A DNA stretch of 64,000 nt from Clavibacter michiganensis. GTDB lineage: Bacteria; Actinomycetota; Actinomycetes; Actinomycetales; Microbacteriaceae. The position numbers and the translations under genes are program-made. The stretch lies in the NCBI RefSeq assembly GCF_021216655.1, contig NZ_CP080437.1:1612001-1676000 (forward strand), read 5' to 3'. The notes below the pieces were generated by a model. It saw only the letters and a program-made list of their open reading frames with translations, did no database searches and was not told the DNA's origin. Of the stretch, positions 1 through 64,000 are shown in pieces. Each line of letters starts with the position of its first letter. The first letter of the stretch is position 1.

Positions 1-2
1 TC

Positions 3-584
3 ATCACGACGCACGCGGCCTTCGGCTGGGACGGCTGGATCCTCGTGGCCCGCCTCGTCGGCGGATTCCTCATCGCGAACGTGGTCGGCTGGCTCTTCAG
101 CCTCCACCCCGAGCCTGACCGCCTCCTCACGGACGAGTTCCGCGCCGAGTGCGCGCTCCCGGATCCGCACGCGCACGGCGGCGCGCGCGTCCGGAAGTCG
201 ATCTCGCTGTTCGGCCGTGAGGCGACGACGATCATGCCGGCGCTCGTCATCGGATCCCTGCTGGCCGGCCTCATCCAGGTCGCCGTGCCCCGCGAGGTGC
301 TCGTCACGCTCGGCGGCAGCCCGATCCTCTCGGTGCTCGCGCTGATGCTCCTGGCCTTCGTCGTCTCGGTCTGCTCCAACGTGGACGCGTTCTTCGTGCT
401 CTCGTTCGGATCCGTGTTCCTGCCCGGCGGCATCGTCGCCTTCCTGGTGTTCGGGCCGGTCATCGACGTGAAGATGCTCGCGCTCATGCGCACCACCTAC
501 TCGACCCGCACGCTCGTGATGATCACCTCGGTCGTCGCGCTGATCAGCCTCGCGCTGGGATGGGGTGTCAATGCCATCGCCTGA
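3..584 (+). CDS. YraQ/UPF0718-family permease, 5' end cut by the window
   Basis: The open frame runs off the left edge of the window, so this is the C-terminal part; the GTG at 45 is probably internal because coding continues upstream of it. It shows about 190 residues with several hydrophobic helices and the family's SVCSNVDAFFV segment, which resembles the permease repeat of the UPF0718 (DUF318) membrane proteins. The substrate is unknown. The next gene overlaps it by 20 bp and encodes the TIGR03943 partner usually found beside this permease (as in the Bacillus YcgR/YcgQ pair), which supports the call. The two probably form one membrane complex. No signal for regulation is visible because the promoter lies outside the window. 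Confidence 0.8.
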   Translation: MTTHAAFGWDGWILVARLVGGFLIANVVGWLFSLHPEPDRLLTDEFRAECALPDPHAHGGARVRKSISLFGREATTIMPALVIGSLLAGLIQVAVPREVLVTLGGSPILSVLALMLLAFVVSVCSNVDAFFVLSFGSVFLPGGIVAFLVFGPVIDVKMLALMRTTYSTRTLVMITSVVALISLALGWGVNAIA

Positions 585-1455
585 CAACCGGGAGCCCGCC
601 GACCGGACCGTGACCGCCCTCCGCCGCGCCCGACGCCGCCGCGCCGCGGGCGGCCGCGCCTCCTCCACGGTGGGCCTCGTGCTCCTCGCCGCGTGCATCG
701 TCTCGACGCTGTGGCTGACGATCACCGGCCAGCTCGGCCTCTACATCCACCCGCGCTACTTCGTGTTCACCGGGATCATGGCGGTCATCGGCCTGGTCGC
801 GACGGTCGCCGGGTTCGCGCTCCGCCCGGCCGACGCCGCGGAGGAGCACGACCACGACCACGGATCCGCCGCGCTCGGCGACCGCGCCGACGGCCCCGCC
901 GAGCTCCCCGCCGCCCGCGCCTCCCTCCGCGCCCGCGCCTCCCGCGTCGCCGTCGCCGCCGTCGTCACGGTCACGGTCGTCGCCGTCCTCGTGCTCCCGC
1001 CGCGCACGCTCACCCAGAGCACCGTCACGCAGCGCGCGCTCAACTCGAGCACGGTCGCCTCCGACGCCGCGCCCGACCAGGAGCTCCTCGGCACCAGCGA
1101 CTTCTCCACCCTGGGCGTCAAGGACTGGTCGCAGCTCCTCGCCCAGACCACGGATCCGACCTTCTTCACCTCGAAGTCCGTCGACATCACGGGCTTCGTG
1201 AGCGCCGACCCCGACGATCCCGACGACGTCTTTTACGTCACGCGCTTCGTCGTCACCTGCTGCGCGGTCGACGCGCAGCCCGTAGGCGTCCCCGTCTACC
1301 AGCCCGGCTGGAAGTCGACGCTGCAGACCGACGAGTGGGTGCGCGTCACCGGCCCGTTCGCGTCGAACCCGAGCGCGAAGAGCAGGCAGCCGCTCGCGGT
1401 CATGCCGCAGGGCGTCCAGCAGGTCGACCAGCCCGCCGACCCCTACGTCTACTGA
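565..1455 (+). CDS. TIGR03943-family putative permease subunit
   Basis: A 296-residue protein starting at GTG 565, inside the end of the upstream permease, which suggests translational coupling. It has two N-terminal membrane segments (about residues 35-55 and 65-85), a His/Asp-rich loop (EEHDHDHG, about 93-100), a third hydrophobic segment near 128-145 and a long extracytoplasmic C-terminal domain. That domain carries the family's VVTCCAVDAQPVGVPV stretch with adjacent cysteines. Proteins of this family accompany UPF0718 permeases; the transported substrate is not established. The His-rich loop could bind a metal (inference). ATG 571 is an alternative start two codons later. Confidence 0.8.
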   Translation: MSMPSPDNREPADRTVTALRRARRRRAAGGRASSTVGLVLLAACIVSTLWLTITGQLGLYIHPRYFVFTGIMAVIGLVATVAGFALRPADAAEEHDHDHGSAALGDRADGPAELPAARASLRARASRVAVAAVVTVTVVAVLVLPPRTLTQSTVTQRALNSSTVASDAAPDQELLGTSDFSTLGVKDWSQLLAQTTDPTFFTSKSVDITGFVSADPDDPDDVFYVTRFVVTCCAVDAQPVGVPVYQPGWKSTLQTDEWVRVTGPFASNPSAKSRQPLAVMPQGVQQVDQPADPYVY

Positions 1456-1462
1456 GCCGCCC

Positions 1463-2854
1463 GTGACCGACGCCCCCGCCTCCCCGCGCGCCTTCCGCCG
1501 GGCGTTCACCGCCGTGATCCTCGTGCTCGTCCTCGCCTGCGGCGGCCTGCTCGCGGTCGCCGGCAGCCAGGGGCCGCGGCTCGTGCGCACCGACGTGGAT
1601 CCGCTCGCCGTGGTGCAGCAGTCCCGCCAGCGGCTCGTGCTGGCGGCGAACCGGCCGATCCAGCCGGTCGACGTCTCGCGCATCCGGATGGAGCCCGGTG
1701 CCGACTTCACCGTCGACACCCAGGCCGACCGCATCATCATCGACTTCACCCGGCCGCTCGCCTACGACGCCGCGTACACGGTGTCGATCGACGGCGTGCA
1801 GGGCGTCGGCGGCGGCCCCACGTCCGACCTCGCGACGTCGTTCCACACGGGCGATCCCGGCATGTACGTCCTCGTCCGCGGCGGCGAGCAGCAGGCCGAC
1901 CGGATCCTCCGGCAGAGCGTCGCCGGCGGCGGCCAGGGCGCGAGCGACGAGGTGTTCGAGGCCACGAAGATCCAGGAGTACGCGGTCGTCGGGCAGTCGC
2001 TCGTGGTCGCCACGCTCCAGGACGACGGCACGAACGGCCTCGTGATCGCGGGGTTGGACGGATCCGGCCAGGTCGACCTGCCGCTCCCCGGCCGCGGCAC
2101 GCTCCAGGACCTCCATGCCGAGGAAACCGGGACCACGATCGGCTTCCGCTTCACGAGCACGGACGGGGGCGCGTACGACGACACGCTCATGGTCGACGAC
2201 GTCGGCGCCGGGGCGACGCCGGCGCCCGTGCTCGGGCTCGACGGCCAGGCGATCAGCGCGCAGGCCTGGGGCTTCGTTCTCGGGCGCCCGCAGCTCGTCG
2301 CGCACGGGCAGGACGGCGACCTCTACCTCGTCACGGTCGACGGGTCGTCGCCCATCGTCCCGCTCGGCCGCCACGGCACGCTCGGACCGTTCTCCGCGGA
2401 CGGCACGCGGCTCGCGGTCACGGATCCCGGCTCGACGACCGAGATCGACCTCCGCACCGCCCAGCAGACGACGCTGCCCACCGAGACCGGCGGCGCCGAC
2501 CTCCAGTACGACGGCGCGATCTCGTTCGTGCCCGGCGACGACGGCGCGGTGCTCCGCGTGCGCACGGCGCTGGATCCCGCGACCGGCACCGCCACGCAGC
2601 GCCTCGTCGTGGTGCGCGACGGGACGGCGAGCGACGTCTACGTGCCCGCGGATCCGGCGACCCGCATCACGGGCCTCTCGGTCACCCCGAACGGCCGCTT
2701 CGCCCTGCTCGAGACGGTGCCGGATCCCGCGCGCGGCGCCAGCGACGACTACCCGAGGGCGCCCCGCGACACGTCCGTGACCACGCTCCTCGTCGAGCTC
2801 GCGACCGGCACCGTGACCCGCAGCGTCGCCGGCTTCGAGGTCACGATCGGCTGA
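1463..2854 (+). CDS. Secreted or membrane-anchored beta-propeller-like protein
   Basis: A 463-residue protein with GTG start, 7 bp behind the permease partner and probably in the same operon. Residues about 14-33 form one hydrophobic segment (VILVLVLACGGLLAVAG) that could be an uncleaved anchor or a lipobox (LACG is not at a typical position). Residues 60-130 look like a bacterial Ig-like (Big_5) domain: LVLAANRPIQPVDVSRI then DFTRPLAYDAAYTVSI. The rest reads as repeating beta strands of a WD40/TolB-like propeller. I do not recognise a specific function. Its position suggests an accessory role at the cell surface for the UPF0718 permease pair, but that is inference from neighbourhood alone. 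Confidence 0.7.
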   Translation: MTDAPASPRAFRRAFTAVILVLVLACGGLLAVAGSQGPRLVRTDVDPLAVVQQSRQRLVLAANRPIQPVDVSRIRMEPGADFTVDTQADRIIIDFTRPLAYDAAYTVSIDGVQGVGGGPTSDLATSFHTGDPGMYVLVRGGEQQADRILRQSVAGGGQGASDEVFEATKIQEYAVVGQSLVVATLQDDGTNGLVIAGLDGSGQVDLPLPGRGTLQDLHAEETGTTIGFRFTSTDGGAYDDTLMVDDVGAGATPAPVLGLDGQAISAQAWGFVLGRPQLVAHGQDGDLYLVTVDGSSPIVPLGRHGTLGPFSADGTRLAVTDPGSTTEIDLRTAQQTTLPTETGGADLQYDGAISFVPGDDGAVLRVRTALDPATGTATQRLVVVRDGTASDVYVPADPATRITGLSVTPNGRFALLETVPDPARGASDDYPRAPRDTSVTTLLVELATGTVTRSVAGFEVTIG

Positions 2855-2884
2855 GCCCGCCGCGGACCGGCGGAGGATGGAGCC

Positions 2885-3268
2885 ATGACGACTCCTCCCG
2901 TGACCGATCTCGCCGCCGAGCTCCGCGAGGTGACCGCCCACTGGACGCCCCTGGTCGTGGGACGGGTCAACGACCAGTACGTGAAGGTCGCCAAGCTGCT
3001 CGGCGAGCTGACGTGGCACGCGCACGACGCCGAGGATGAGATGTTCCTCGTCGTCTCGGGCCGCCTCCGCATCCAGCTGCCGGACGACCAGGAGGTCGTG
3101 CTCGGTCCCGGGCAGTTCCACGTCGTGCCGCGGGGCGTGCGGCACAACCCCGTCGCGGACGAGGAGGTGGAGATCGTGCTCATCGAGACGGTCACCACCG
3201 CGCACACCGGCGACGTGGTCGTGCCGGGCACCGTGCCCGTCGAGCGGCAGGTGGGCGACTTCCGCTGA
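2885..3268 (+). CDS. Cupin-domain protein
   Basis: A 127-residue single-domain cupin with ATG start 30 bp after the preceding gene and a GGAGGATGG ribosome-binding sequence just upstream. The two cupin motifs are visible: residues about 40-65 (LTWHAHDAEDEMFLVVSGRL, metal-binding His and Glu) and about 80-100 (GPGQFHVVPRGVRHNPV). Small cupins of this type are usually metal-dependent enzymes or sensors, and the substrate cannot be read from sequence. A bidirectional hairpin follows at 3301-3338, so the transcription unit likely ends here. Confidence 0.85.
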   Translation: MTTPPVTDLAAELREVTAHWTPLVVGRVNDQYVKVAKLLGELTWHAHDAEDEMFLVVSGRLRIQLPDDQEVVLGPGQFHVVPRGVRHNPVADEEVEIVLIETVTTAHTGDVVVPGTVPVERQVGDFR

Positions 3269-3300
3269 CGCCGGGCGCCGCAGCCCGACCCCGGACGCGC

Positions 3301-3338
3301 CGACGGCCCCGGCTCCCCGGAGGGAGACGAGGCCGTCG
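3301..3338. terminator. Bidirectional hairpin terminator
   Basis: An 8-bp perfect inverted repeat, CGACGGCC (3301-3308) and GGCCGTCG (3331-3338), with a smaller GC-rich inner pairing. It is followed by TT on the plus strand and lies between the convergent cupin and lipoprotein genes. It could serve both. Confidence 0.6.
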
Positions 3339-3391
3339 TTGCGTTCTGCTGTGATCGCAGGTGGTGCGTCCCGGCGGAGCCGGGGTGGGTG

Positions 3392-4084
3392 CTACTTGGT
3401 GTTGACGGTGATCTTGGCGATGCCGACGACGAGCTGGTCGGTGACCGCGGTCGTGCCGAACGTGCTGTTCAGCAGCGACGCGGCGTCGGGGCTGACCTTG
3501 ACCGTGGTGCCCTCGAGGACGGCGTTGTCGCCCTCCATCTGGAGGGGCTTCAGGGTCGTGCCGTCGAGGTTGAAGATGTAGACGTCCTTCATGACCTCGC
3601 CGTCGCCGACCTGGACCGAGCCGGTGAGGCGGCTGGTGCCGGGGTCGATGACGAAGTCGGTGAGCTTCACGACGGTCGAGCCGGCGGTGAGGCTGATGCC
3701 GGAGCCGGCGTGGTCGATCTCGCCCTGGACGTAGGGGCGGTAGGACTGCTCGGGGTCGAAGTACTTCACGTTGCCGCCGGTGATGGGGAACGCGAGGGTG
3801 CCGGTGGAGCCGTCGAGGGTCGCGGTGCCGATGACGCCGGGGGTCAGGCCCAGGGTCGTGAGGGCGCCGGTGAAGCCCGAGTCGAGGGTGACCTGGGTGT
3901 CGACGCCGGTCAGGGTCGGGATCGTCGCGAGCGGCGTGGGGTTGGCCTCGGTCGTCGCGGTCGCGGACGGGGCGGACGACGCGGAGGACGAGGGGCTCTC
4001 GGCGGGGGTCGAGCAGGCCGCGAGGCCGACGACGAGGAAGCCCGCGGTGGCGAGGCCGAAGACGGACTTGGTGAGGTTGCGCAT
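3392..4084 (-). CDS. Putative lipoprotein of unknown function
   Basis: A 230-residue protein starting at ATG 4084, preceded by GAAGGAAG at a good distance. The frame is open further upstream, but this start gives a clean lipoprotein signal: MRNLTK, a hydrophobic core, and a LAAC lipobox with Cys24. A Ser/Ala/Thr-rich linker (about residues 25-50) follows. The mature domain has repeated short beta-strand-like stretches and no motif I know. It is predicted to be tethered to the outer face of the membrane. It is divergent from the PadR regulator at 4350, which may control it (inference from position). Confidence 0.8.
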   Translation of the reverse strand: MRNLTKSVFGLATAGFLVVGLAACSTPAESPSSSASSAPSATATTEANPTPLATIPTLTGVDTQVTLDSGFTGALTTLGLTPGVIGTATLDGSTGTLAFPITGGNVKYFDPEQSYRPYVQGEIDHAGSGISLTAGSTVVKLTDFVIDPGTSRLTGSVQVGDGEVMKDVYIFNLDGTTLKPLQMEGDNAVLEGTTVKVSPDAASLLNSTFGTTAVTDQLVVGIAKITVNTK

Positions 4085-4262
4085 GATTCTTCCTTCGCTG
4101 TGTGGACTGGGGTTCCGCCCGGTACCCCCGGGCGACACAGGGACTTCGGCGCGGGCGGAGAACGGGTTGGGGTCGGTCGTCCATTCCCAGGTGAACGCCA
4201 GGTTCACGCGCCGCTCGCCCGGGATCCCGGGGATCGGCGGCACGGCCTCTCGAAGTCGTCGC

Positions 4263-4307
4263 TTGACTTCCGACTGTCGCCGATATATCGTCGCTACATC
4301 GCGACAG
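4263..4307 (+). promoter_or_regulatory. padR promoter and probable autoregulatory operator
   Basis: TTGACT at 4263-4268 and TATCGT at 4286-4291 (17-bp spacing) fit a -35/-10 pair. The region holds the palindrome CGATATATCG (4281-4290) and a wider inverted repeat CTGTCGC (4274-4280) / GCGACAG (4301-4307). PadR proteins commonly bind ATAT-containing dyads in their own promoter, so autorepression is likely. Confidence 0.55.
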
Positions 4308-4349
4308 CACGCCGCGATCCCCGACATCTCCCGACCGGAAGGAGCGCTC

Positions 4350-5033
4350 ATGCGCACCCACGACCACGACGACCACCTCTCGTCCCCCTCATCCGCCGAA
4401 GCCCCCGCCGACCGCCACGAGCCCCGCATGCAGCACCACCGCGGTGGGCGCCCGCGCATCATGCCGGGTCACCCCCTCGCCCGCGGCTTCCGCCCGGGCG
4501 ACGGCCCCGGCTTCCCCGGGTTCCCGGGATTCCCCGGCATGGGCGGCTTCGGCGGCCCCGGCTTCGGCCCGGGCCGCGGACGCGGCGGACGGGGTCGCGC
4601 CCGCCGCGGCGACGTCCGCCTCGCGATCCTCTCCCTGCTCGCCGACGCGCCCTCGAACGGCTACGGCCTCATCACGGGCATCGCCACGAAGACGGAGGGC
4701 GCCTGGCGGCCGAGCCCCGGATCCGTCTACCCCACGCTCCAGCAGCTCGTCGACGAGGACCTGATCGTCGCCGACGAGTCCGGCGCCAAGAGCGTCTACT
4801 CCCTCACCGACCAGGGCCGCGCCCACGTCGAGGAGCACAAGGACGAGATCGACGCCGCCTGGGCCGCGACCACCGACAAGTCCGAGGGCGAGGACGCGTT
4901 CCAGACCAGCCTCATGAAGCTCATGGGCGTCGTGAAGCCCCTCATGCACGACGCGACCGACGCCCAGCGCCAGGCCGCGGCGGCGAAGCTCGACGAGACG
5001 CGGCGCGCCCTGTACGCGATCCTCGCCGACTGA
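4350..5033 (+). CDS. PadR-family transcriptional regulator with Gly/Pro/Phe-rich N-terminus
   Basis: A 227-residue protein; ATG 4350 follows GGAAGGAG. Residues 1-85 are His-rich and then highly repetitive (GFPGFPGFPGMGGFGGPGFG, then GRGRGGRGRARRGD), a low-complexity basic stretch. Residues about 88-165 are a PadR winged helix: LAILSLLADAPSNGYGLI, then the conserved PSPGSVYPTLQQLVDEDL and the wing SVYSLTDQGR. The C-terminal 60 residues form the helical dimerisation part. PadR proteins are usually repressors responding to phenolics, drugs or envelope stress. An operator-like palindrome overlaps its promoter. The repetitive N-terminus resembles that of other actinobacterial PadR proteins and may help DNA binding (inference). 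Confidence 0.9.
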   Translation: MRTHDHDDHLSSPSSAEAPADRHEPRMQHHRGGRPRIMPGHPLARGFRPGDGPGFPGFPGFPGMGGFGGPGFGPGRGRGGRGRARRGDVRLAILSLLADAPSNGYGLITGIATKTEGAWRPSPGSVYPTLQQLVDEDLIVADESGAKSVYSLTDQGRAHVEEHKDEIDAAWAATTDKSEGEDAFQTSLMKLMGVVKPLMHDATDAQRQAAAAKLDETRRALYAILAD

Positions 5034-5055
5034 TCCCCGTCGGCCTCCGGGCCCG

Positions 5056-5097
5056 GCACGACGACGGCCCCCGCATCTGCGGGGGCCGTCGTCGTGC
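5056..5097. terminator. Strong hairpin terminator
   Basis: A perfect 19-bp inverted repeat (5056-5074 and 5079-5097) with a 4-nt ATCT loop. It lies between the convergent padR and the small acidic gene, and can act in both directions. Confidence 0.85.
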
Positions 5098-5112
5098 GTG
5101 CGGGAGGGCGGA

Positions 5113-5367
5113 TCAGCGGATCGCCGCTCCCGTGTCGAGGTCGTCGCCGGCCTCGAGGTCCAGGCCGTCGGACTCGGTGATGTCGATGCCGAGGCCGCCG
5201 TCCGCGTCGTCGTCCGCGACCCCGTCGTCGTCGAGCGGCACGATGCGCTCGGCATCGACGGCCTCCTGCGCCTCGCGGGCGTCGGCCCCGACGAGCTCCT
5301 CCTCGTCGACGCCGGTGTCGTCCAGATCGCGGTCGGCGGGGTCGCGCGGGTTCTCGATGTCGCTCAC
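5113..5367 (-). CDS. Small highly acidic protein of unknown function
   Basis: An 84-residue protein starting at GTG 5367, preceded by AAGGAG. It has very many Asp and Glu (DLDDTGVDEEELVG, PLDDDGVADDDADGG), few aromatic residues and no membrane segment, so it is probably intrinsically disordered and cytosolic. Similar short acidic proteins are common and uncharacterised in Microbacteriaceae. It lies about 115 bp after the oxidoreductase operon on the same strand, with its own ribosome-binding site. I cannot assign a function. Confidence 0.7.
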   Translation of the reverse strand: MSDIENPRDPADRDLDDTGVDEEELVGADAREAQEAVDAERIVPLDDDGVADDDADGGLGIDITESDGLDLEAGDDLDTGAAIR

Positions 5368-5483
5368 GGTGCTCTCCTTCGCTCGTCGATGCGGCGCGGA
5401 CGCGCCGTGCGTCGACGGTACGCGCCCCGGCTCCGTGCCCGCTGGCCCGGTGCCTCCGTCGAGCGACGGGAGGGCGGCTCGGC

Positions 5484-7103
5484 TCAGGAGACGCCGACGG
5501 TGATCCGGTGCCAGCCCGTCGCGCCGTCGGGGGCGGGCGGCGCCTCGTCGGAGGTCTGCGTCGCGCCCGTGGTGTCGGTGGCGCGCACCTCGACGCTGTG
5601 GGATCCGCTCGCCGCGTCCCACGCGTACGACCACTGCCGCCACGTGTCGGCACCGACGCCGTCGCCCAGCGTCGCTTCGACCCAGTCGCCCTCGTCGACG
5701 CGCACCTCCACCTTCTCGATGCCGGTGTGCTGCGCCCAGGCCATGCCGGCGATCGCGGTGCGTCCCGCGTCCACGCGCGCGCCGGAGCGCGGGGTGTCGA
5801 TGCGGGAGCCCGTCTTGATGGGGCCGCGCTCGGTCCAGCCGCGGGTCGACCAGTAGGCGACGTCCTCGGCGAAGGTCGTGACCTTGAGCTCGGTGACCCA
5901 CTTCGTCGCGGAGACGTAGCCGTAGAGGCCGGGCACGACCATCCGCACCGGGAAGCCGTGCTGCTGCGGCAGGGGCTCGCCGTTCATGCCGACCGCGAGG
6001 ATCGACGCGCGGTCGGGATCCGTGAGCGCCTCGAGCGGCGTGCTCGCGGTCCAGCCGTCCTGGCTCGTGGAGAGCACCATGTCGGCGCCCGTGGTCGGCT
6101 TCGCGCGCTCGAGCAGGAGGCGGATGGGATAGCCGAGCCAGAGCGCGTTGCCGATCAGGTTCCCGCCGATCTCGTTGGACACGCACGTGAGGGTGGTCAC
6201 GTGCTCCTCGAGCGGGAGGGCGAGCAGCTCCGCGAACGTGATCTCGACCTCCTGCTCGACCATGCCCGTGATGCGCAGCTTCCAGGAGGCCGCGTCGACC
6301 GACGGCACCTGCAGCGCGGTGTCGATGCGGTAGAAGTCGGTCGCGGGCGTGACGAAGGGCGCGAGGCCGGGGACGCCGAGCTCGGCCGTGGCGGGGATCG
6401 CGGCGGCGGGCGTCGCGGCGCGCGGGAGCACGAGCGTGCGGCGGAAGTCGTCCACGCGGGCGGCGGCCGCGTTGAGGCCGCGGGCCACGGATCCGGCGAC
6501 CACGGAGGCGACGCCCGCCACGACCGTCATGAGGAGGAACGTGCGGCGCTCGACGCGCGCACCCGCGCCCGGGGTGAGCGGGGCGCGCGCGGCCGGGCGG
6601 GCGATGCCGCGCACGGGCTCGGCGACCGCGGCCGACGCGGATGCCGCGCGGTCCGCCGCGTCCCGCCAGTCGCGGAGCCGGTCGGCGCCGCGGTGGAGGA
6701 TGAAGACGCCGGCGATCATGCCGACGATCGTGGGGATCGCCGCGGCACCCGTCGCCCCCGCGCGCGTGGTCGCCGCGAGCATGGCGACGCCGGCGAAGAG
6801 CGCGAGCACCACCACGCCGAGCGGCGGGCGGCGCACCTGGAGGATCCCGGCGAGCGCGGCGGCGGCGAGCACCACCACCCCGAGCACGACGATGAGCGCG
6901 ACCTTGTCGCCCGTGCCGAACAGGGCGATCACGGTGTCCTTGACGCCCGCGGGCACGAGGTCGATGACGAGCGCGCCGACCGCGAGCACCGGGCTCGCGG
7001 CCGGGGCGACGAAGGCCGCGGCGATCTCGGCAACGGCCAGCACGGCGAGCGCCGCCACCACACCCAGGGACGCGGACCACCAGCGGAGGGCCGCGCGGGT
7101 CAC
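5484..7103 (-). CDS. Membrane-anchored molybdopterin-dependent oxidoreductase (sulfite oxidase family)
   Basis: A 539-residue protein whose GTG start at 7103 overlaps the histidine kinase stop (GTGA). The N-terminal 145 residues hold four hydrophobic segments; another at about 187-206 follows a basic patch. The catalytic oxidoreductase_molyb domain spans about 255-425 and includes TTLTCVSNEIGGNLIGNA, where Cys307 is the expected molybdenum ligand. A C-terminal Mo-co dimerisation (Ig-like) domain spans about 435-530. The enzyme should use Mo-molybdopterin to transfer oxygen at the outer face of the membrane; its substrate is unknown. Genes for molybdate uptake and cofactor synthesis lie downstream in the window, which fits. 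Overlap with a two-component system suggests shared expression. Confidence 0.88.
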   Translation of the reverse strand: MTRAALRWWSASLGVVAALAVLAVAEIAAAFVAPAASPVLAVGALVIDLVPAGVKDTVIALFGTGDKVALIVVLGVVVLAAAALAGILQVRRPPLGVVVLALFAGVAMLAATTRAGATGAAAIPTIVGMIAGVFILHRGADRLRDWRDAADRAASASAAVAEPVRGIARPAARAPLTPGAGARVERRTFLLMTVVAGVASVVAGSVARGLNAAAARVDDFRRTLVLPRAATPAAAIPATAELGVPGLAPFVTPATDFYRIDTALQVPSVDAASWKLRITGMVEQEVEITFAELLALPLEEHVTTLTCVSNEIGGNLIGNALWLGYPIRLLLERAKPTTGADMVLSTSQDGWTASTPLEALTDPDRASILAVGMNGEPLPQQHGFPVRMVVPGLYGYVSATKWVTELKVTTFAEDVAYWSTRGWTERGPIKTGSRIDTPRSGARVDAGRTAIAGMAWAQHTGIEKVEVRVDEGDWVEATLGDGVGADTWRQWSYAWDAASGSHSVEVRATDTTGATQTSDEAPPAPDGATGWHRITVGVS

Positions 7104-8362
7104 GGGGCGACCGGCTTGCTGTACGGGAGGATCACGTCGAAGCGGCAGCCGCCCTCGATGTTCTGGACCGTGACGTCGCCGTCGTGGGCGCGCACGATGC
7201 CGCGGACGATCGCGAGGCCGAGGCCCGCGCCGCCGCCTCCCGACGCGTAGCCGCCGTCGTGCGTGCCCTCGGCCTGCACCGCGGGATCCGGCGGCGTGGC
7301 CTCGACGGGCGCGGCCGGGAAGTCGGGACCGAGCGCGGTCCTCTCGGCGGCGCTCTTCCCGTAGGCGCGCGGCGTGCGGGATCCGGTCGACCGCCAGCCG
7401 GCGTCGAACACGCGTGGGAGGTCGGCCTCGGGGATGCCGCCCGCGGTGTCCTCGACGGAGAGGACGGCGAGGTTGCCGGAGTCGCGGTGCGCGGAGATCA
7501 CGATGCGTCCGCCGGGGAGCGACTGCTGGATGGCGTTCATCACGAGGTTGCCGACGACGCGGGAGAGCTCGCGCGGATCGCCCTGCACCACGAGGTCGTC
7601 GTGCGCGGTCTCGCCCCGGAGCTCGACCTTGCGGGCCTGCGCGACCGGCCCGAGCTCGGCGACGGTGTCGCTGACGACGTCGTACAGGGAGACGCGCTCG
7701 ACGGCGAGCTCGAGGCTGCCCGAGTTGATGCGCGACAGCTCGAACAGGTCGTCGACCATGCCGTTGAGGCGGTTCGCCTGCACGCGGATCTGGCGGAAGT
7801 AGCGGTGCTCGTCGTCGACCATGCCGTCCTCGAGGGACTCGGCCATGGCGCGGATGCCGGCGAGCGGCGTGCGCAGGTCGTGCGACATCCACGCGATGAG
7901 CTCGCGACGGCTGCGCTCCTGCGCCTCCATCCTGTCGCGCGCGTCGGCGAGCCGGCGGTTGGCGGCGCTGAGCTCGCGGGCGAGCTGCGCGAACTCGGTG
8001 CTGGTGGGGCGGCCTGGCTCGACGGCGGCCTCCTCGCCCATGGACGCGGCGTAGCGGCCGAGCTCGCGGCTGCCGCGCACGAGGGTCATGCCGAGCATCG
8101 CGGCCATGACGAGCGAGACGAGCGCGGAGACGGCGGCGACGGAGAGGAACGCGGTGAGGCCGGCGTCGTCGACGAGCATGCTCGCGGTGACGGCGACCAT
8201 GCCGCCCACGACCGAGAGCACGGCGGCGAGCGCGACGACGCAGATCTGCAGCACGAGCGATCGGCGGCGGAGCGCGCGCAGCAGGACGCTGGCCCCGAGG
8301 CCGACGACGGCGGCGCAGACGAGCGCCGTCAGCACGACGATGAGGAAGGAGTCGGCGGTCAC
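7100..8362 (-). CDS. Sensor histidine kinase
   Basis: A 420-residue kinase whose GTG 8362 overlaps the response regulator stop by 4 bp. Hydrophobic segments at about 5-28, 37-60 and 70-93 anchor it, with little extracytoplasmic sequence. A HAMP-like linker leads to the dimerisation helix with the phospho-acceptor His161 in SHDLRTPLAGI. The N box (NLVMNAIQQ), a G1-like DTAGGIP and a G2 GAGLGLAIV are present. Between the G boxes lies an unusual Pro/Ala/Gly-rich insertion of about 55 residues in the ATP lid. With so little sensor domain it probably senses a membrane signal or a partner protein, perhaps the molybdoenzyme encoded directly downstream (inference). Confidence 0.92.
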   Translation of the reverse strand: MTADSFLIVVLTALVCAAVVGLGASVLLRALRRRSLVLQICVVALAAVLSVVGGMVAVTASMLVDDAGLTAFLSVAAVSALVSLVMAAMLGMTLVRGSRELGRYAASMGEEAAVEPGRPTSTEFAQLARELSAANRRLADARDRMEAQERSRRELIAWMSHDLRTPLAGIRAMAESLEDGMVDDEHRYFRQIRVQANRLNGMVDDLFELSRINSGSLELAVERVSLYDVVSDTVAELGPVAQARKVELRGETAHDDLVVQGDPRELSRVVGNLVMNAIQQSLPGGRIVISAHRDSGNLAVLSVEDTAGGIPEADLPRVFDAGWRSTGSRTPRAYGKSAAERTALGPDFPAAPVEATPPDPAVQAEGTHDGGYASGGGGAGLGLAIVRGIVRAHDGDVTVQNIEGGCRFDVILPYSKPVAP

Positions 8363-9192
8363 GCGTCGGCCTCGGCGGAGGGGGCGGGCTCGGCCTCGGC
8401 GGGTGCGGCGGGCGTCGCGGCGTCCGGGTCGAAGCGGTAGCCCACGCCCCAGACGGTGCCGAGGAGCACGGGGTGCGCGGGATCCGCCTCGATCTTCTCC
8501 CGCAGGCGCCGCACGTGCACGGTGACGGTGGAGAGGTCGCCGATCTCCCAGCCCCACACCTGGCGCAGCAGGTCGTCGCGCCCGAAGACGCGGCGCGGGT
8601 TCCGGAGCAGGAAGGCGAGCAGGTCGAACTCGCGGGAGGTGAGCGACAGCATGACGCCGGCCTGGTGGATCTCGCGCGCGCCGAGGTCGAGCACGAACGG
8701 CCCCGCGACGAACGGCGGCTCGGGCACGGCCTCGGGCACCGTGCGGCGGAGGACGGCGCGCACGCGGAGCACCAGCTCGCGCGGCGAGAAGGGCTTGGCG
8801 AGGTAGTCGTCGGCGCCGGCATCGAGGCCGTTGACGCGGTCCTCGCCCTGGCCGAGCGCGGTGAGCATCACGACGGGCACGGGCGACTCGGGGTGGTGGG
8901 CGCGGATCCGGCGGCACACCTCGAGGCCGTCGAGGCCGGGGAGCATGCGGTCGAGCACGACGAGGTCGGGCATGCGCTCGGTGGCGACGCGCACGGCCTC
9001 GAGGCCGTCGGCGACGGTCTCCACCTGGAAGCCCGAGGCCTTGAGGTAGCGGCAGACGACCTCGTTCACCGTCGGGTCGTCCTCGACGACGAGGATGCGG
9101 CGGCCGCGCAGCGGATCCGGCCGCGAGGGATCGGGCCGCGCGCTGTCGGGGCGCCCGGCGTCGGCGCGCGCGGGATCGTAGGTGGGGCTCAC
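8359..9192 (-). CDS. OmpR-family response regulator
   Basis: A 277-residue protein starting at GTG 9192. After a Pro/Asp/Arg-rich leader of about 30 residues comes a receiver domain (about 31-147): acidic pair EDD near 37-39, phosphorylation site Asp81 in VVLDRMLPG, Thr in MLTALG and Lys in YLAKPF. A winged-helix output domain (about 160-250) follows with LTSREFDLLAFLLRNP and VTVHVRRLREKIE. It is co-transcribed with its kinase and with the molybdenum oxidoreductase through 4-bp overlaps. Targets are unknown, but control of its own operon is a natural guess. The C-terminal tail is Ala/Pro/Glu-rich. Confidence 0.93.
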   Translation of the reverse strand: MSPTYDPARADAGRPDSARPDPSRPDPLRGRRILVVEDDPTVNEVVCRYLKASGFQVETVADGLEAVRVATERMPDLVVLDRMLPGLDGLEVCRRIRAHHPESPVPVVMLTALGQGEDRVNGLDAGADDYLAKPFSPRELVLRVRAVLRRTVPEAVPEPPFVAGPFVLDLGAREIHQAGVMLSLTSREFDLLAFLLRNPRRVFGRDDLLRQVWGWEIGDLSTVTVHVRRLREKIEADPAHPVLLGTVWGVGYRFDPDAATPAAPAEAEPAPSAEADA

Positions 9193-9340
9193 CCGGTCAG
9201 ACTATGCGCGGTCCCTGGGCCCGGCCCCGCGGGTGTCCGGCTTGCGAGCGAGCCGTCACCCCTCGGGTCGCGGCGGCGCGGCGACGCGGCGATCGGTCGC
9301 GTGGCGGGCGGGCGCAGGCGCGGCCTCCTAGGCTCGACGG

Positions 9341-10048
9341 ATGACGCCAGCGCTCGTGGACGTGGTCCTCCCCTGCCTCGACGAGGAGGAGGCCCTGCCC
9401 TGGGTCCTCTCCCGCCTGCCCGAGGGGTACCGCGCGATCGTCGTCGACAACGGATCCACCGACCGCTCCGCCGAGGTGGCGCGCGCGCACGGCGCCCTCG
9501 TGGTGCGGGAGTCGCGCCGCGGGTTCGGCGCTGCCGCGCATGCGGGGCTCGAGGCCGCGACCGCGCCGCTCGTGGCGTTCTGCGACGCCGACGCGTCGAT
9601 GGATCCCGCGCTCCTCCCCCGCGTGGTCGACCCGGTCCGCGACGGCGAGCGCGACCTCGTGCTCGGCCGTCGGGTCCCGTCGGCGCGCGGCGCGTGGCCG
9701 CTGCACGCGCGGATCGCGAACCTCGAGCTGGCCAGACGGCTGCGGCGGATCACGGGCGTCCCGCTGCACGACCTCGGCCCCATGCGCTGCGGGCGGCGCA
9801 CCGAGCTGCTCGATCTCGGCATCCTCGACCGGCGCAGCGGCTATCCGCTGGAGATGCTGCTCCGGGCATCCGCGGCCCACTGGCGCATCCTGGAGGTGGA
9901 CATGCCGTACGCGCCGCGCGTGGGGCGGTCCAAGGTGACCGGCACCGTGCGCGGGACCGTCACGGCCGTGCGCGACATGTCGCGCGTGCTGGCCGAGGCG
10001 CGAGCGGCGGCGGCGGGCGCCGATCGCACCCCGGGAGGAACCGCGTGA
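9341..10048 (+). CDS. Family 2 glycosyltransferase
   Basis: A 235-residue GT-A fold enzyme starting at ATG 9341. It begins DVVLPCLDEEEALPWVLSRL and has the nucleotide-binding IVVDNGSTDRS, the metal-binding FCDADAS and the acceptor region GYPLEMLLRA. No C-terminal membrane segments are visible, so it is cytosolic or peripheral. It resembles dolichyl-phosphate mannosyltransferase-like GT2 enzymes. The next two genes (a DUF2064 transferase and a methyltransferase) overlap it end to start, so the three form an operon. The pathway product is unknown. Confidence 0.88.
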   Translation: MTPALVDVVLPCLDEEEALPWVLSRLPEGYRAIVVDNGSTDRSAEVARAHGALVVRESRRGFGAAAHAGLEAATAPLVAFCDADASMDPALLPRVVDPVRDGERDLVLGRRVPSARGAWPLHARIANLELARRLRRITGVPLHDLGPMRCGRRTELLDLGILDRRSGYPLEMLLRASAAHWRILEVDMPYAPRVGRSKVTGTVRGTVTAVRDMSRVLAEARAAAAGADRTPGGTA

Positions 10049-10728
10049 CCGCCGTCGTCGTCATCGCCAAGGAGTGCATCCCCGGCCGCGTGAAGACGCG
10101 CCTGCACCCGCCGTTCACGCTCGAGGAGGCGGCCGAGCTCGCGTCCGCCGCCCTCGCCGACACGCTCGCCGCCGTCGACGACGCCGCGCCCGCGCGCCGC
10201 GTCCTCCTCTTCGACGGCGCGAACCCGCCGGCGGAGGCCGCCGGATACGACGTCATCCCGCAGGTGACCGGCGACCTCGACGAGCGGCTCGCCGCCATGT
10301 TCGACGCGCTCGACGGCCCCGTCCTCCTCGTCGGGATGGACACGCCGCAGCTCACCGCGGATCTGATCCGCCCCGTGCTCGACTCCTGGGCCGACGGGGC
10401 GCGCGGCCCCGACGCCTGGTTCGGCCCCGCGAACGACGGCGGCTTCTGGGCGCTCGGCCTCCGGGATCCGGACGGCGCGCTCGTGCGCGGCGTGCCCATG
10501 TCCCGGGACGACACCGGCGCCGTGCAGCTGTCGCGGCTCATCGACGCGGGGCTCGACGTGGCGATGCTGCCCGAGCTCACCGACGTGGACACGGTGGACG
10601 ACGCGCGGGAGGCCGCCGAGGCGGCGCCCGCCCATCGCTTCGCCCACGCGCTCCGAACCCTGGAGACCGGCGCGAGCACCCGCGCCGCCACCACCGCACC
10701 CGCGACATCGCAGAGGGACCCCGCATGA
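10045..10728 (+). CDS. DUF2064 / TIGR04282-family glycosyltransferase-like protein
   Basis: A 227-residue protein starting at GTG 10045, overlapping the upstream stop by 4 bp. It begins VVVIAKECIPGRVKTRLHPP, the sugar nucleotidyltransferase-like N-terminus of this family, and carries VLLVGMDTPQLT and the conserved FGPANDGGFWALGL. The fold is that of CofC/MobA-like nucleotidyltransferases. Members are annotated as arsenosugar-biosynthesis-type glycosyltransferases, and their true reaction is unsettled. It is translationally coupled to the GT2 gene before it and to the methyltransferase after it. The C-terminal 20 residues are Ala/Thr-rich and look disordered. Confidence 0.82.
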   Translation: MTAVVVIAKECIPGRVKTRLHPPFTLEEAAELASAALADTLAAVDDAAPARRVLLFDGANPPAEAAGYDVIPQVTGDLDERLAAMFDALDGPVLLVGMDTPQLTADLIRPVLDSWADGARGPDAWFGPANDGGFWALGLRDPDGALVRGVPMSRDDTGAVQLSRLIDAGLDVAMLPELTDVDTVDDAREAAEAAPAHRFAHALRTLETGASTRAATTAPATSQRDPA

Positions 10729-11426
10729 GCCTGGCCGTCGACCACCCCGAGGACCGCGCCTCCGCGCGCGTCCGCACCTTCGGATCCGGTGGCGGCGAGC
10801 CCTACGCCCGGGCCCTCCGCGACTCCGGCGAGGTCCTCTTCCTGTCGCTCGCGTCCTCCGACGACGACAGCGCCGAGGTCATGGACCTGGGCCGCTGGAG
10901 CGCCGACGCCGACGCCGTGGACGCGAGCCTCCTCGCGGACGCCGCCGGCCCCGTCCTCGACATCGGCTGCGGCCCGGGCCGCATGGTCCGCGCGGCCATG
11001 GACGCCGGGCTCGGCGCGCTCGGCATCGACGTCTCCCCCACCGTGGTCGAGATGGCCGCGGGCCTCGGCCTCCCCGTCCTCCACCGCTCGGTCTTCGAGC
11101 GCCTGCCCCGCGAGGGCGGCTGGGGCACGCTCCTCCTCCTCGACGGCAACATCGGCATCGGCGGCGACGCGGCCGCGCTCCTCGCGCGCTGCGGCGACCT
11201 CCTCGACGACCAGGGTGCGCTCGTGGTGGAGACCCACCCGGATCCCGCCCGCGACCGCACCTTCGAGTGCACGGTCGAGGACGGCCAGGGCCGCGCGAGC
11301 GACCCGTTCCCGTGGGCGCAGGTCGGCCGCGACGCCGTCGCGCGCATGGCGGGCGATGCGGGCCTCGACCTCGTTCAGTGCTGGGAGACCGAGGGCCGGT
11401 CCTTCTGCCGCCTCGTCCGCGCGTAG
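10725..11426 (+). CDS. Class I SAM-dependent methyltransferase
   Basis: A 233-residue protein with ATG 10725 overlapping the previous stop. The SAM-binding motif VLDIGCGPGRMVRAAMDAG (about residues 77-95) is followed by the acidic strand GALGIDVSP. Substrate residues cannot be assigned. It closes the GT2-DUF2064-methyltransferase operon, a set that recurs in actinobacteria next to sulfite-oxidase-type molybdoenzymes, as here. Its last 52 bp overlap the 3' end of the convergent membrane-protein gene at 11375, an unusually tight arrangement. Confidence 0.88.
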   Translation: MSLAVDHPEDRASARVRTFGSGGGEPYARALRDSGEVLFLSLASSDDDSAEVMDLGRWSADADAVDASLLADAAGPVLDIGCGPGRMVRAAMDAGLGALGIDVSPTVVEMAAGLGLPVLHRSVFERLPREGGWGTLLLLDGNIGIGGDAAALLARCGDLLDDQGALVVETHPDPARDRTFECTVEDGQGRASDPFPWAQVGRDAVARMAGDAGLDLVQCWETEGRSFCRLVRA

Positions 11427-11854
11427 AGCGCCGCGACGACGGCCGTCGCCACCGCGGTGGCGACCCACATGAGCGCGAGGCGCGGCGCGTAGTCCGCGAT
11501 GAGGATCGTCGGGTTGTCGTTGCCGATCGCCCGGGCGCGGATCTCGGGGACGACCACCAGGGTCATCACCGCCATCACGACCACGCCGGCCTGCACGATC
11601 ACGAGCGACCCGGCAGGGAGGCGTCGCCCGGCCTTCCGGATCAGCAGGCCCGCGACGAAGACGACGGGCGACAGGATCGCGTCGTGCACGAGGATCGCGA
11701 GCAGCAGGAAGACGGCGACGCCGACGACCTGGTCGGTGCGCTGCGAGTCGAGCAGCACGAGCGCGCCGACGACGAGGCCGACGACCCCCACCGCGACGAG
11801 CGCGATGCGGGCGGCGAGCACGCCGCGCGTCGCGGGGATGCGGGTGCCGGTCAT
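11375..11854 (-). CDS. Small four-helix membrane protein
   Basis: A 159-residue protein starting at ATG 11854, coupled to the upstream oxidoreductase stop (TGATG); GTG 11857 is equally possible. Four hydrophobic segments are visible (about 13-33, 37-57, 80-105 and 122-143), and the C-terminus is basic (YARTRRQKDRPS). It contains no motif I recognise. Coupling to the molybdenum oxidoreductase suggests an accessory or quinone-side membrane subunit (inference). The 3' end overlaps the convergent methyltransferase gene by 52 bp. Confidence 0.75.
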   Translation of the reverse strand: MTGTRIPATRGVLAARIALVAVGVVGLVVGALVLLDSQRTDQVVGVAVFLLLAILVHDAILSPVVFVAGLLIRKAGRRLPAGSLVIVQAGVVVMAVMTLVVVPEIRARAIGNDNPTILIADYAPRLALMWVATAVATAVVAALYARTRRQKDRPSVSQH

Positions 11855-13095
11855 CACATGACCTCCAGGGTCGAGAGCCACTTGGTCTGCAGCACGCCGG
11901 GACGCCCGGGCGCGATCATGCGCGCCGGGTAGCCGTGCTGGATGTCGAGGGGCGCGCCGTCGAGCTCGAGCGCGACGAGGGTGAGCGGGTCGCGCACGTA
12001 CTCCGCGCCCATCTCGGTGCGCCGGAAGCCGCCGCTCTTCTCGAGGCTCGTGACGCGGAGGCGCGCGCCCGGGTCGGCGCCGACCTGGTCCATGAGGTCC
12101 ATGAGGCGGACGCCGCGCCAGGTCGCCGACTGGCTCCAGCCCTCGACGCAGGAGATGGGGAGCGTCGCGGTGACGAGCCCCATGCCGCGGAGGTCGTCCA
12201 TCGTGAAGGCGCGGGAGGAGGATCCGTTCGAGACGGTGAGCGTCCACCCGGCGTCCATGGCGCTCTCCGTCACGCCGGCGGCCTCGGCCGTGCGGTTGAC
12301 GGGCAGCGCCTGCGGGCCGGTGCCCATGACGCGCGGGCCGAAGGCGTTGAACGGCGCAAGGATCCGGAACGACTGCCCGGCGGTGAGGCCCACGACCGCG
12401 GCGACCGACGCGCCGACCGCCACGAGGAATCCGCGGCGGGCGACCGGGGTGGGCGTGACGGGGGTGTCGTCGATCCAGGCGAGCACGCGGCCGGTGACGC
12501 CGCGGGGCGCGCGGGCGGGGGTGCCGTCGGCGGCGTCCGCGGGCGCGTCGTCCGCCTCGACGATGGGCGACTCGTCCGCCTGCCCGCGCCGCCAGTGCCC
12601 GGCGATGGCGGGCAGCTTGACGCCGATGTGGATCGCGAGCGACCCGATCACGACGAACGCCAGCGCGAAGTGCGTCTGCCGGAAGTAGAAGGGGAACGGC
12701 ACCCACTGGAACGTGTTGAGGAGGCCCATCGTCACCTCGAGCAGGGACGCCCCGACGAACACGGCGATGGACGCGCGCTCCAGGAACGAGACGACCCCGG
12801 TGACCGGCGGGTACGTGAGCAGCTCGGGGAAGACGATCCAGAGCTTGGCGAGCAGCAGCGGCACGCACGCGATGCCGGCCGTGATGTGGATCCCCTGCGT
12901 CAGCCGGTAGAGCGACACGGGCGCGGTCGGGAAGCGCATCCAGGGCAGCGGGTCCTGGAGGAAGTGGCTGTAGAGGCCCGTCGCGAAGCACACGAGGAAC
13001 GCGATGCCGAGGAGGCGGCCGATCACGACCGCCAGCCGGGTCGTGCGCGCGGGCGACGCCAGGCGACGCCTGGCCTCGTGCATCAGCGTCCGCAT
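11854..13095 (-). CDS. Molybdopterin-dependent oxidoreductase fused to a cytochrome b561-like membrane domain
   Basis: A 413-residue protein starting at ATG 13095 behind a GGACGGAGGA sequence; the frame is open upstream but lies antisense to the glycosyltransferase gene. Residues 20-165 form a four-helix b-type cytochrome-like domain with candidate haem histidines (His44, His70, His142, His156). A linker and a single hydrophobic segment (about 222-240) lead to an oxidoreductase_molyb domain. LPISCVEGWSQSATWRG holds the predicted Mo ligand Cys316. Electrons would pass from the Mo centre through haem to the quinone pool (inference from architecture). It differs from the enzyme at 5484 by the haem domain and the lack of a clear C-terminal dimerisation domain. 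Confidence 0.85.
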   Translation of the reverse strand: MRTLMHEARRRLASPARTTRLAVVIGRLLGIAFLVCFATGLYSHFLQDPLPWMRFPTAPVSLYRLTQGIHITAGIACVPLLLAKLWIVFPELLTYPPVTGVVSFLERASIAVFVGASLLEVTMGLLNTFQWVPFPFYFRQTHFALAFVVIGSLAIHIGVKLPAIAGHWRRGQADESPIVEADDAPADAADGTPARAPRGVTGRVLAWIDDTPVTPTPVARRGFLVAVGASVAAVVGLTAGQSFRILAPFNAFGPRVMGTGPQALPVNRTAEAAGVTESAMDAGWTLTVSNGSSSRAFTMDDLRGMGLVTATLPISCVEGWSQSATWRGVRLMDLMDQVGADPGARLRVTSLEKSGGFRRTEMGAEYVRDPLTLVALELDGAPLDIQHGYPARMIAPGRPGVLQTKWLSTLEVM

Positions 13096-13173
13096 GGGGG
13101 TCGTCCTCCGTCCGGGGAGCGGCGGGTCGGGGCCGGTCGGCGATCGCCCGGGCGCGCGCCGCCATGATGGAGT

Positions 13174-14622
13174 GTGCGCACCGCCCTCACCGCCCTCGTC
13201 CTCGCCGTCATGGCCGCGCTCACCGGGTGGTCGGTGGTCGCGTTCGATCTGTTCGGCGATGCCGACGACGAGGCGTTCTTCCGTCGCGAGGGTGCCGCGC
13301 CGCTGTTCTGGCTCGTGGTCGTCATCTGGGTGGTCTTCGGAGCGGCGGTCCTCCTGGTGCGGAAGCTGCCGGCCCGATCCGCCGCTGCGCTCATCATCCT
13401 CGGATCGGTGGGCCTCGGCGCGGTCGCGATGGCCGGACCGCCGAACACCAGCACCGACTCCGCGCGATACGCGTGGGACGGCATCGTGCAGAACGCGGGC
13501 GAGTCGCCCTACCGGTACACGCCGGCCGACCCGGAGCTGCGCGATCTGCGGCCCGACTGGCTCTATCCGAAGACCGTCGTCGGGTCGGACGGCGCCGCCA
13601 CCTGCGAGGGCACGCGGATCATGGGCGTGCGCGAGGAGGAGACGCACGAGCCGATGTGCACGGCGCTCAACCGCCCCAAGGTGCCCACCATCTACCCGCC
13701 CATGGCCGAGCTGTTCTTCGCCGGCGTGCGCGCGGTCGTCCCGGTGACGGCCGAGTACTGGGCGTTCCAGGCCGCCGGGCTCCTGATGATGACGGCCGTG
13801 ACGCTCCTGCTCGTCCGCGCGCTGCGGAAGCGAGGCAAGCCCGTGTGGTGGGCGGCGCTCTGGGCGTGGTGCCCGCTGGTGGCGAGCGAGGTGGTCACGA
13901 ACTCGCACGTCGATGCGCTCGGGGCCCTGCTCGCGCTCGCGGCGTCGCTCCTCGTCGCCGGGGGGATGCGGTGGCGCGGCGGCATCGCGCTCGGCGCGGC
14001 CATCGCGACCAAGCTCATCCCGGTGATCGCGGCGCCGGCGCTGCTCCGCAAGCAGCCGTGGAAGGTGATCTCCGCGGCCGTCGTCACGTTCGCCCTGCTC
14101 TACGTGCCGTACGTGCTCAGCACCGGGATCGCGGTGCTCGGCTACCTGCCCGGCTACCTGCAGGAGGAGGGCTACGACGACGGCGGGCGGTTCCCCCTCG
14201 TGGAGCTCGTCGTGCCCGGGCAGTACGGGCTGATCGCGGTCGCGCTGATCCTCGCGGTGACCGCCGGCCTCGTCTGGTGGAAGACGGATCCGGCGGACCC
14301 GTGGCTCGGCCAGGTCGTGATGATCGGCGTCACGCTCCTCGCCGTGAGCCCGCGCTACCCGTGGTACGCGCTGCTGCTGATCCCGTTCATCGCGATGACC
14401 GGCCGCGGCGAGTGGTTCGCGGTGGTGGGCGCTCTCGCGCTGCGGCTGTTCGCGCCGGACCTGTGGGCCTGGCAGATCGCGCTCGCGGCGGCCCTCGTGA
14501 TCGTGGTGGCCGGCTCGCTCGTGCGGCTCGGGTCGGACGGGCGCGCGCGGCTCGTGCCGGCCCGGCTGCGGCGGCGGCTCGGCCGGGGGCGCGTCTCCGC
14601 TGGTGGGCCCGACGCCGACTGA
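13174..14622 (+). CDS. Integral membrane glycosyltransferase (GT87/DUF2029-like)
   Basis: A 482-residue polytopic protein with GTG start and about ten hydrophobic segments. An extracytoplasmic loop after the second or third helix carries STDSARYAWDGIVQNAGESP and later PTIYPPMAELFF, the Asp and aromatic pattern seen in polyprenyl-phosphate-mannose-dependent transferases (GT-C fold). It probably adds mannose or a similar sugar to an envelope glycan or lipid outside the membrane. It is divergent from the molybdoenzyme at 13095. Its stop codon directly abuts the end of modC (14623), leaving no space for a terminator. Confidence 0.8.
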   Translation: MRTALTALVLAVMAALTGWSVVAFDLFGDADDEAFFRREGAAPLFWLVVVIWVVFGAAVLLVRKLPARSAAALIILGSVGLGAVAMAGPPNTSTDSARYAWDGIVQNAGESPYRYTPADPELRDLRPDWLYPKTVVGSDGAATCEGTRIMGVREEETHEPMCTALNRPKVPTIYPPMAELFFAGVRAVVPVTAEYWAFQAAGLLMMTAVTLLLVRALRKRGKPVWWAALWAWCPLVASEVVTNSHVDALGALLALAASLLVAGGMRWRGGIALGAAIATKLIPVIAAPALLRKQPWKVISAAVVTFALLYVPYVLSTGIAVLGYLPGYLQEEGYDDGGRFPLVELVVPGQYGLIAVALILAVTAGLVWWKTDPADPWLGQVVMIGVTLLAVSPRYPWYALLLIPFIAMTGRGEWFAVVGALALRLFAPDLWAWQIALAAALVIVVAGSLVRLGSDGRARLVPARLRRRLGRGRVSAGGPDAD

Positions 14623-15681
14623 TCAGGCCCCGCGCGGGATCCGCACGGTCAGGCGCTCGCCCGCGACCGGGCGGAGGGCGGCGAAGGACGCGGCGTCGAG
14701 CTCGGCGGTGACGTCGCCCGCGAGCGCCGACGGGCCGTCGGATGCGAGGCGGAGCGTGACGAGGATCCGGCCGACGACGCCCTCGACGCGGCGGACCTCT
14801 CCCGTCGCGACGTGGCCGGCCGCAGGCGCGGACGCGGGATCGCCGCCGCGGTCCCGGGACAGCCGCACGTCGGCCGGCGCCGCGAGGACCACGACGGGTC
14901 GCCCGTCGGCATCGCTCCCCGTCAGCCGGTTCATGCCGACGAGCCGGGCCACGTAGGCCGTCGCGGGCCGCGCGGCGACCTCGGCGGGAGCGCCCTCCTG
15001 CACCTGGCGCCCGTCCTCGAGCACCTGGATCCGGTCGGCCAGCGCGAGCGCGTCCACCGGATCGTGGGTGACGAGGACCGCCGCGCCGCCGAACCGCAGC
15101 AGCTCGTCGGCGAGGAGGTCGCGGACGTCGAGCCGCGTGCCCGCATCGAGCGCCGCCATGGGCTCGTCGAGGAGCAGGAGCGACGGCTCGAGCACGAGGG
15201 CACGGGCGAGCGCGACGCGCTGCGACTGGCCGCCCGACAGCGCGGCGGGGCGGCGGTCGGCGAGGTGCGCGATCCCGAGCCGGTCGAGGAGCGCGCGCGC
15301 CCTGCCGTCGGCGACCGCGGGCGCGACGCCGTGCGCGCGCGGCCCGAACGCGACGTTCTGGAGCGCGGACAGGTGCGGGAAGAGCAGGTGGTCCTGGAAG
15401 ACGACGCCGATGCCGCGGCCCTCGGCGGGGATCCGCGCGGCGCTCCCGCCCGGGTCCTCGAGCACCCGGCCGTCGAGCGCGACGCGTCCCGCCGTGAGCG
15501 GCGCGAGCCCCGCGAGCGCCCGGAGCAGCGTGGACTTGCCCGCGCCGTTCGGCCCGACGACCGCGGTCGTGGATCCGGCCGGCACCGCGAGCGCCACGTC
15601 GAGCCGGAACGCGGCGCGCTCCACGACGACGCGCGCGTCCAGCCCGCCGGCCGCCGTCCCGAGCCCCGCCGACGCGCTCAC
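14623..15681 (-). CDS. modC: Molybdate ABC transporter ATP-binding protein
   Basis: A 352-residue ATPase with GTG 15681 overlapping the modB stop. Walker A is VVGPNGAGKSTLL (about 37-49), followed by the Q loop (GVVFQDHLLFPH), signature LSGGQSQRVALARAL, Walker B LLLLDEPMAALD and the H loop LVTHD. The C-terminal 100 residues form a TOBE/Mop-like molybdate-binding domain ending in GERLTVRIPRGA, as in ModC. It energises molybdate uptake with ModA and ModB. The operon order modA-modB-modC is intact, with 4- and 11-bp overlaps. Confidence 0.92.
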   Translation of the reverse strand: MSASAGLGTAAGGLDARVVVERAAFRLDVALAVPAGSTTAVVGPNGAGKSTLLRALAGLAPLTAGRVALDGRVLEDPGGSAARIPAEGRGIGVVFQDHLLFPHLSALQNVAFGPRAHGVAPAVADGRARALLDRLGIAHLADRRPAALSGGQSQRVALARALVLEPSLLLLDEPMAALDAGTRLDVRDLLADELLRFGGAAVLVTHDPVDALALADRIQVLEDGRQVQEGAPAEVAARPATAYVARLVGMNRLTGSDADGRPVVVLAAPADVRLSRDRGGDPASAPAAGHVATGEVRRVEGVVGRILVTLRLASDGPSALAGDVTAELDAASFAALRPVAGERLTVRIPRGA

Positions 15682-16541
15682 GCGTGCACCCCCGACGCCC
15701 ACCGGTCGCGCAGGCTCACGAGCACGACCACCGACACCGCGAGCAGCACGAGGCTCAGCACGACGGCGGCGTCCGGATCCGTCTGCAGCGCGAGGTAGGC
15801 CGACAGCGGCACCGTCTGCGTCACGCCCGGGAAGCTGCCCGCGAACGTCAGCGTCGCGCCGAACTCGCCGAGCGCGCGCGCGAAGCACAGCACCGCGCCC
15901 GCGCCGATCCCGGGTGCCACGAGCGGCAGCGTCACGCGCCGGAGCACGGTCCAGCGGCTCGCGCCGAGGGTCGCGGCGGCGTCCTCGAAGCGGCGGTCGG
16001 CTCCGCGCAGCGCCCCCTCCACCGCGAGCACGAGGAACGGCATCGCCACGAACGTCTCGGCGATCACCACGGCGGGCGTCGTGAAGGGGATGGTGATCCC
16101 GGTCAGCGCCTCGAGCGGCCCGCCGACGAGCCCGCGGCGCCCGAGCAGCAGCAGGAGCGCCACGCCGCCGATCACGGGCGGCAGCACGAGCGGCACGGTC
16201 ACGAGCGCGCGGAGGATCCGTTGCACCACGGGCGGCCGGCCCGCCGAGCGGGAGAGCACGAACGCGAGCGGCACCCCGAGCAGGAGGCTGAGGGCGGTCG
16301 CGCCGAGCGCGCTGCCGAGCGACAGGCCGAGGGCACGCGCGATACCCGGATCCGACAGCCGCTCCCCCAGCGTCGCCCACGGCGCGCGCACCACGAGCGC
16401 CGCGAGCGGCAGCACGAGGAACGCGAGGGCGACCCCGGCGGGGATCCAGAGGAGCGTCGGGACGCGGTCGGCGCGCTCGCCCGAGCGGACGCGCGCGCGG
16501 GTGCCGGTGCCGGTGCCGGTGCCCGCGCGCTCAGGGCGCAC
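15678..16541 (-). CDS. modB: Molybdate ABC transporter permease
   Basis: A 287-residue protein starting at GTG 16541, overlapping modA by 11 bp. A Gly/Thr/Arg-rich cytoplasmic leader (residues 1-28) precedes six membrane segments. The inner-membrane component signature is visible as EGALRGADRRFEDAAATLGASR (EAA loop contacting ModC), and GEFGATLTFAGSFPG is typical of ModB. It forms the membrane channel for molybdate, partnered with modA and modC on either side. Confidence 0.93.
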   Translation of the reverse strand: MRPERAGTGTGTGTRARVRSGERADRVPTLLWIPAGVALAFLVLPLAALVVRAPWATLGERLSDPGIARALGLSLGSALGATALSLLLGVPLAFVLSRSAGRPPVVQRILRALVTVPLVLPPVIGGVALLLLLGRRGLVGGPLEALTGITIPFTTPAVVIAETFVAMPFLVLAVEGALRGADRRFEDAAATLGASRWTVLRRVTLPLVAPGIGAGAVLCFARALGEFGATLTFAGSFPGVTQTVPLSAYLALQTDPDAAVVLSLVLLAVSVVVLVSLRDRWASGVHA

Positions 16542-17340
16542 GGAATCCCGCCGCCTGGAACACGGCGCGGGCGTCGTCGCCGGCCACGTACTCGGCGAAC
16601 GCGGCGGCGAGAGCGGGCGACGCGGATCCGGCGAGCGGCGCCACGACGCAGTCGGTCGTCGCGTTCACCTCGTCCGGCAGCGGCACGCCCTCGACCTCGT
16701 CGCCCGCGGCGCGCACGTCCGTCTCGTAGACGACGGCCGCGTCCACCTCGCCGAGCTCGACGCGGGTGAGGGCGGCGCGCACGTCCTGCTCGAGCGAGTC
16801 CGGCTGCGGCGTGATGCCCGCCGCGGCGAAGGCCTGCGCCGCCGCGGCCCCGCACGGCACCTCGGGCGCGCAGAGGGCGAGCGTGCGGGCGGGGTCGGCG
16901 AAGTCCGCGAGGCCCGCGACGCGGCCGGGATTCCCGGGCGGCACGGCGATCTCGAGCGCGTTGCGGGCGAACACGCGCGGGTCGGCGGCCGTCTCCCCCG
17001 CGTCGACGACCGTCTTCATCGTCGCGTCCGAGGCGGAGGCGAACACGTCCGCGGGCGCGCCCTGCACGATCTGCTGCGCGAGCGTCGAGCTGCCGCCGTA
17101 CGACACCGTGACGGTCACGCCCGGGTGCGCGCTCTCGAAGCCGCGGGCGACCTCGTCCATGCTGCCGGTGAGCGACGCGGCGGCCTGCACGACGAGGGTG
17201 CCGGCGAGGGAGTCGGGGGCGGGATCGGGGACGCCGGCGGGCGCGGATCCGGCCGCCGAGCACCCGGCGAGGAGCCCGGCCGCGAGGGCGCCGACGATGG
17301 CCGCGCGCGCGACGGTCGCCCGGCGAAGCCGGCGCGTCAC
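16531..17340 (-). CDS. modA: Molybdate-binding lipoprotein
   Basis: A 269-residue substrate-binding protein starting at GTG 17340, which overlaps the stop of the regulator gene. A basic N-terminus and hydrophobic core end in the lipobox LLAGCS with Cys27. The mature protein starts with the ModA-type LVVQAAASLTGSMDEVARGF and has SYGGSSTLAQQI and VVYETDV, which line the oxyanion pocket. It captures molybdate (or tungstate) outside the membrane for ModBC. Confidence 0.93.
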   Translation of the reverse strand: MTRRLRRATVARAAIVGALAAGLLAGCSAAGSAPAGVPDPAPDSLAGTLVVQAAASLTGSMDEVARGFESAHPGVTVTVSYGGSSTLAQQIVQGAPADVFASASDATMKTVVDAGETAADPRVFARNALEIAVPPGNPGRVAGLADFADPARTLALCAPEVPCGAAAAQAFAAAGITPQPDSLEQDVRAALTRVELGEVDAAVVYETDVRAAGDEVEGVPLPDEVNATTDCVVAPLAGSASPALAAAFAEYVAGDDARAVFQAAGFRAP

Positions 17341-17849
17341 GCCCGCCCGCCCGTCAGCGTCTCGGGGGCGAGCAGCTCGACGCCCACGTTCGTGGCCTTC
17401 ACTGTCGCGGCGGCGGGCGCGCCCACCTCGAGCCCGAGCTCGTCGGCGGCCTCGCGGCTGATGAGCGACACCACCCGGAACGGCCCCGCCTGGATCTCGA
17501 CCTGCGCCATGACCCCGTCGCGCACCACGCGCGTGACGATGCCGGGCATGCGGTTCCGCGCCGAGGTCGGCGGGCGGTGAGCGCCGGATGCGGCGAGCGC
17601 CCCGTCCGCGGCGAGCTCCGTCGCGAGGTGGGCGAGCTGCACGCCGTCGACCTGGATCAGCCGCCCCTCGCCGCGCACGAGGTCGAGCCGGCCGGCATCG
17701 GCCCAGCGGCGGAGGGTGTCGTCGCTCACGCCGATGAGCGCGGCGGCCTCGCTCACGCGGTAGCGGAAGGGTCCCGGGGCGTCCGCCGCGGCGACGGGCG
17801 GATCGGCATCCGCGGCGCGGGCGGGCGTGCTGTCCCTCTTCTGCGTCAT
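17337..17849 (-). CDS. ModE-like regulator: MerR-type helix-turn-helix plus molybdate-binding TOBE domain
   Basis: A 170-residue protein starting at ATG 17849. Residues about 28-75 are a MerR/excisionase-like helix-turn-helix (YRVSEAAALIGVSDDTLRRW). Residues about 98-165 are a Mop/TOBE domain (NRMPGIVTRVVRDGVMAQVEIQAG). This matches the short actinobacterial molybdenum-responsive regulators, which differ from E. coli ModE (LysR-like HTH plus two Mop units). The GTGA overlap with modA makes it the first gene of the mod operon. It probably represses that operon when molybdate is plentiful. Confidence 0.82.
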   Translation of the reverse strand: MTQKRDSTPARAADADPPVAAADAPGPFRYRVSEAAALIGVSDDTLRRWADAGRLDLVRGEGRLIQVDGVQLAHLATELAADGALAASGAHRPPTSARNRMPGIVTRVVRDGVMAQVEIQAGPFRVVSLISREAADELGLEVGAPAAATVKATNVGVELLAPETLTGGRA

Positions 17850-17942
17850 GCGACGATCCTAGGCACCGCAGGCGCGGCGCGTGCCCGAAGCCCTCATCCG
17901 CTCCGCGTCGGCCCCGCTCCGGCGCGCGCGTAGCCTGGGGTG

Positions 17943-19028
17943 ATGAGCACCTCGCTGGGGATGCCGGCGATGCCGCGTCCCGCCGCCGCTCCGGGCCCCG
18001 CCCGGCCCGACGATCCGGCGCTCCTCGATCCCTTCGGCCGCCGCGCGACCGACCTCCGCATCTCGCTCACCGACCGCTGCAACCTGCGCTGCACCTACTG
18101 CATGCCGGCCGAGGGCCTCCCGTTCACGCCCGACCGGCAGGCGCTGCAGCTCGCCGAGATCGAGCGGCTCGTGCGCATCGGCACGCGCGACCTCGGCGTC
18201 CGCCAGGTGCGCTTCACGGGCGGCGAGCCGCTGCTGCGCCGCGACCTCATCGAGATCATCGCCGCGTGCGCCGCTCTGCCCGACCGCCCCGAGATCTCGC
18301 TCACCACCAACGCGATCGGCCTCTCGTCCCGCGCGCAGGCGCTCAAGGACGCGGGGCTCGACCGGATCAACGTCTCGCTCGACTCCGTGCACGCCGAGAC
18401 GTTCCGGCTCATCACGCGCCGCCCGTTCCTCGACCGCGTGCTCGACGGCATCGACGCCGCGGCGGCCGCGGGGCTCGCGCCCATCAAGATCAACGCGGTG
18501 CTCGTGCGCGGCGTCAACGACGACCAGGCGGCGGATCTCCTCGAGTGGGCGGTCGCGGGCGGGCACCAGCTGCGCTTCATCGAGCAGATGCCGCTCGACG
18601 CCGACCACGCATGGGACCGCGACGAGATGATCACGGCGGCCGAGATCCGCGCGCGCCTGTCGGAGCGCTTCACGCTCGTGCCCGACGAGGAGCCGCGCGA
18701 CGGATCCCCCGCCGAGCTCTGGCGCGTGCACTCCCGCGAGGGCGGGGCGGGCACGGCGATGCTCGGCCGGGTGGGTGTCATCGCGAGCGTCACCGAGCCG
18801 TTCTGCGCCGACTGCCGCCGCACGCGCCTCACCGCGACCGGCGGCGTGCGCAGCTGCCTCTTCTCCCACGAGGAGACCGACCTGCTCGCACCCCTCCGCT
18901 CGGGCGCATCCGACCAGGAGATCGCCGACCTCTGGCGCGGCGCCATGTGGGCCAAGCCGAAGGGCCACGGCATGGACGACGCCGACTTCATCCAGCCCGC
19001 CCGCTCGATGAGCGCGATCGGGGGCTGA
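17943..19028 (+). CDS. moaA: GTP 3',8-cyclase (molybdopterin synthesis)
   Basis: A 361-residue radical SAM enzyme; ATG 17943 is chosen, though GTG 17940 directly before it is possible. The N-terminal 4Fe-4S site is CNLRCTYC (Cys46, Cys50, Cys53) and FTGGEPLLRRDL follows. The C-terminal cluster is in FCADCRRTRLTATGGVRSCLF, and the protein ends in the conserved double Gly (SAIGG). It converts GTP to 3',8-cyclo-GTP, the first step of molybdenum cofactor synthesis. It is divergent from the mod operon and one base ahead of moaD. Confidence 0.95.
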   Translation: MSTSLGMPAMPRPAAAPGPARPDDPALLDPFGRRATDLRISLTDRCNLRCTYCMPAEGLPFTPDRQALQLAEIERLVRIGTRDLGVRQVRFTGGEPLLRRDLIEIIAACAALPDRPEISLTTNAIGLSSRAQALKDAGLDRINVSLDSVHAETFRLITRRPFLDRVLDGIDAAAAAGLAPIKINAVLVRGVNDDQAADLLEWAVAGGHQLRFIEQMPLDADHAWDRDEMITAAEIRARLSERFTLVPDEEPRDGSPAELWRVHSREGGAGTAMLGRVGVIASVTEPFCADCRRTRLTATGGVRSCLFSHEETDLLAPLRSGASDQEIADLWRGAMWAKPKGHGMDDADFIQPARSMSAIGG

Positions 19029-19029
19029 C

Positions 19030-19296
19030 GTGATCGTGCCCGTGGAGCTCTTCGCCGCCGCCGCCGCGGCGCTCGGCCGCACGACGGACGAGCTCGAGCT
19101 GCCGTCCGCAGCTGTGCTCGGCGACCTGATGGACGCGCTCGGCGCCCGTGCCGCCACGACTTCGGATCCGGCGAACGCGGCCGCCGTCCTCGCCCGCTGC
19201 ACCTACCTCGTCGAGGGCGTCGCGACCACCGACCGCGACGCGCCCCTCACCGCGGGCGCCGCGGTGGACGTGCTGCCGCCGTTCTCGGGCGGCTGA
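19030..19296 (+). CDS. moaD: MoaD/ThiS-family sulfur carrier protein
   Basis: An 88-residue ubiquitin-fold protein with GTG start, one base after moaA. It ends in the Gly-Gly tail (LPPFSGG) that is adenylated and then thiocarboxylated; MoeZ at 37095 is a plausible activating enzyme. It is the small subunit of molybdopterin synthase. Its last 37 codons are repeated at 21681-21791 on the far side of an inserted island. The present 3' end is therefore probably a replacement brought in with the island, while the displaced original sits at 21681. The gene is still complete. Confidence 0.92.
   Translation: MIVPVELFAAAAAALGRTTDELELPSAAVLGDLMDALGARAATTSDPANAAAVLARCTYLVEGVATTDRDAPLTAGAAVDVLPPFSGG
19186..19296 (+). 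repeat. Left copy of 111-bp flanking direct repeat (moaD 3' end)
   Basis: Matches 21681-21791 over 111 bp with 7 mismatches (94%). The match starts inside a codon run and ends exactly at the stop codon. Five mismatches are synonymous third-position changes and two lie in one Ala/Ser codon. Confidence 0.93.
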
Positions 19297-19302
19297 AAGC
19301 TA

Positions 19303-19314
19303 GTCACAGCTCAC
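19303..19314 (+). repeat. Island inner-edge direct repeat, left
   Basis: GTCACAGCTCAC, 6 bp after the moaD stop. It matches GTCACAACTCAC at 21669-21680 with one mismatch. Confidence 0.5.
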
Positions 19315-19411
19315 CCAGTCTTGATGGGCCGAGCGGCCTGTGATCTATTCCTACGAGTGGTCCACAGGTGCAGCGTCGAACCTCGCGCCAATGAAAGTAG
19401 CGCCCTGACTC

Positions 19412-20917
19412 TTACTCAAGCAGGGACTGCACCTCGGTAGGCGACGCTGGATTTCGATACTCCGCAATGCCTAGCGCGGCCGAAGTGAGGTCCGCAAGAG
19501 AAGCCGTATCCTTGGCCACGACTAAACCCTGGCCGAAATCTATATCTACGTCCGAGAAACCTTCCTCACCCTCGGGCGCAAGGTATCGAACAGTGACCGC
19601 ATCCACAAGGTAATCGTCGTCAAGAGATTCTGCAACCCGCATCACATGCCCTTGTATGTCAGGGCTCTGTTCAGCGTTAATGCTGACTGAACTCTGTATA
19701 CCGTGGAGGTCCACTCGCCTCAGCCGAACACCCTCAGCCGCCCTCTGCACCTGCTCCCAAGTAGCAGTGGAAGCATTGGCGCGCCCCTTCCGTAACATAT
19801 TTCCTAGGTGCGAAATATGGAGTCGGCGTTCACCTAATTCTACACTAAGAGCGGAAAGGGACCCCGCTCGAAAACTCCATAAAGGGAATGTGCTACCTCC
19901 TGCCAGCACAGCAGGAGCGCCTAATTGATTAATGCCATTGACAGCATCCGCCTCGGCGGCCGCGCCCTCAAAATCCTCCACCTCGGACCCTGTGCCCTCG
20001 TCCGCATTTGGCGCGTCCGTATCGTCAGATTCCGCAATCACAAACCCTATGTAAGCGCGCTTCGCAAACCATCTGCTAGCATTTGCTGTAATAAGGGGAG
20101 ACAAATTTAAGCCAGCGATGTCATCCCGGATGACTTCCAGGTCGCTAAAGGAAAAAAGACCACCGATGTAGCTCCAAATTGCTGCGTTGACCTCGTTTGA
20201 GGGTTGTTGCAATAGCCACGGGAGCAAGAGACGCAGTTCGGCAGCAGAAAGAGTGCCACCCTCGCTTGCGAGAGAAGCATCGTCCATGTCACCCACCGCT
20301 AGCTCCATAAGACGTGCCGTGCGTGCGATCCTGGCCACTGCATCCTCGGTGAACGCGGCCGCAATTAAGTCGATTCCATCGGACGACGCCCCCACGTAGT
20401 CGCTGACTCCGATACTCAGCAGTCGCGCGACGTCTGCCGGATTTTGGCGCCCTTTGCCGCCTCGAATAAAATTGGCTCGAACCAAGCCTTGTAAGGGGTT
20501 ATTGATTTCTCGTGTATCAGATTCTGCTACTAGTTGGAATGCCTTAGAGTCCGTTATAAGCAAGCGAGAAGAGGATGAAGGCCGCGGGGCCGATGGCTTT
20601 ATATGACGACCAGGTAAAATAGACACGACAACAGCGTCTGTCTTTGCTAGATAGTACTCATCCTTCTCGGCGTTCAACGCCCGGTAGGATGGGCGCAGGA
20701 ACACGGATCGCGTCCCAGAAATATCTTGCCGACTGTTGGCAGGCCAACTAAGTACAAAATCAGGAACCGCCGTGTGATTAAAATACTGGGTATTTTCTAC
20801 ATGACACGTAGGATCTATGGATTCAATTTCAGCCCGCACGGTATCTTTGACGCGCGACGCGTACAATGCTGGATCGTCCGTGTCTCGAGCGACACGTAAA
20901 GCCTCGAGGAACGTCAT
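19412..20917 (-). CDS. Island protein of unknown function (501 aa), defence candidate
   Basis: A 501-residue protein whose ATG 20917 overlaps the stop of the nuclease-like gene (ATGA), so the two form an operon. I recognise no family. The N-terminal 130 residues mix helices and strands (TVRAEIESIDPTCHVENTQY, VPDFVLSWP). A middle region near 285-330 is acidic and Ser-poor. The C-terminal part contains GERRLHISHLGNMLRKG and two beta-rich stretches. There is no signal peptide and no membrane segment. Base composition is much lower in GC than the flanks, pointing to transfer. The association with a PD-(D/E)XK-like partner and an island setting suggests an antiphage or DNA-processing role (inference). 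Confidence 0.75.
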   Translation of the reverse strand: MTFLEALRVARDTDDPALYASRVKDTVRAEIESIDPTCHVENTQYFNHTAVPDFVLSWPANSRQDISGTRSVFLRPSYRALNAEKDEYYLAKTDAVVVSILPGRHIKPSAPRPSSSSRLLITDSKAFQLVAESDTREINNPLQGLVRANFIRGGKGRQNPADVARLLSIGVSDYVGASSDGIDLIAAAFTEDAVARIARTARLMELAVGDMDDASLASEGGTLSAAELRLLLPWLLQQPSNEVNAAIWSYIGGLFSFSDLEVIRDDIAGLNLSPLITANASRWFAKRAYIGFVIAESDDTDAPNADEGTGSEVEDFEGAAAEADAVNGINQLGAPAVLAGGSTFPLWSFRAGSLSALSVELGERRLHISHLGNMLRKGRANASTATWEQVQRAAEGVRLRRVDLHGIQSSVSINAEQSPDIQGHVMRVAESLDDDYLVDAVTVRYLAPEGEEGFSDVDIDFGQGLVVAKDTASLADLTSAALGIAEYRNPASPTEVQSLLE

Positions 20918-21495
20918 AGCGTGTGCTTCTTTCTCTCCAAAGCCCGAAGGGCAACCTCGAGCTCAGGTTGATCGAGTGTTATTCTTTCCTGCTTAGCGTG
21001 GACCACGAGCAACCAACAACGTTCTGAGACAAGCGCCGCGAGGCTGTCGTCTAGAGACGTCCCCGTCGGTAGGACTTCTTCATCTTCAACCGCTTTGATG
21101 ACGGCTTCCTTAGTGTGCAGTCTGCCCCAGTCTGCAAGACGACCAAAAGGGTATGACGTGACGAATATGTACTCTATTTCCGGATCGCCGTCTAAGTCGG
21201 CCCATTTCCTCGCGGTCGTGCTGTATGCGTTAGCGAGAAACTCGCGAAAATCAGCTGTTTGATTACTCGCCACATTGGCGGCTTTATTTTCCACGTAGAT
21301 TTCATGACGACTTTCATGCAGAAAGCGTCCACGCAAATCGTACTTCTTTCGACCACTTTTCAGGAGAGGAAGAACACATAGCTTCTTATTCTCATACGCG
21401 TTCCAGGGGAGCTCGATGAATGTCGTGGCTTCAAGCCAGCGCCGCGTGAAGATCACTCCATCACGCCCCTGCTCCTGTGTCTCCTCATCCGGCAT
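20914..21495 (-). CDS. PD-(D/E)XK nuclease-like protein, first gene of the island operon
   Basis: A 193-residue protein counted from ATG 21495. The frame stays open upstream to 21645 with GTG 21543 as an alternative, but the distal part is GC-rich junction sequence. KYDLRGRFLHESRHEIYVENKAAN has the Asp53 then Glu69-x-Lys71 spacing of a PD-(D/E)XK core, preceded by a predicted helix and strand (FIELPWNAYENKKLCVLPL). After the core comes a helix with FREFLANAYSTTARKW and a strand YIFVTSYPF. This would make it a DNA-cleaving subunit, with the 501-residue partner perhaps giving recognition. The family assignment rests on the motif only. A TACTGT -10-like sequence 6 nt before ATG 21495 suggests a leaderless mRNA. 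Confidence 0.7.
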   Translation of the reverse strand: MPDEETQEQGRDGVIFTRRWLEATTFIELPWNAYENKKLCVLPLLKSGRKKYDLRGRFLHESRHEIYVENKAANVASNQTADFREFLANAYSTTARKWADLDGDPEIEYIFVTSYPFGRLADWGRLHTKEAVIKAVEDEEVLPTGTSLDDSLAALVSERCWLLVVHAKQERITLDQPELEVALRALERKKHTL

Positions 21496-21668
21496 GTTTC
21501 CACAGTAGGGTAAAAAGGCGATATCGGGACCCAAAGCGAGCACGACCCCGGCTTTTCCTCGAGTGCATCTTTGGCGTGAGCCGGGTTCCCACGAAGGCGG
21601 CCGTCGAGTCCGAGAGGACCTGGAGGCTGTCCAACGGGAAGGCAAAGCGATTAAGGAGAAGCCACGCG

Positions 21669-21680
21669 GTCACAACTCAC
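21669..21680 (+). repeat. Island inner-edge direct repeat, right
   Basis: GTCACAACTCAC, immediately before the second copy of the moaD end. It matches 19303-19314 with one mismatch. Confidence 0.5.
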
Positions 21681-21791
21681 GTCCTCGCCCGCTGCACCTA
21701 CCTCGTCGAGGGCGTCGCGACCACGGATCGCGACGCGCCCCTCACCGCCGGCAGCGCGGTCGACGTGCTGCCGCCCTTCTCGGGCGGCTGA
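21681..21791 (+). pseudogene. Displaced 3' end of moaD (right copy of 111-bp repeat)
   Basis: Encodes the last 36 residues of MoaD, ending in LPPFSGG, but has no start or N-terminal part. It is followed 23 bp later by the siderophore-reductase gene, which was probably the original downstream neighbour of moaD. It differs from the left copy by mostly silent changes, so it is best read as the native end separated by the insertion. Between 21496 and 21680 I see no gene; that stretch is junction sequence of mixed composition. Confidence 0.88.
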
Positions 21792-21814
21792 TCCGCCCCG
21801 ATACGCTCGCCGGG

Positions 21815-22702
21815 ATGCCCACCGCCACCCCGCACCCGCCGTACCGGCTGTTCGAGACGCGCGTGGCACACACCGAGCGCGTCTCCCCGGCGTTCGTGCG
21901 CGTGACGCTCGTCGGGCCGACGCTGCACCTGTTCGCGCCGTGGGGGCTCGACCAGCGGATCAAGCTCGTGCTCCCCCGACCGGACGGCGCGGGCGACGGC
22001 TGGGCGGGGCCGCTCGCCGGGGACGTCGACGGCCTGGCACCCGACGACTGGCGGCACCGGGTGGCGGGGATGCCGCCCGCCGAGCGCCATCCGCTGCGCA
22101 CCTACACGCCGCGCGCGGTGCGGCCGGAGGCGGGCGAGGTCGACGTCGACCTCCTCGTGCACGAGCCCGCGGGACCCGCGAGCGCGTGGGCCCTCGCGGC
22201 ACGACCGGGCGACCGGCTGCTCGTCTCGGGGCCCGACGTGCGCGCGGACGACCGGCGACACGGGATCCAGTGGCGGCCCGCCGTGCCGCCGACGCGCGTG
22301 CTGCTCGTGGGCGACGAGGCCGCCGTGCCCGCGATCGCCGGGATCATGCTCACCCTCGACGCCGACGTGCAGGGCGTGGTGCTGGTCGAGGCGGACGCGG
22401 CCGACGCCTGCCCGCCGATCGACGCGCGCCCGGCCGGCGTCGAGGTCCGTGACGTGCGGCGGATCCCCGGGAGCCCCGGCGCGGCCCTGGCCGACGCGCT
22501 GGCTGGCTGGGCGACGGAGCACGCGGCGGCGGCCGTCGCCGAGGGGCCGCGGTTCGCCGCGTGGATCGCCGCGGAGAGCACGGCCATCCCGGCGCTGCGG
22601 GCCGCGGTCGCGGCGCACGGGGTGGATCCGGGGCGCATCCTGGCGCAGGGCTACTGGCGCGCGGCCGGCCGGGGGTCGACCCCGGAGGAGAAGCTCGGTT
22701 AG
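21815..22702 (+). CDS. Siderophore-interacting FAD/NAD(P)H reductase
   Basis: A 295-residue protein starting at ATG 21815. The N-terminal FAD-binding barrel includes LRTYTPRAVRPEAGEVDVDL, the family's R-x-Y-T flavin motif. The C-terminal SIP domain starts VLLVGDEAAVPAIAGIM (pyridine-nucleotide binding) and ends GYWRAAGRGSTPEEKLG. It reduces ferric siderophores in the cytosol to release iron. The transporter genes follow directly, and an IdeR/DtxR-like box overlaps its stop codon. With moaD displaced, its own promoter is not obvious. Confidence 0.9.
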   Translation: MPTATPHPPYRLFETRVAHTERVSPAFVRVTLVGPTLHLFAPWGLDQRIKLVLPRPDGAGDGWAGPLAGDVDGLAPDDWRHRVAGMPPAERHPLRTYTPRAVRPEAGEVDVDLLVHEPAGPASAWALAARPGDRLLVSGPDVRADDRRHGIQWRPAVPPTRVLLVGDEAAVPAIAGIMLTLDADVQGVVLVEADAADACPPIDARPAGVEVRDVRRIPGSPGAALADALAGWATEHAAAAVAEGPRFAAWIAAESTAIPALRAAVAAHGVDPGRILAQGYWRAAGRGSTPEEKLG

Positions 22703-22717
22703 GGTAGCCTCACCTAC
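22699..22717 (+). promoter_or_regulatory. IdeR/DtxR-type iron box
   Basis: TTAGGGTAGCCTCACCTAC agrees with the 19-bp DtxR/IdeR consensus TWAGGTWAGSCTWACCTWA at 16 of 19 positions. It lies about 55 bp before the siderophore-binding protein gene, so the transporter should be repressed when iron is plentiful. Confidence 0.8.
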
Positions 22718-22771
22718 CTAGCTCGATGCCGGCGCTGCCGTCGAGACGCCTCCCCTCGAACGAAGGCCACC

Positions 22772-23746
22772 GTGATCCCCTCCCGTGCCGACCTGTCCGA
22801 CCGCGTCCCCGCCGCCCGAACCGCCCGACGGCCCCTCGCCGCGGCGCTCACCGCGCTGGTGGTCCTGGGGCTCGCCGCGTGCGCGCCCGCGACCTCCGGG
22901 GGCGCCGCGCCCACCGGATCCGCCGACGCGGGCACGCGCACCGTCACGGACGCGCGCGGCGAGGTCGAGGTGCCGGCCGCCCCGAAGCGCGTGGTCGTGC
23001 TCGAGCCCGTCGCCCTCGACACGAGCGTCGCGCTCGGCGTGATCCCCGTGGGCGCCGCCGTGCTCAACGAGACGGCAGGAGTACCCGCGTACCTGGGCGC
23101 CGACGCCGCGGGGGCCGAGGTCGTGGGGACGGTCCCCGAGCCGGGCGTGGAGAGGATCGCCGCGCTCGCCCCCGACCTCATCATCGGCACCGAGTCGCGC
23201 CACGCGGCCATCCACGACCAACTCGCCTCCATCGCGCCCACCGTCTTCCTCGCCTCGCAGGCCGACCCGTGGCGCGACAACGTGGCGCTCGTCGGCGAGG
23301 CGCTCGGCCGCGCCGACGACGCCGCCGCGCTCCTCGGCGACTACCAGGCGCGCTGCGACGCGATCGCCCAGGAGTACGCGGTCGCCGGCACGACGGCGCA
23401 GATGATCCGCCCGCGCGACGGCCTGCTCACCCTCTACGGCCCCGAGTCCTTCGCCGGCAGCACGCTCGAGTGCGCCGGGTTCACCACGCCGGAGCGCGAC
23501 TGGGAGGGATCCATCTCGGTCGACCTCTCGCCCGAGAAGGTGCTCGAGGCGCGCGCCGACCAGGTGTTCGTGACCACCACGGACGTGGACGACGCCTCCT
23601 CCGTACCGGCCGCGATCACGGACAACGCGGCGTCGTTCCCCGCGCTGCACCTCGTCGACCAGTCGTACTGGATCACAGGCGTCGGACCCCTCGGCGGGCT
23701 GAAGGTGCTCGACGACATCGAGGACGTCCTGCGCGCCGCGCGGTGA
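22772..23746 (+). CDS. Iron-siderophore ABC transporter binding lipoprotein
   Basis: A 324-residue protein with GTG start behind GAAGG. A basic leader (ARTARRPLAAALTALVVLGLAAC) ends in a lipobox with Cys37. The periplasmic-binding (FecB/FepB-like) domain follows with VTDARGEVEVPAAPKRVVVL and LAPDLIIGTESRH. It captures ferric siderophore outside the cell and passes it to the two FecCD permeases encoded by the next genes, which overlap by 4 bp each. The upstream iron box indicates iron-dependent control. Confidence 0.92.
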   Translation: MIPSRADLSDRVPAARTARRPLAAALTALVVLGLAACAPATSGGAAPTGSADAGTRTVTDARGEVEVPAAPKRVVVLEPVALDTSVALGVIPVGAAVLNETAGVPAYLGADAAGAEVVGTVPEPGVERIAALAPDLIIGTESRHAAIHDQLASIAPTVFLASQADPWRDNVALVGEALGRADDAAALLGDYQARCDAIAQEYAVAGTTAQMIRPRDGLLTLYGPESFAGSTLECAGFTTPERDWEGSISVDLSPEKVLEARADQVFVTTTDVDDASSVPAAITDNAASFPALHLVDQSYWITGVGPLGGLKVLDDIEDVLRAAR

Positions 23747-24756
23747 CCCGCACCCGCACGCGCACGCGCACGGCGGCGTGGGCCGCCGTGATAGCGGTCG
23801 CCCTCGCCGCGTCCGTCGTGCTCTCGCTCGCGGTGGGCGCCAACGGGCTGCACCCGGGCCTCCTCCTCGACACGCTCGCGGGAGGCGGCACCGACGAGTC
23901 CCGCTTCGTGCTGCGCGACCAGCGCGTGCCGCGGACCCTCCTCGCGCTGGCCGTCGGGGTCGGCCTGGGCGGCGCGGGCGCGCTCATGCAGGCGCTCACG
24001 CGGAACCCTCTGGCGGATCCCGGCATCCTCGGCGTCAACGCGGGCGCCGCCGCGGCCGTGGCCGGCGCGGTCGTGCTGCTCGGCGTGACGGATCCCGCCG
24101 GCCAGGCGCCGTTCGCCTACGCAGGCGCCCTGGTGCTCACCGTGCTCGTGGTCGTGCTCGGGACGGCGGGGCGCGGGCGCGCGGATCCGGTGCGCCTCAC
24201 GCTCGCGGGCATCGCCGTGGGCGCGGTGCTCTCGGGGATCACCACGGGCGTCACGCTCACGCACCCGGACGCGTTCGAGCGGATGCTCGGCTGGTCGGCC
24301 GGGACCCTCCTCGGCCGCGACCTGGCCCTGCTCGCGCCCGTGCTGCCGCTCCTCGCGGTGGGCGCGCTGCTCGCGGTCGCCGTCGCGCCGGCGCTCGACG
24401 CGGTCGCCCTGGGCGACGACACGGCCCGGAGCCAGGGCGTCTCGCTGGCGCGCACGCGCCTGGTCACGATCGCGGCGATCACCCTGCTCGCGGGCACCGC
24501 GACCGCGCTGGCCGGACCGGTCTCGTTCGTGGGGCTGATGATCCCGCACGTCGTCCGCTGGGCCGTCGGGGTCGGCCACCGCCGCGTCGTCGTGGGATCC
24601 ATGGCAGCGGCACCCGTGCTGGTGCTGCTCGCGGACGTGGTCGGCCGGGTCGTCGCGCCGCCCGGCGAGATGCCCGTGGGGATCGTCACGGCGTTCGTGG
24701 GCGCGCCCGTGCTGATCGCGCTGGTGCGCCGGAGCCGACGGGTGTCGGGGCTGTGA
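23743..24756 (+). CDS. Iron-siderophore ABC transporter permease (FecCD family), first
   Basis: A 337-residue permease with GTG 23743 overlapping the binding-protein stop. It has nine to ten hydrophobic segments. Family motifs include RVPRTLLALAVGVGLGGAGA, LMQALTRNPLADPGILGVN, the coupling-helix region ARSQGVSLARTR and FVGLMIPHVVRW. It forms half of the transmembrane channel with the next gene. The N-terminus is a short Arg/Thr repeat. Confidence 0.93.
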   Translation: MTRTRTRTRTAAWAAVIAVALAASVVLSLAVGANGLHPGLLLDTLAGGGTDESRFVLRDQRVPRTLLALAVGVGLGGAGALMQALTRNPLADPGILGVNAGAAAAVAGAVVLLGVTDPAGQAPFAYAGALVLTVLVVVLGTAGRGRADPVRLTLAGIAVGAVLSGITTGVTLTHPDAFERMLGWSAGTLLGRDLALLAPVLPLLAVGALLAVAVAPALDAVALGDDTARSQGVSLARTRLVTIAAITLLAGTATALAGPVSFVGLMIPHVVRWAVGVGHRRVVVGSMAAAPVLVLLADVVGRVVAPPGEMPVGIVTAFVGAPVLIALVRRSRRVSGL

Positions 24757-25805
24757 GCGCAGGATCCGTCCCCGCGGTCGCCGGACGCCGCGCGACGACC
24801 ACGCGTCGGGCCCGGACGCCGGCGCGCGTCCGGATCCTCGCGGTCGCCGTCGCCCTGCTCGTCGCGATCGCCGCCCTCGGCGCGGTCGCCGCCATGACCG
24901 GCGACTTCCCGGTGGCGCTCCCGGACCTGGTCGGCTCCCTCACCGGATCGACCACGGGCCTCCCCCGCACCGTCGTGCTCGAGTGGCGCATGCCGCGCAT
25001 CGCCGCGGCCGTGGTCGTCGGGCTCGCGCTCGGCGTCGCGGGCGCGCTCTTCCAGGGGGTCACGCGGAACCCCCTGGCGAGCCCCGACATCCTCGGGCTC
25101 TCCAACGGCGCCTTCGTCGGCATGCTCGGCGCGGTGGTCCTCGTCGGATCCTCGTGGGAGTCCCGCACGGTCGGCGCGCTCGCCGGTGGGCTCGCGGCGG
25201 CGCTCCTCATCGCGCTGCTGGCGTCGGGCACCGGGGCGGGTGGCTTCCGCTTCATCGTCGTCGGGATCGCCATCTCCTCCATGGCGGCGTCGCTCGGCAC
25301 GTGGCTGCTGCTGCGGGTCGAGCTCGACGTGGCCATGACCGCGTCGGCGTGGGGCGCGGGGACGCTCGCGGGCGTCGACGCGACGGGCGTGGGCACAGCC
25401 GCCGCGTCGACGGCCGTGCTGCTGTGCGCGGTGCCCGTCATCTCGCCCGCGCTCCGGCAGCTGGAGCTCGGCGACGACCTCGCCGCCGCGACGGGCGTGC
25501 GCGTCGCCCGGATGCGGCTGGCCGCGCTCGGCGTCGGCGTCGCCCTGGTGTGCGTCGCGACCACCGTCGCGGGGCCGGTGGCGTTCATCGCGCTGGCCGC
25601 GCCGCAGATCGCGCGCCGCCTGACGCGGACGCCGCACATCCCCGCGGCGGTCGCGGCCCTCGTCGGCGCGGCGCTCCTCCTCGGGGCCGACCTCGTGGCC
25701 CAGCACGCGCTCCCGATGACGGTGCCGGTCGGGGTCGTCACGGTGGTGATCGGCGGCTGCTACCTCGTGGGGCTGCTGGTCGCGGAGATCCGCCGCCGCC
25801 GCTGA
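24753..25805 (+). CDS. Iron-siderophore ABC transporter permease (FecCD family), second
   Basis: A 350-residue permease with GTG 24753 overlapping the first permease stop. It has the same motifs (RMPRIAAAVVVGLALGVAGA, FQGVTRNPLASPDILGLSNG, FIALAAPQIARRL) and about ten helices. The two permeases share the FecCD fold and probably form a heterodimer. The operon ends here. No ATP-binding subunit follows, so the ATPase must come from elsewhere in the genome. Confidence 0.92.
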   Translation: MSAGSVPAVAGRRATTTRRARTPARVRILAVAVALLVAIAALGAVAAMTGDFPVALPDLVGSLTGSTTGLPRTVVLEWRMPRIAAAVVVGLALGVAGALFQGVTRNPLASPDILGLSNGAFVGMLGAVVLVGSSWESRTVGALAGGLAAALLIALLASGTGAGGFRFIVVGIAISSMAASLGTWLLLRVELDVAMTASAWGAGTLAGVDATGVGTAAASTAVLLCAVPVISPALRQLELGDDLAAATGVRVARMRLAALGVGVALVCVATTVAGPVAFIALAAPQIARRLTRTPHIPAAVAALVGAALLLGADLVAQHALPMTVPVGVVTVVIGGCYLVGLLVAEIRRRR

Positions 25806-25850
25806 CGACGCGCGCCGCCGCCCCGCGCCCCGACGTGGTGCGGATCCGCG

Positions 25851-26330
25851 TCACCGCCCGTCGTACGCCGCCTGCAGCTCCGCCACGACGAGCCGGCCCA
25901 TGCCCATCATCGCGGCCATGGCGCGCGCGGCGCCCGCGGGGTCGGGTCCGCCGATCGTGGACGCCATCGCCTCCGGGACGACCTGCCACCAGAAGCCCCA
26001 GCGGTCGCGCACCCAGCCGCACCTGCCCTCGGTCCCGCCGTCGGCGAAGGCGTCCCAGTAGCGGTCGACCTCCTCCTGGGTCGCGGCGGAGATCGACAGG
26101 GAGACCGCCTCGGTCGCCTGCATTCCGGGGCCGCCGTTGAGCAGGCGGATCCCCTGGCCGTCGAGCTCGAGGTCGACGACGAGGGCGGTGCCGCGGAGGG
26201 CCGGGTCGGGGAAGTCGTCGGGGTACCGCGAGGTGTCGAGGATCCGCGAGCCGGGGAACAGGTCGATGTAGAACCGGGCCGCCTCCTCGATCTCCTCGCC
26301 GAACCAGAGGGTGGGGGTGATGCGCGGCAT
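25851..26330 (-). CDS. VOC-superfamily protein (PhnB-like)
   Basis: A 159-residue protein starting at ATG 26330 with GAGGAGCC upstream. It starts PRITPTLWFGEEIEEAARFY and contains TALVVDLELDGQGIRLLNGG and WGFWWQVVPEAM, typical of the PhnB / 3-demethylubiquinone methyltransferase-like subgroup of the vicinal oxygen chelate fold. The usual metal ligands are poorly conserved in this subgroup, and its function is generally unknown. It stands alone, convergent with the iron transporter. Confidence 0.85.
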   Translation of the reverse strand: MPRITPTLWFGEEIEEAARFYIDLFPGSRILDTSRYPDDFPDPALRGTALVVDLELDGQGIRLLNGGPGMQATEAVSLSISAATQEEVDRYWDAFADGGTEGRCGWVRDRWGFWWQVVPEAMASTIGGPDPAGAARAMAAMMGMGRLVVAELQAAYDGR

Positions 26331-26439
26331 GGCGGCTCCTCGTGTCCGACGGCGGCGTCGTCGCGCGCCGTCGGGGCCACGCTAGCCACCGGCGAGCCCG
26401 CGGACCAGAGCCCGACCGACGGCGGATGCGGCGGACGGC

Positions 26440-27405
26440 TCAGGACGTGCGGCGCCCCGCGAGGAGCGCCTCGAGGACGGCAGCGCCGCGATCCGCGTCC
26501 TCGACGGTGACCAGCCGGGCTCGCCCGCCGCTGAGCCGTACGACGAGGCCGGACCCGGACCGCGTCATGTAGGCGACGCCGCGTCCCGAGACGCGCAGGC
26601 CCCATCCGCCCCACTGCCCCGGCGAGACGTCCTCCCAGCCGGCTGACTCGATGCGCGCGAGGGGCACGCGCATGATCGGGATCCGCGTCCACGCCGACAC
26701 GACGCGGAACCCGCGCCGGTCGACCGTGACGTCGACGCGGGCGAGAGCGAGCATGGCGAGGCCGACGACGACCAGCGGGAGGCCGGTGAGCGCTGCCGTG
26801 CCGGCGTCCCTCGCCGGAGCGCTGGCCGCGGCGACGAACCCGAGCACCACGACGACCGCGCCGATCCCCGCGAACCACCCGCTCCCGGTGCGACCGCGCC
26901 ACGCGACGCGCGCCGTGGCGGGGATCTCGAGCGGCGCCACGTCGTGCGCGGGCAGGGGGTCGGCTGCGCGCACCAGGACGGCCACGGGGATCGCGGCGGC
27001 CACGGCCCCCACCCCGAGCAGCACGACGCTCCACGCCACGGGGAAGGTGCCGTCGCCGACGGCGGCGGACGCGGCGATCGCGATCCACCCCGCCCCGAGG
27101 ATGCCCGCCACGAGGTTCGTGACGAGCAGCACGGTGGCCGCCGTGCGCCGGTCCCGTGCTCGCAGGGCGGCGACGGCCAGCGCGACGGCCACGACCGCGA
27201 GGCCCAGCGCGACCGCGAGCATCACCCAGGGCGAGCCCCATCCGTCGGGCGTCCCGTCGGCGGCGAAGTGCACGGCGATGCGGGCGGGCAGCTCCGGCGC
27301 GAGCAGGACGGCCGCGGTCCCGAGCGCCAGGGCGATGACCGCCGCGGGGGCGACGACCGCGACGCGCGCGCCGGTCGGCAGGGGCGAGGGTGCTGTGGTG
27401 GTCAT
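26440..27405 (-). CDS. DUF1648-type membrane protein
   Basis: A 321-residue membrane protein with ATG 27405 overlapping the GntR stop (ATGA). Helices are visible near 15-38, 58-78, 90-110, 122-145, 172-192 and 200-220. The first loop has PARIAVHFAADGTPDGWGSP, the conserved DUF1648 signature. The C-terminal 100 residues are a PH-like cytoplasmic domain (VDVTVDRRGFRVVSAWTRIP). Such proteins often sit beside a short GntR regulator, as here, forming a self-regulated unit related to Bacillus YtrA-type systems. Function is unknown; an envelope-stress role is possible. Confidence 0.82.
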   Translation of the reverse strand: MTTTAPSPLPTGARVAVVAPAAVIALALGTAAVLLAPELPARIAVHFAADGTPDGWGSPWVMLAVALGLAVVAVALAVAALRARDRRTAATVLLVTNLVAGILGAGWIAIAASAAVGDGTFPVAWSVVLLGVGAVAAAIPVAVLVRAADPLPAHDVAPLEIPATARVAWRGRTGSGWFAGIGAVVVVLGFVAAASAPARDAGTAALTGLPLVVVGLAMLALARVDVTVDRRGFRVVSAWTRIPIMRVPLARIESAGWEDVSPGQWGGWGLRVSGRGVAYMTRSGSGLVVRLSGGRARLVTVEDADRGAAVLEALLAGRRTS

Positions 27406-27752
27406 CGTGCTCCCTTGATCATGGTGAGGAGGTCGTCGAGCGGCACCCCTAGGGTCTCCGCCTGCTCGCGCAGCTCCTCGACGAGCGTGCGGAGGCGGTC
27501 GAAGGAGGCGTTGCCCGAGCGGATCACCGTCGCGCCGCGACCGCGCCGCAGCTCGATGAGCCCGTCGTCCTGGAGGCTCGCGTACGCGCGGAGGACGGTG
27601 TGCATGTTCACGTCCACCGAGGCCGCGAGGTCGCGCGCCGACGGCAGCCGCTGCCCGCTCGCGAGCTCGCCGCGCGCTATCGCGTAGCGGATCTGCGTGG
27701 CCACCTGCTCGGCGAGCGAGGCCTTCGCCGCGGGATCCACCGTGATGAGCAT
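27402..27752 (-). CDS. Short GntR-family (YtrA-type) regulator
   Basis: A 116-residue protein starting at ATG 27752. The winged helix covers about residues 10-75 (EQVATQIRYAIARGELASGQ, LPSARDLAASVDVNMHTVLR, LIELRRGRGATV), followed by a short C-terminal helix for dimerisation, as in the YtrA subfamily that lacks a large ligand domain. A perfect inverted repeat abuts its start codon. It is coupled to the DUF1648 membrane-protein gene and very probably represses both. Confidence 0.9.
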   Translation of the reverse strand: MLITVDPAAKASLAEQVATQIRYAIARGELASGQRLPSARDLAASVDVNMHTVLRAYASLQDDGLIELRRGRGATVIRSGNASFDRLRTLVEELREQAETLGVPLDDLLTMIKGAR

Positions 27753-27771
27753 GTTCGCATTCTATGCGAAC
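27753..27771 (-). promoter_or_regulatory. GntR operator and -10 element
   Basis: A perfect inverted repeat, GTTCGCAT (27753-27760) and ATGCGAAC (27764-27771), around TCT. On the minus strand its centre reads TAGAAT, a good -10, 6 nt before the ATG at 27752. The transcript is therefore probably leaderless and the repressor would cover the -10. Confidence 0.75.
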
Positions 27772-27798
27772 AATCCCCTTCACGGCCAGGGGCTCGCG

Positions 27799-28855
27799 TC
27801 ACGCCGACTCGCGCACCACCAGCTGGTGCCGCACCGTGCGGACGACGTCGGGTCCGGAGCGCGGCAGCTCCCCCGCGATCATCGCGACCGCGAGGTCGAG
27901 CGCGTGGCGGGCGAGCTCGTCGAGGTCCACGGCGAGCGTCGTGAGGGTCGGCGCGAGGAGGCGGCCGAGCGAGAGGCCGTCGATGCCGACCACGCGCACG
28001 TCGCCCGGCACGTCGACGCCTGCACGACGGCAGGCTGAGAGCACGCCGAGCGCGCACACGTCGTTGAAGGCGACGATCGCGTCGGCCCTGCGCGGGCGGG
28101 CGACGACGCGCTCGGTCGCGACGGCTGCGGCCTCCGCGGTCGGCGCGGACGCGCGGACGACGGACACGTCCATCGAACGCGCGCACGAGCAGGGCGGCAC
28201 GCGGGCTGGGGCCCGCGGCGACGGCCGCGTCGAGCACGACGGGGTGGCGCACGCCGACCGCGTCGAGGTGGTCGGCGAGGGCGTCGATCGCCTCCGAGGG
28301 ATCCAGCTGCACGGCGGCGCGCAGGGGGTCGCCGCGCGGATCCAGCTCGACGACGGGCACCGAGCCGAGCCGGGCGATCCACTCGGCGGCGCGCGACCCG
28401 AGGGTTCCGATCACGGCGTCGGTCTGCGCGCCGAGCGCCTCCACCATGCGGTCGGAGTCGGCGGCGAGGCCGACGTCGGCGAGCGACACGTTCCAGCCGC
28501 GGGCCGCAGCGATCCGCACCACGGCGGCCGCGAGCTCGGGCGACCACGGGTTCCGCAGGTCGTCCACCACGAGGCCGAGCTGGTGGTCGCCACCCGTCAC
28601 GAGCCCCCGGCCGAACCGCGACGGGCGGTACGCGAGCTGATCCGCGGCGTCGAGCACGCGCCGCTTCGTCTCCTCGCTGATGCCCGGCATGCCGTTCATC
28701 GCGCGCGTCACGGTCTGACGGGAGACCCCGGCGGCGGCCGCTACGTCGTGGATCGTGGCGCGGCCGCCCGGGCCATCGCCCGAGCCCGAGCCGGAGCCCG
28801 AACCCGAGCCCCGGCCGCCCGCGCCCGCTCCGCTCAGCCGCGCAGGTCCAGCCAC
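27799..28855 (-). pseudogene. LacI-family regulator interrupted by a frameshift
   Basis: The N-terminal frame, from GTG 28855, has a Gly/Ser repeat leader and the HTH TIHDVAAAAGVSRQTVTRAM, then a ligand domain (LGLVVDDLRNPWSPELAAAV) as far as ALLVRAFDG near 28170. From there similarity continues one base off frame (DVSVVRASAPTAEAAAVATE to DADAIVAFNDVCALGVLSAC-like sequence, ending VRTVRHQLVVRESA at 27799). One surplus base (or two missing) near 28165-28180 explains it. Full length would be about 350 residues. It may be a true mutation, a sequencing error, or, less likely, programmed shifting. It overlaps the fusion oxidoreductase gene by 22 bp, and two LacI-type operators precede that gene. 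Confidence 0.8.
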
Positions 28856-30867
28856 GCCACCTGCTCCGGGGTGAGCTCGACGGACAGGCCGCGCATCGAG
28901 GAGCGGACCTCCGTGATGGTGCGCGGGCCGAAGAGCGGGAAGGTCGGGAACGGCTGCGCGAGCACGTAGGCGAGCGCGATCGCCGTCGCCTGCACGCCGT
29001 GCTCCGCGCCCAGCTGCTCGGCGCGACGCAGGCGCTCGAAGTTGTCGTCGCCGTAGTAGCAGCGCACGAGCTCCGGGTCGCTCAGGTCGTCGGGGCGGGC
29101 GCGGCCCGTGAAGAAGCCGCGCGCCTGCGACGACCACGGCAGCAGCGGGATCTGCCGCTCCTCGAGCCACGCCTTGGAGGCGGGATCCGTGACGTGCACG
29201 CATCCCGCCCACGGCACGTCGTACGCCTCGGCCAGGCCGAAGTGGTCGCTCAGCGCCTGGAAGCCCGCGCGGCCGTTGGCCTTCGCGTACGCCTGCGCCT
29301 CGTCGAAGCGCTCCGGCGTCCAGTTGGAGACGCCGTAGGAGCGGATCCGCCCGGCGCGCTGGTGCTCGTCCATCACGTCGACGAACTCCCCCACCGGCAC
29401 CTCGAGGTTGTCGCGGTGCATGAGGTAGATGTCGGCGTAGTCGGTGCCCTGGCGGTCGAGGCTCTCGAGCAGCTGGCTCGTGAGCGACTCGGGGTCGCAG
29501 TGCGGGGTGTGGGCGCCCTTGGTGATCACGACGACGTCCTCGCGGATGCCGCGGTTCTGGATCCACTTCCCGAGGCGGCCCTCGAGCACGCCGCCGCCGT
29601 AGATGTACCCGGTGTCGAACGCGTTGCCGCCCTGCTCGACGAAGTGGTCGAAGATCGCGGACGCATGCGCGAGGTCGGGCTGGTTGTCGACGCCCATGAC
29701 GAGGCGCGACATGCGCTTGCCGACGCCGGGGATCTCGCCGTAGAGCATCGGGCTGTCGTCGCGGACCGCGAGGGGTCGGCCGGAGACCGTGGGGATGTCG
29801 GCGTCCTCGGCCTCGAACGGGTAGCGCAGCTCCAGCGCGGCGCGCCAGCGGTCGAGCGTGCGGGCGGTGGCGAGCGTCTCGTCGAGCGTCATCTGCGCGG
29901 CCTCGCCGAGTCCGGCCGCGAGGGCGTCGGTCGTGGCGTCGGCCTCGATCGCGTACGGCTTCGCGCCCGCGAACGTGAGCGTGCGCGGCTCCTCGCCGAC
30001 GACGGACACCTCGATGGTGGGCGCGTCGCCGAGGGTCCACGGGTCGCTGAGGTGGATGCGGCCCTTCGACCCCAGGATCGTGAGCGCCTGCGGCTCGTCG
30101 AGCGCGACGCCCGTGCGGAGCGTCGCGGTGATGCCCGGCTGCCCGGCGCCGCCGCGGTAGGCCACCCGGGCGACGGACCACTCGTCGACGCCGGTCGGGC
30201 CGACCGTTCCGTCCACCTCGAGCGTGAGCGGCTCGGCGACGGCGATCCCGGTCGCGGCCTGCACGACGGCGGCCGCGGCGGTGACGGTGTAGCCGCCGAC
30301 GTCGAGGATCCCGCCGCCCGCGGTCGCGGTGTCGTAGAGGCGGCCGGTGCGGGATCCGATGCGGAAGGAGAAGGACGCGTCGACGTGGGCGACCTCGCCG
30401 ATGACGCCCTCGCGCAGCAGCTCGAGGAGCGCGGCGGTCTGCGGGTGGAAGCGGTACATGTACGCCTCGACGAGCGGGAGGCCAGCCGTCCGGGCCGCGT
30501 CGACGAGCGCCATCGCGGTGCCGTGGTTGACGGCGAGCGGCTTCTCGCAGAGGACGGCCTTGCCGGCGTCGAGCGCGCGGATCACGAGGTCGGCGTGTCC
30601 GGTGTGCACGGTGGAGATGTAGACGGCGTCGACGGCGGGATCCGCGAGGACGGCGTCGTAGTCGGCGCCCATGACGTCGGCGAAGCCGTGGTCGGCCGCC
30701 TCCGTCGCGAAGGCCTCGGCCCGCTCGGCGCTGGAGCTGCCGGCGGCGACGAGACGCGCGTCGCGCTCGCTCGCGGGGAGCTGGGAGAGGAAGCGGCGGG
30801 CGATGCTGCCCGGTCCGAGGACCGCCCAGCCGGGTGCGGTCGTGGTGGTCGGGGTGGGGTCGGTCAT
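28834..30867 (-). CDS. Gfo/Idh/MocA dehydrogenase fused to an aldo/keto reductase
   Basis: A 677-residue two-enzyme fusion starting at ATG 30867. Residues about 10-130 are the NAD(P) fold (WAVLGPGSIARRFLSQL, VLCEKPLAVNHGTAMALVD), with the C-terminal Gfo/Idh domain to about 345. Residues about 375-675 are an aldo/keto reductase: GGNAFDTGYIYGGGVLEG with the catalytic Asp and Tyr, VVVITKGAH with the Lys, YLMHRDN with the His, and a C-terminal cofactor region (ATAIALAYVLAQPF). Both act on sugars or polyols, so the fusion may do consecutive redox steps on one sugar. Two LacI-type palindromes lie upstream and the broken LacI gene is just downstream, suggesting sugar-inducible expression that may now be altered. 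Confidence 0.9.
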   Translation of the reverse strand: MTDPTPTTTTAPGWAVLGPGSIARRFLSQLPASERDARLVAAGSSSAERAEAFATEAADHGFADVMGADYDAVLADPAVDAVYISTVHTGHADLVIRALDAGKAVLCEKPLAVNHGTAMALVDAARTAGLPLVEAYMYRFHPQTAALLELLREGVIGEVAHVDASFSFRIGSRTGRLYDTATAGGGILDVGGYTVTAAAAVVQAATGIAVAEPLTLEVDGTVGPTGVDEWSVARVAYRGGAGQPGITATLRTGVALDEPQALTILGSKGRIHLSDPWTLGDAPTIEVSVVGEEPRTLTFAGAKPYAIEADATTDALAAGLGEAAQMTLDETLATARTLDRWRAALELRYPFEAEDADIPTVSGRPLAVRDDSPMLYGEIPGVGKRMSRLVMGVDNQPDLAHASAIFDHFVEQGGNAFDTGYIYGGGVLEGRLGKWIQNRGIREDVVVITKGAHTPHCDPESLTSQLLESLDRQGTDYADIYLMHRDNLEVPVGEFVDVMDEHQRAGRIRSYGVSNWTPERFDEAQAYAKANGRAGFQALSDHFGLAEAYDVPWAGCVHVTDPASKAWLEERQIPLLPWSSQARGFFTGRARPDDLSDPELVRCYYGDDNFERLRRAEQLGAEHGVQATAIALAYVLAQPFPTFPLFGPRTITEVRSSMRGLSVELTPEQVAWLDLRG

Positions 30868-30893
30868 GGTGGAGCCCTTCGCGGCGTCGTCGG

Positions 30894-30907
30894 CGTGAAC
30901 GTTCACG
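30894..30907. promoter_or_regulatory. LacI-type operator, proximal
   Basis: Perfect palindrome CGTGAACGTTCACG, centred 33 bp before the fusion gene start. The same 14-mer recurs at 30961-30974. Confidence 0.75.
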
Positions 30908-30954
30908 ACGACGCTACGGGCTGGGCGGCTGGGTCGTCAAGGGATGCGGAGCGG

Positions 30955-30980
30955 GCCGCGCGTGAACGTTCACGCGCGGC
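30955..30980. promoter_or_regulatory. LacI-type operator, distal, within a 26-bp perfect palindrome
   Basis: The 14-bp core CGTGAACGTTCACG is extended to a perfect 26-bp palindrome. Its centre is 67 bp from that of the proximal operator. It also lies just 3' of the small ArsR-type gene (ends at 30995) and could double as its terminator. Confidence 0.72.
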
Positions 30981-30994
30981 CCTCGATCCGCGAC

Positions 30995-31306
30995 TCACCC
31001 CTCGGCCGCAGCGCCCGGATCCAGCCCCTGCAGGAAGGCGAAGTGCGCGGCCAGCCGCCGCCGCCCGTCCTTCGTGAGCGCGACCCACGTGCGGGCCTGG
31101 CCGCGCGGCTGCTGCACGCGACGGGACTCGACGATCGCGGACTCGGACAGGGTCTTGAGGTGCTTGCTGAGGGTGGCGTCGGACACGGCGAGCGCGTCGC
31201 GGAGGGTGCCGAACTCGATCTCCCCGGCCCGGGCGAGCAGCGCGCAGATCTGCAGCCGCTGGGGTGCGTGGATGACCGCGTCGAACTCCGGCGCGGGCGC
31301 GGCCAC
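30995..31306 (-). CDS. Small winged-helix regulator (ArsR/MarR-like)
   Basis: A 103-residue protein starting at GTG 31306, coupled to the preceding membrane protein stop (TAGTG). The HTH is visible in LQICALLARAGEIEFGTLRD and LAVSDATLSKHLKTLSESAI, with a wing containing RVQQPRGQARTWVALTKDGR. This type (a DNA-binding domain only, like the winged-helix DUF PF13601 group) usually represses the operon of a linked membrane protein, here the gene at 31306. An AACACT/AGTGTT dyad before that gene is the likely operator. Confidence 0.85.
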   Translation of the reverse strand: MAAPAPEFDAVIHAPQRLQICALLARAGEIEFGTLRDALAVSDATLSKHLKTLSESAIVESRRVQQPRGQARTWVALTKDGRRRLAAHFAFLQGLDPGAAAEG

Positions 31307-31785
31307 TACGCGAGCCCGCGGGCGAGGCGCTGGCGCGCGGAGCGGTCGGCCAGCGGTCCGAGCACGGCGACGACGACGGCGACCCCGACCGCGATGCCGG
31401 TGACCTCGAGGATCCCGAGCTGACGCGCGAAGAGCGCGACGACGAGGCCGGCCGCGGCGGCCGCGAGCGAGACGACCGACCACGGGGCACCATCGCGCAC
31501 GAAGCGCCACCGGTCGGGGTTCGCGCTCAAGAAGCCGACGGCGGACGTGCGGAGCCGCGGCAGCAGGACGAGGCCGACGAGGCCGACGGCGAGGACCGCG
31601 ATGGCCCAGTCGGCGCGCGGCGCGATGCCGAAGGCGATGGCGCCGACGCTGAGGCCGCGGAGCGCGTGGAACCACCACGGCGAGCGCAGGCGCCCGGTGA
31701 GCCGGTCGGTGGCGGCGCGCATCGCGTCGGCGTCGAACGGGGCGTCGGGACGGTCGGACGAGGGGTCGGGAGCGTGTGTTTCCAT
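31306..31785 (-). CDS. Membrane protein of unknown function
   Basis: A 159-residue protein starting at ATG 31785. An acidic N-terminus (residues 1-25) and an amphipathic stretch precede four hydrophobic segments in two pairs (about 43-80 and 105-145). There is no recognisable motif. It is coupled to a small winged-helix regulator gene, a pairing common for membrane proteins of unknown function in actinobacteria. The start lies 6 bp downstream of a palindrome. Confidence 0.78.
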   Translation of the reverse strand: METHAPDPSSDRPDAPFDADAMRAATDRLTGRLRSPWWFHALRGLSVGAIAFGIAPRADWAIAVLAVGLVGLVLLPRLRTSAVGFLSANPDRWRFVRDGAPWSVVSLAAAAAGLVVALFARQLGILEVTGIAVGVAVVVAVLGPLADRSARQRLARGLA

Positions 31786-31791
31786 ATCGGC

Positions 31792-31804
31792 AACACTAAG
31801 TGTT
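31792..31804. promoter_or_regulatory. Candidate operator of the 31306/30995 operon
   Basis: Inverted repeat AACACT-A-AGTGTT (6-bp arms) directly before the start of the membrane protein gene. It is probably bound by the co-encoded winged-helix protein. Confidence 0.5.
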
Positions 31805-31838
31805 TCCAAGTCGGAAAGCAAGAGTCGGGGCGCCACGA

Positions 31839-32333
31839 TCACCGATCCGCGCCCTCCGCCTCGATCTCCGCGACGAGCCGCCCGAGCAGCCGGGTCAGCT
31901 CCATCCGCTCGCGCGCGGACCACTCCCCCACGAGCTCGCCGAGGAGCGCGCGGGCCGTGGCGGAGTTGCGGTCGAGCACCCGCTCGGCGTCGGGCGTCGC
32001 GCGCACGAGGACGGCGCGCCGGTCGTCGGGGTCGGGCTCGCGGATCACGAGGCCCCGCTCCTCGAGGCGGCGCACGTGCGCGGTCATCGTCGACTTGTCG
32101 ACGCCCTGCCAGTCGGCGAGGACGCGCATCCGGGTCGCCCCGCACTCGGCGAGGTGGGCGAGGAGCCAGGTGTCGGTGGAGGAGAACGCCTCGCCCTCGT
32201 CGGCGAGCATGCGCCGGCGCACGTCGGGCCGCGACGCCCAGCGGGTGATGGCGAGGACCGCGCGCTCCATCGCCGCCCCGACGGCCGCGCCGTCGAGATC
32301 CCGCGCGCCGCCCTTGCCTGGGAGCTCGCTCAC
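31839..32333 (-). CDS. MarR-family transcriptional regulator
   Basis: A 164-residue protein starting at GTG 32333. Helices of the MarR dimer surround a winged HTH with LADWQGVDKSTMTAHVRRLE and the wing VIREPDPDDRRAVLVRATPD, the conserved DxRxxx motif. It is divergent from the general-stress-protein gene at 32442. The shared region contains the short dyad TGGT-N8-ACCA, a possible operator. Its ligand is unknown. Confidence 0.9.
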   Translation of the reverse strand: MSELPGKGGARDLDGAAVGAAMERAVLAITRWASRPDVRRRMLADEGEAFSSTDTWLLAHLAECGATRMRVLADWQGVDKSTMTAHVRRLEERGLVIREPDPDDRRAVLVRATPDAERVLDRNSATARALLGELVGEWSARERMELTRLLGRLVAEIEAEGADR

Positions 32334-32441
32334 CGTTCGATCCCCGTCCCCTCCGTGCTCGCCGACCGTTGGTATCCTCAAACCATATCGTCCGCACCCG
32401 GACGGAACGCACGCCCCGCACGATCCGAGAGGAAGCACCCC

Positions 32442-32939
32442 ATGTCCACCCCGAGCACCGACCCCCGCGCGCACGCCGTCCCGGTCACGCCCCGCGAGGT
32501 GATCGCGAGCTACACCGAGTACGCCGACGCGCAGGCCGCCGTCGACACGCTGTCCGACAAGGAGTTCCCCGTCGCCTCGACGCAGATCGTGGGCCACGAC
32601 GTCCGCACCGTCGAGACCGTGACGGGCCGGGTCACCAACGGCAGCGCCGCGGTGCGCGGAGCCGCGGGCGGCGCGTGGTTCGGCCTCATGCTGGGCCTCC
32701 TCTTCGGCATCTTCACGCCCGGCGTCGCGTGGCTCGGCGTCCTCCTCGTCGCGGTCGGCATCGGCGCGCTCTGGGGCGCGCTGTTCGGCTTCGTCGGCCA
32801 CTACGCCACGCGCGGCAAGCGCGACTTCGCCTCGATCCAGACGCTGACGGCCAGCCGCTACGACGTGCTGGTCGACAGCGCGCGGGCCGCCGAGGCCTCG
32901 CGCATCCTGTTCGACACGACGGGCGCGCCGCGCGCCTGA
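32442..32939 (+). CDS. General stress protein 17M-like membrane protein
   Basis: A 165-residue protein starting at ATG 32442 with AGAGGAAG upstream. The N-terminal region (VIASYTEYADAQAAVDTLSD, FPVASTQIVGHDVR) matches the YflT/GSP17M domain. Two tandem hydrophobic segments (about 80-100 and 103-128) lie in the centre, and a short soluble C-terminus (YDVLVDSARAAEASRIL) follows. Such proteins are induced under general stress and their mechanism is unknown. It is divergent from a MarR regulator and followed by a strong terminator. Confidence 0.82.
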   Translation: MSTPSTDPRAHAVPVTPREVIASYTEYADAQAAVDTLSDKEFPVASTQIVGHDVRTVETVTGRVTNGSAAVRGAAGGAWFGLMLGLLFGIFTPGVAWLGVLLVAVGIGALWGALFGFVGHYATRGKRDFASIQTLTASRYDVLVDSARAAEASRILFDTTGAPRA

Positions 32940-32952
32940 CCCGCCGCAGCAT

Positions 32953-32993
32953 GACGACGCGGACGGACGGCCCAGCCGCCCGTCCGCGTCGTC
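32953..32993. terminator. Bidirectional hairpin terminator
   Basis: A 14-bp perfect stem (32953-32966 and 32980-32993) with a 13-nt loop between the convergent stress-protein and acetyltransferase genes. It slightly overlaps the acetyltransferase stop codon. Confidence 0.82.
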
Positions 32994-33603
32994 ACGTACG
33001 GGGTGCGTCCTCGGGCGCCTCGAGCGTGAGCCACTCCTCGTCGACGCGGTAGCCGAGAGACGCGCCGGCCGCGACGATCGCCGCGTTCTCGCTCGACCCT
33101 CCGGTGCGGAACGACGTCACGCCCACCTCGAGGAGCGCCAGCACGGACGCCGCCTTCACGGCCGTGCCGAGGCCGCGCCCGCGGTGGGCGGCGTCGACGA
33201 CCGTCACGTCGGTCTCGGCGGCGCGGCCCGAGGGATCCAGGTCGACGAACGTCATCGCGAGGAGCGCGCCGCTCGCGTCGAACGCGCCGTAGCCGCGGCG
33301 GCCGGGCGCCGGGACGCGGGCGGAGTCGGACGTGAGGCCCGCGTGGCGGGTGGCCGGGCCGCCCGGGTAGTCGTCGAGCGTCGCGGCGTCGAGCGCGAGG
33401 ATCGCACCGACGTCGTCCGGGCCCAGCTCGCGGAGCACGGCGGACCCGGCGACCCGGTCGACCAGCGTGCGCAGGCGGGCGGGATCCACGTCCGCCGCGT
33501 CGAGCTGCGCGCCCCACGACCGGGCGGTCACGATCCGACCGGCGGCGAGCAGCTCCGCCGCCCGCGGGTCGTCGGAACGGACGATGACGGGCTCGGCGCT
33601 CAT
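32992..33603 (-). CDS. GNAT-family N-acetyltransferase
   Basis: A 203-residue protein from ATG 33603; the frame is open upstream but this is the first start that leaves a normal N-terminus. The acetyl-CoA motif VVDAAHRGRGLGTAVKAAS is clear, followed by SFRTGGSSENAAIVAAGASLGY, the GNAT Asn/Tyr region. The N-terminal 60 residues are not part of the conserved domain. The substrate is unknown, as usual for isolated GNATs. Confidence 0.85.
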   Translation of the reverse strand: MSAEPVIVRSDDPRAAELLAAGRIVTARSWGAQLDAADVDPARLRTLVDRVAGSAVLRELGPDDVGAILALDAATLDDYPGGPATRHAGLTSDSARVPAPGRRGYGAFDASGALLAMTFVDLDPSGRAAETDVTVVDAAHRGRGLGTAVKAASVLALLEVGVTSFRTGGSSENAAIVAAGASLGYRVDEEWLTLEAPEDAPRT

Positions 33604-33743
33604 CCTGCGAGCCTGGCACGACAGGATCGCCCAGGACAGGCATCCGACCCGCGCCGCCGACCGCTGCACGGAGAGCCACGGGACGCTGCGGCTGTTCGCG
33701 GTGGTCGGGCGCAGCGACGAGATGAGGTGCCCCGCGGTCCTCG

Positions 33744-35204
33744 TCAGCCGAGGAAGTAGTCGCGGACCTTCTCGTCGGAGTCCAGGATCCGCTCCGTCTC
33801 CACCCCGACCGAGCGCGCGAGGTCGACCGACCCCACCAGGGCCGCCTCGACGTCCGGCGAGAAGGCCCTCTCGAGCACCTCGAGGCAGGTGGCCATGCTC
33901 GCGTCGAGCTCGTCGATCAGCGCCTGGTGCTCGGCGGCGAGGCGCTCGTCGAGCTCGCGCTGGTCGCGCAGGTAGCCCTCGACGAGGGCGGCCTCCCGCC
34001 GGGAGAGCGCGTCCGAGACGGCCGAGTGCATGATCATGCCCACCGTGTTCCCGATGACCGCCCCCAGCACCGGCACCGGGATGAGCGCCTGACCCACGAA
34101 GGAAGACAGCGCGCCGACGGCCGCCTCCAGGCAGACCAGCTCGGCGTTCTCGAGGAACTCCGCCTCGGCGATCTCGCCCATCCGGAGCCGGTGCGCCTGC
34201 TCCGCGACGCCGAACGCCGCGGTCACCATGGCGCTGGCCACGGCTGCGGACGTGGCGGTGAAGTTGGTGAGCGCGTAGATGCTGAGGCCGCGGATCCCGC
34301 CCGTCAGGAAGCCACGGCCGGAGTCGCCCGCGATCTCGGTCCAGTCCTCCTCGGTGAAGTCCTGGAGCCGCGTGCCGGCGCGGCGCTTCCGCACCACGGC
34401 GAGCACGAACGCCGTGGCCCCCTCGACCCCGGCGGCGACGAGGGTCGCCTTCGCGCCCTCGCGGGCCGTCGGCCTGCTCGCGCGGTGGGCATCGTCCCTG
34501 CGCCCCTGGTCGGTCGCGCGCAGCGAGTCCTTCTCCCCCTCCAGCGTCGCGTCGTACACGCCCCGCTGCACCTCGTCGTAGCGGAGGTGCGAGGCCTCGA
34601 GCGACTCGATCCCCAGGTCGCGGGTCGCGAAGAAGGTCTGGACGGCCTTCCAGTCGCGGAAGGACGGCCCCTCACCGCCGCGCGTCAGCAGGCGGCCCGC
34701 CTCCTCCCGGCTCATGCCGTGCAGCGCCTGGATCACCTCGAAGTGGTCGCTCGGGATCTGGTACCTGCCGCCGCCGCTCACGAAGTCGGGGTACCTCTCG
34801 AGGTGCTCGGCGATGGCGCCGAGCCCGAAGCGACCGCCCGCCGCGACGAACTTCTGCTGGATCTCGACGCCGCCGCGCAGCAGGTCGACCGGCCCGTTGT
34901 CGTTCACCCACTCGTAGACCCGCCCCTGGCCCAGGATCTGGCTCCGGGCGTCCCCGATGCCGCTCTCGGCCGCCTCGGCGATGAAGCCGTGCATCCCCTT
35001 CGTCCCGCCCCTGTTCCGCCCGACCACCTCGAGGTCGATGGTGCGGATCGCCGCGTCGACGCGCGCCAGCGCGTCGCGGAGGTTCCCGTCCTGCCGCCGG
35101 AGCGCGTCGAGCAGCCCGTCGAGGCGCACCTGGTTGAGGTGGTTCACCCATGCCGCGACCGCCTGCTCCTGGTTGCGCTCGGCGAGGTCCGGCACGTCAA
35201 CCAC
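33744..35204 (-). CDS. Large protein of unknown function with glycine-rich hydrophobic core (gene B of a pair)
   Basis: A 486-residue protein whose GTG 35204 overlaps the upstream partner by 8 bp. The N-terminal 230 residues are soluble and helical (GGTKGMHGFIAEAAESGIGD, RGGVEIQQKFVAAGGRFGLG). A central region, about 240-400, is rich in Gly/Ala and hydrophobic stretches (SGRGFLTGGIRGLSIYALTN, VGALSSFVGQALIPVPVLGA), suggesting membrane insertion. A charged C-terminal coiled-coil-like stretch follows (YLRDQRELDERLAAEHQALI). I know similar uncharacterised proteins by pattern only and can assign no function. The pair recalls toxin or membrane-stress modules (inference). Confidence 0.7.
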   Translation of the reverse strand: MVDVPDLAERNQEQAVAAWVNHLNQVRLDGLLDALRRQDGNLRDALARVDAAIRTIDLEVVGRNRGGTKGMHGFIAEAAESGIGDARSQILGQGRVYEWVNDNGPVDLLRGGVEIQQKFVAAGGRFGLGAIAEHLERYPDFVSGGGRYQIPSDHFEVIQALHGMSREEAGRLLTRGGEGPSFRDWKAVQTFFATRDLGIESLEASHLRYDEVQRGVYDATLEGEKDSLRATDQGRRDDAHRASRPTAREGAKATLVAAGVEGATAFVLAVVRKRRAGTRLQDFTEEDWTEIAGDSGRGFLTGGIRGLSIYALTNFTATSAAVASAMVTAAFGVAEQAHRLRMGEIAEAEFLENAELVCLEAAVGALSSFVGQALIPVPVLGAVIGNTVGMIMHSAVSDALSRREAALVEGYLRDQRELDERLAAEHQALIDELDASMATCLEVLERAFSPDVEAALVGSVDLARSVGVETERILDSDEKVRDYFLG

Positions 35205-36189
35205 GGTCGGCGTCCCCCTCGACGCGCTCGCTCAGCAGGGCCGCGCAGGCCTGCGTGCTGTTGACCAGGGCGGCCAGGCGCGACCGGTCGCTCGCCGGGA
35301 GGGCCGAGAAGTCGGCGCCGAAGGAGCGCATGGCCTCGCGGTAGCTCGTCGTGAGCAAGGTCCGGAGCTCGTCGGTGCGTCGGAGGAGGGCGTCGACCCT
35401 GGTGGCCAGCTCCTCCACGCGCGCGGTGTTGCGCGTGACCGCGCCGAGCGCCTCCTGCTTCTCCTCGCGGGTCTCGCCCTTCTTCCACGCGAACAGGGCG
35501 ACCGACGCGAGGATCGCCGCTCCCGCGACGCTCCAGCCGATCGGGCCGGACAGCGCGAGGATGGCCCCGCCCATGGCCGTCCCGCCGCCGCCGGCTGCCA
35601 GGGCGCCGCCGCCGAGCCAGGCGAGGGCCGCGTTCGTGGCCGCGGCGCCGGACAGGGCGGAGATCGCGGTGCCGGTCGACGCGGCGCCGAAGGTGGTCGC
35701 GACCCACATGGCCGCGCTCGGCGCCACGCTCGCGACCGCGGCCCCGGCCGCGAACCCGGCACCGCCTCCGGCCGCGGACCGCCGGGCGGCCTCGAGGTCC
35801 CGCCGGGCGAACTCCTCGACGTCCAGGAACTCCGCCTTGTCGACGTCGATCCGGCCGATGGCCGCGTCGAAGGACTTCGGGGTGTTGGCGATGCTGTTGA
35901 CCAGCGCCTCCACGTGCTCGATCAGGTCGGTCGACCGCTCGCGCTGGCGCAGGAGCGCGAGTCCCGCGTCGTTCATCCCCGTGTACGCGACGTTGTACGC
36001 GGCGACGGCGTCCTCGTAGGGATCCGGCTTCCTGGCCGCGAGCTTCTCGACGGTCTCCTTCGTCGTGTCCCGAAGGTCCCCCACCCGCTCGCCCACCTGC
36101 GTGGACGCGGCGCGCGCCCTCCGGGCGGCCTCGTCCATCGCCTTCGCGATGCCGTCCCTGGCCTTGCCCAACCCGCGCTGCTCGTCCAT
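35197..36189 (-). CDS. Glycine-rich membrane-active-like protein (gene A of the pair)
   Basis: A 330-residue protein starting at ATG 36189. Residues 1-140 are charged and helical, probably coiled coil. Residues about 145-240 are an extended Gly/Ala tract with glycine-zipper character (WVATTFGAASTGTAISALSG, then LAWLGGGALAAGGGGTAMGG and GPIGWSVAGAAILASVALFAW). This is followed by a second charged helical region (about 245-330). The helix-hydrophobic-helix plan resembles pore-forming or membrane-remodelling proteins. The same Gly-rich core appears in proteins of unknown function elsewhere, from memory. It is coupled to the 486-residue gene. Confidence 0.7.
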   Translation of the reverse strand: MDEQRGLGKARDGIAKAMDEAARRARAASTQVGERVGDLRDTTKETVEKLAARKPDPYEDAVAAYNVAYTGMNDAGLALLRQRERSTDLIEHVEALVNSIANTPKSFDAAIGRIDVDKAEFLDVEEFARRDLEAARRSAAGGGAGFAAGAAVASVAPSAAMWVATTFGAASTGTAISALSGAAATNAALAWLGGGALAAGGGGTAMGGAILALSGPIGWSVAGAAILASVALFAWKKGETREEKQEALGAVTRNTARVEELATRVDALLRRTDELRTLLTTSYREAMRSFGADFSALPASDRSRLAALVNSTQACAALLSERVEGDADRG

Positions 36190-36288
36190 CGCACGCCACC
36201 GATCCCCGTCGAAGTCATTTCCTCACCGGAGGATATAGAGGACCGGCGACGTCGTCGCGGGAGGCGGGAGACGGACGCGTCGCCCCGC

Positions 36289-37098
36289 TCAACCCCCGCC
36301 CGCGATCCCGTCCCGCCGCACCGCGTCGACGAGAAGGACCTCGACCGCGTCGACCGCACGGAGCAGCTCCACGGGCTCGGCACCCATGCGCCCCACGACC
36401 GCGTCCACTCCACGGAGCCCCGCGCGCGTCAGCAGCTGCTTCTCGTTCGTGATCCACTCGCCGCGGTGGGCGAGGATCGCGTGCGCCGCGGAGCATGCCG
36501 CCTCGGACAGGAGCCCGGCGCACTGCGCGACCCGGCCGTGGCGGGCGTGGCCCTCGCGGGCGTAGTGCAGCGTCAGCTCGGCCCGCTGCCACCAGATCCC
36601 GGGCGCGGATGCGCGCAGCGCCGGCGGGTACTCGAACGCCGGGACCTCGCCGCGGAGGGCACGGTTCACGCCGACCTCGGCCAGCAGGATCGTGCTCGGC
36701 AGGCCCGCCTGGTGGTAGAGCAGCGTCTCGATGGTGAAGCGGCCGGCGAGCGCCTCCTCGTGCACGGCCTCGATCGCGTCGAGGTCGCGGTAGTGGACGT
36801 CGACCGTCCGGCCGTCGACGTGCAGCGCGCCGCCGCCGTCGAAGACCGGGCCCCAGCCGCCGCGCGCGCTGAGGGTGCCGGGCCAGCCGAGCGCGCGCAG
36901 GCCGTCGGGGTCGAAGGAGCCGCGGTAGTAGACGGCCACGTCCCAGTCGCTGTCGGGCCGGTTCGCTCCCTGGGCGCGGGATCCGCCGAGCGCGACTCCC
37001 CGCGCACCGGTCACGGACGCGAGCGCGTCGGCGGCGAACTCGAGGAACGCGTCGTCGTCGAGGCCGAGGAGCGGCCCGGCGTCAGCGGAGTCCGTCAC
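36289..37098 (-). CDS. Nucleotidyltransferase-domain protein
   Basis: A 269-residue protein with GTG 37098 overlapping the moeZ stop (GTGA). GVALGGSRAQGANRPDSDWD is the polymerase-beta-type nucleotidyltransferase motif (GSR then DSDWD with two Asp), and the third Asp is likely in VDVHYRDL. The C-terminal half is helical (APGIWWQRAELTLHYAREGH). Such proteins adenylylate or uridylylate small molecules, proteins or tRNA; the target is unknown. Coupling to moeZ is probably incidental. Confidence 0.82.
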   Translation of the reverse strand: MTDSADAGPLLGLDDDAFLEFAADALASVTGARGVALGGSRAQGANRPDSDWDVAVYYRGSFDPDGLRALGWPGTLSARGGWGPVFDGGGALHVDGRTVDVHYRDLDAIEAVHEEALAGRFTIETLLYHQAGLPSTILLAEVGVNRALRGEVPAFEYPPALRASAPGIWWQRAELTLHYAREGHARHGRVAQCAGLLSEAACSAAHAILAHRGEWITNEKQLLTRAGLRGVDAVVGRMGAEPVELLRAVDAVEVLLVDAVRRDGIAGGG

Positions 37099-38282
37099 GC
37101 CCGCCCCGCCACGCTGCGCCACGCCTGGATCCCGCCACGCAGGCTCACCGCGTCGCGCCCCGCCTCGCGCAGGGCCGCCGCGGCAGCCCGCGAGCGCACG
37201 CCCGATGCGCAGTAGACGATCACGCGGTCGGTGATCGCGCCGGGCACCGCGCCCGGATCCACCGTGACGATGCGCACCGGCACCGCGACGTGGCCGGGGA
37301 TGGAGTCGACGAGGCGCTCGTCGGGCTCGCGCACGTCGAGGAGCACCACCTCCTCGTCGGAGGCGAGGATCCGCTCCACCTCCTCCGCGTCGAGCTCGGT
37401 GCCGTCGGAGGCCGCGCCCACGCCGCAGAACAGGTCGTAGTCGGCGAGCGCCGTGACACGCTGGCGGCCCTTCGCGCGCTTGACGCCGATGGTGCGGCTG
37501 GTGCCGGCGAGCGCGTCCAGCACGACGACCCGGCCGACGAGCGGCGTCCCCGCGCCCGTGACGAGCTTGATGACCTCGGTCGCCATGAGCGCACCGACCG
37601 TGCCGCAGACCGCGCCGAACACGCCCGCCTCCTCGCAGGAGAGGACGGCGCCGTCGGCAGGCGGCTCGGGGAACACGTCGCGGTAGTCGATGCCGCGGCC
37701 GTCGGGGGCCGCGTCCCAGAAGACGGTGACCTGCGCGTCCCATCGGTACACGGATCCCCACACGCACGGCACGCCGACCAGGGCCGCCGCGTCGCTGATG
37801 AGGTAGCGCGTGGCGAAGTTGTCGGTGGCGTCGACGACCACGTCGTATCCGCTGAGGATCCGGATGGCGTTGTCGGCCGTGAGCCGCTCCGCGTGCTCCA
37901 CGACCTCGATGCCGGGGTCGGTGCGGTGCACGGAATCCGCCGCTGACGAGGTCTTCGGCCGGCCGACGTCGGGCGTGCCGTGGATGGTCTGGCGCTGGAG
38001 GTTGGAGAGGTCCACAGCATCGTCGTCTACGATTCCCAAGGTCCCGATCCCCGCCGCGGCCAGGTACTGCAGCACGGGGGAACCGAGGCCGCCCGCGCCG
38101 ATCACGAGCACGCGCGCCTGGTCGATGCGGGACTGACCCCCCATCCCGATGCCGGGAAGGGCGAGGTGCCGGGAGTGGCGTTCGCGCCGTTCGTGCGCAT
38201 CCTGCCCGGAGCCATGACCACCGAGGCCCCGCCCCCCGGGGTGCGTGCCGTCCAGATCGACGAGCGGCAGAGACGACCCCAT
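37095..38282 (-). CDS. moeZ: MoeZ-type adenylyltransferase/sulfurtransferase
   Basis: A 395-residue protein from ATG 38282, with GGAGG six bases upstream on the minus strand. The ThiF/E1-like domain (about 45-290) has SRHLALPGIGMGGQSRI, VLVIGAGGLGSPVLQYLAAAG and VVDATDNFATRYL. A C-terminal rhodanese domain (about 305-395) carries the catalytic Cys in VIVYCASGVRSRAAA. The zinc CxxC pairs of E. coli MoeB are absent (IDYRDVFPEPP and DYDLFCGVG instead), as in mycobacterial MoeZ. It activates the C-terminal Gly-Gly of a MoaD/ThiS-like carrier and loads sulfur, so MoaD at 19030 is a likely client. Confidence 0.9.
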   Translation of the reverse strand: MGSSLPLVDLDGTHPGGRGLGGHGSGQDAHERRERHSRHLALPGIGMGGQSRIDQARVLVIGAGGLGSPVLQYLAAAGIGTLGIVDDDAVDLSNLQRQTIHGTPDVGRPKTSSAADSVHRTDPGIEVVEHAERLTADNAIRILSGYDVVVDATDNFATRYLISDAAALVGVPCVWGSVYRWDAQVTVFWDAAPDGRGIDYRDVFPEPPADGAVLSCEEAGVFGAVCGTVGALMATEVIKLVTGAGTPLVGRVVVLDALAGTSRTIGVKRAKGRQRVTALADYDLFCGVGAASDGTELDAEEVERILASDEEVVLLDVREPDERLVDSIPGHVAVPVRIVTVDPGAVPGAITDRVIVYCASGVRSRAAAAALREAGRDAVSLRGGIQAWRSVAGRA

Positions 38283-39987
38283 GACAGACCTCCGTACGGA
38301 CGGCGGACGCGGACGCGCGTCGACCGGACCCAGCGTACGACGGCCCGCCGACGGTCCCCGCGGCGGGCGCCCGTCCGGCCCCCTCGGCCGCTTCCACCAC
38401 CGCCGCTGGGGCGACGCCTGGCTCATCGGCCTCCTCGGCTTCCTGCTCGCGCTCCCCCTCGCCGGCGCCCCCTCCGTCTGGTACGACGAGGCGGCCACCG
38501 TGATCTCGGCCACGCGCGGCTGGGACGACCTCCTTCGCGAGCTCAGCACGGTCGACGCCGTGCACGGCCTCTACTACGCGGGCATGAAGGTGTGGTTCGA
38601 GCTCGTCGGCTACTCGCCCACGTCGCTGCGCTTCCCGAGCGCGGTGTTCATCGGCCTGGCCGCCGCCGGCGTGGTGCTCCTCACCCGCACGATCTCCACG
38701 CGCGCCACCGGCATCGTCGCGGGGCTGGTCTTCGTCGTCATCCCCCGCTCGGCCTGGATGGGCACGGAAGGCCGCTCGTTCGCGCTCGGCACCCTCATCG
38801 CGGTCGCGCTCACCGTCGCGTTCGTGCTCGCCGCCCGCCGCGCCGGATCCCGCTGGCAGGTGCAGGCGAGGTGGTGGGCGCTCTACGGGCTGCTCGCCTG
38901 GCTCGGCGCCTCCACCTTCGTGTACCTCGCGCTGCTGGTCGGCGCGCACGGCGTCGTGATCCTCTGGGCCATCGCCTCCGCGCGCGTCGGCCGCCGCAGT
39001 CGCCGGCCGATGGTCGTGTCGCTGCTCGGCTGGGCGCTCGCCTCCATCGCGGCAGGACTGCTCTCGCTGCCGCTCGTGCGCGTGGTGACGGAGCAGTCGG
39101 GCCAGGTCGGCTGGATCAAGCCCATCGGCCCGAACACGATCACGCAGGTCGTCTCGACCCAGCTCTTCTACCAGAACGACGTCTTCGCGCTCCTCGCCTG
39201 GGCGCTCGCGCTCGTGGGCCTCGCGCTGCTGGTGCGCCGCGGGATCCGCCTGGTGCGCGCCCGCCGCGCCTCGCGCCTCGAGCCGGAGGGGGCCCTCGCC
39301 GAGTTCGAGTCGGCGTACCTGCACGCCGGGTGGTCGCCGACGATCCTGCAGCTCGCGGTCGTCTGGTTCGTCGTGCCGACCCTGCTGCTCATCGGCGCAT
39401 CCACCCTCATGTCGCCTCTGTACTCGCCGCGCTACATGGCGTACACGGCGCCCGCGTTCGCGATGCTCATGGCGGTCGGGATCCTCGCGCTCCGCTGGAA
39501 GCCGCTCGTCGCCGCCGTCACGGCCGTGCTCGTCGCGCTGTCGGTGATGCAGCTCGTGCACGACCGCACCACCACCGTGAAGGCCGACTCCGACTGGGCC
39601 GCCATCGCGCGGATCGTGTCGGAGGAGCGCGCGCAGGAGGCCCCCGGCACGACCGAGGCCGTGATCTTCGGACCCGTGCGCCGCCACCCGAAGGCGACCT
39701 CGCGCATCGTCGCGTACTCGTACCCGGACGCGTTCCGCGGTATGGACGACATCCTGCTGCGAACCCCGCCCGGCGACACCGACGGCCTCTGGGAGGAGAC
39801 CTACCCGCTCGCCGACCGGGTCGACGAGGTCGACGGCGCCGACGTCGTGTGGCTCGTCACGAGCGACAAGCAGGACATCCGGGACGACGTGGCCGAGGCC
39901 CTCACCCCGCGCGGCTTTGCCAAGACCGACGACTGGCACGTGATGAACGCGAACGTCGAGCGCTACGAGCGGGTCGCGGCGGGCTGA
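38281..39987 (+). CDS. Integral membrane glycosyltransferase (GT39/ArnT-like)
   Basis: A protein of 568 residues from ATG 38281; the frame opens earlier at GTG 38245 and the true start is uncertain because neither has a strong ribosome-binding site. A basic, Gly-rich cytoplasmic leader of about 45 residues precedes some ten to twelve helices. The first extracytoplasmic loop has APSVWYDEAATVISATRGWD, the Asp-Glu motif of GT-C mannosyltransferases. The C-terminal soluble domain starts near residue 430. It probably transfers a sugar from polyprenyl phosphate outside the membrane. Its start codon and that of divergent moeZ share the same CATG. Confidence 0.82.
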   Translation: MTDLRTDGGRGRASTGPSVRRPADGPRGGRPSGPLGRFHHRRWGDAWLIGLLGFLLALPLAGAPSVWYDEAATVISATRGWDDLLRELSTVDAVHGLYYAGMKVWFELVGYSPTSLRFPSAVFIGLAAAGVVLLTRTISTRATGIVAGLVFVVIPRSAWMGTEGRSFALGTLIAVALTVAFVLAARRAGSRWQVQARWWALYGLLAWLGASTFVYLALLVGAHGVVILWAIASARVGRRSRRPMVVSLLGWALASIAAGLLSLPLVRVVTEQSGQVGWIKPIGPNTITQVVSTQLFYQNDVFALLAWALALVGLALLVRRGIRLVRARRASRLEPEGALAEFESAYLHAGWSPTILQLAVVWFVVPTLLLIGASTLMSPLYSPRYMAYTAPAFAMLMAVGILALRWKPLVAAVTAVLVALSVMQLVHDRTTTVKADSDWAAIARIVSEERAQEAPGTTEAVIFGPVRRHPKATSRIVAYSYPDAFRGMDDILLRTPPGDTDGLWEETYPLADRVDEVDGADVVWLVTSDKQDIRDDVAEALTPRGFAKTDDWHVMNANVERYERVAAG

Positions 39988-39999
39988 TCCCGCGGCACC

Positions 40000-40875
40000 T
40001 CACTCGACGGGGTGCCACTCCCCGATCGCCGCGACGACGCGGTCGAGGTGCGACTCGAGGAGGAAGTGCCCGCCGTCGACCAGCTCGATGCGCGCGTGCG
40101 GCGCGTCCCGCGCGAAGGCCTCCGCACCGGCGGCGGCGAATATCTCGTCGTCCCGTCCCCAGATCGCGAGCACCGGCACGCGGGACTCGCGGAGCCAGGC
40201 GTGCACCGCCGGGTAGAGCTCCCGGTTGGTGGCGTAGTCGCGGAAGAGCGCGAGCTGCACGTCGTCCTGGCCGGCGCGGGCGAGGAGCGTGAGGTCGTGC
40301 TCCCAGGCGTCGGGATCCACGACCGACGGGTCCGGCACGCCGTGCGTGTACTGCCACTCCACGGCCTCGCGACCGAGGGCCGGGCGGAGGGCATCGCGCG
40401 TGGCGTCGGTGCGCTCGGCGGCGTCGGCCCAGATCGGATCCCAGAACGACGGCACGAAGCCCTCCTCGTAGGCGTTGCCGTTCTGCGTGATGACGCCCGT
40501 GACCGCGGACGGGTCGGCGAGCGCCAGCCGCCAGCCGACGGGGGCGCCGTAGTCCTGCACGTAGATCGCGTAGCGCTCGACCCCGATCGCGGCGAGGAAG
40601 CGTGCGGTCACCTCGGCGAGCGCGGCGAAGGTGTAGTCGAACTCCTCGACGGACGGCGCGGACGACCGGCCGAACCCGAGGAGGTCCGGTGCGATGACGC
40701 GGAAGCGGCCCGCGAGCGCCGGGATCAGGTGCCGGAACATGTGCGAGCTCGACGGGTACCCGTGGAGCAGCAGGAGCACGGGCGCGTCGGCGGGCCCGGC
40801 CTCGCGCCAGAAGACGTCGAGGTCGTCGAGCCCGTCGACGGAGACCGAGACGGTGCGGTGATGGACGGTGACCAT
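40000..40875 (-). CDS. Alpha/beta hydrolase
   Basis: A 291-residue protein starting at ATG 40875. The oxyanion-hole region is LLLLHGYPSSSHMFRHLIPA, followed by VIAPDLLGFGRSSAP. The nucleophile region reads YAIYVQDYGAPVGWRLA, so the nucleophile is Asp, as in haloalkane dehalogenases and epoxide hydrolases, rather than Ser. A catalytic His is in LVDGGHFLLESH. It is divergent from a CGNR zinc-finger regulator with an inverted repeat between them, so it is probably controlled by that regulator. Confidence 0.88.
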   Translation of the reverse strand: MVTVHHRTVSVSVDGLDDLDVFWREAGPADAPVLLLLHGYPSSSHMFRHLIPALAGRFRVIAPDLLGFGRSSAPSVEEFDYTFAALAEVTARFLAAIGVERYAIYVQDYGAPVGWRLALADPSAVTGVITQNGNAYEEGFVPSFWDPIWADAAERTDATRDALRPALGREAVEWQYTHGVPDPSVVDPDAWEHDLTLLARAGQDDVQLALFRDYATNRELYPAVHAWLRESRVPVLAIWGRDDEIFAAAGAEAFARDAPHARIELVDGGHFLLESHLDRVVAAIGEWHPVE

Positions 40876-40876
40876 T

Positions 40877-40908
40877 GCTAACCCCTTTGAGTTGTTTTGG
40901 TGGTTAGC
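40877..40908. promoter_or_regulatory. Divergent promoter operator (CGNR/hydrolase)
   Basis: Inverted repeat GCTAACC (40877-40883) and GGTTAGC (40902-40908), starting one base beyond the hydrolase start codon and 54 bp before the CGNR gene. It is the likely binding site of the CGNR protein. Confidence 0.6.
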
Positions 40909-40962
40909 GAGACGGTAGCATGGATCCATCGCGCCGCCCGAGCGCGCAGGAGGCGAGGACCC

Positions 40963-41466
40963 ATGGACCCGGACGAGGAGCTGCTGCTGGGACTGCTGAA
41001 CAGCGCGCCCGTGGTCGACTGGCAGCGTGAGGACCGCCTCGCCGGCGCATCCGGCCGCGAGCTCGCCCGCACGTGGGGCGGCACCGGCACCACGGCCGAG
41101 CTCGAGCGTCTCCGGCGCACCCGAGACGCACTGCACGCCGTGATCCGCGGCGATGCCGCAGCGCCCGCCGCCCTCGAGGAGCTCGCGGCCGTGGTCGACG
41201 GCGCCGTCCGCACGCCGCGCGTCACCGCCGCCGGCATCACCTGGGAGCTCCGCGCCCCCCGCGACGACCGCCTCCCGGTGGACGCCGTGCTCGCCTGGTC
41301 GACCGTCTCGGCGCGGCTCCCCGGCCGCCTCCGCCCGTGCGCCAACGCCGAGTGCGAGCTGTTCCTCGTGGACCACAGCCGCCCGGGCACCGCGAAGTGG
41401 TGCTCCATGGCGACCTGCGGCAACCGGATGAAGGCCCGCGCCCACGCGCAGCGGGTGCGCGACTGA
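40963..41466 (+). CDS. CGNR zinc-finger transcriptional regulator
   Basis: A 167-residue protein from ATG 40963, preceded by GCAGGAGGCGAGG. The frame is open to 40897, but that start lies in the operator. The N-terminal 120 residues form the helical ABATE-type stress domain (ELLLGLLNSAPVVDWQREDR). The C-terminal zinc finger has the pattern CANAECELFLVDHS then WCSMATCGNRMKARAHA, including the CGNR motif. It probably regulates the divergent hydrolase gene. Confidence 0.9.
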   Translation: MDPDEELLLGLLNSAPVVDWQREDRLAGASGRELARTWGGTGTTAELERLRRTRDALHAVIRGDAAAPAALEELAAVVDGAVRTPRVTAAGITWELRAPRDDRLPVDAVLAWSTVSARLPGRLRPCANAECELFLVDHSRPGTAKWCSMATCGNRMKARAHAQRVRD

Positions 41467-41521
41467 GCCGGGCCGGGCCGGAGGACCTGATCCGCCACCT
41501 CCGCGAGACGGGGGCCGTGCG

Positions 41522-42409
41522 CTAGACGGGCTCCCGCGCCGCCCGCGGCCTCAGCTCGCTCACGAGCGTCCCCGCGACGATGAGCGCCGCGCCGAGGATC
41601 GCGAGCGCAGGCAGCCGCTCCCCCGCCACGCGCCCGATGAGGCCCGCCCAGACCGGCTCGCCCGCGTAGATGATCGTGGCGCGCGTCGGCGAGACGGAGC
41701 GCTGCGCCCAGTTCATCGTGAGCTGGATGAGGCAGCTGCTCGCCCCGAGCGCCACCGCCGCCACGAGCCACACCCAGGAGAACGCGGGGATCGCCTCCCC
41801 GGCCAGCGGCATGTACGCGAGCGAGAGCGCGCCGGCGACGAGGAGCTGCACGACGGTCACCCGGCCGACGTCGACGCGACCGGCGAACAGCCCGATGAGG
41901 ATGATCTCGGCGGCGATCGGCAGCGTGCTGACCAGCGTCGCCAGCTCCCCCGCGCCGAGCGCGACCCCCTCCTGGGGACCGGCGACGAGCAGCAGTCCGA
42001 CGAACGCGAGCGCCACGCCCGCGAGGGCCAGCGCGCTCGGCCGCTTCCGGAATGCCGCCCACTGCAGCAGCGGCACCAGCGGCACGTACAGCGCGGTGAT
42101 GAAGGCGGACGTGCTGCTCGGGATCGTCTGCAGCCCGTACGTCTGGAGGCCGTAGCCGAGGAAGATCATGAGGCCGATCGCCGCCCCGGCCGCGAGGTCG
42201 ATCCGGCGCATCCCGCGGAGGGCCCGGCGGAAGAGGATCACGCTGATCAGGCCCGCGGCGAGGAAGCGGAGACCCACGAAGAAGAGCGGCCCGCTGTGCT
42301 CCATCGCGACGTGCACCGCGAGGAACGTGCCGCCCCAGATCGCCGTGATGCCGATGAGCGCCCACTCGGGGCGGGACGGCCGGATGGCGCGGGGCAGCAT
42401 CGTGCGCAT
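41522..42409 (-). CDS. EamA/DMT-family transporter
   Basis: A 295-residue protein starting at ATG 42409. Ten hydrophobic segments occur in two EamA repeats, the first starting WALIGITAIWGGTFLAVHVA and the second with the conserved AEIILIGLFAGR and IIYAGEPVWAGLIG. It is a likely exporter of metabolites or amino acids with unknown substrate. It sits 18 bp beyond the end of ispE on the same strand and could be read from the same transcript. Confidence 0.88.
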   Translation of the reverse strand: MRTMLPRAIRPSRPEWALIGITAIWGGTFLAVHVAMEHSGPLFFVGLRFLAAGLISVILFRRALRGMRRIDLAAGAAIGLMIFLGYGLQTYGLQTIPSSTSAFITALYVPLVPLLQWAAFRKRPSALALAGVALAFVGLLLVAGPQEGVALGAGELATLVSTLPIAAEIILIGLFAGRVDVGRVTVVQLLVAGALSLAYMPLAGEAIPAFSWVWLVAAVALGASSCLIQLTMNWAQRSVSPTRATIIYAGEPVWAGLIGRVAGERLPALAILGAALIVAGTLVSELRPRAAREPV

Positions 42410-42427
42410 GGTGCGGAGCGGGCCGCG

Positions 42428-43366
42428 TCAGCCCGTGATGATGCGGGCGCCGTGCACGGGCCCGGTCGCCCGGATGACCGTGAGGCGGGCCGCGCTCAGC
42501 GCGATCTGCAGCTCGAGCGCGCTGTCGAGGTCCGCCGCGAGGAACGCGACCGTGGGGCCGGATCCCGAGACGATGCCCGCGAGCGCGCCGTTCTCCTCGC
42601 CGAGCTGCAGCACCTCGCCGAGGCCGGGCGCGAGGTGGAGGGCGGGCGCCTGGAGGTCGTTGTGGAGGACCTCGGCGAGCATGTGCGGATCCCCCGCCCG
42701 CAGCGCCTGCAGCACGCCCGAGTCGACCTGCGGGATCTGCTGCGCCGGGAAGATGTCCTGCGCGTGACGCTCGCGGTGCTTGTCGAGCTCGCCGTAGACG
42801 TCGGGCGTGGAGACGCCGAACTCGGCGATGGCGAGCACCCACTGGAAGGTGCCCTTGGCGAGCGCGGGGCTGAGGCGGTCGCCGCGACCGGTGCCGATGG
42901 CGGTGCCGCCGGCGAGCGCGAACGGCACGTCGGCGCCGAGCTCCGCGCCGAGCGCGAGCAGCTGGTCGCGCGTGCGCTCGGTGCCCCACAGGGTGTCGCA
43001 GGCGAGGAGGGTGGCCGCGGCGTCCGCGGATCCGCCGCCCATGCCGCCCGCGATGGGGACGTTCTTCTCGATGCGCAGGTGCACGCCGCCGCGGTAGCCG
43101 GTGCTCCGGGCGAGGAGCCGGGCCGCGCGCACGGCGAGGTTGTCGGCGCCGGTGGTGAGGTGCGACGTGTCGATGGATCCGCCGAACTCGACCGAGAACC
43201 CGTCGGCCTTCGTGGCCCACACGTCCTCGTAGAGGCCGACGGCCTGGTAGGCGGTGGCGACGTCGTGGTAGCCGTCCTCCTGGAGTGCGCCGACCGTGAG
43301 CGAGACGTTGATCTTGCCGGGGGCCCGCGCGTGCACCACATCTGAGGTGGTGGCCGCGGAGGTCAT
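42428..43366 (-). CDS. ispE: 4-diphosphocytidyl-2-C-methyl-D-erythritol kinase
   Basis: A 312-residue GHMP kinase from ATG 43366; the frame is open upstream but this start gives the normal N-terminus. Motifs are [14 protein letters not shown], the ATP-binding [20 protein letters not shown] and the C-terminal [11 protein letters not shown]. It phosphorylates CDP-methylerythritol in the MEP pathway of isoprenoid synthesis. It lies 10 bp after rsmA, the usual actinobacterial rsmA-ispE pairing, within the run metG-tatD-rsmA-ispE. Confidence 0.95.
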
Positions 43367-43376
43367 GTGATCCAAC

Positions 43377-44291
43377 CTAGCGGAGGCTGGGAGGCACTCC
43401 GTCCGCGTCGCGATCCGCCCAGGCACGGGCCACGCGGAGGTAGTCGTGGACGCTCAGCTCCTCGCCCCGCGAAGTGGGGGCGACCCCTCCGGCCTCGAGG
43501 AGGGCGGACGCCGCCTCGCTCCCGCCGAGCAGCTCGGCGAGCGCCTGGCGGAGCATCTTGCGGCGCTGCTGGAACGCCGCGTCGACGATCTTGAACGTGC
43601 GGACGCGGAGCGACTCCGAGGCGAACGGCTCCGCGTGCCGCTCGAACGCGACGAGCACGGAGTCGACGTTCGGGACAGGCCAGAACACCTGGCGGCTGAC
43701 CTGGCCTGCCGTACGCCACGCGCCGTACCAGGCGGCCTTGACGCTCGGGGATCCGTACACCTTGGATCCGGGCGCCGCGGCGATGCGATGCCCGACCTCG
43801 GCCTGCACCATGACGACGCCCGTGCGGATCGCGGGGAAGTGCTCGAGCAGGTGCAGCAGCACGGGCACGGAGACGTTGTACGGGAGGTTGGCGACGAGCG
43901 CGGTGGGATCCCCGGGCAGCTCGGCGACGCGCAGCGCGTCCTCGTGCACGACCGTGAGCTCGGCGTCCGGCTGGTAGAGCGCCACCGTGATCGGCAGCTG
44001 CTCGGCGAGCCGGCCGTCGATCTCCACGGCGACGACGCTCGCGCCGGTCTCGAGGAGGCCGAGGGTGAGGGATCCGAGGCCCGGCCCCACCTCGACCACG
44101 TGCGTGCCGGCCTCGACGCGCGCGACCCGCACGATGCGGCGCACCGTGTTGGCGTCGATGACGAAGTTCTGGCCGAGCTTCTTGGTGGGCGCGACGCCGA
44201 GCAGCTCGGCGAGGTCGCGGATCTCGGCGGGGCCGAGGAGCGTCGGCGCGGCGGCGGGAGCGGGCGCGGCGGGTGCCGTCTCGTCGCTCAC
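43377..44291 (-). CDS. rsmA: 16S rRNA dimethyladenosine transferase
   Basis: A 304-residue methyltransferase starting at GTG 44291, overlapping tatD by 4 bp. An Ala/Pro-rich leader of about 25 residues precedes [20 protein letters not shown], the SAM motif [20 protein letters not shown] and the catalytic [16 protein letters not shown]. It dimethylates two adjacent adenines in the 3' hairpin of 16S rRNA (KsgA). Confidence 0.95.
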
Positions 44292-45238
44292 GCGCGGTCC
44301 GCCGGGTCGATCTCGGCGGGGTCCTTCGACGGCGACGTCACGGGCTCGTCGTCCCAGCGCCCGTAGACGAGCTCGGTGTTGGAGGAGATCTGCGCGGCGA
44401 GCATCGACACGTCGGTGCCGAGGTGCGCGGCCATCGCGCGCAGCGTGTGCGGGATCAGGTACGGCGCGTTAGGCCGGCCGCGGAACGGCACGGGCGTGAG
44501 GAACGGCGCATCCGTCTCCACCAGCAGCAGCGAGCGCGGCGCGAAGGCGAGCGCCTCCCGCAGGTCCCCCGCGTTCTTGAAGGTGACCGTGCCGGAGAAC
44601 GACATGTACCAGCCGTTCTCGGCGCAGATCCGGGCGAGGTCCTCGTCGCCGGAGAAGCAGTGGAAGACGGTGCGCTCGGGGGCGCCGACGCGCAGCAGCG
44701 TGGCGACGACCTCGTCGTGCGCGTCGCGGTCGTGGATCTGGAGGGCGATGCCGCGCTCCTTGGCGATGCGGATGTGCTCCTCGAACGAGCGCTGCTGGGC
44801 CGCGCGGCCCTCCTCGCCGGTGCGGAAGAAGTCGAGGCCGGTCTCGCCGACGGCGCGCACGCGCGGGCGTCCGGCGAGCTCGTGGATCTCGGCCAGCGCG
44901 TCGTCGAGCGTGCCCGCCTCCTCGTAGGCCGGGGCCTCGTTCGGGTGGATCGCGACGGCAGCGAGCATGCGGGGCTCGTGCGCCGCGGTCTCCGCGGACC
45001 AGCGGGAGGTCTCGAGGTCGCCGCCCACCTGGATCACGCCGCGGACGCCGACGGAGCTCGCCCGGTCGAGGTGCTCGGTGAAGTCGATGGGCGACTCGCC
45101 GTCCGCGATCTCGAGGTGCGTGTGGTTGTCGTAGACGGGCACCGTGAGCGCCTCGGGCAGCGGCGGGTACGTGAGGTCGCGCGTCTGGCCGTGGGCCGCG
45201 GAGGTGTCGCGCTGGCGCACGTAGTTGGAGTCGGACAT
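44288..45238 (-). CDS. tatD: TatD-family metal-dependent hydrolase
   Basis: A 316-residue protein from ATG 45238; GTG 45247 three codons upstream is possible. Metal ligands are visible in [28 protein letters not shown] and VFHCFSG, with the final Asp in [10 protein letters not shown]. It is probably a 3'-5' DNase involved in DNA repair or nucleic acid turnover. It starts about 70 bp after metG, across a hairpin, and is coupled to rsmA. Confidence 0.92.
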
Positions 45239-45260
45239 CGCGCTCACTCTACCGAGGGGC

Positions 45261-45290
45261 GGGTGCCGCGCCCGGCGGGGCGCGGCACCC
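45261..45290. terminator. Hairpin between metG and tatD
   Basis: A 13-bp perfect stem (45261-45273 and 45278-45290) with a GGCG loop, 20 bp after the metG stop. It lacks a T run, so it may attenuate rather than end transcription into tatD. Confidence 0.65.
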
Positions 45291-45309
45291 GGATGCCCGT
45301 CGGCGGGCG

Positions 45310-46887
45310 TCAGACGACGGGCGTCGCAGGCTCCTGCTCGATGCGCGGGAACAGCGGCGCCTCGAGCGGGGTGACGGTGCCGGTTCCGGTCCACTCGTCG
45401 GCGAGGTCGATGCGCTGCTGGCCGACCGTGCCGGTGCCGCCGAGCGCGGTCCAGAGCTTCGCGGTGGCGCCGGGCAGCACGGGCGCGAGGAGCACGGCGA
45501 GCGTGCCGAGGCCGCGGACCGCGGTGTGCAGCACGGTCTCGAGGCGCGCGCGATCCTCGTCCTTCTTCGCGAGGGCCCACGGCTCCTGGCTCGTGATGTA
45601 GCCGTTGAGCTCGTCGACCAGGGTCCACACGGCGGCGAGCGCCTCGTGGATCGCGAGCCGGTCGATGGCCTGGTCGGCGGTGGCCGCGGCGGAGCGCGCG
45701 ACGGCGAGCACGCGCTCGTCGGCCTCGGTGAGCTCGTCCGCCGCGGGGATGCGGCCGTCGAAGTAGCGGCCGACCATGGCGATCACGCGGGAGGACAGGT
45801 TGCCGAAGCCGTTCGCGAGCTCGGCCTGGTAGCGCGCGCTGAGGTCCTCCCAGCTGAACGAGCCGTCCTGGCCGAAGGCGATGGAGCGCATGAAGTGGTA
45901 GCGGAACGCGTCGATGCCGAAGGTGTCGGTGATGGTCTGCGGCACGATGCCCGTGAGCTTCGACTTCGACATCTTCTCGCCGCCGACGAGCAGCCAGCCG
46001 TGGCCGAAGACACGGCGGGGCGGCTCCTCGCCGAGCGCCATGAGCATGGCCGGCCAGATGACCGCGTGGAAGCGGAGGATGTCCTTGCCCACGAGGTGCG
46101 TCGCGGGCCAACGGCGGCGGAACCGCTCGTCGTCGACGCCGTAGCCGATGGCCGTGACGTAGTTCATCAGCGCCTCGAACCACACGTAGACCACGTGGCT
46201 CTCGTCCCACGGGATCGGGATGCCCCAGTCGAAGCTGGAGCGCGAGATCGACAGGTCCTCGAGGCCCCGGCGGACGAACGAGAGGATCTCGTTGCGCGCG
46301 CTCTCGGGCTGGATGAAGTCGGGGCGCTCCTCGTAGAACGCGAGCAGCCGCTCGCCGAAGTCGCTCATGCGGAAGAAGTAGTTCTTCTCCTCGAGCAGCT
46401 CGACGGGCTTCGAATGGATGGCGCAGACGAGCTGGCCCTCGAACGGACCCGTGCCCTCGAGGAGGTCGGAGGGCTGCTTGTACTCCTCGCAGCCGACGCA
46501 GTAGTAGCCCTTGTACTCGCCCGTGTAGATGAACCCGGCGTCGTGGAGGCGCTGCAGGAAGATCTTGACGCTCTCCTCGTGGCGGGCGTCCGTGGTGCGG
46601 ATGAAGTCGTCGTTGGAGATGTCGACGGCCTCGAGCAGCGGCTGCCAGCTCTCGGTGACGAGGCGGTCGGCCCAGGCCTGCGGGGTGGTGTCGTGCGCCG
46701 TGGCGGTGCGGAGGATCTTCTGCCCGTGCTCGTCGGTGCCCGTGAGGAACCAGGTGTCGTCGCCGCGCTGGCGGTGCCAGCGGGCGAGCACGTCGGCGGC
46801 GACCTCGGTGTACGCGTGCCCGATGTGCGGGACGTCGTTCACGTAGAAGATCGGCGTGGTGATGTAGAAGGGCTCGCCGCGGGACAT
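45310..46887 (-). CDS. metG: Methionyl-tRNA synthetase
   Basis: A 525-residue class I synthetase from ATG 46887; ATG 46896 is also in frame. The HIGH motif is VNDVPHIGHAYTEVAAD and KMSKS is GGEKMSKSKLTGIV. The insertion has CVGCEEY but only a single later Cys (LVCAIHSKP), so the zinc knuckle is of the reduced type. It charges tRNA-Met in the cytosol. The short form lacks the C-terminal dimerisation domain. Its upstream region marks the left edge of the OLD-family insertion. Confidence 0.95.
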   Translation of the reverse strand: MSRGEPFYITTPIFYVNDVPHIGHAYTEVAADVLARWHRQRGDDTWFLTGTDEHGQKILRTATAHDTTPQAWADRLVTESWQPLLEAVDISNDDFIRTTDARHEESVKIFLQRLHDAGFIYTGEYKGYYCVGCEEYKQPSDLLEGTGPFEGQLVCAIHSKPVELLEEKNYFFRMSDFGERLLAFYEERPDFIQPESARNEILSFVRRGLEDLSISRSSFDWGIPIPWDESHVVYVWFEALMNYVTAIGYGVDDERFRRRWPATHLVGKDILRFHAVIWPAMLMALGEEPPRRVFGHGWLLVGGEKMSKSKLTGIVPQTITDTFGIDAFRYHFMRSIAFGQDGSFSWEDLSARYQAELANGFGNLSSRVIAMVGRYFDGRIPAADELTEADERVLAVARSAAATADQAIDRLAIHEALAAVWTLVDELNGYITSQEPWALAKKDEDRARLETVLHTAVRGLGTLAVLLAPVLPGATAKLWTALGGTGTVGQQRIDLADEWTGTGTVTPLEAPLFPRIEQEPATPVV

Positions 46888-46896
46888 GGGCTCCAT

Positions 46897-47444
46897 CCTA
46901 ACGATCGGCGGGAGCGCTCCCTGTCGTGTGACCGGGGCTCGGGCGGCGGCTCCGGGCGGGACGCCGCGATCGACGCTGGCTTCGTCACCGAGCCGCCGAG
47001 GATCTAAACTCGCGCCCAACCGCGACGAGAGCCGCGCCACCACCGTTTCCTGGGCTCTTCTTCGCACGGCTGGCCCGCCGGCCGGCCAACCGTAGACCCA
47101 AGCCGAATTACAAGCGATTAGTTACTTCATGTTCGAGTACGCAAATTGAATAATAACACGCACTTGTGGTCATGTGCGTCAAAGACGGGAGGCATGCAAG
47201 GCACGTGTCGCGCCGCCAAACGGCCATTTGTGACGGTCGCGCACTTCAGCAAGCTAAGGGCGGGGAGGCCGCCAATGTAATCAGGCACGCCAGGGCGCAA
47301 CCATGCAAGCGCGAACGTGACTGCAGACGCGTGAGCGATACCTCGCATGCCAACCCGCGACGCAAACACGGCCTCAGCCATCAGAGCTCTGCGAATGACC
47401 TCCTATCACAAGGGCGCGGACACAATTTTCCTGAAACGCCAGGG
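46897..47444. other. Non-coding junction between metG and the OLD gene
   Basis: From 46897 to about 47095 the sequence is high-GC and looks like the native metG upstream region. Composition drops sharply at about 47100. The remainder holds only short frames (for example 84 codons at 47127-47381, minus) with no family resemblance. GACCCAAGC at 47095-47103 is complementary to GCTTGGGTC at 49746-49754. No integrase, tRNA or gene-end repeat is seen. Confidence 0.6.
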
Positions 47445-49547
47445 TCACGTTAAAGCAAGATCATCGGTACCGGCAAATACTTGAGCAAATATGTCTCGGA
47501 GCTCCTCAAGCATTGGCTCCGCCTCCCCACCGAGTCGTCCAGAATATTGTTCGATTGTAGTGATTTCTTTGCAGAAAGCAATTGAAGCTTCCACCTTCTC
47601 CGAACTTGCGGATCCGCCGCAATATACCTCTAGGTCACCCCGCCTCAGGACGTAGACGCGCTCACGGGCCAGTCCAACAATCACCGCATCCCGCTGCTCT
47701 TCGATTGACGTAGTAGGAGGCGAGGCAAGGATGCTTTCTTTGGAATGACCCTGGCCAAGATCGAAGAGCTCTTCCAAAACCTGCTCAACAGCTTGGGCCT
47801 CCACCTCGTCACGAGCTTCCCGCCATGCCGACAGGTGCCCCTGAGCTGCCCGCCAAAGTGCGCCGGAGTTACGCCGTGCGACTATTTTCCCCACTTTTTC
47901 ACTATTCGGAGAACTTTCCTCGGGAAGGTACTCATTTACAGCCGCCATCAAAACAGAGTGCTGTCGCTTTAGTCCTTGGTCAACCGCAAGGTGCTTAAAT
48001 CCCTCGGCGAGAGAGTCGAGGTCAGTGATGACGTGGACTGCAACATTAAAATTTTTAAAGAAGTCTCGGTATCGCGAGATACTACCCTTACCGCCCGTTT
48101 TTACAAACATGACATTTCGATCATTTTGATCCCAATCTGTCGAGATCATCTTGGCTAGGTGAGGGAATGTAATCGTGTCACTATCGCCCTCGACGAGCAC
48201 CACGGTTCTAGCGAAAAACGCAGCCTCGTTGTTTTCGTGATGAATGAGCTGGTACGCGTCCCTCGCCTGCAAAGCAATATCGACAGGGTAAGGAATGACA
48301 CCGTCCCTCGTCTTTTGCAACTTTGCAAAGCCACTTGTTGTCGGCGTGAAGAAACCGGGGGAATGGGTGGTGACCAAAACCTGGTGATCACGGGAGAATA
48401 CTTCGAGCGCCGCCATCAGCTGCCTCTGAGCACGTGGATGAAGGTATAGCTCCGGCTCCTCGAAGAGGAGAACATACGCATGCCTTTTTGAGGCAGGGGC
48501 CGGCTCCTCGCCAAGGCCACGTCCGCGGAGCTCCGTATACGCCCGCAAAATGGCGAACAGAACAGTTCGCTTAAGACCATCGCCTTTGCTCGCGAGCATT
48601 CCGAGGTGCCCATCGTCGATCGCCAGCTCCGCTCCGCTTAAAATTGTCGTCAGCGTGGGAGCGGGAACGTTCATCTGCAACTTCACGTCTGGGAAGCTAT
48701 TCTGAACGAAGCGCTCGATCGTCGCCTCGATAAGCTTTACGGCAGGCAACCTTTGGTCGCTCGCTTTGCCATCTGCTTCAAGTACACGACTCAGCTTCGA
48801 GTGAATACCAGCAAATTGCTTTTCGATGCTACCGAGCTGGTCTTCGACTTCCGTGAAGAGTAATTCAAGGAGTTTACTAAATGTGGCCGATCCAGTCGGC
48901 TTGGCTTCAGCCGTCGCATCTTTAACCGCCTCGATATATATAACACTTGGCAGGAGCGGCTTCAAGCCCGCGCTAATTCCAGTAGCAAACTTTGTAGGGA
49001 CTTCCGTCAACTCTTCTTCGGGGAGCTGCTGCTTGAATTGCCTCCAGTAATCGCGTACGTCCCCGATCTTCGGGGCGGCATCTAGCACGTCAGCGAAAAG
49101 TGGCTCACATTCGACAGCGGCAGCCCGCAAATTAACGCCTTTTTTACCAGTAATTGCCGCCTCGAGGCGGGCATCGTCCCAACTATCTGATGTCGGCGAA
49201 TAGTCCATGTACCGGGACTCCGCGGTGGCAGCAGCGGCCTGGGTGCGCACGAGAGTTAGTGATCCGTTGCGGATCATACTCGCGACGCGCTCACGGTGAG
49301 CCTCACCGACTCGGGACAAGTCGTCTGCATCAATGTCTTCGATTCGAAGCACGACGCATGCCTGCACGCTCTGATCTCGAAAGTCAGTCGCAGTCAGCTT
49401 TTTCTCTTCGAGTACGAACTGTAAGGCATGAAGCACCGAGGACTTGCCCGCGTTATTTTCGCCGATCAGGCAACCGAGTTGCGACAATGGAATTGTCGTA
49501 TCCGCGTGAGCTCGAAAGTTCTGAATTCGGATATTGGTGAGCTTCAT
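47445..49547 (-). CDS. OLD-family ATPase-nuclease (AAA plus TOPRIM), defence candidate
   Basis: A 700-residue protein from ATG 49547 with GAGGA upstream. The RecF/SMC-like N-terminus has MKLTNIRIQNFRAHADTTIP and Walker A GENNAGKSS (29-37). The signature region is SKGDGLKRTVLFA (about 321-333), with Walker B VLLFEEPELYLHP (359-371) and VTTHS (392-396). The TOPRIM nuclease domain follows with LVEGDSDTITF (Glu453) and TDLDSL (Asp509, Asp511). This is the class 1 OLD layout; such proteins, alone or with a helicase as in Gabija, cut DNA and can block phages. Low GC and unusual codons mark it as acquired. It lies just 3' of prpC. Confidence 0.88.
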   Translation of the reverse strand: MKLTNIRIQNFRAHADTTIPLSQLGCLIGENNAGKSSVLHALQFVLEEKKLTATDFRDQSVQACVVLRIEDIDADDLSRVGEAHRERVASMIRNGSLTLVRTQAAAATAESRYMDYSPTSDSWDDARLEAAITGKKGVNLRAAAVECEPLFADVLDAAPKIGDVRDYWRQFKQQLPEEELTEVPTKFATGISAGLKPLLPSVIYIEAVKDATAEAKPTGSATFSKLLELLFTEVEDQLGSIEKQFAGIHSKLSRVLEADGKASDQRLPAVKLIEATIERFVQNSFPDVKLQMNVPAPTLTTILSGAELAIDDGHLGMLASKGDGLKRTVLFAILRAYTELRGRGLGEEPAPASKRHAYVLLFEEPELYLHPRAQRQLMAALEVFSRDHQVLVTTHSPGFFTPTTSGFAKLQKTRDGVIPYPVDIALQARDAYQLIHHENNEAAFFARTVVLVEGDSDTITFPHLAKMISTDWDQNDRNVMFVKTGGKGSISRYRDFFKNFNVAVHVITDLDSLAEGFKHLAVDQGLKRQHSVLMAAVNEYLPEESSPNSEKVGKIVARRNSGALWRAAQGHLSAWREARDEVEAQAVEQVLEELFDLGQGHSKESILASPPTTSIEEQRDAVIVGLARERVYVLRRGDLEVYCGGSASSEKVEASIAFCKEITTIEQYSGRLGGEAEPMLEELRDIFAQVFAGTDDLALT

Positions 49548-49794
49548 GGGTCCTCGATTGATTGCGAAGACGAGGCTAGATTTGGCGGTCTCCTCGTAGT
49601 AACAATCCTACGACGGACGCGGGCGCCGGACACGTCCTAGAATGGGGGGCACCATAGGCCGTGCTTTTTGTTCCTAACACTCGATTACTACCCACCGCGC
49701 CTGCCGTGGGACGAGGACGCCGTGCGAGCTTGACCCGCTCGAGTTGCTTGGGTCCGCGACCATCCGTGAACTAAGTACCGAGCCCGCGTCGCGG
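49548..49794. other. Junction between the OLD gene and prpC
   Basis: No gene is seen. It contains the OLD gene's upstream region; TTGTTA and AATCTA, 17 bp apart on the minus strand, are a weak promoter candidate. The sequence is of mixed composition up to the prpC stop. No copy of the prpC 3' end is found at the other border. Confidence 0.5.
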
Positions 49795-50928
49795 TCACGA
49801 CAGGTGGCGCTCCGCCGGTCCGTCGTACTCGGAGAGCGGCCGGATCAGCGAGTTGGACGCCCGCTGCTCCACGACGTGCGCGGTCCAGCCGACCACGCGC
49901 GCGGCGACGAACAGCGGCGTGAAGGCGCGGGTCTCGAAGCCGAGGAGCGCGTAGGCGGGGCCCGACGGGTAGTCGAGGTTCGGCAGGATCCCCGTGCGCT
50001 CGGCCATGCCGCGCTCGAGCGCGTCGTACAGATCCATCGCGCGGCGGGCGGACTCCGCCGCCTCGCCGCCCGCCTCGACGCGCACCGCGACGAGGTCGTC
50101 GAGCGCGGCCTTCATGGTGGGCACGCGCGAGTCGCCCGCACGGTAGACGCGGTGGCCGAAGCCCATGACCTTGCGCTTCGCGGCGAGCGCCTCATCCAGC
50201 CAGGCCTCGACCCGTGACGCGTCGCCGATCTCGTCGAGCGTCTCGAGCACGGCCTCGTTGGCGCCGCCGTGCAGCGGGCCCTTGAGCGCGCCGATCGCGC
50301 CCGTGACCGCCGAGTGCAGATCGGCGAGGGTCGAGGTGATGACGCGGGCCGTGAACGTGGAGGCGTTGAAGGAGTGCTCGGCGTAGAGGATCAGCGACAC
50401 CTCCATGGCCTTCGCGTCGGCCTCGGTGGGGCGCTCGCCGTGGACCATGAGGAGCAGGTTCTCAGCGAGGCCGAGGTCGTCGCGCGGCTCGACCGGGGCG
50501 AGGCCCAGGCGGCGGCGCTGGTCGTACGCGATGAGCACGGGGATCTGCGCGAGCAGCCGCACGGACCGCTCGAGGTCGGCGTCGGCCGAGTGGTCGTCGG
50601 GCGCGGGATCCGCGGCGCCGATCGCGCTCACCGCGGTGCGGAGGACGTCCATCGGGTGGGCGTCGACGGGCAGCGCGTCGACGATCCGCAGCACCGCGTC
50701 GGACGGCCGCCGCTCGGCGCGCTCCTGGTTCTCGAAGTGCGCGATCTCCTCGTCGGTGGGCAGCTCGCCGTGCCAGAGGAGGTACGCGACCTGCTCGAAG
50801 GAGCAGTGCGCGGCGAGCTCCTGCACCGGGTACCCGCGGTAGAGGAGGGAGTTGGTGGCCGGCTCGACCTTGCTGATGCGGGTCGTGTCGACGACGACCC
50901 CGGCGAGGCCCTTGCGGATGTCGGTCAT
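49795..50928 (-). CDS. prpC: 2-Methylcitrate synthase
   Basis: A 377-residue citrate-synthase-fold enzyme from ATG 50928 with CGAAGGAGCA upstream. Catalytic histidines lie in GPLHGGANEAV and VMGFGHRVYRAGDSR, and the C-terminus has ASNSLIRPLSEYDGPAER. Citrate and methylcitrate synthases are hard to tell apart by motif. I choose PrpC because prpB and prpD lie 5-7 kb away on the same strand. It condenses propionyl-CoA with oxaloacetate. It is cut off from prpDB by four plus-strand genes, one in a foreign unit, and bordered downstream by the OLD insertion. Confidence 0.85.
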   Translation of the reverse strand: MTDIRKGLAGVVVDTTRISKVEPATNSLLYRGYPVQELAAHCSFEQVAYLLWHGELPTDEEIAHFENQERAERRPSDAVLRIVDALPVDAHPMDVLRTAVSAIGAADPAPDDHSADADLERSVRLLAQIPVLIAYDQRRRLGLAPVEPRDDLGLAENLLLMVHGERPTEADAKAMEVSLILYAEHSFNASTFTARVITSTLADLHSAVTGAIGALKGPLHGGANEAVLETLDEIGDASRVEAWLDEALAAKRKVMGFGHRVYRAGDSRVPTMKAALDDLVAVRVEAGGEAAESARRAMDLYDALERGMAERTGILPNLDYPSGPAYALLGFETRAFTPLFVAARVVGWTAHVVEQRASNSLIRPLSEYDGPAERHLS

Positions 50929-51193
50929 GGTGCTCCTTCGCGTCATGCCGCACCCGCGTCGGTCGGGCGGATCGGGTCGCCTCGGGGTGCGTTCGTCACT
51001 GTATCGGGGCGGGCTGCGCGGGGGCGAGGACCGGGGACGGCCGCGGGATGGACGCGCGGAAGCCTCCTGGGGAGGAGCGGACGCCGGTGACGGGCGGCTC
51101 CGCACCCGCGTCGGAGCGGGATCCGCTCGGTAGCCTCACGAGCAGGCGCACCCGACGCGCCGACCGCGCAGCCGCGCCGACCCGGAGGACGCC

Positions 51194-52663
51194 ATGCCCG
51201 AGAGCACCGACCACGCCGATCCCGCCGCCGCCTCGCCCGACGCACCGGACGCACCCGACGCACTGGCCCACTACGACGTCGCCGTCATCGGCGCCGGACC
51301 CGCGGGCACCGCCGCGGCCCTCCGCGCCGCCGAGCTGGGCGCATCCGTCGTGGTGCTGGAGGCCGGCCGCGTCGGCGGCACGTGCGTCAACACCGGATGC
51401 GTGCCCACGCGCGTGCTCGCGAAGACCGCGCGGCTCGTGCGCGAGGTGCGCTCCGCGGGCGAGAACGGGATCGGCGTGGGCGAGGCGACGCCGCACTGGC
51501 CGTCGATCGTCGCGCGCGTGCACGAGCAGGTCGACCGCGTGCGCTCCCTCAAGGACGAGGCCGCCCGGTTCGAGGCGGCGGGCGTGACGCTGATCCACGA
51601 GGGCCGCGCGCGCTTCGTCGACGACCGCACGCTCCAGCTCGACAGCGGCCGGCGGATCACCGCGGGCTCGATCATCGTGTGCGTCGGCGGCCACTCGCGC
51701 CGCCTGCCCGTGCCCGGCGCGGAGCTCGCGACCGTGCCCGCGGACGTGCTCGCGCTGCCGGGGATCCCCCGCCGACTCGCCGTCATCGGCGCCGGCAACA
51801 CGGGCGCGCAGCTCGTGACCGTCTTCCGCTCGTTCGGCTCCGAGGTGACGCTGCTCGACGTCGCGCCGCGCGTGCTCACTGCGTCCGACGAGGCGATCTC
51901 CGAGGCCGTCGCCGACGCGTTCGCCGCGCAGGGCGTGCGCGTGCGCACCGGCATCGACACGGTGACGGGCCTCACGAAGACGGGCGACGGATCCATCACC
52001 CTGCTCTGGCGTGAAGGCGACCGCCCGCAGTCCTCCAGCTTCGACGCCGTGATCATGGCCACCGGCTGGCCCGCCGACGTCGACGACCTCGGGCTCGAGC
52101 ACGCGGGCGTCGAGGTGGCGCGCTCGGCGATCCCGGTCGACCGGTACCTCCGCACGCGCGTGCCGCACATCCTCGCGGTGGGCGACGCCAACGGGAAGGA
52201 CATGCTCGTCCAGGCGGCGCAGTCCGAGGGCGAGGCGGCGGCCGAGAACGCGGTGCTGGGCGTCAACCGGCGGATCCCGCTGCAGCTCCTCCCGGCGGGC
52301 GGCTTCACCGACCCCGACTACGCGGGCGTCGGCCTCACCCAGGCGGAGGCGCGCGAGCGCGACGGAGCGTGCGTGGTCGCGCGCGTCCCGTTCGCCGAGG
52401 TCGACCGCGCCGTGATCGACGACCGCGAGGCCGGCTTCCTCCTCCTCATCGCCGACCGCCGCCGCGAGCTCATCCTCGGCGCGCACGCCGTGGGCGAGAA
52501 CGCGGTCGAGGTGATCCAGTCGGTCACCACCGCGATGGCCGCGGGTGTCGACGTCGCGACCCTCGCGCACGTGCGGTTCGCGTACCCGACGTACAGCGCG
52601 ATCATCGGGATCGCGGCCCGGCGGCTGCTGCAGGACGAGGCGCTGGCGGGCGAGCTGGACTGA
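51194..52663 (+). CDS. FAD-dependent pyridine nucleotide-disulfide oxidoreductase
   Basis: A 489-residue protein from ATG 51194 behind CCGGAGGAC. FAD is bound at YDVAVIGAGPAGTAAALRAA, the redox-active disulfide is GGTCVNTGCVPTRVL, and NAD(P) is bound at RLAVIGAGNTGAQLVTVFRS. The C-terminal dimerisation domain ends IIGIAARRLLQDEALAGELD. It is closest in type to mercuric-reductase/dihydrolipoamide-dehydrogenase-like proteins, but the substrate is unknown and the usual C-terminal His-Glu dyad is not evident. Its last 203 bases are repeated at 54696-54904 beyond an inserted AAA-TOPRIM gene. The present end is therefore probably a replacement. Confidence 0.88.
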   Translation: MPESTDHADPAAASPDAPDAPDALAHYDVAVIGAGPAGTAAALRAAELGASVVVLEAGRVGGTCVNTGCVPTRVLAKTARLVREVRSAGENGIGVGEATPHWPSIVARVHEQVDRVRSLKDEAARFEAAGVTLIHEGRARFVDDRTLQLDSGRRITAGSIIVCVGGHSRRLPVPGAELATVPADVLALPGIPRRLAVIGAGNTGAQLVTVFRSFGSEVTLLDVAPRVLTASDEAISEAVADAFAAQGVRVRTGIDTVTGLTKTGDGSITLLWREGDRPQSSSFDAVIMATGWPADVDDLGLEHAGVEVARSAIPVDRYLRTRVPHILAVGDANGKDMLVQAAQSEGEAAAENAVLGVNRRIPLQLLPAGGFTDPDYAGVGLTQAEARERDGACVVARVPFAEVDRAVIDDREAGFLLLIADRRRELILGAHAVGENAVEVIQSVTTAMAAGVDVATLAHVRFAYPTYSAIIGIAARRLLQDEALAGELD

Positions 52664-52666
52664 CGC
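52458..52666 (+). repeat. Left copy of 209-bp flanking direct repeat (reductase 3' end)
   Basis: Matches 54696-54904 with 4 mismatches in 209 bp (98%). All four are silent third-position changes. The match runs 3 bp past the stop codon. Confidence 0.94.
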
Positions 52667-54695
52667 TCACCATGAGCCCCTGACTGGGGTATCCAAGCCC
52701 TTCAGCCCAGGGAGCACACTTATGAATCGGCTCTTGGTGAGTCGCGCACACCTTTTGTCGCTGACGACATCTGGGGCTGAACACGCTACAGCCGCATTAG
52801 GTTCGTAAGTCTTAATTGAAGAATACATACGCCTTGGGGGCACCGTGCCGCAGATGCTAAAAGGATTCGGGTTTTCTGGATACAGAAGCTTTTGGGGAAA
52901 GGAGGTTCAGCGCATTGGCGCGATGGATAAGGTTCACTTGATTGTCGGACAGAATAACAGTGGCAAGTCGAATGCATTACGCGTGGCAAGCTCACTCTTA
53001 TCCAACATGCTTCCTCGCAACCCGTTCTCGGCACCTCAAGGCTTTGACAGACCACAAGGGGATAATGTATCTACACAGTTCACCCTGAGCGTCTCTTTTG
53101 CCATACCTCACGAAATGGCCCTTCTTGCCGCCTTTGGTGAGCCCACGTCAGCAGTGCCAGCAACTCACAAACGAGCCATCGACCACATGCTTGCTCTCGA
53201 TGCCTTTAAGGGGCCAGGAGAGGATCCGTGGTTTGACTTTGTCCTTCCGGATGGCATCCAGTCTGGAACACTCGTCCCGTCGCCCGCACAGTTAGCGCGC
53301 GCACTGGCAGAATACAATACACAGCCGAACCTCGGTAATTACGGCGGCCCTCCGTACTGGAGCACCGCAGTACGCCCTACCAGCTCGATATCAGGCTCAA
53401 AACATGACCAAAAATTACTTGCTGAATTCATTGAAGCGCTTGACCTACCATCTAAAATCCCGCCCGTCAGTACCATAGCCGCATTTCGCCAAATTCGCGT
53501 AACGAGCGAAGGCGAATCGGACTTCAGCGGTGCGGGTCTAGTGAAACGACTGGCCGCGTTGGAGAACCCAGCCCTGCGTGAGTACGCCTCAGCGCAGGCA
53601 AAGTTCGAGGAAATTAACGAGTTTGTGAAGCAAGTGCTGGAGGATACTACTGCGCGAATCACAGTGCCTTCGGACCAAGACCGGATCCTGGTTCAGAGTG
53701 GCGGTCGTGTTTTGGAGCTCGACGCTCTCGGCACAGGCGTCCACGAGGTCATTATTTTGGCCGTCGCCGCAACCCTCCTGGAAAACCACCTGGTTTGCAT
53801 CGAGGAGCCAGAGGTGCACCTTCATCCCGTTCTGCAGCGTCGACTACTACGTTACTTGAAGGAACAAACTAGCAACCAGTATCTGATTGCTACTCACTCT
53901 GCCCATTTTCTCGATTCCGCCTTAGCCTCCATTTCCCACGTTCGCCTAACAGTGGACGGCACCAAAGTCGATCCAAGCATCCGACCGAGTGAGATCGCAA
54001 ACATTGCTCGGGATCTCGGGTATCGAGCTTCTGATATCGTCCAGGCGAATTGTATATTGTGGGTAGAAGGACCCTCGGACCGGATATACCTGAGGCATTG
54101 GATCCGCATAATTGATGACTCTTTGACTGAAGGTGTGCATTTCTCCATCATGTTTTATGGTGGAGCCCTTTTAAAACATCTCACCGTGGAAGACAATGAG
54201 GTTAGCGAGTTCATCATGCTTCCTCGCTTAAATCGTCATCTTATGATTCTTATTGACTCGGACCGATCCTCAAGAGCCCAGGACATCAATCCGGCCAAAA
54301 AGAAGATCAAAGAGGCTTTTGGCTTGAACTCGGACTCCGATAATTACGCGTGGATAACTGACGCTTACACTATCGAAAGCTACGTACCACCAAACATACT
54401 GAAAAGCGCCATTCTTGCGCTACACCCTCGGTCTCATCCGGTATGGGCAGGCGATCGGTATACCAATCCCCTGGATCTCTCCCAAACTGGAAGGAGAAGT
54501 GAAATTAATAAGACAGCCTTAGCCCAGGAAGTGGTCAAGCAGTGGACCAATCTGGAAGGCTCCCAAGCCTTGCCCGGACGAGTACGGGCAGTCGTCCAAT
54601 TTATTCGAAGGGCAAATGACTTGCCGTCGAAAGAGTTCCGTGGGCGTAGGGCCTCCCACTGAGGTCTTTTGCCGCGTCGAGCTGCGAAGTATGGA
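52667..54695. mobile_element. Low-GC unit inserted at the reductase 3' end
   Basis: About 2.0 kb of AT-rich sequence between the two copies of the reductase end. It encodes one AAA-TOPRIM protein and no recombinase. Same architecture as the island behind moaD. Confidence 0.8.
52845..54662 (+). CDS. AAA ATPase with TOPRIM domain (OLD-like), defence candidate
   Basis: A protein of 605 residues from GTG 52845; ATG 52854 is an alternative. Walker A is GQNNSGKSN (35-43) and the signature LDALGTGVHEV (about 292-302). Walker B is CIEEPEVHLHP (318-328) and the His switch ATHSAHF (349-355). The TOPRIM domain has WVEGPSDRIYL (Glu408) and the DSD at 471-473. It differs from the OLD gene at 47445 in sequence and has a shorter C-terminus with YTIESYVPPN. 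It is a single-gene unit of low GC, probably acquired; phage or plasmid defence is the best guess. Confidence 0.86.
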   Translation: MPQMLKGFGFSGYRSFWGKEVQRIGAMDKVHLIVGQNNSGKSNALRVASSLLSNMLPRNPFSAPQGFDRPQGDNVSTQFTLSVSFAIPHEMALLAAFGEPTSAVPATHKRAIDHMLALDAFKGPGEDPWFDFVLPDGIQSGTLVPSPAQLARALAEYNTQPNLGNYGGPPYWSTAVRPTSSISGSKHDQKLLAEFIEALDLPSKIPPVSTIAAFRQIRVTSEGESDFSGAGLVKRLAALENPALREYASAQAKFEEINEFVKQVLEDTTARITVPSDQDRILVQSGGRVLELDALGTGVHEVIILAVAATLLENHLVCIEEPEVHLHPVLQRRLLRYLKEQTSNQYLIATHSAHFLDSALASISHVRLTVDGTKVDPSIRPSEIANIARDLGYRASDIVQANCILWVEGPSDRIYLRHWIRIIDDSLTEGVHFSIMFYGGALLKHLTVEDNEVSEFIMLPRLNRHLMILIDSDRSSRAQDINPAKKKIKEAFGLNSDSDNYAWITDAYTIESYVPPNILKSAILALHPRSHPVWAGDRYTNPLDLSQTGRRSEINKTALAQEVVKQWTNLEGSQALPGRVRAVVQFIRRANDLPSKEFRGRRASH

Positions 54696-54904
54696 GCCGC
54701 CGCGAGCTGATCCTCGGCGCGCATGCCGTGGGCGAGAACGCGGTCGAGGTGATCCAGTCGGTCACCACCGCGATGGCCGCGGGCGTCGACGTCGCGACCC
54801 TCGCGCACGTGCGGTTCGCGTACCCGACGTACAGCGCGATCATCGGGATCGCGGCCCGGCGCCTGCTGCAGGACGAGGCGCTGGCGGGCGAGCTGGACTG
54901 ACGC
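54696..54904 (+). pseudogene. Displaced 3' end of the reductase (right copy of 209-bp repeat)
   Basis: Encodes the last 67 or so residues of the reductase in an intact frame ending LLQDEALAGELD and TGA at 54899-54901, with no start. The original downstream gene (54936) follows 32 bp later. It is best read as the native end displaced by insertion. Confidence 0.9.
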
Positions 54905-54935
54905 GGCGTCCGGTCGGGCGTGGTCGGATGGACGC

Positions 54936-55556
54936 ATGACCGCGCTCATCGTCACGGCCCACCCGGATCCCGACTCCCTCACCCACCACGTCGCCCGCCG
55001 GCTCGTCGCCGCGCTCGGACCCGACCGGGCGGAGGTCGCCCACCTCGCGCAGGAGGGCTTCGACCCCGTGTTCGGCATGGCCGACCGGGGCGCGTACGCG
55101 GGCGACTCCCCCGCACCCGCGGACGTCCTCGCGGAGCAGGCGCGGCTCGATGCCGTGGACCACGTCGTGCTCGTCTTCCCGGTGTGGTGGTGGTCGATGC
55201 CGGCGCTGCTCAAGGGCTGGATCGACCGCACGTTCATCGCCGGCTGGGCCTTCGGGATCGACGACGAGGGGCGCATCGAGAAGCGGCTCCAGCGCCTCAC
55301 CGTGCACCTCGTCCCCGTGTCCGGCACGAGCCGCGCGTCCTTCGCGCGGCACGGCTACCTGACCGCGTTCGAGACGCAGGTCGGCCACGGGATCCTCGAC
55401 TACTGCGGCGTCCGGCGGGGCGCGACCGCGTTCGTGCACGACTCCGAGTCGGGCGACCGGGAGGCCGTCGCGGCGGAGGCCGATCGGGCCGTGACCGAGG
55501 TGGTCGCGGCGATCGCGATCGCGACGGGGTCCGAGCCGGTGGATCCGCGACCCTGA
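54936..55556 (+). CDS. NAD(P)H-dependent flavodoxin-fold oxidoreductase
   Basis: A 206-residue protein from ATG 54936. It starts MTALIVTAHPDPDSLTHHVA, the FMN/FAD-binding start of the NQO/KefF-type quinone reductases, and has VVLVFPVWWWSMPALLKGWI and RTFIAGWAFG. It probably reduces quinones or electrophiles in the cytosol with two electrons. It was the native neighbour of the FAD oxidoreductase before the AAA-TOPRIM unit was inserted. Confidence 0.9.
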   Translation: MTALIVTAHPDPDSLTHHVARRLVAALGPDRAEVAHLAQEGFDPVFGMADRGAYAGDSPAPADVLAEQARLDAVDHVVLVFPVWWWSMPALLKGWIDRTFIAGWAFGIDDEGRIEKRLQRLTVHLVPVSGTSRASFARHGYLTAFETQVGHGILDYCGVRRGATAFVHDSESGDREAVAAEADRAVTEVVAAIAIATGSEPVDPRP

Positions 55557-55616
55557 GGCCGGGGCGCGTGTGCGCGCTCCGACCGCCCGAGTCCGACTCG
55601 CGGCTAGCCTCGCCGG

Positions 55617-55772
55617 ATGCCCGCCGCCCCCGCCGCCCGATCCGGCGGGGTGCGCGCGGTCATCCGTGCGGGGAACGTCCTCGCGTCGGTCGGCATGGGG
55701 ATGCTGCTGGCCGTGCTCGCCCTCGGCCTCGCGCTCGACGGGACGCTCCGCGGCCTCGACGAGCGCGACTAG
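55617..55772 (+). CDS. Small single-pass membrane protein (51 aa)
   Basis: ATG 55617 to TAG 55772. A basic N-terminus (RSGGVRAVIRAGNVLA) leads into one hydrophobic helix (about residues 21-40, SVGMGMLLAVLALGLALDG) and a charged tail (LRGLDERD). Codon use matches the neighbours. It fills the gap between two convergent genes. Too short for family recognition; it may be a genuine small protein or chance. Confidence 0.5.
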   Translation: MPAAPAARSGGVRAVIRAGNVLASVGMGMLLAVLALGLALDGTLRGLDERD

Positions 55773-55775
55773 GCA

Positions 55776-56690
55776 TCACGCCCCGCCGCGGTTCCCCTCC
55801 AGCGTGAAGGTGAAGACGTCCTCGTCGAACGCGCTGTAGCCCGCGTAGTCGAGGAGCTCGTAGAGGCGGGCGCGGGTCTGCATCTCCTGCACCTTGCCGG
55901 CGAGCGTGCCCTCCTCGAGGATCGCGTCGAGGCCGCGCTCGGCGGCGCCCATCGCGAGGCGCAGGAGCGACACCGGGTAGATCACGATGTTGACGCCCAC
56001 GTCCGCGAGCTGCTGCGTCGTGAACAGCTCGCTCTTCCCGAACTCGGTCATGTTGGCGAGGATCGGCACATCCACCGCGGCGCGCATCGCCTCGAACTCG
56101 GCGAGGTCGGCCATCGCCTCGGGGAAGATCGCGTCGGCGCCCGCGTCGACGAGAGCGCGGGCCCGGTCGACCGCCGCGGCTATGCCGTCCACTCCGCGCA
56201 CGTCGGTGCGGGCCATGACCAGCAGGTCGGGATCGCGGCGGGCGTCGACGGCCGCGCGGATCCGCTTCAGCGCCGTCGACTCGTCCACCACCTGCTTGCC
56301 GTCGAGGTGCCCGCAGCGCTTGGGGTTCACCTGGTCCTCGATGTGGAGGCCCGCGACGCCGGCGTCCTCGAGCATCTGCACGGTGCGCGCGACGTTCATC
56401 GGCTCGCCGAAGCCCGTGTCGGCGTCCACGAGGCAGGGCAGGTCGGTGACGCGCGCGATCTGCTGCGAGCGCCCGGCCACCTCGGTGAGGGTGGTGAGGC
56501 CGATGTCCGGCAGGCCGAGATCCGCCGAGAGCACGGCGCCGGAGATGTAGACGCCGTCCATGCCCTTGTCCTGGATGAGGCGGGCCGACAGCGGGTTGAA
56601 CGCGCCGGGCATCCGGAGCAGCTCGCCGCTCGCGAGCCGCTCGCGGAACGCGCGGCGCTTGGCGGCGGAGGTGAGGTTCGAGTGCAGCAC
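55776..56690 (-). CDS. prpB: 2-Methylisocitrate lyase
   Basis: A 304-residue ICL/PEPM-superfamily enzyme from GTG 56690, which overlaps the prpD stop by one base. It carries GLHIEDQVNPKRCGH with the catalytic Cys of the KRCGH motif, DADTGFGEP for metal binding and ILANMTEFGKS. It splits 2-methylisocitrate to pyruvate and succinate, the last step of the methylcitrate cycle. It is coupled to prpD. Confidence 0.95.
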   Translation of the reverse strand: MLHSNLTSAAKRRAFRERLASGELLRMPGAFNPLSARLIQDKGMDGVYISGAVLSADLGLPDIGLTTLTEVAGRSQQIARVTDLPCLVDADTGFGEPMNVARTVQMLEDAGVAGLHIEDQVNPKRCGHLDGKQVVDESTALKRIRAAVDARRDPDLLVMARTDVRGVDGIAAAVDRARALVDAGADAIFPEAMADLAEFEAMRAAVDVPILANMTEFGKSELFTTQQLADVGVNIVIYPVSLLRLAMGAAERGLDAILEEGTLAGKVQEMQTRARLYELLDYAGYSAFDEDVFTFTLEGNRGGA

Positions 56691-58240
56691 TAGAGGAGTC
56701 CCTTCGGGGAGCCGACGCCGTCGAGGAGGCCGGGTCGTGCGGTCACGGTGAGGCCGGCGAGCTCGTCGGCGCCGAGCTCGGGCAGGCGCTCGACGAGCTG
56801 GAGGAAGCGGTCGACCTCGCGGTCCTCGAGCACGCCGTCAGCGAGCGCGCGGAGCTTGGCGACGTAGTCGGCGCGCGCGAACGGCCGGGCGCCGAGCGGG
56901 TGCGCGTCGGCGACGGCGATCTCGTCGACGATGGTCGAGCCGTCGGTCAGGCGGATCTCCACCCGGCCGCCGAACGCCTTCTCCGCCGGATCCATGGAGT
57001 GGTACCGGCGGGTCCACTCCGGGTCCTCGGTCGTGGTGACGCGGCGCCAGAGGTCCACCGTGTCGGGGCGGCCGGCGCGCTCGGGCGCGTACGAGTCGAC
57101 GTGGTGCCAGGCGCCGTCCTGCAGCGCGACGGTGAAGATGTACGGGATCGAGTGGTCGAGCGTCTCGCGGCTGGCGCGCGGGTCGTACTTCTGCGGGTCG
57201 TTCGCGCCGGATCCGATGACCACGTGCGTGTGGTGCGAGGAGTGGATGAGGACGCGGTCGATCGCGTCCGCGTCGGCGAGCACGGGGTGCGCGTGGTGCA
57301 GGCGGCGCGCGAGGTCGATCCACGCCTGCGCCTGGTACTCGGCCGAGTGCTCCTTCGTGTATGTGTCGAGGATCGCCCGCTTCGCCTCGCCGGGCGCGGG
57401 CAGCGGCACGTCGTAGCCCGCGTCGGGGCCGTCGAGCAGCCACGCGATCACGCCGTCCTCGCCCTCGTAGATGGGTGTGGGACTCGTCTGGCCGCGCATC
57501 GCCCGGTCGATCGCCTCGACGGCCATCTTCCCGGCGAACGCGGGCGCGTGCGCCTTCCACGTGCTGATCGCGCCCTTGCGCGACTGGCGCGTGGCCGTTG
57601 TGGTGTGGAGGGCCTGGCCGATCGCCTGGAACACCGTGCCCTCGTCGAGGCCGAGGAGCGTGCCGATGCCGGCGGCGGCCGACGGGCCGAGGTGCGCGAC
57701 GTGGTCGATCTTGTGCGCGTGCAGGCTGATGGCCTTCACGAGGTCGACCTGGATCTCGTAGCCGGTCGCGATGCCGCGGATCACGTCGGCGCCCGTGAGC
57801 GCGCGGCCGTCGGGGCGGCCTCCAGCGGCGGCGTGCTGCGCGGCGGCGAGGATCGGCGGGATGTTGTCGCCCGGGTGCGAGTACTCGGCCGCGAGGAACG
57901 TGTCGTGGTAGTCGAGCTCGCGCACGGCCACGCCGTTCGCCCACGCCGCCCACTCGGCGCTGACGCGCGTGGCGGGATCCGCGCCCACGACGGTCGCGCC
58001 GGCGCCGCCCGTGGACGGCCCGTGCGCGAGGGCCTGCGCGCGCGCGGCGACGACGGGCGCGCGGGTGAGCGAGGCGGTCGCGACGGCCGCGTTGTCGATG
58101 ATGCGGTTGACGATCATCTCGGTGACCTCGGCGTCGACCTCGACGGGATCCGCGGCGACGGCGGCGATGCGCCCCGCCAGCTGCTCCCCGGGAGGCAGGG
58201 CCTCGTCGCTGCGGTGGACGCGGACGCGGTGGATCTGCAT
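56690..58240 (-). CDS. prpD: 2-Methylcitrate dehydratase
   Basis: A 516-residue MmgE/PrpD-family enzyme from ATG 58240. Family stretches include [40 protein letters not shown] and [16 protein letters not shown]. It dehydrates 2-methylcitrate to methylaconitate in propionate breakdown. It is the first gene of prpDB; no PrpR-type regulator is in the window. It is divergent from the tandem GNAT gene. Confidence 0.94.
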
Positions 58241-58341
58241 GCTCTTCCTCACGGTCGGGCGCCTGTCGCGGAGGGCTCGTGGCCCCGTCCGCGCGGCACC
58301 GGTCCAGCGTATCCACCGGCGGGGCCGTCCTACGCTGGGGC

Positions 58342-59247
58342 GTGCTCACCGTCACCCCGGAGTCCCCGCGACAGGACGACGTGCTGCCGCTGCTGCGGCA
58401 GGCCGACGACTTCGCTCTCGCCCTCTACCCGGCCGAGAACTACCACGCGCTCGACGTCGGCGACCTCGAGCGGCCCGGCGTCACGTTCCTCGTGGCGCGC
58501 GTCGACGGCCGCGCGCTCGGCACGGCGGCGGTCGTCGACGGCGGCGACGGATCCGCGGAGCTGAAGCGCGTGTTCGTCACGGACGCGGCGCGCGGCCTCG
58601 GTGTGGGACGCGCGCTGCTGGTCGCCGCCGAGGACCGGGCCCGCGCGCTCGGCGCCGACGTCATGCGGCTCGAGACCGGCCTGCCGCAGACCGCGGCCAT
58701 CGCGATGTACGAGCGCGGCGGCTACCGGCACGTGCCGCGGTTCGGGCCGTACGCGGCGGATCCGACGAGCGTCTGCATGGAGCGCGACCTGCGGGAGGCG
58801 CCCGGGCCGCTCCCCCGCTGGATCCTCCGCCCCGCCCTCCCGGACGACGCGACCTGGATGGCGGAGCTCCGCGCCGTCGTGCTCCGGCCCGACCTCGAGC
58901 GGCTCGGCCGGTGGGATCCGGTGCGGGTCCGCCGTCGCTTCCTCGACAGATGGGCACCCGAGCGCACGTGGGTGATCCGGGTCGGCGGCCGCGACGCGGG
59001 CCTCATCGCCCGCCGCGACGAGCCCGACGCGCACTGGATCGAGCACTTCTACCTGGATCCCGCCCTGCAGGGCGCGGGGATCGGCGGCGAGGTGCTGCGC
59101 GATCTCATCGCCCGGCACGACGACGGCCGCCCGTTCCGCCTCGACGTGCTCCAGGGCAGCGCCGCGCGGCGCCTCTACGAGCGGGCGGGGTTCCGCGTCG
59201 AGCGCGAGGACGCGGTGGACGCGTGGCTCGTCGCGCTCCGCGGCTGA
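58342..59247 (+). CDS. Tandem-domain GNAT acetyltransferase
   Basis: A 301-residue protein from GTG 58342. The N-terminal GNAT domain (1-150) has the acetyl-CoA motif [20 protein letters not shown] and ends [16 protein letters not shown]. The C-terminal domain (about 165-301) has [20 protein letters not shown] and [16 protein letters not shown]. Both P-loops look intact, so two active sites are possible. The substrates are unknown. Confidence 0.88.
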
Positions 59248-59425
59248 TGACCTGACGCAGGCCCACATCTGTTCCCCGCTCGCCTGCCAGACAGCCAAAC
59301 GGGATCGGACGCTCTGGCGGACCCTGAGAACGGGAAGCTGACTGTGACGGGAGGTGCCGAGGGCTGCCTTCCTGGATGCGGTGGCGCCGGCGGCCGCCTG
59401 CGCCACGCTCGAGAGCGGATGCGGG

Positions 59426-59470
59426 CACGAGAGATCGCGTCGAATTCGACGCGCCGGCCCTTCTCTCGTG
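59426..59470. repeat. Nested inverted repeat with 16-bp perfect palindrome
   Basis: CACGAGAGA (59426-59434) and TCTCTCGTG (59462-59470) enclose the perfect palindrome GCGTCGAATTCGACGC (59437-59452), with unequal spacers of 2 and 9 bp. It could be a hairpin, protein site or recombination site. Confidence 0.7.
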
Positions 59471-59909
59471 GACACGTCCGATCAGCCCGCCGACGCACGG
59501 GCTCCTCCGGCGTGCATGTCCGCGATTCCGGCCGGCTACACGTAGGGACTGTCCACGCATCAGCAGATCGGGTTCGTCGCATCCATGGCCCGGATCGGTG
59601 GTGCACGAAGCCGATGCCCGCACGGTCCTCTCCGGCGATGCCGCAGGTCAGGTGCGGCACCCCGCCTCGGCCTCCCGACGGTTGCGCCAGCCCGCTCGGC
59701 TTCGACCGCGACGCCGGAGAGGACTCGCACGCCACGGCAGAAGCGCACCATGCCCGGCTCCCGAGCTGGACGCTCGGACCTCCTGATCAGCCTCGATTGC
59801 GATTCCATGCTCCATGCGAACGCCGTCCCCTCTCGATCATGCTGGTCCGCGCTGCGCCGAGGACCGATCGCATTCGCATCCGTCACGCCGTCTCTGCGTC
59901 TTTCGCGCT

Positions 59910-60035
59910 CCCGAATGGGGCCTGCGCTCCTCGAGATGACACCTGAATCGGGGGCTCCTGCGCACCGGGAATAGGACCCGAATCGGGGGCCTTGACGTCT
60001 CGAAATCGCACCCGAATCGGGGGCCTTGACGCTCC
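59910..60035. repeat. Four imperfect tandem repeats, period 32-35 bp
   Basis: Units begin at 59910, 59942, 59977 and 60011. The last two share CCCGAATCGGGGGCCTTGAC exactly. Each core holds the small palindrome CCCGA-A-TCGGG or a degenerate form. They end about 100 bp before the MACPF gene. Confidence 0.8.
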
Positions 60036-60137
60036 CGCGCCGAGAGCGGATCGTACACATCAAGGGCCGCCCATCCCGCCGGTCCACTGCTGGACGTCTC
60101 ATGCATCCAGGCACCCCTCCACCTCGATTGAGAGCTC

Positions 60138-61550
60138 ATGTCTGACTTCTTCGTGACTGAAACCGACACTCCACGCATTCTTCCAGGGGTCAGCTTGACC
60201 GGCTCCACGTACGACGTGTTCGGAGACGATGCCACCAACGACTCCGCCATATTCCAGATCTTCGATTGGAGCAAGGCGGAATGGGGAACCACCGAGATCA
60301 ACGGAACCGAGTACAGGATCCCGAAGCTGATGAACGCTGAAGGCGTCGCGGGGAGCGAATACGTCTCCATCTACGGCAACACCGTCGAGGAATACCAGCA
60401 GAGCCTCGCCGCGTCCGTGGCGGTCTCGGGATCCAACATGTTCTTCAGCGGCTCGTTGGAGACGCAGTTCGGCTCCAGCTCGATGCGGAGGTCGGAGAAC
60501 GCGTTCTCCCGCGTAGAGCAGGTCGTCAAGCTGTGGTCGATCGGCCTGCCTCCGAGCAAGAAGCTGCGAGAGCTCCTCAGCGGCAGCTTCCTGGAAGCCC
60601 TCGACGGGCTCCCCGCGGCAGCATCGACGAGCGAAGAGCAGGCGGAGTACAAGGGCTTCCTCGACACGTGGGGCGCGTTCTACCTCTCCGGGATGCTGAT
60701 CGGCGGCAAGACCTTGTTCACCTCCTCCGTGAACAAGCTCACCGTGGACAGGACGCTCTCGATCTCGGTCACAGCGGACTTGTCATACAAGTCGGTGACA
60801 GGCCAGATCAGCAACGAGGACAAGATCAAGTACGCCTCGCAGCTCTCGCAGTTCGCTTCGAGCTCCAACACGGTGAAGAATGCATTCGGTGGGAACCCGG
60901 CTCTCGCCTCACGCGTATTCGACGGCCGCGTGCAGTACGACGAGTGGTCGGCATCCGTCGCCCAGAACCCCGTCATCGTCCGCTTCGACGGAACCCGGCC
61001 CCTGACCGGCGTGTGGACTCTCTGCTCGACGCCGGAGCGGGGGAAGATCCTGGAGTCCTACTTCGACGACAAGTGGGCACCCGCGCGTTCGCTCGAACTG
61101 TCCCACTTCCCCGACGTGGTCGATGACCTCACCGTCGTGGTGGGCAACGACGATCAGCCCCATGTACCGGACGGCTACACGAAGGACGACTACGACCTCA
61201 ACAGGCACGCAGGCGGAAAGTTCATCTATCTCTGCTGGCACAAGGTGCCGGTCTCCGGATTGAGGAAGCCGAAGCGCGTGCTTCAAGCCATGCAGGTGAT
61301 CTACAACGGCGACAAGGTGCCGGACGGGTACTCGAAGATCAACGTCGATCTCAACCAAGGCGCAGGCGGTGATGACGTGTTCCTCTGCATGAAGCAGGGC
61401 GAATACGGCACGGACGAGAACATTCTCGACGTGCGGGTGATCGGTGGCAACGACAGCTTCGTGCCCGCGCCTTACGGCTACAAGACCCTTCCCGGGGATC
61501 TGAACAAGGGGGCCGGCGGCGACTACGTCTACATCGCCTACGCCAATTGA
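60138..61550 (+). CDS. MACPF (perforin-like) protein with C-terminal MABP-type beta-prism
   Basis: A 470-residue protein from ATG 60138 with GAGAG upstream. Residues about 20-330 look like a membrane-attack-complex/perforin domain: an N-terminal GSTYDVFGDDATNDSAIF and the signature helix-strand region FLDTWGAFYLSGMLIGGKT (174-192). They also include Ser/Thr-rich amphipathic stretches (SSSNTVKNAFGGNP) that could form membrane hairpins. Residues about 340-470 contain three near repeats with 51- and 50-residue spacing (GYTKDDYDLNRHAGGKFIYL, GYSKINVDLNQGAGGDDVFL, GYKTLPGDLNKGAGGDYVYI), the DLN-x-GAGG pattern of MABP domains. There is no signal peptide, so release would need lysis or another route. 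Bacterial MACPF proteins are rare, and codon use is less GC-rich than the neighbours. Targets are unknown. Confidence 0.82.
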   Translation: MSDFFVTETDTPRILPGVSLTGSTYDVFGDDATNDSAIFQIFDWSKAEWGTTEINGTEYRIPKLMNAEGVAGSEYVSIYGNTVEEYQQSLAASVAVSGSNMFFSGSLETQFGSSSMRRSENAFSRVEQVVKLWSIGLPPSKKLRELLSGSFLEALDGLPAAASTSEEQAEYKGFLDTWGAFYLSGMLIGGKTLFTSSVNKLTVDRTLSISVTADLSYKSVTGQISNEDKIKYASQLSQFASSSNTVKNAFGGNPALASRVFDGRVQYDEWSASVAQNPVIVRFDGTRPLTGVWTLCSTPERGKILESYFDDKWAPARSLELSHFPDVVDDLTVVVGNDDQPHVPDGYTKDDYDLNRHAGGKFIYLCWHKVPVSGLRKPKRVLQAMQVIYNGDKVPDGYSKINVDLNQGAGGDDVFLCMKQGEYGTDENILDVRVIGGNDSFVPAPYGYKTLPGDLNKGAGGDYVYIAYAN

Positions 61551-61966
61551 ACCGGCACGCCTGACCCTCTCCTGCCCCGGCTCCGATGCGCGACGAGGGC
61601 GCCAGCCGCCAGCGTCCGTCGGTCCGATGCCGGGCCGCTGACGCCCTCCGTGGACACGGGCCGTCAGGCCCGTCGACGGGACCGGACATGAAGCGAGCCC
61701 GCCGCCCGGAGCGGCGGGCTCGGTCGCGCGAGCACGTTGATCCGCAATCCACACGGAGCGGGCTCGGGCCATGGATTCTCGTCGCCAGCACCCGCTGCTC
61801 GCGCGAGCCCCCTCCGGCGCCCGGTGGGATGATGCACGTCGCGTCGTCCTCGGGCGGAGCGGAGAAGCGGATCCGACCCCGATCCGTGCGCCCATCCGCC
61901 GCGTGCGGCCGGGATGGGCTTCCCGCCCCGAGCCAGCCGCTGGTGGCGCGGCGGCGAGCCGCACCC
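61551..61966. other. Intergenic region after the MACPF gene
   Basis: No gene is seen. It holds the hairpin at 61695-61721 and otherwise unremarkable high-GC sequence between convergent genes. Confidence 0.6.
61695..61721. terminator. Hairpin terminator downstream of the MACPF gene
   Basis: GAGCCCGCCGC (61695-61705) pairs perfectly with GCGGCGGGCTC (61711-61721) around a 5-nt loop. It is positioned to end the MACPF transcript. Confidence 0.72.
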
Positions 61967-62554
61967 CTAGTCGTCCGGGTGCAGGCCCGCGTCCGCCGTC
62001 CCGATCAGCCACGCGGTGAAGTGCACGGTGAGACCCTCGCGCGTCGGCGCGCAGCACATCGGGCCCGCGGTGACGGCGGCATCGGGGTCGAGGGGCGCCA
62101 CCCGCACGAGTCGCCACGGCTCGTCGTCCACCCGGGCGCGGATCGTCAGCGCGTCGCCGGAACGGCTGGCGCGGATCGTGACGAGCCGGCCGCGCCAGTC
62201 GGGGACGGGCGCCAGCGACCAGTCGGACATGCCGCGGGTGACGACCGCGCCGAGACCGTCTTCGCCGTCGCTGCGCTCGACGCCGGCCTTGATCCACGTG
62301 CTCTCGTCGACGCGGACGAAGATGCCGGCCTGGTCGAACTGGGCGGAGAGGTCGAGCCGGAACGACACCTCCATGGCCGCGCCCTGGTCGAACGGCACCA
62401 GGAGGGCGTGCTCGGTGTCGTGCACGAAGCCGTAGGAGGTGATGCGCCAGGCGTCGCTGCCCTCGACGGCGGTGACGCGCATGCCGTCGTCGGCGACCGC
62501 CACGTGGGCGGGCGCGTTCGTCCAGGAGCCGCTGTTCCAGTCGATGTCGCTCAT
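61967..62554 (-). CDS. DUF1349 beta-sandwich protein
   Basis: A 195-residue protein from ATG 62554. It has a concanavalin-like fold with SDAWRITSYGFVHDTEHALL, FDQAGIFVRVDESTWIKAGV and the C-terminal MCCAPTREGLTVHFTAW. Members related to yeast Ygr-type lectin-like proteins are of unknown function and may bind sugars. It is divergent from the acetyltransferase/TetR operon and shares a perfect inverted repeat with it, so it is likely controlled by that TetR protein. Confidence 0.88.
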   Translation of the reverse strand: MSDIDWNSGSWTNAPAHVAVADDGMRVTAVEGSDAWRITSYGFVHDTEHALLVPFDQGAAMEVSFRLDLSAQFDQAGIFVRVDESTWIKAGVERSDGEDGLGAVVTRGMSDWSLAPVPDWRGRLVTIRASRSGDALTIRARVDDEPWRLVRVAPLDPDAAVTAGPMCCAPTREGLTVHFTAWLIGTADAGLHPDD

Positions 62555-62562
62555 GCGCACGA

Positions 62563-62578
62563 GTGTACGCTTGTACAC
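62563..62578. promoter_or_regulatory. TetR-type operator in the divergent promoter
   Basis: Perfect inverted repeat GTGTAC-GCTT-GTACAC, abutting the acetyltransferase ATG (62579) and 9 bp from the DUF1349 start. TACGCT inside it would be a -10 giving a leaderless plus-strand mRNA. Confidence 0.75.
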
Positions 62579-63172
62579 ATGGCAACCGACCACTTCGCCG
62601 GAGACGACCGCAGCAACCGGGAGCGGATGCTCGCCGGCGACCTCTACATCGCCGACGACCCCGAGAGCGCCCGCATCGCGCAGCGCGCCGTCCGGTTGGC
62701 CGACGCGTACCACCGGGCGGCCGTCGAGGACGAAGTGGCCGCGCGCCCCCTGCTCGAGGAGCTGCTCGGATCGCTCGGCGAGGACGCGTTCGTCAAGCCG
62801 CCGCTCTTCGTCGACTACGGCGAGAACATCCGCATCGGCGCCCGCACGTTCGTCAACTGCAACCTCACGGCCCTCGACGTCGCCGCGATCACCATCGGCG
62901 AGGACTGCCAGATCGGGCCGAACGTGCAGCTCCTCACGCCCACGCACCCCATCGACCCGCAGCCCCGCCGCGACAGGCTCGAGGCAGCCCGGCCGATCAC
63001 CATCGGCGACAACGTCTGGCTCGGCGGGGGCGTGATCGTCTGCCCCGGCGTGAGCATCGGCGACGACAGCGTGATCGGCGCCGGCTCGGTCGTGACCCGC
63101 GACATCCCCGCGGGCGTGGTGGCCGTCGGGAACCCCGCCCGGGTGATCCGCGAGATCGCACCCCGACCATGA
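62579..63172 (+). CDS. Sugar O-acetyltransferase (maltose/NodL type)
   Basis: A 197-residue left-handed beta-helix enzyme from ATG 62579. The N-terminal Mac domain has RSNRERMLAGDLYIADDPE. Hexapeptide repeats follow, with FVDYGENIRIGARTFVNCNL, the catalytic His region LLTPTHPID and VWLGGGVIVCPGVSIGDDSV. It acetylates sugars such as maltose or galactosides with acetyl-CoA. It is coupled to tetR by ATGA. Confidence 0.92.
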   Translation: MATDHFAGDDRSNRERMLAGDLYIADDPESARIAQRAVRLADAYHRAAVEDEVAARPLLEELLGSLGEDAFVKPPLFVDYGENIRIGARTFVNCNLTALDVAAITIGEDCQIGPNVQLLTPTHPIDPQPRRDRLEAARPITIGDNVWLGGGVIVCPGVSIGDDSVIGAGSVVTRDIPAGVVAVGNPARVIREIAPRP

Positions 63173-63762
63173 CGGCCCCGACTCCGACACGGGCACCCCG
63201 GCGATCGGATCCCCACCGCCGCGACCGGATCATCGACGCGTGCCTCGACGTCATCGCCGACGTCGGCGTCGACGGGACCACGCACCGCCGGGTGGCCGCC
63301 GCGGCCGACGTCCCGCTCGGCTCGATGACCTACCACTTCGACGGCATGGACGACCTGCTCCACGAGGCGTTCACCCGCTTCGCCGACCGCGTCGCGGAGC
63401 GGATGCGACACCGCATGGGCGGCGCCCGCACGACCGAGGAGACGGAGGCCGCCGTGGTCGACGTCATCGTGCGCGACCTCCTGGGGACGCAGCGCGTCCT
63501 CGTCCTCACCCACGAGCTCTACACGCTCGCCGCCCGCCGACCCGAGTACCGGACCATCACGCAGACCTGGATGGCCCGCAGCCGCGCGACCTTCGAGGAG
63601 CGTGTCGACCCCGTGACCGCGCGCATGCTCGACGCGCTCGTCGAGGGGCTCAGCATCCACCGCGCGCTCGATCCCGAGCCACCCGACGAGGCCTTCGTCC
63701 GCGAGGCCGTGCGGCGCATCCTGGGATCTCCGGCCGCGCCGACGGGACGGGGTAGGTCGTAG
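63169..63762 (+). CDS. TetR-family regulator
   Basis: A 197-residue protein with ATG 63169 overlapping the acetyltransferase stop. The HTH is RIIDACLDVIADVGVDGTTH then RRVAAAADVPLGSMTYHFDG, and a helical ligand domain follows. It probably represses its own operon and the divergent DUF1349 gene through GTGTAC-N4-GTACAC. The ligand is unknown. Confidence 0.9.
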   Translation: MTAPTPTRAPRRSDPHRRDRIIDACLDVIADVGVDGTTHRRVAAAADVPLGSMTYHFDGMDDLLHEAFTRFADRVAERMRHRMGGARTTEETEAAVVDVIVRDLLGTQRVLVLTHELYTLAARRPEYRTITQTWMARSRATFEERVDPVTARMLDALVEGLSIHRALDPEPPDEAFVREAVRRILGSPAAPTGRGRS

Positions 63763-64000
63763 AGGTACGGGATCCCCGCCCCGGGCATCGTCCGTTCGTG
63801 CCGGACCTCGCGGAAGCGTCGATCCCGCGATGTCCGGGATCGTGGCCGTGGCGGGCCACCTCAGCGGTCAGCGCTGCGGCGCCCACCAGTCGCGAGTTCA
63901 CGGAAGCAGAACATCCCGTTCATGCACGGCGCCGCACCGCGCCCCATGATCCTGATGCCGATCTCCCGCGCGCCTGCGCGGGCCGGCCTGCGCGACCCCG
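63763..64000. other. Right edge of window, no gene seen
   Basis: No open frame with family resemblance. A small hairpin (CCCGCGC, 63965-63971, and GCGCGGG, 63976-63982) is present near the end. Confidence 0.5.

What the first reader, a model, noticed from the sequence alone, without database searches (positions are those of the whole stretch)
19186..54904. Shared mechanism: recombinase-less units that bring a replacement gene end
Two units in one 64-kb window, and possibly a third (OLD, directly 3' of prpC), use the same plan: cargo of one or two defence-like genes placed exactly after a conserved gene whose 3' end is supplied anew. Nine of eleven mismatches between repeat copies are silent (the other two fall in a single Ala/Ser codon), so both copies evolved as working gene ends in different lineages rather than by decay. 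This suggests cargo moved with flanking homologous sequence, or a recombinase acting in trans.
Basis: inference. Interest (0 to 1): 0.85.

Follow-up and report, generated by a model that had tools for sequence, protein, structure and literature searches.

The report
Defence cargo accretes behind gene ends
In the bacterium Clavibacter, small groups of foreign genes, several of them antiviral in type, have arrived repeatedly right behind a few ordinary genes, bringing a fresh copy of that gene's last stretch and pushing the old stretch aside, apparently without an insertion enzyme of their own.

Summary
Both repeats are gene 3' ends (moaD, 112 nt; a flavoprotein gene, here 'lpd', 209 nt); 9 of 11 mismatches are silent. 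The same plan (intact gene, stop, cargo, displaced copy of that gene's end, native flank) recurs outside the window: 12 displaced ends at four genes (moaE, moaD, lpd, prpB) in 6 of 18 Clavibacter genomes, most of which were seen only in part. G008 carries two stacked behind prpB, with a SIR2-HerA pair in the inner slot. The OLD gene is a clean insertion behind prpC, without a repeat. In nine pairs tested the repeat ends 0-3 nt past the stop; its start varies (39 to 215 nt). In seven pairs 31 of 39 differences are silent (P=3e-12), so the copies look imported rather than duplicated. No tyrosine or serine recombinase hit lies in any of these cassettes. Best reading: DNA from sister Clavibacter is anchored by homology in the gene while its far end is joined without homology: a new variant of insertion with long target duplication. 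A recombinase in trans is not supported but not excluded. Synteny and stop codons, not similarity, indicate which copy is incoming.

The parts
17940..19028 (+). moaA, gene upstream of the unit 1 target
   Evidence: NCBIfam TIGR02666 360.5 bits, cut-off 284.05
19030..19296 (+). moaD, intact target gene of unit 1
   Evidence: read directly from the sequence; the 3' region matches in 18 of 18 genus genomes; name by the C-terminal GG and position after moaA (recalled)
19185..19296 (+). unit 1 repeat copy next to the cargo: last 112 nt of intact moaD (incoming end, inferred)
19412..20917 (-). unit 1 cargo, 501 aa, unknown; probable partner of the next gene
   Evidence: no Pfam, PADLOC or NCBIfam hit; 21 proteins found including itself; five longest-contig lengths recur in the lists of both cargo genes
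20914..21645 (-). unit 1 cargo, nuclease-like protein; relatives suggest a start about 50 codons downstream (193 aa)
   Evidence: 24 proteins found including itself; invariant D53 and E69-x-K71; model pLDDT 84; best folds BstEII and Lamassu LmuA, E 1.1e-3 and 1.3e-3, probability 0.99-1.00, TM 0.38-0.43, none at E 0.001 or below
21680..21791 (+). unit 1 displaced moaD end, continuous with the native flank
   Evidence: G006 has the empty site moaD - siderophore genes
51194..52663 (+). 'lpd', intact target gene of unit 2 (FAD disulphide oxidoreductase, exact name open)
   Evidence: PF07992/PF02852; below the cut-off of each of the 25 NCBIfam models shown
52458..52666 (+). unit 2 repeat copy next to the cargo (incoming end, inferred); carries a T at repeat offset 88 absent from all 17 relatives compared
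52845..54662 (+). unit 2 cargo, 605 aa AAA ATPase of the OLD/GajA type
   Evidence: PF13175 9.7e-18; PADLOC GajA 9.5e-20
54696..54904 (+). unit 2 displaced lpd end, continuous with the native flank
   Evidence: empty site in 11 of 17 relatives, e.g. G008
47445..49547 (-). OLD nuclease-type gene, clean insertion without repeat behind prpC
   Evidence: PADLOC Old 3.3e-87; junctions
49795..51105 (-). prpC (citrate-synthase type), target gene of the OLD insertion
   Evidence: PF00285 2.6e-122
55776..56690 (-). prpB, no repeat here; the same gene end carries displaced copies in G003, G007 and (twice) G008

Best explanation
The units are foreign cargo that came in on DNA from another Clavibacter lineage, already linked to that lineage's version of the target gene. 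Shown: the order intact gene - stop - cargo - displaced gene end - native flank; the two ends differ mainly at silent sites, by about as much as different species do at moaE; no tyrosine or serine recombinase hit lies in the cassettes; in the pairs tested the repeat ends at the stop, while its start varies. Inferred: the incoming DNA paired with the recipient's gene by ordinary homologous recombination, and the other end of the incoming piece was joined without homology. That could happen in two ways. The piece may circularise after trimming and enter by one crossover, which leaves a duplicated end of variable length. Or the far end may be joined directly to the chromosome (homology-facilitated illegitimate recombination), which leaves a duplication, a clean junction or a deletion depending on where it lands. 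The working gene keeps the incoming end and the old end is stranded behind the cargo. A later arrival at the same gene stacks in front of the earlier one. Once formed, a whole cassette can spread by ordinary two-sided homologous exchange, as between G000 and G013.
For: Same anatomy at moaE in G000, G013, G003, G007, G010, at moaD in G000 (1 of 18 genomes), at lpd in G000 and G003 (2 of 18), at prpB in G003, G007 and twice in G008: 12 displaced ends. 31 silent against 8 non-silent differences in seven pairs, P=3e-12 against 25.7% expected. L-R distances 5-8 per 167 nt at moaE in G000, G013 and G003, native-native mean 9.9, range 5-19. In the moaE cassettes of G003, G007 and G010 the working copy ends in TAG; the displaced copies end in TGA, as do 11 of 12 repeat-free relatives. 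Past the repeat's end the two copies share 0-3 nt in nine pairs. Repeat lengths differ at one gene: moaE 39-189, lpd 91 and 209, prpB 62-215. Precise (G007 moaD, prpC-OLD) and deleting or replacing (G015, G011 moaD; G001 lpd) far junctions also exist. G000/G013: 7 mismatches in about 1.6 kb over the cassette, about 5% on both sides. Stacked ends in G008: the inner displaced copy is 93% and the outer 88% identical to the working end; only the outer has indels and the native flank. Laboratory precedent, passages and Discussion read: in E. coli conjugation 56 of 60 clones gave the PCR product of a lacZ-end duplication, 109-950 bp in the 14 sequenced, explained by single crossover of a trimmed, re-circularised molecule (PMC3240628).
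Against: No donor with the cargo but without the repeat was found; three cargo proteins were searched in the family (299, 299 and 249 genomes) and gave only distant relatives outside these sites. G000 has no near strain (best mean about 94% over the parts compared), so similarity cannot tell the native copy: at moaD 14 of 17 relatives are closer to the working copy, 3 to the displaced; at lpd 11 ties, 3 and 3. Two small pairs run against the silent pattern: G003 lpd 0 silent of 2, G003 prpB 1 of 2; the test also treats doublets and a TAG/TGA change as independent silent changes. The G003 and G007 moaE repeats may share one decayed start, so independent starts are fewer than the counts suggest. 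Clean junctions at the stop (prpC-OLD, G007 moaD) are not specially expected from random joining. The three G000 cases fall in one 84-kb block (P about 0.002 by a rough sum), which the model does not explain. Whether Clavibacter takes up DNA was not examined. The paper read finds direct HFIR very rare in E. coli.
Confidence: 0.62

Rival explanations
1. Non-autonomous integrative elements moved in trans by a site-specific recombinase that recognises gene ends and restores them, as phages do at icd or tRNA genes (recalled).
For: Gene end restored to the stop, silent differences, repeats at both ends and stacking are all typical of such elements. Different elements could carry gene ends of different length. 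Every genome does hold recombinase genes: 2-4 PF00589 hits each and 1-12 PF00239 hits each.
Against: No PF00589 or PF00239 hit lies in any of these cassettes. G000, G007 and G008 have only two PF00589 genes, both present at like scores in all 18 genomes and so probably XerC/XerD (inference); G003 and G010 have three, G013 four. Repeat lengths vary at one gene, related cargo at prpB ends at different places in G003 and G007, no consistent arm motif was found, and insertions without any repeat exist. Other recombinase families were not searched.
Confidence: 0.15
2. Target duplication: a cargo insertion copies the recipient's own gene end (a long staggered cut or break repair), so both copies started identical.
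For: Looks like 'insertion with long target duplication' in Helicobacter (PMC1643837, passages). The lpd copies of G003 differ at only 2 of 91 nt, both non-silent.
Against: Differences are mostly silent (31 of 39) and at moaE as large as between species; an unselected spare copy should gain mostly non-silent changes. Three working moaE copies have a stop codon different from their displaced copy.
Confidence: 0.08
3. Ordinary two-sided homologous exchange alone: the repeat-flanked cassettes are old, and every present case was copied whole from another strain.
For: G000 and G013 share one cassette with both copies, bounded within about 25-100 nt of the repeats. Gene ends here often vary in content without any repeat.
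Against: Does not explain how repeats of at least six different lengths and stacked copies first formed.
Confidence: 0.13

Closest known systems
Insertion with long target duplication (Nobusato et al. 2000; not read, seen as described in PMC1643837, and as a citation in PMC3031569)
   Same: Restriction-type genes inserted without a named enzyme, long direct repeats, single copy at the empty site in a sister strain.
   Different: Here the copies are gene 3' ends that differ at silent sites, so one copy looks imported rather than duplicated; cargo stacks; several target genes in one block.
Gene-end duplication by single crossover of a trimmed, re-circularised fragment in E. coli (PMC3240628, passages and Discussion read)
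   Same: Duplicated end of the homologous gene around non-homologous DNA, variable length (109-950 bp), no recombinase.
   Different: Laboratory plasmid; here natural, between diverged lineages, 39-215 nt.
Homology-facilitated illegitimate recombination (PMC3240628, Introduction passage)
   Same: Homology on one side, none on the other; explains clean and deleting junctions.
   Different: Described there as generally causing deletions; most cases counted here are duplications.
Serial displacement of T6SS effector-immunity modules in Vibrio (PMC5361080, passages read)
   Same: New module enters at the anchored side and pushes the old 3' part downstream, building arrays; HFIR proposed.
   Different: There the displaced part belongs to the module's own locus; here it is the end of an unrelated housekeeping gene.
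Small variable segments flanked by direct repeats (PMC2884548, passages read)
   Same: Variable segments with flanking repeats; 10-18% of segments in three species.
   Different: 66-94% of those repeats are under 30 bp; here 39-215 nt and at gene ends.
Integrase elements in protein-gene 3' ends such as icd (recalled)
   Same: Gene end restored, silent differences.
   Different: No integrase found in the cassettes, no fixed boundary seen.

Membership tests
Insertion with long target duplication | insertion flanked by long direct repeats that are single in a sister genome | tested here: met
   empty lpd site in 11 of 17 relatives, empty unit 1 site in G006, moaE followed by the same native flank in G008 and G014
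Insertion with long target duplication | both repeats derive from the recipient's own sequence | tested here: not met
   mostly silent differences at species level, different stop codons at moaE; G003 lpd alone (2 of 91) would also fit duplication
Site-specific integrative element at a gene 3' end | recombinase encoded in the element | tested here: not met
   no PF00589 or PF00239 hit of the whole-genome searches lies in a cassette; other recombinase families not searched
Site-specific integrative element at a gene 3' end | recombinase supplied in trans | tested here: inconclusive
   no additional tyrosine recombinase in G000, G007, G008; serine resolvase hits exist elsewhere, in G000 two on the small contigs and three on C1 at 1325923 and 2366567-2366984; a lost vehicle cannot be excluded
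Site-specific integrative element at a gene 3' end | fixed attachment core for one target | tested here: inconclusive
   repeat starts vary; a common core inside the shortest repeat remains possible
Homology-facilitated illegitimate recombination | homologous junction on one side, non-homologous junction on the other | tested here: met
   gene side continuous; the 20 nt of cargo tail before the displaced copy match the gene at 3-9 of 20 positions in eight pairs
Homology-facilitated illegitimate recombination | 3-10 bp microhomology at the far junction | not testable with these tools
   the donor's sequence beyond the cargo is unknown
Single crossover of a re-circularised fragment | displaced copy mosaic: donor first, recipient after the crossover | tested here: inconclusive
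   too few differences and no near strain; no formal mosaic test was run
Transposon | short constant target duplication and terminal inverted repeats | tested here: not met
   repeats of 39-215 nt; no consistent inverted repeat in the arms of 10 elements
Transposon | transposase in the element | tested here: inconclusive
   no transposase family among the Pfam hits of the cargo proteins scanned; small frames and the G007 prpB cargo were not scanned

The most novel reading that the evidence does not exclude
A dedicated, enzyme-poor route that loads defence genes onto gene 3' ends: a few genes in one chromosome block act as reusable docking ends, cargo travels with a matching end as its 'key', and successive arrivals stack, like an integron built on homology. 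The host's own recombination (or a transfer vehicle's enzyme) would be the machine.
Probability: 0.1. Interest if true: 0.85.

Novelty: new variant of a known kind. Interest (0 to 1): 0.57.

Why it matters
How defence genes without any mobility gene move is an open question. Here the displaced gene ends work as scars: they show the site, direction, order and donor divergence of each arrival. That makes recombinase-free gain of such genes countable in genomes, and stacked ends give the order of arrivals.

Tried and rejected
Arm motifs: unit 1 has GTCACARCTCA on both sides, but it is the best p (0.015) of 20 comparisons, so not used. Other low-GC ATPase and DUF2971 loci: of the 66 loci scanned (33, about 1.5 kb of flank each) only the two window units had repeats. 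Other genera: 80 loci around lpd, 1.02 Mb, 5 of them Clavibacter, gave one repeat (L292, 47 nt, high-GC spacer), not at the lpd end. Even sample of G000: 18 regions of 20 kb outside the neighbourhood gave no cargo repeat, only two weak pairs under 86%. The G002 repeat of 228 nt is a pair of small precursor-like genes, by eye. Terminus hypothesis for the block: GC skew gave no clear switch, and a dif-like scan of the G000, G007 and G003 stretches found nothing. Solved structures by sequence for the nuclease-like cargo: nothing at E below 0.2. The 501-aa model was made but not searched. Papers: the listings showed no description of gene-end scars around defence genes in Clavibacter; one Clavibacter defence survey was searched for six terms only (PMC11856565).

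Rows dropped or not seen: prpB ends were not enumerated in every genome. G004, G014, G016 and G017 were seen only around single loci. Repeat pairs at 82-89% with high-GC spacers in G003, G006, G007, G010 and G011 were not examined. From the silent count I left out G007 moaE (indels in the displaced copy), G013 moaE (same cassette as G000; 6 silent of 6), G010 (39 nt) and both G008 pairs. In one search the G007 displaced copy was cut out of register at its end, so its distances (18 to its own working copy) are approximate. Whether gene 5' ends also carry such repeats was not searched as such.
Full report
What is there. Both reported repeats are real. In each, a complete housekeeping gene is followed directly by low-GC cargo and then by a second copy of the gene's last 112 or 209 nt, after which the native flank continues. 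The empty arrangement is seen in relatives: G006 for moaD, and 11 of 17 relatives for lpd.

Cargo. Unit 2 carries a 605-aa ATPase related to GajA/OLD proteins. Unit 1 carries two genes that match no family model, but both have relatives in other actinobacteria. The smaller one is nuclease-like: invariant D and E-x-K, and a model whose best folds are a restriction enzyme and the Lamassu nuclease, at modest scores (E about 1e-3, TM 0.38-0.43). Its closest listed relatives are shorter, which suggests a start about 50 codons later than the longest frame.

More cases. A sample of 20 regions of 20 kb of G000, 18 evenly spread and two next to the window, gave one further gene-end repeat, in the region left of the window: moaE, 189 nt, 96.3%, with 1.2 kb of cargo. 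Searching that gene end in the genus found matches in 17 of 18 genomes and a second copy in four (G000, G013, G003, G007); closer reading added G010 with 39-41 nt. The cargo is a 193-aa protein that looks secreted plus a small frame that looks membrane-bound; G010 keeps only the latter (by eye). At lpd, 2 of 18 genomes have a second copy: G000, and G003 with 91 nt around different cargo. At moaD, 1 of 18. At prpB, G007 and G003 have related cargo with repeats of 207 and 62 nt. In G008 two cargo blocks are stacked behind prpB: first SIR2-like and HerA-like genes (PADLOC 2.7e-139 and 3e-147), then a displaced prpB end, then a gene with a HEPN/Toprim N-terminal domain, then a second, more decayed prpB end followed by the native flank. 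In total 12 displaced ends in 6 of 18 genomes; not every genome was seen at every gene.

Gene ends without repeats. Foreign genes also sit directly behind the same or neighbouring genes without a repeat: OLD behind prpC in G000, and a DUF2971 gene behind moaD in G007 with a clean junction at the stop. A related DUF2971 gene in G015, a PtuA/PDC-M01-like pair in G011 and a PIN-domain gene behind lpd in G001 have lost or replaced some native sequence on the far side. In the cases read the near junction lies at the stop or within about 8 nt; the far junction varies from a duplication of about 209 nt through zero to a deletion.

Is it more than chance? In 304 kb of contiguous G000 sequence the only direct repeats found at the set limits were these three. 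In 1.82 Mb from the genus (some overlap) the pairs with at least 90% identity were the cases above and one pair of small precursor-like genes in G002; weaker pairs at 82-89% with high-GC spacers exist in five genomes and were not examined. Two of the 12 cases lie below 90%: the outer G008 copy (88%) and G007 moaE (about 83%). In the nine pairs tested the repeat's 3' end lies 0-3 nt from the stop.

Where the two ends come from. Across seven pairs 31 differences are silent and 8 are not; 25.7% silent would be expected without selection, P=3e-12. Two small pairs do not follow the pattern (G003 lpd 0 of 2, G003 prpB 1 of 2). At moaE the two copies in one genome differ by 5-8 of 167 nt in G000, G013 and G003, while repeat-free relatives differ from each other by 9.9 on average, range 5-19. 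These copies therefore look like working ends of two different Clavibacter lineages; in G007 the displaced copy has decayed. In G003, G007 and G010 the working copy ends in TAG and the displaced copy in TGA; 11 of 12 repeat-free relatives end in TGA. At lpd the working copy has a T at offset 88 found in none of 17 relatives, all of which agree with the displaced copy. These marks and the intact native flank point to the end next to the cargo as the incoming one. Similarity alone does not decide it.

Movement of a finished cassette. G000 and G013 share the moaE cassette with 7 mismatches in about 1.6 kb. The mismatch rate rises to about 5% within 25-100 nt outside the two repeats. A finished cassette with both ends thus moved between species on a short tract, as two-sided homologous exchange would do.

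Mechanism. A site-specific recombinase is not supported: whole-genome searches for PF00589 and PF00239 place no hit in any of these cassettes, and G000, G007 and G008 have only two tyrosine recombinase genes, the same two that all 18 genomes have (XerC/XerD by inference). Target duplication is unlikely because of the silent differences. What remains is homology on the gene side and non-homologous joining on the cargo side. A laboratory precedent exists: in E. coli, DNA with a lacZ end gave mostly duplications of that end (56 of 60 clones), explained by trimming, ligation to a circle and a single crossover, while direct one-sided joining was rarer (4 of 60) and gave deletions (PMC3240628). The present set has duplications, clean junctions and deletions, so both routes may be at work; I cannot separate them. 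The upper limit near 215 nt may reflect loss of longer repeats by recombination (inference). Stacking follows if each newcomer enters at the gene side; a like logic was proposed for Vibrio effector-immunity arrays (PMC5361080).

What remains unexplained. All three G000 repeats lie in the 84 kb of the window and its left neighbour (P about 0.002 for the sampled sequence; the neighbour was chosen for adjacency and the window for its finding, so this is rough). Other genera showed no such repeat at lpd in the 80 loci fetched, 5 of which are Clavibacter. The G003 and G007 moaE repeats may share one decayed start, which would lower the number of independent events.

Noticed in passing
window 21563-25850: A siderophore-interacting protein and FecCD transport genes lie directly behind moaD; of the 17 relatives only G006 has them within the 10-20 kb fetched downstream.
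   Followed up: partly
window 60138-61550: Lower-GC gene with a MACPF domain, no repeat found around it.
   Followed up: no
L347 1079-4139: SIR2-HerA defence pair with a small third frame behind prpB in G008, in front of an older insertion.
   Followed up: yes
L134 6380-7560: moaE cassette: 193-aa secreted-looking protein and small membrane-type frame, possibly a toxin-immunity pair (guess); G010 keeps only the small frame. Distant relatives elsewhere in G000, G001 and G008.
   Followed up: partly
L337 14964-19530 (G002:C1:2421963-2426529): Two near-identical small cysteine- and serine-rich precursor-like genes about 4 kb apart, resembling lanthipeptide precursors (recalled).
   Followed up: no
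window 20914-21645: The smaller unit 1 protein is held in the protein collection as 193 aa and its cluster stands on 30 contigs, so other strains or assemblies carry this cargo.
   Followed up: no
L143 413-2375: Lower-GC C5 methylase plus GIY-YIG gene, a restriction-like pair in G000 without a flanking repeat.
   Followed up: no
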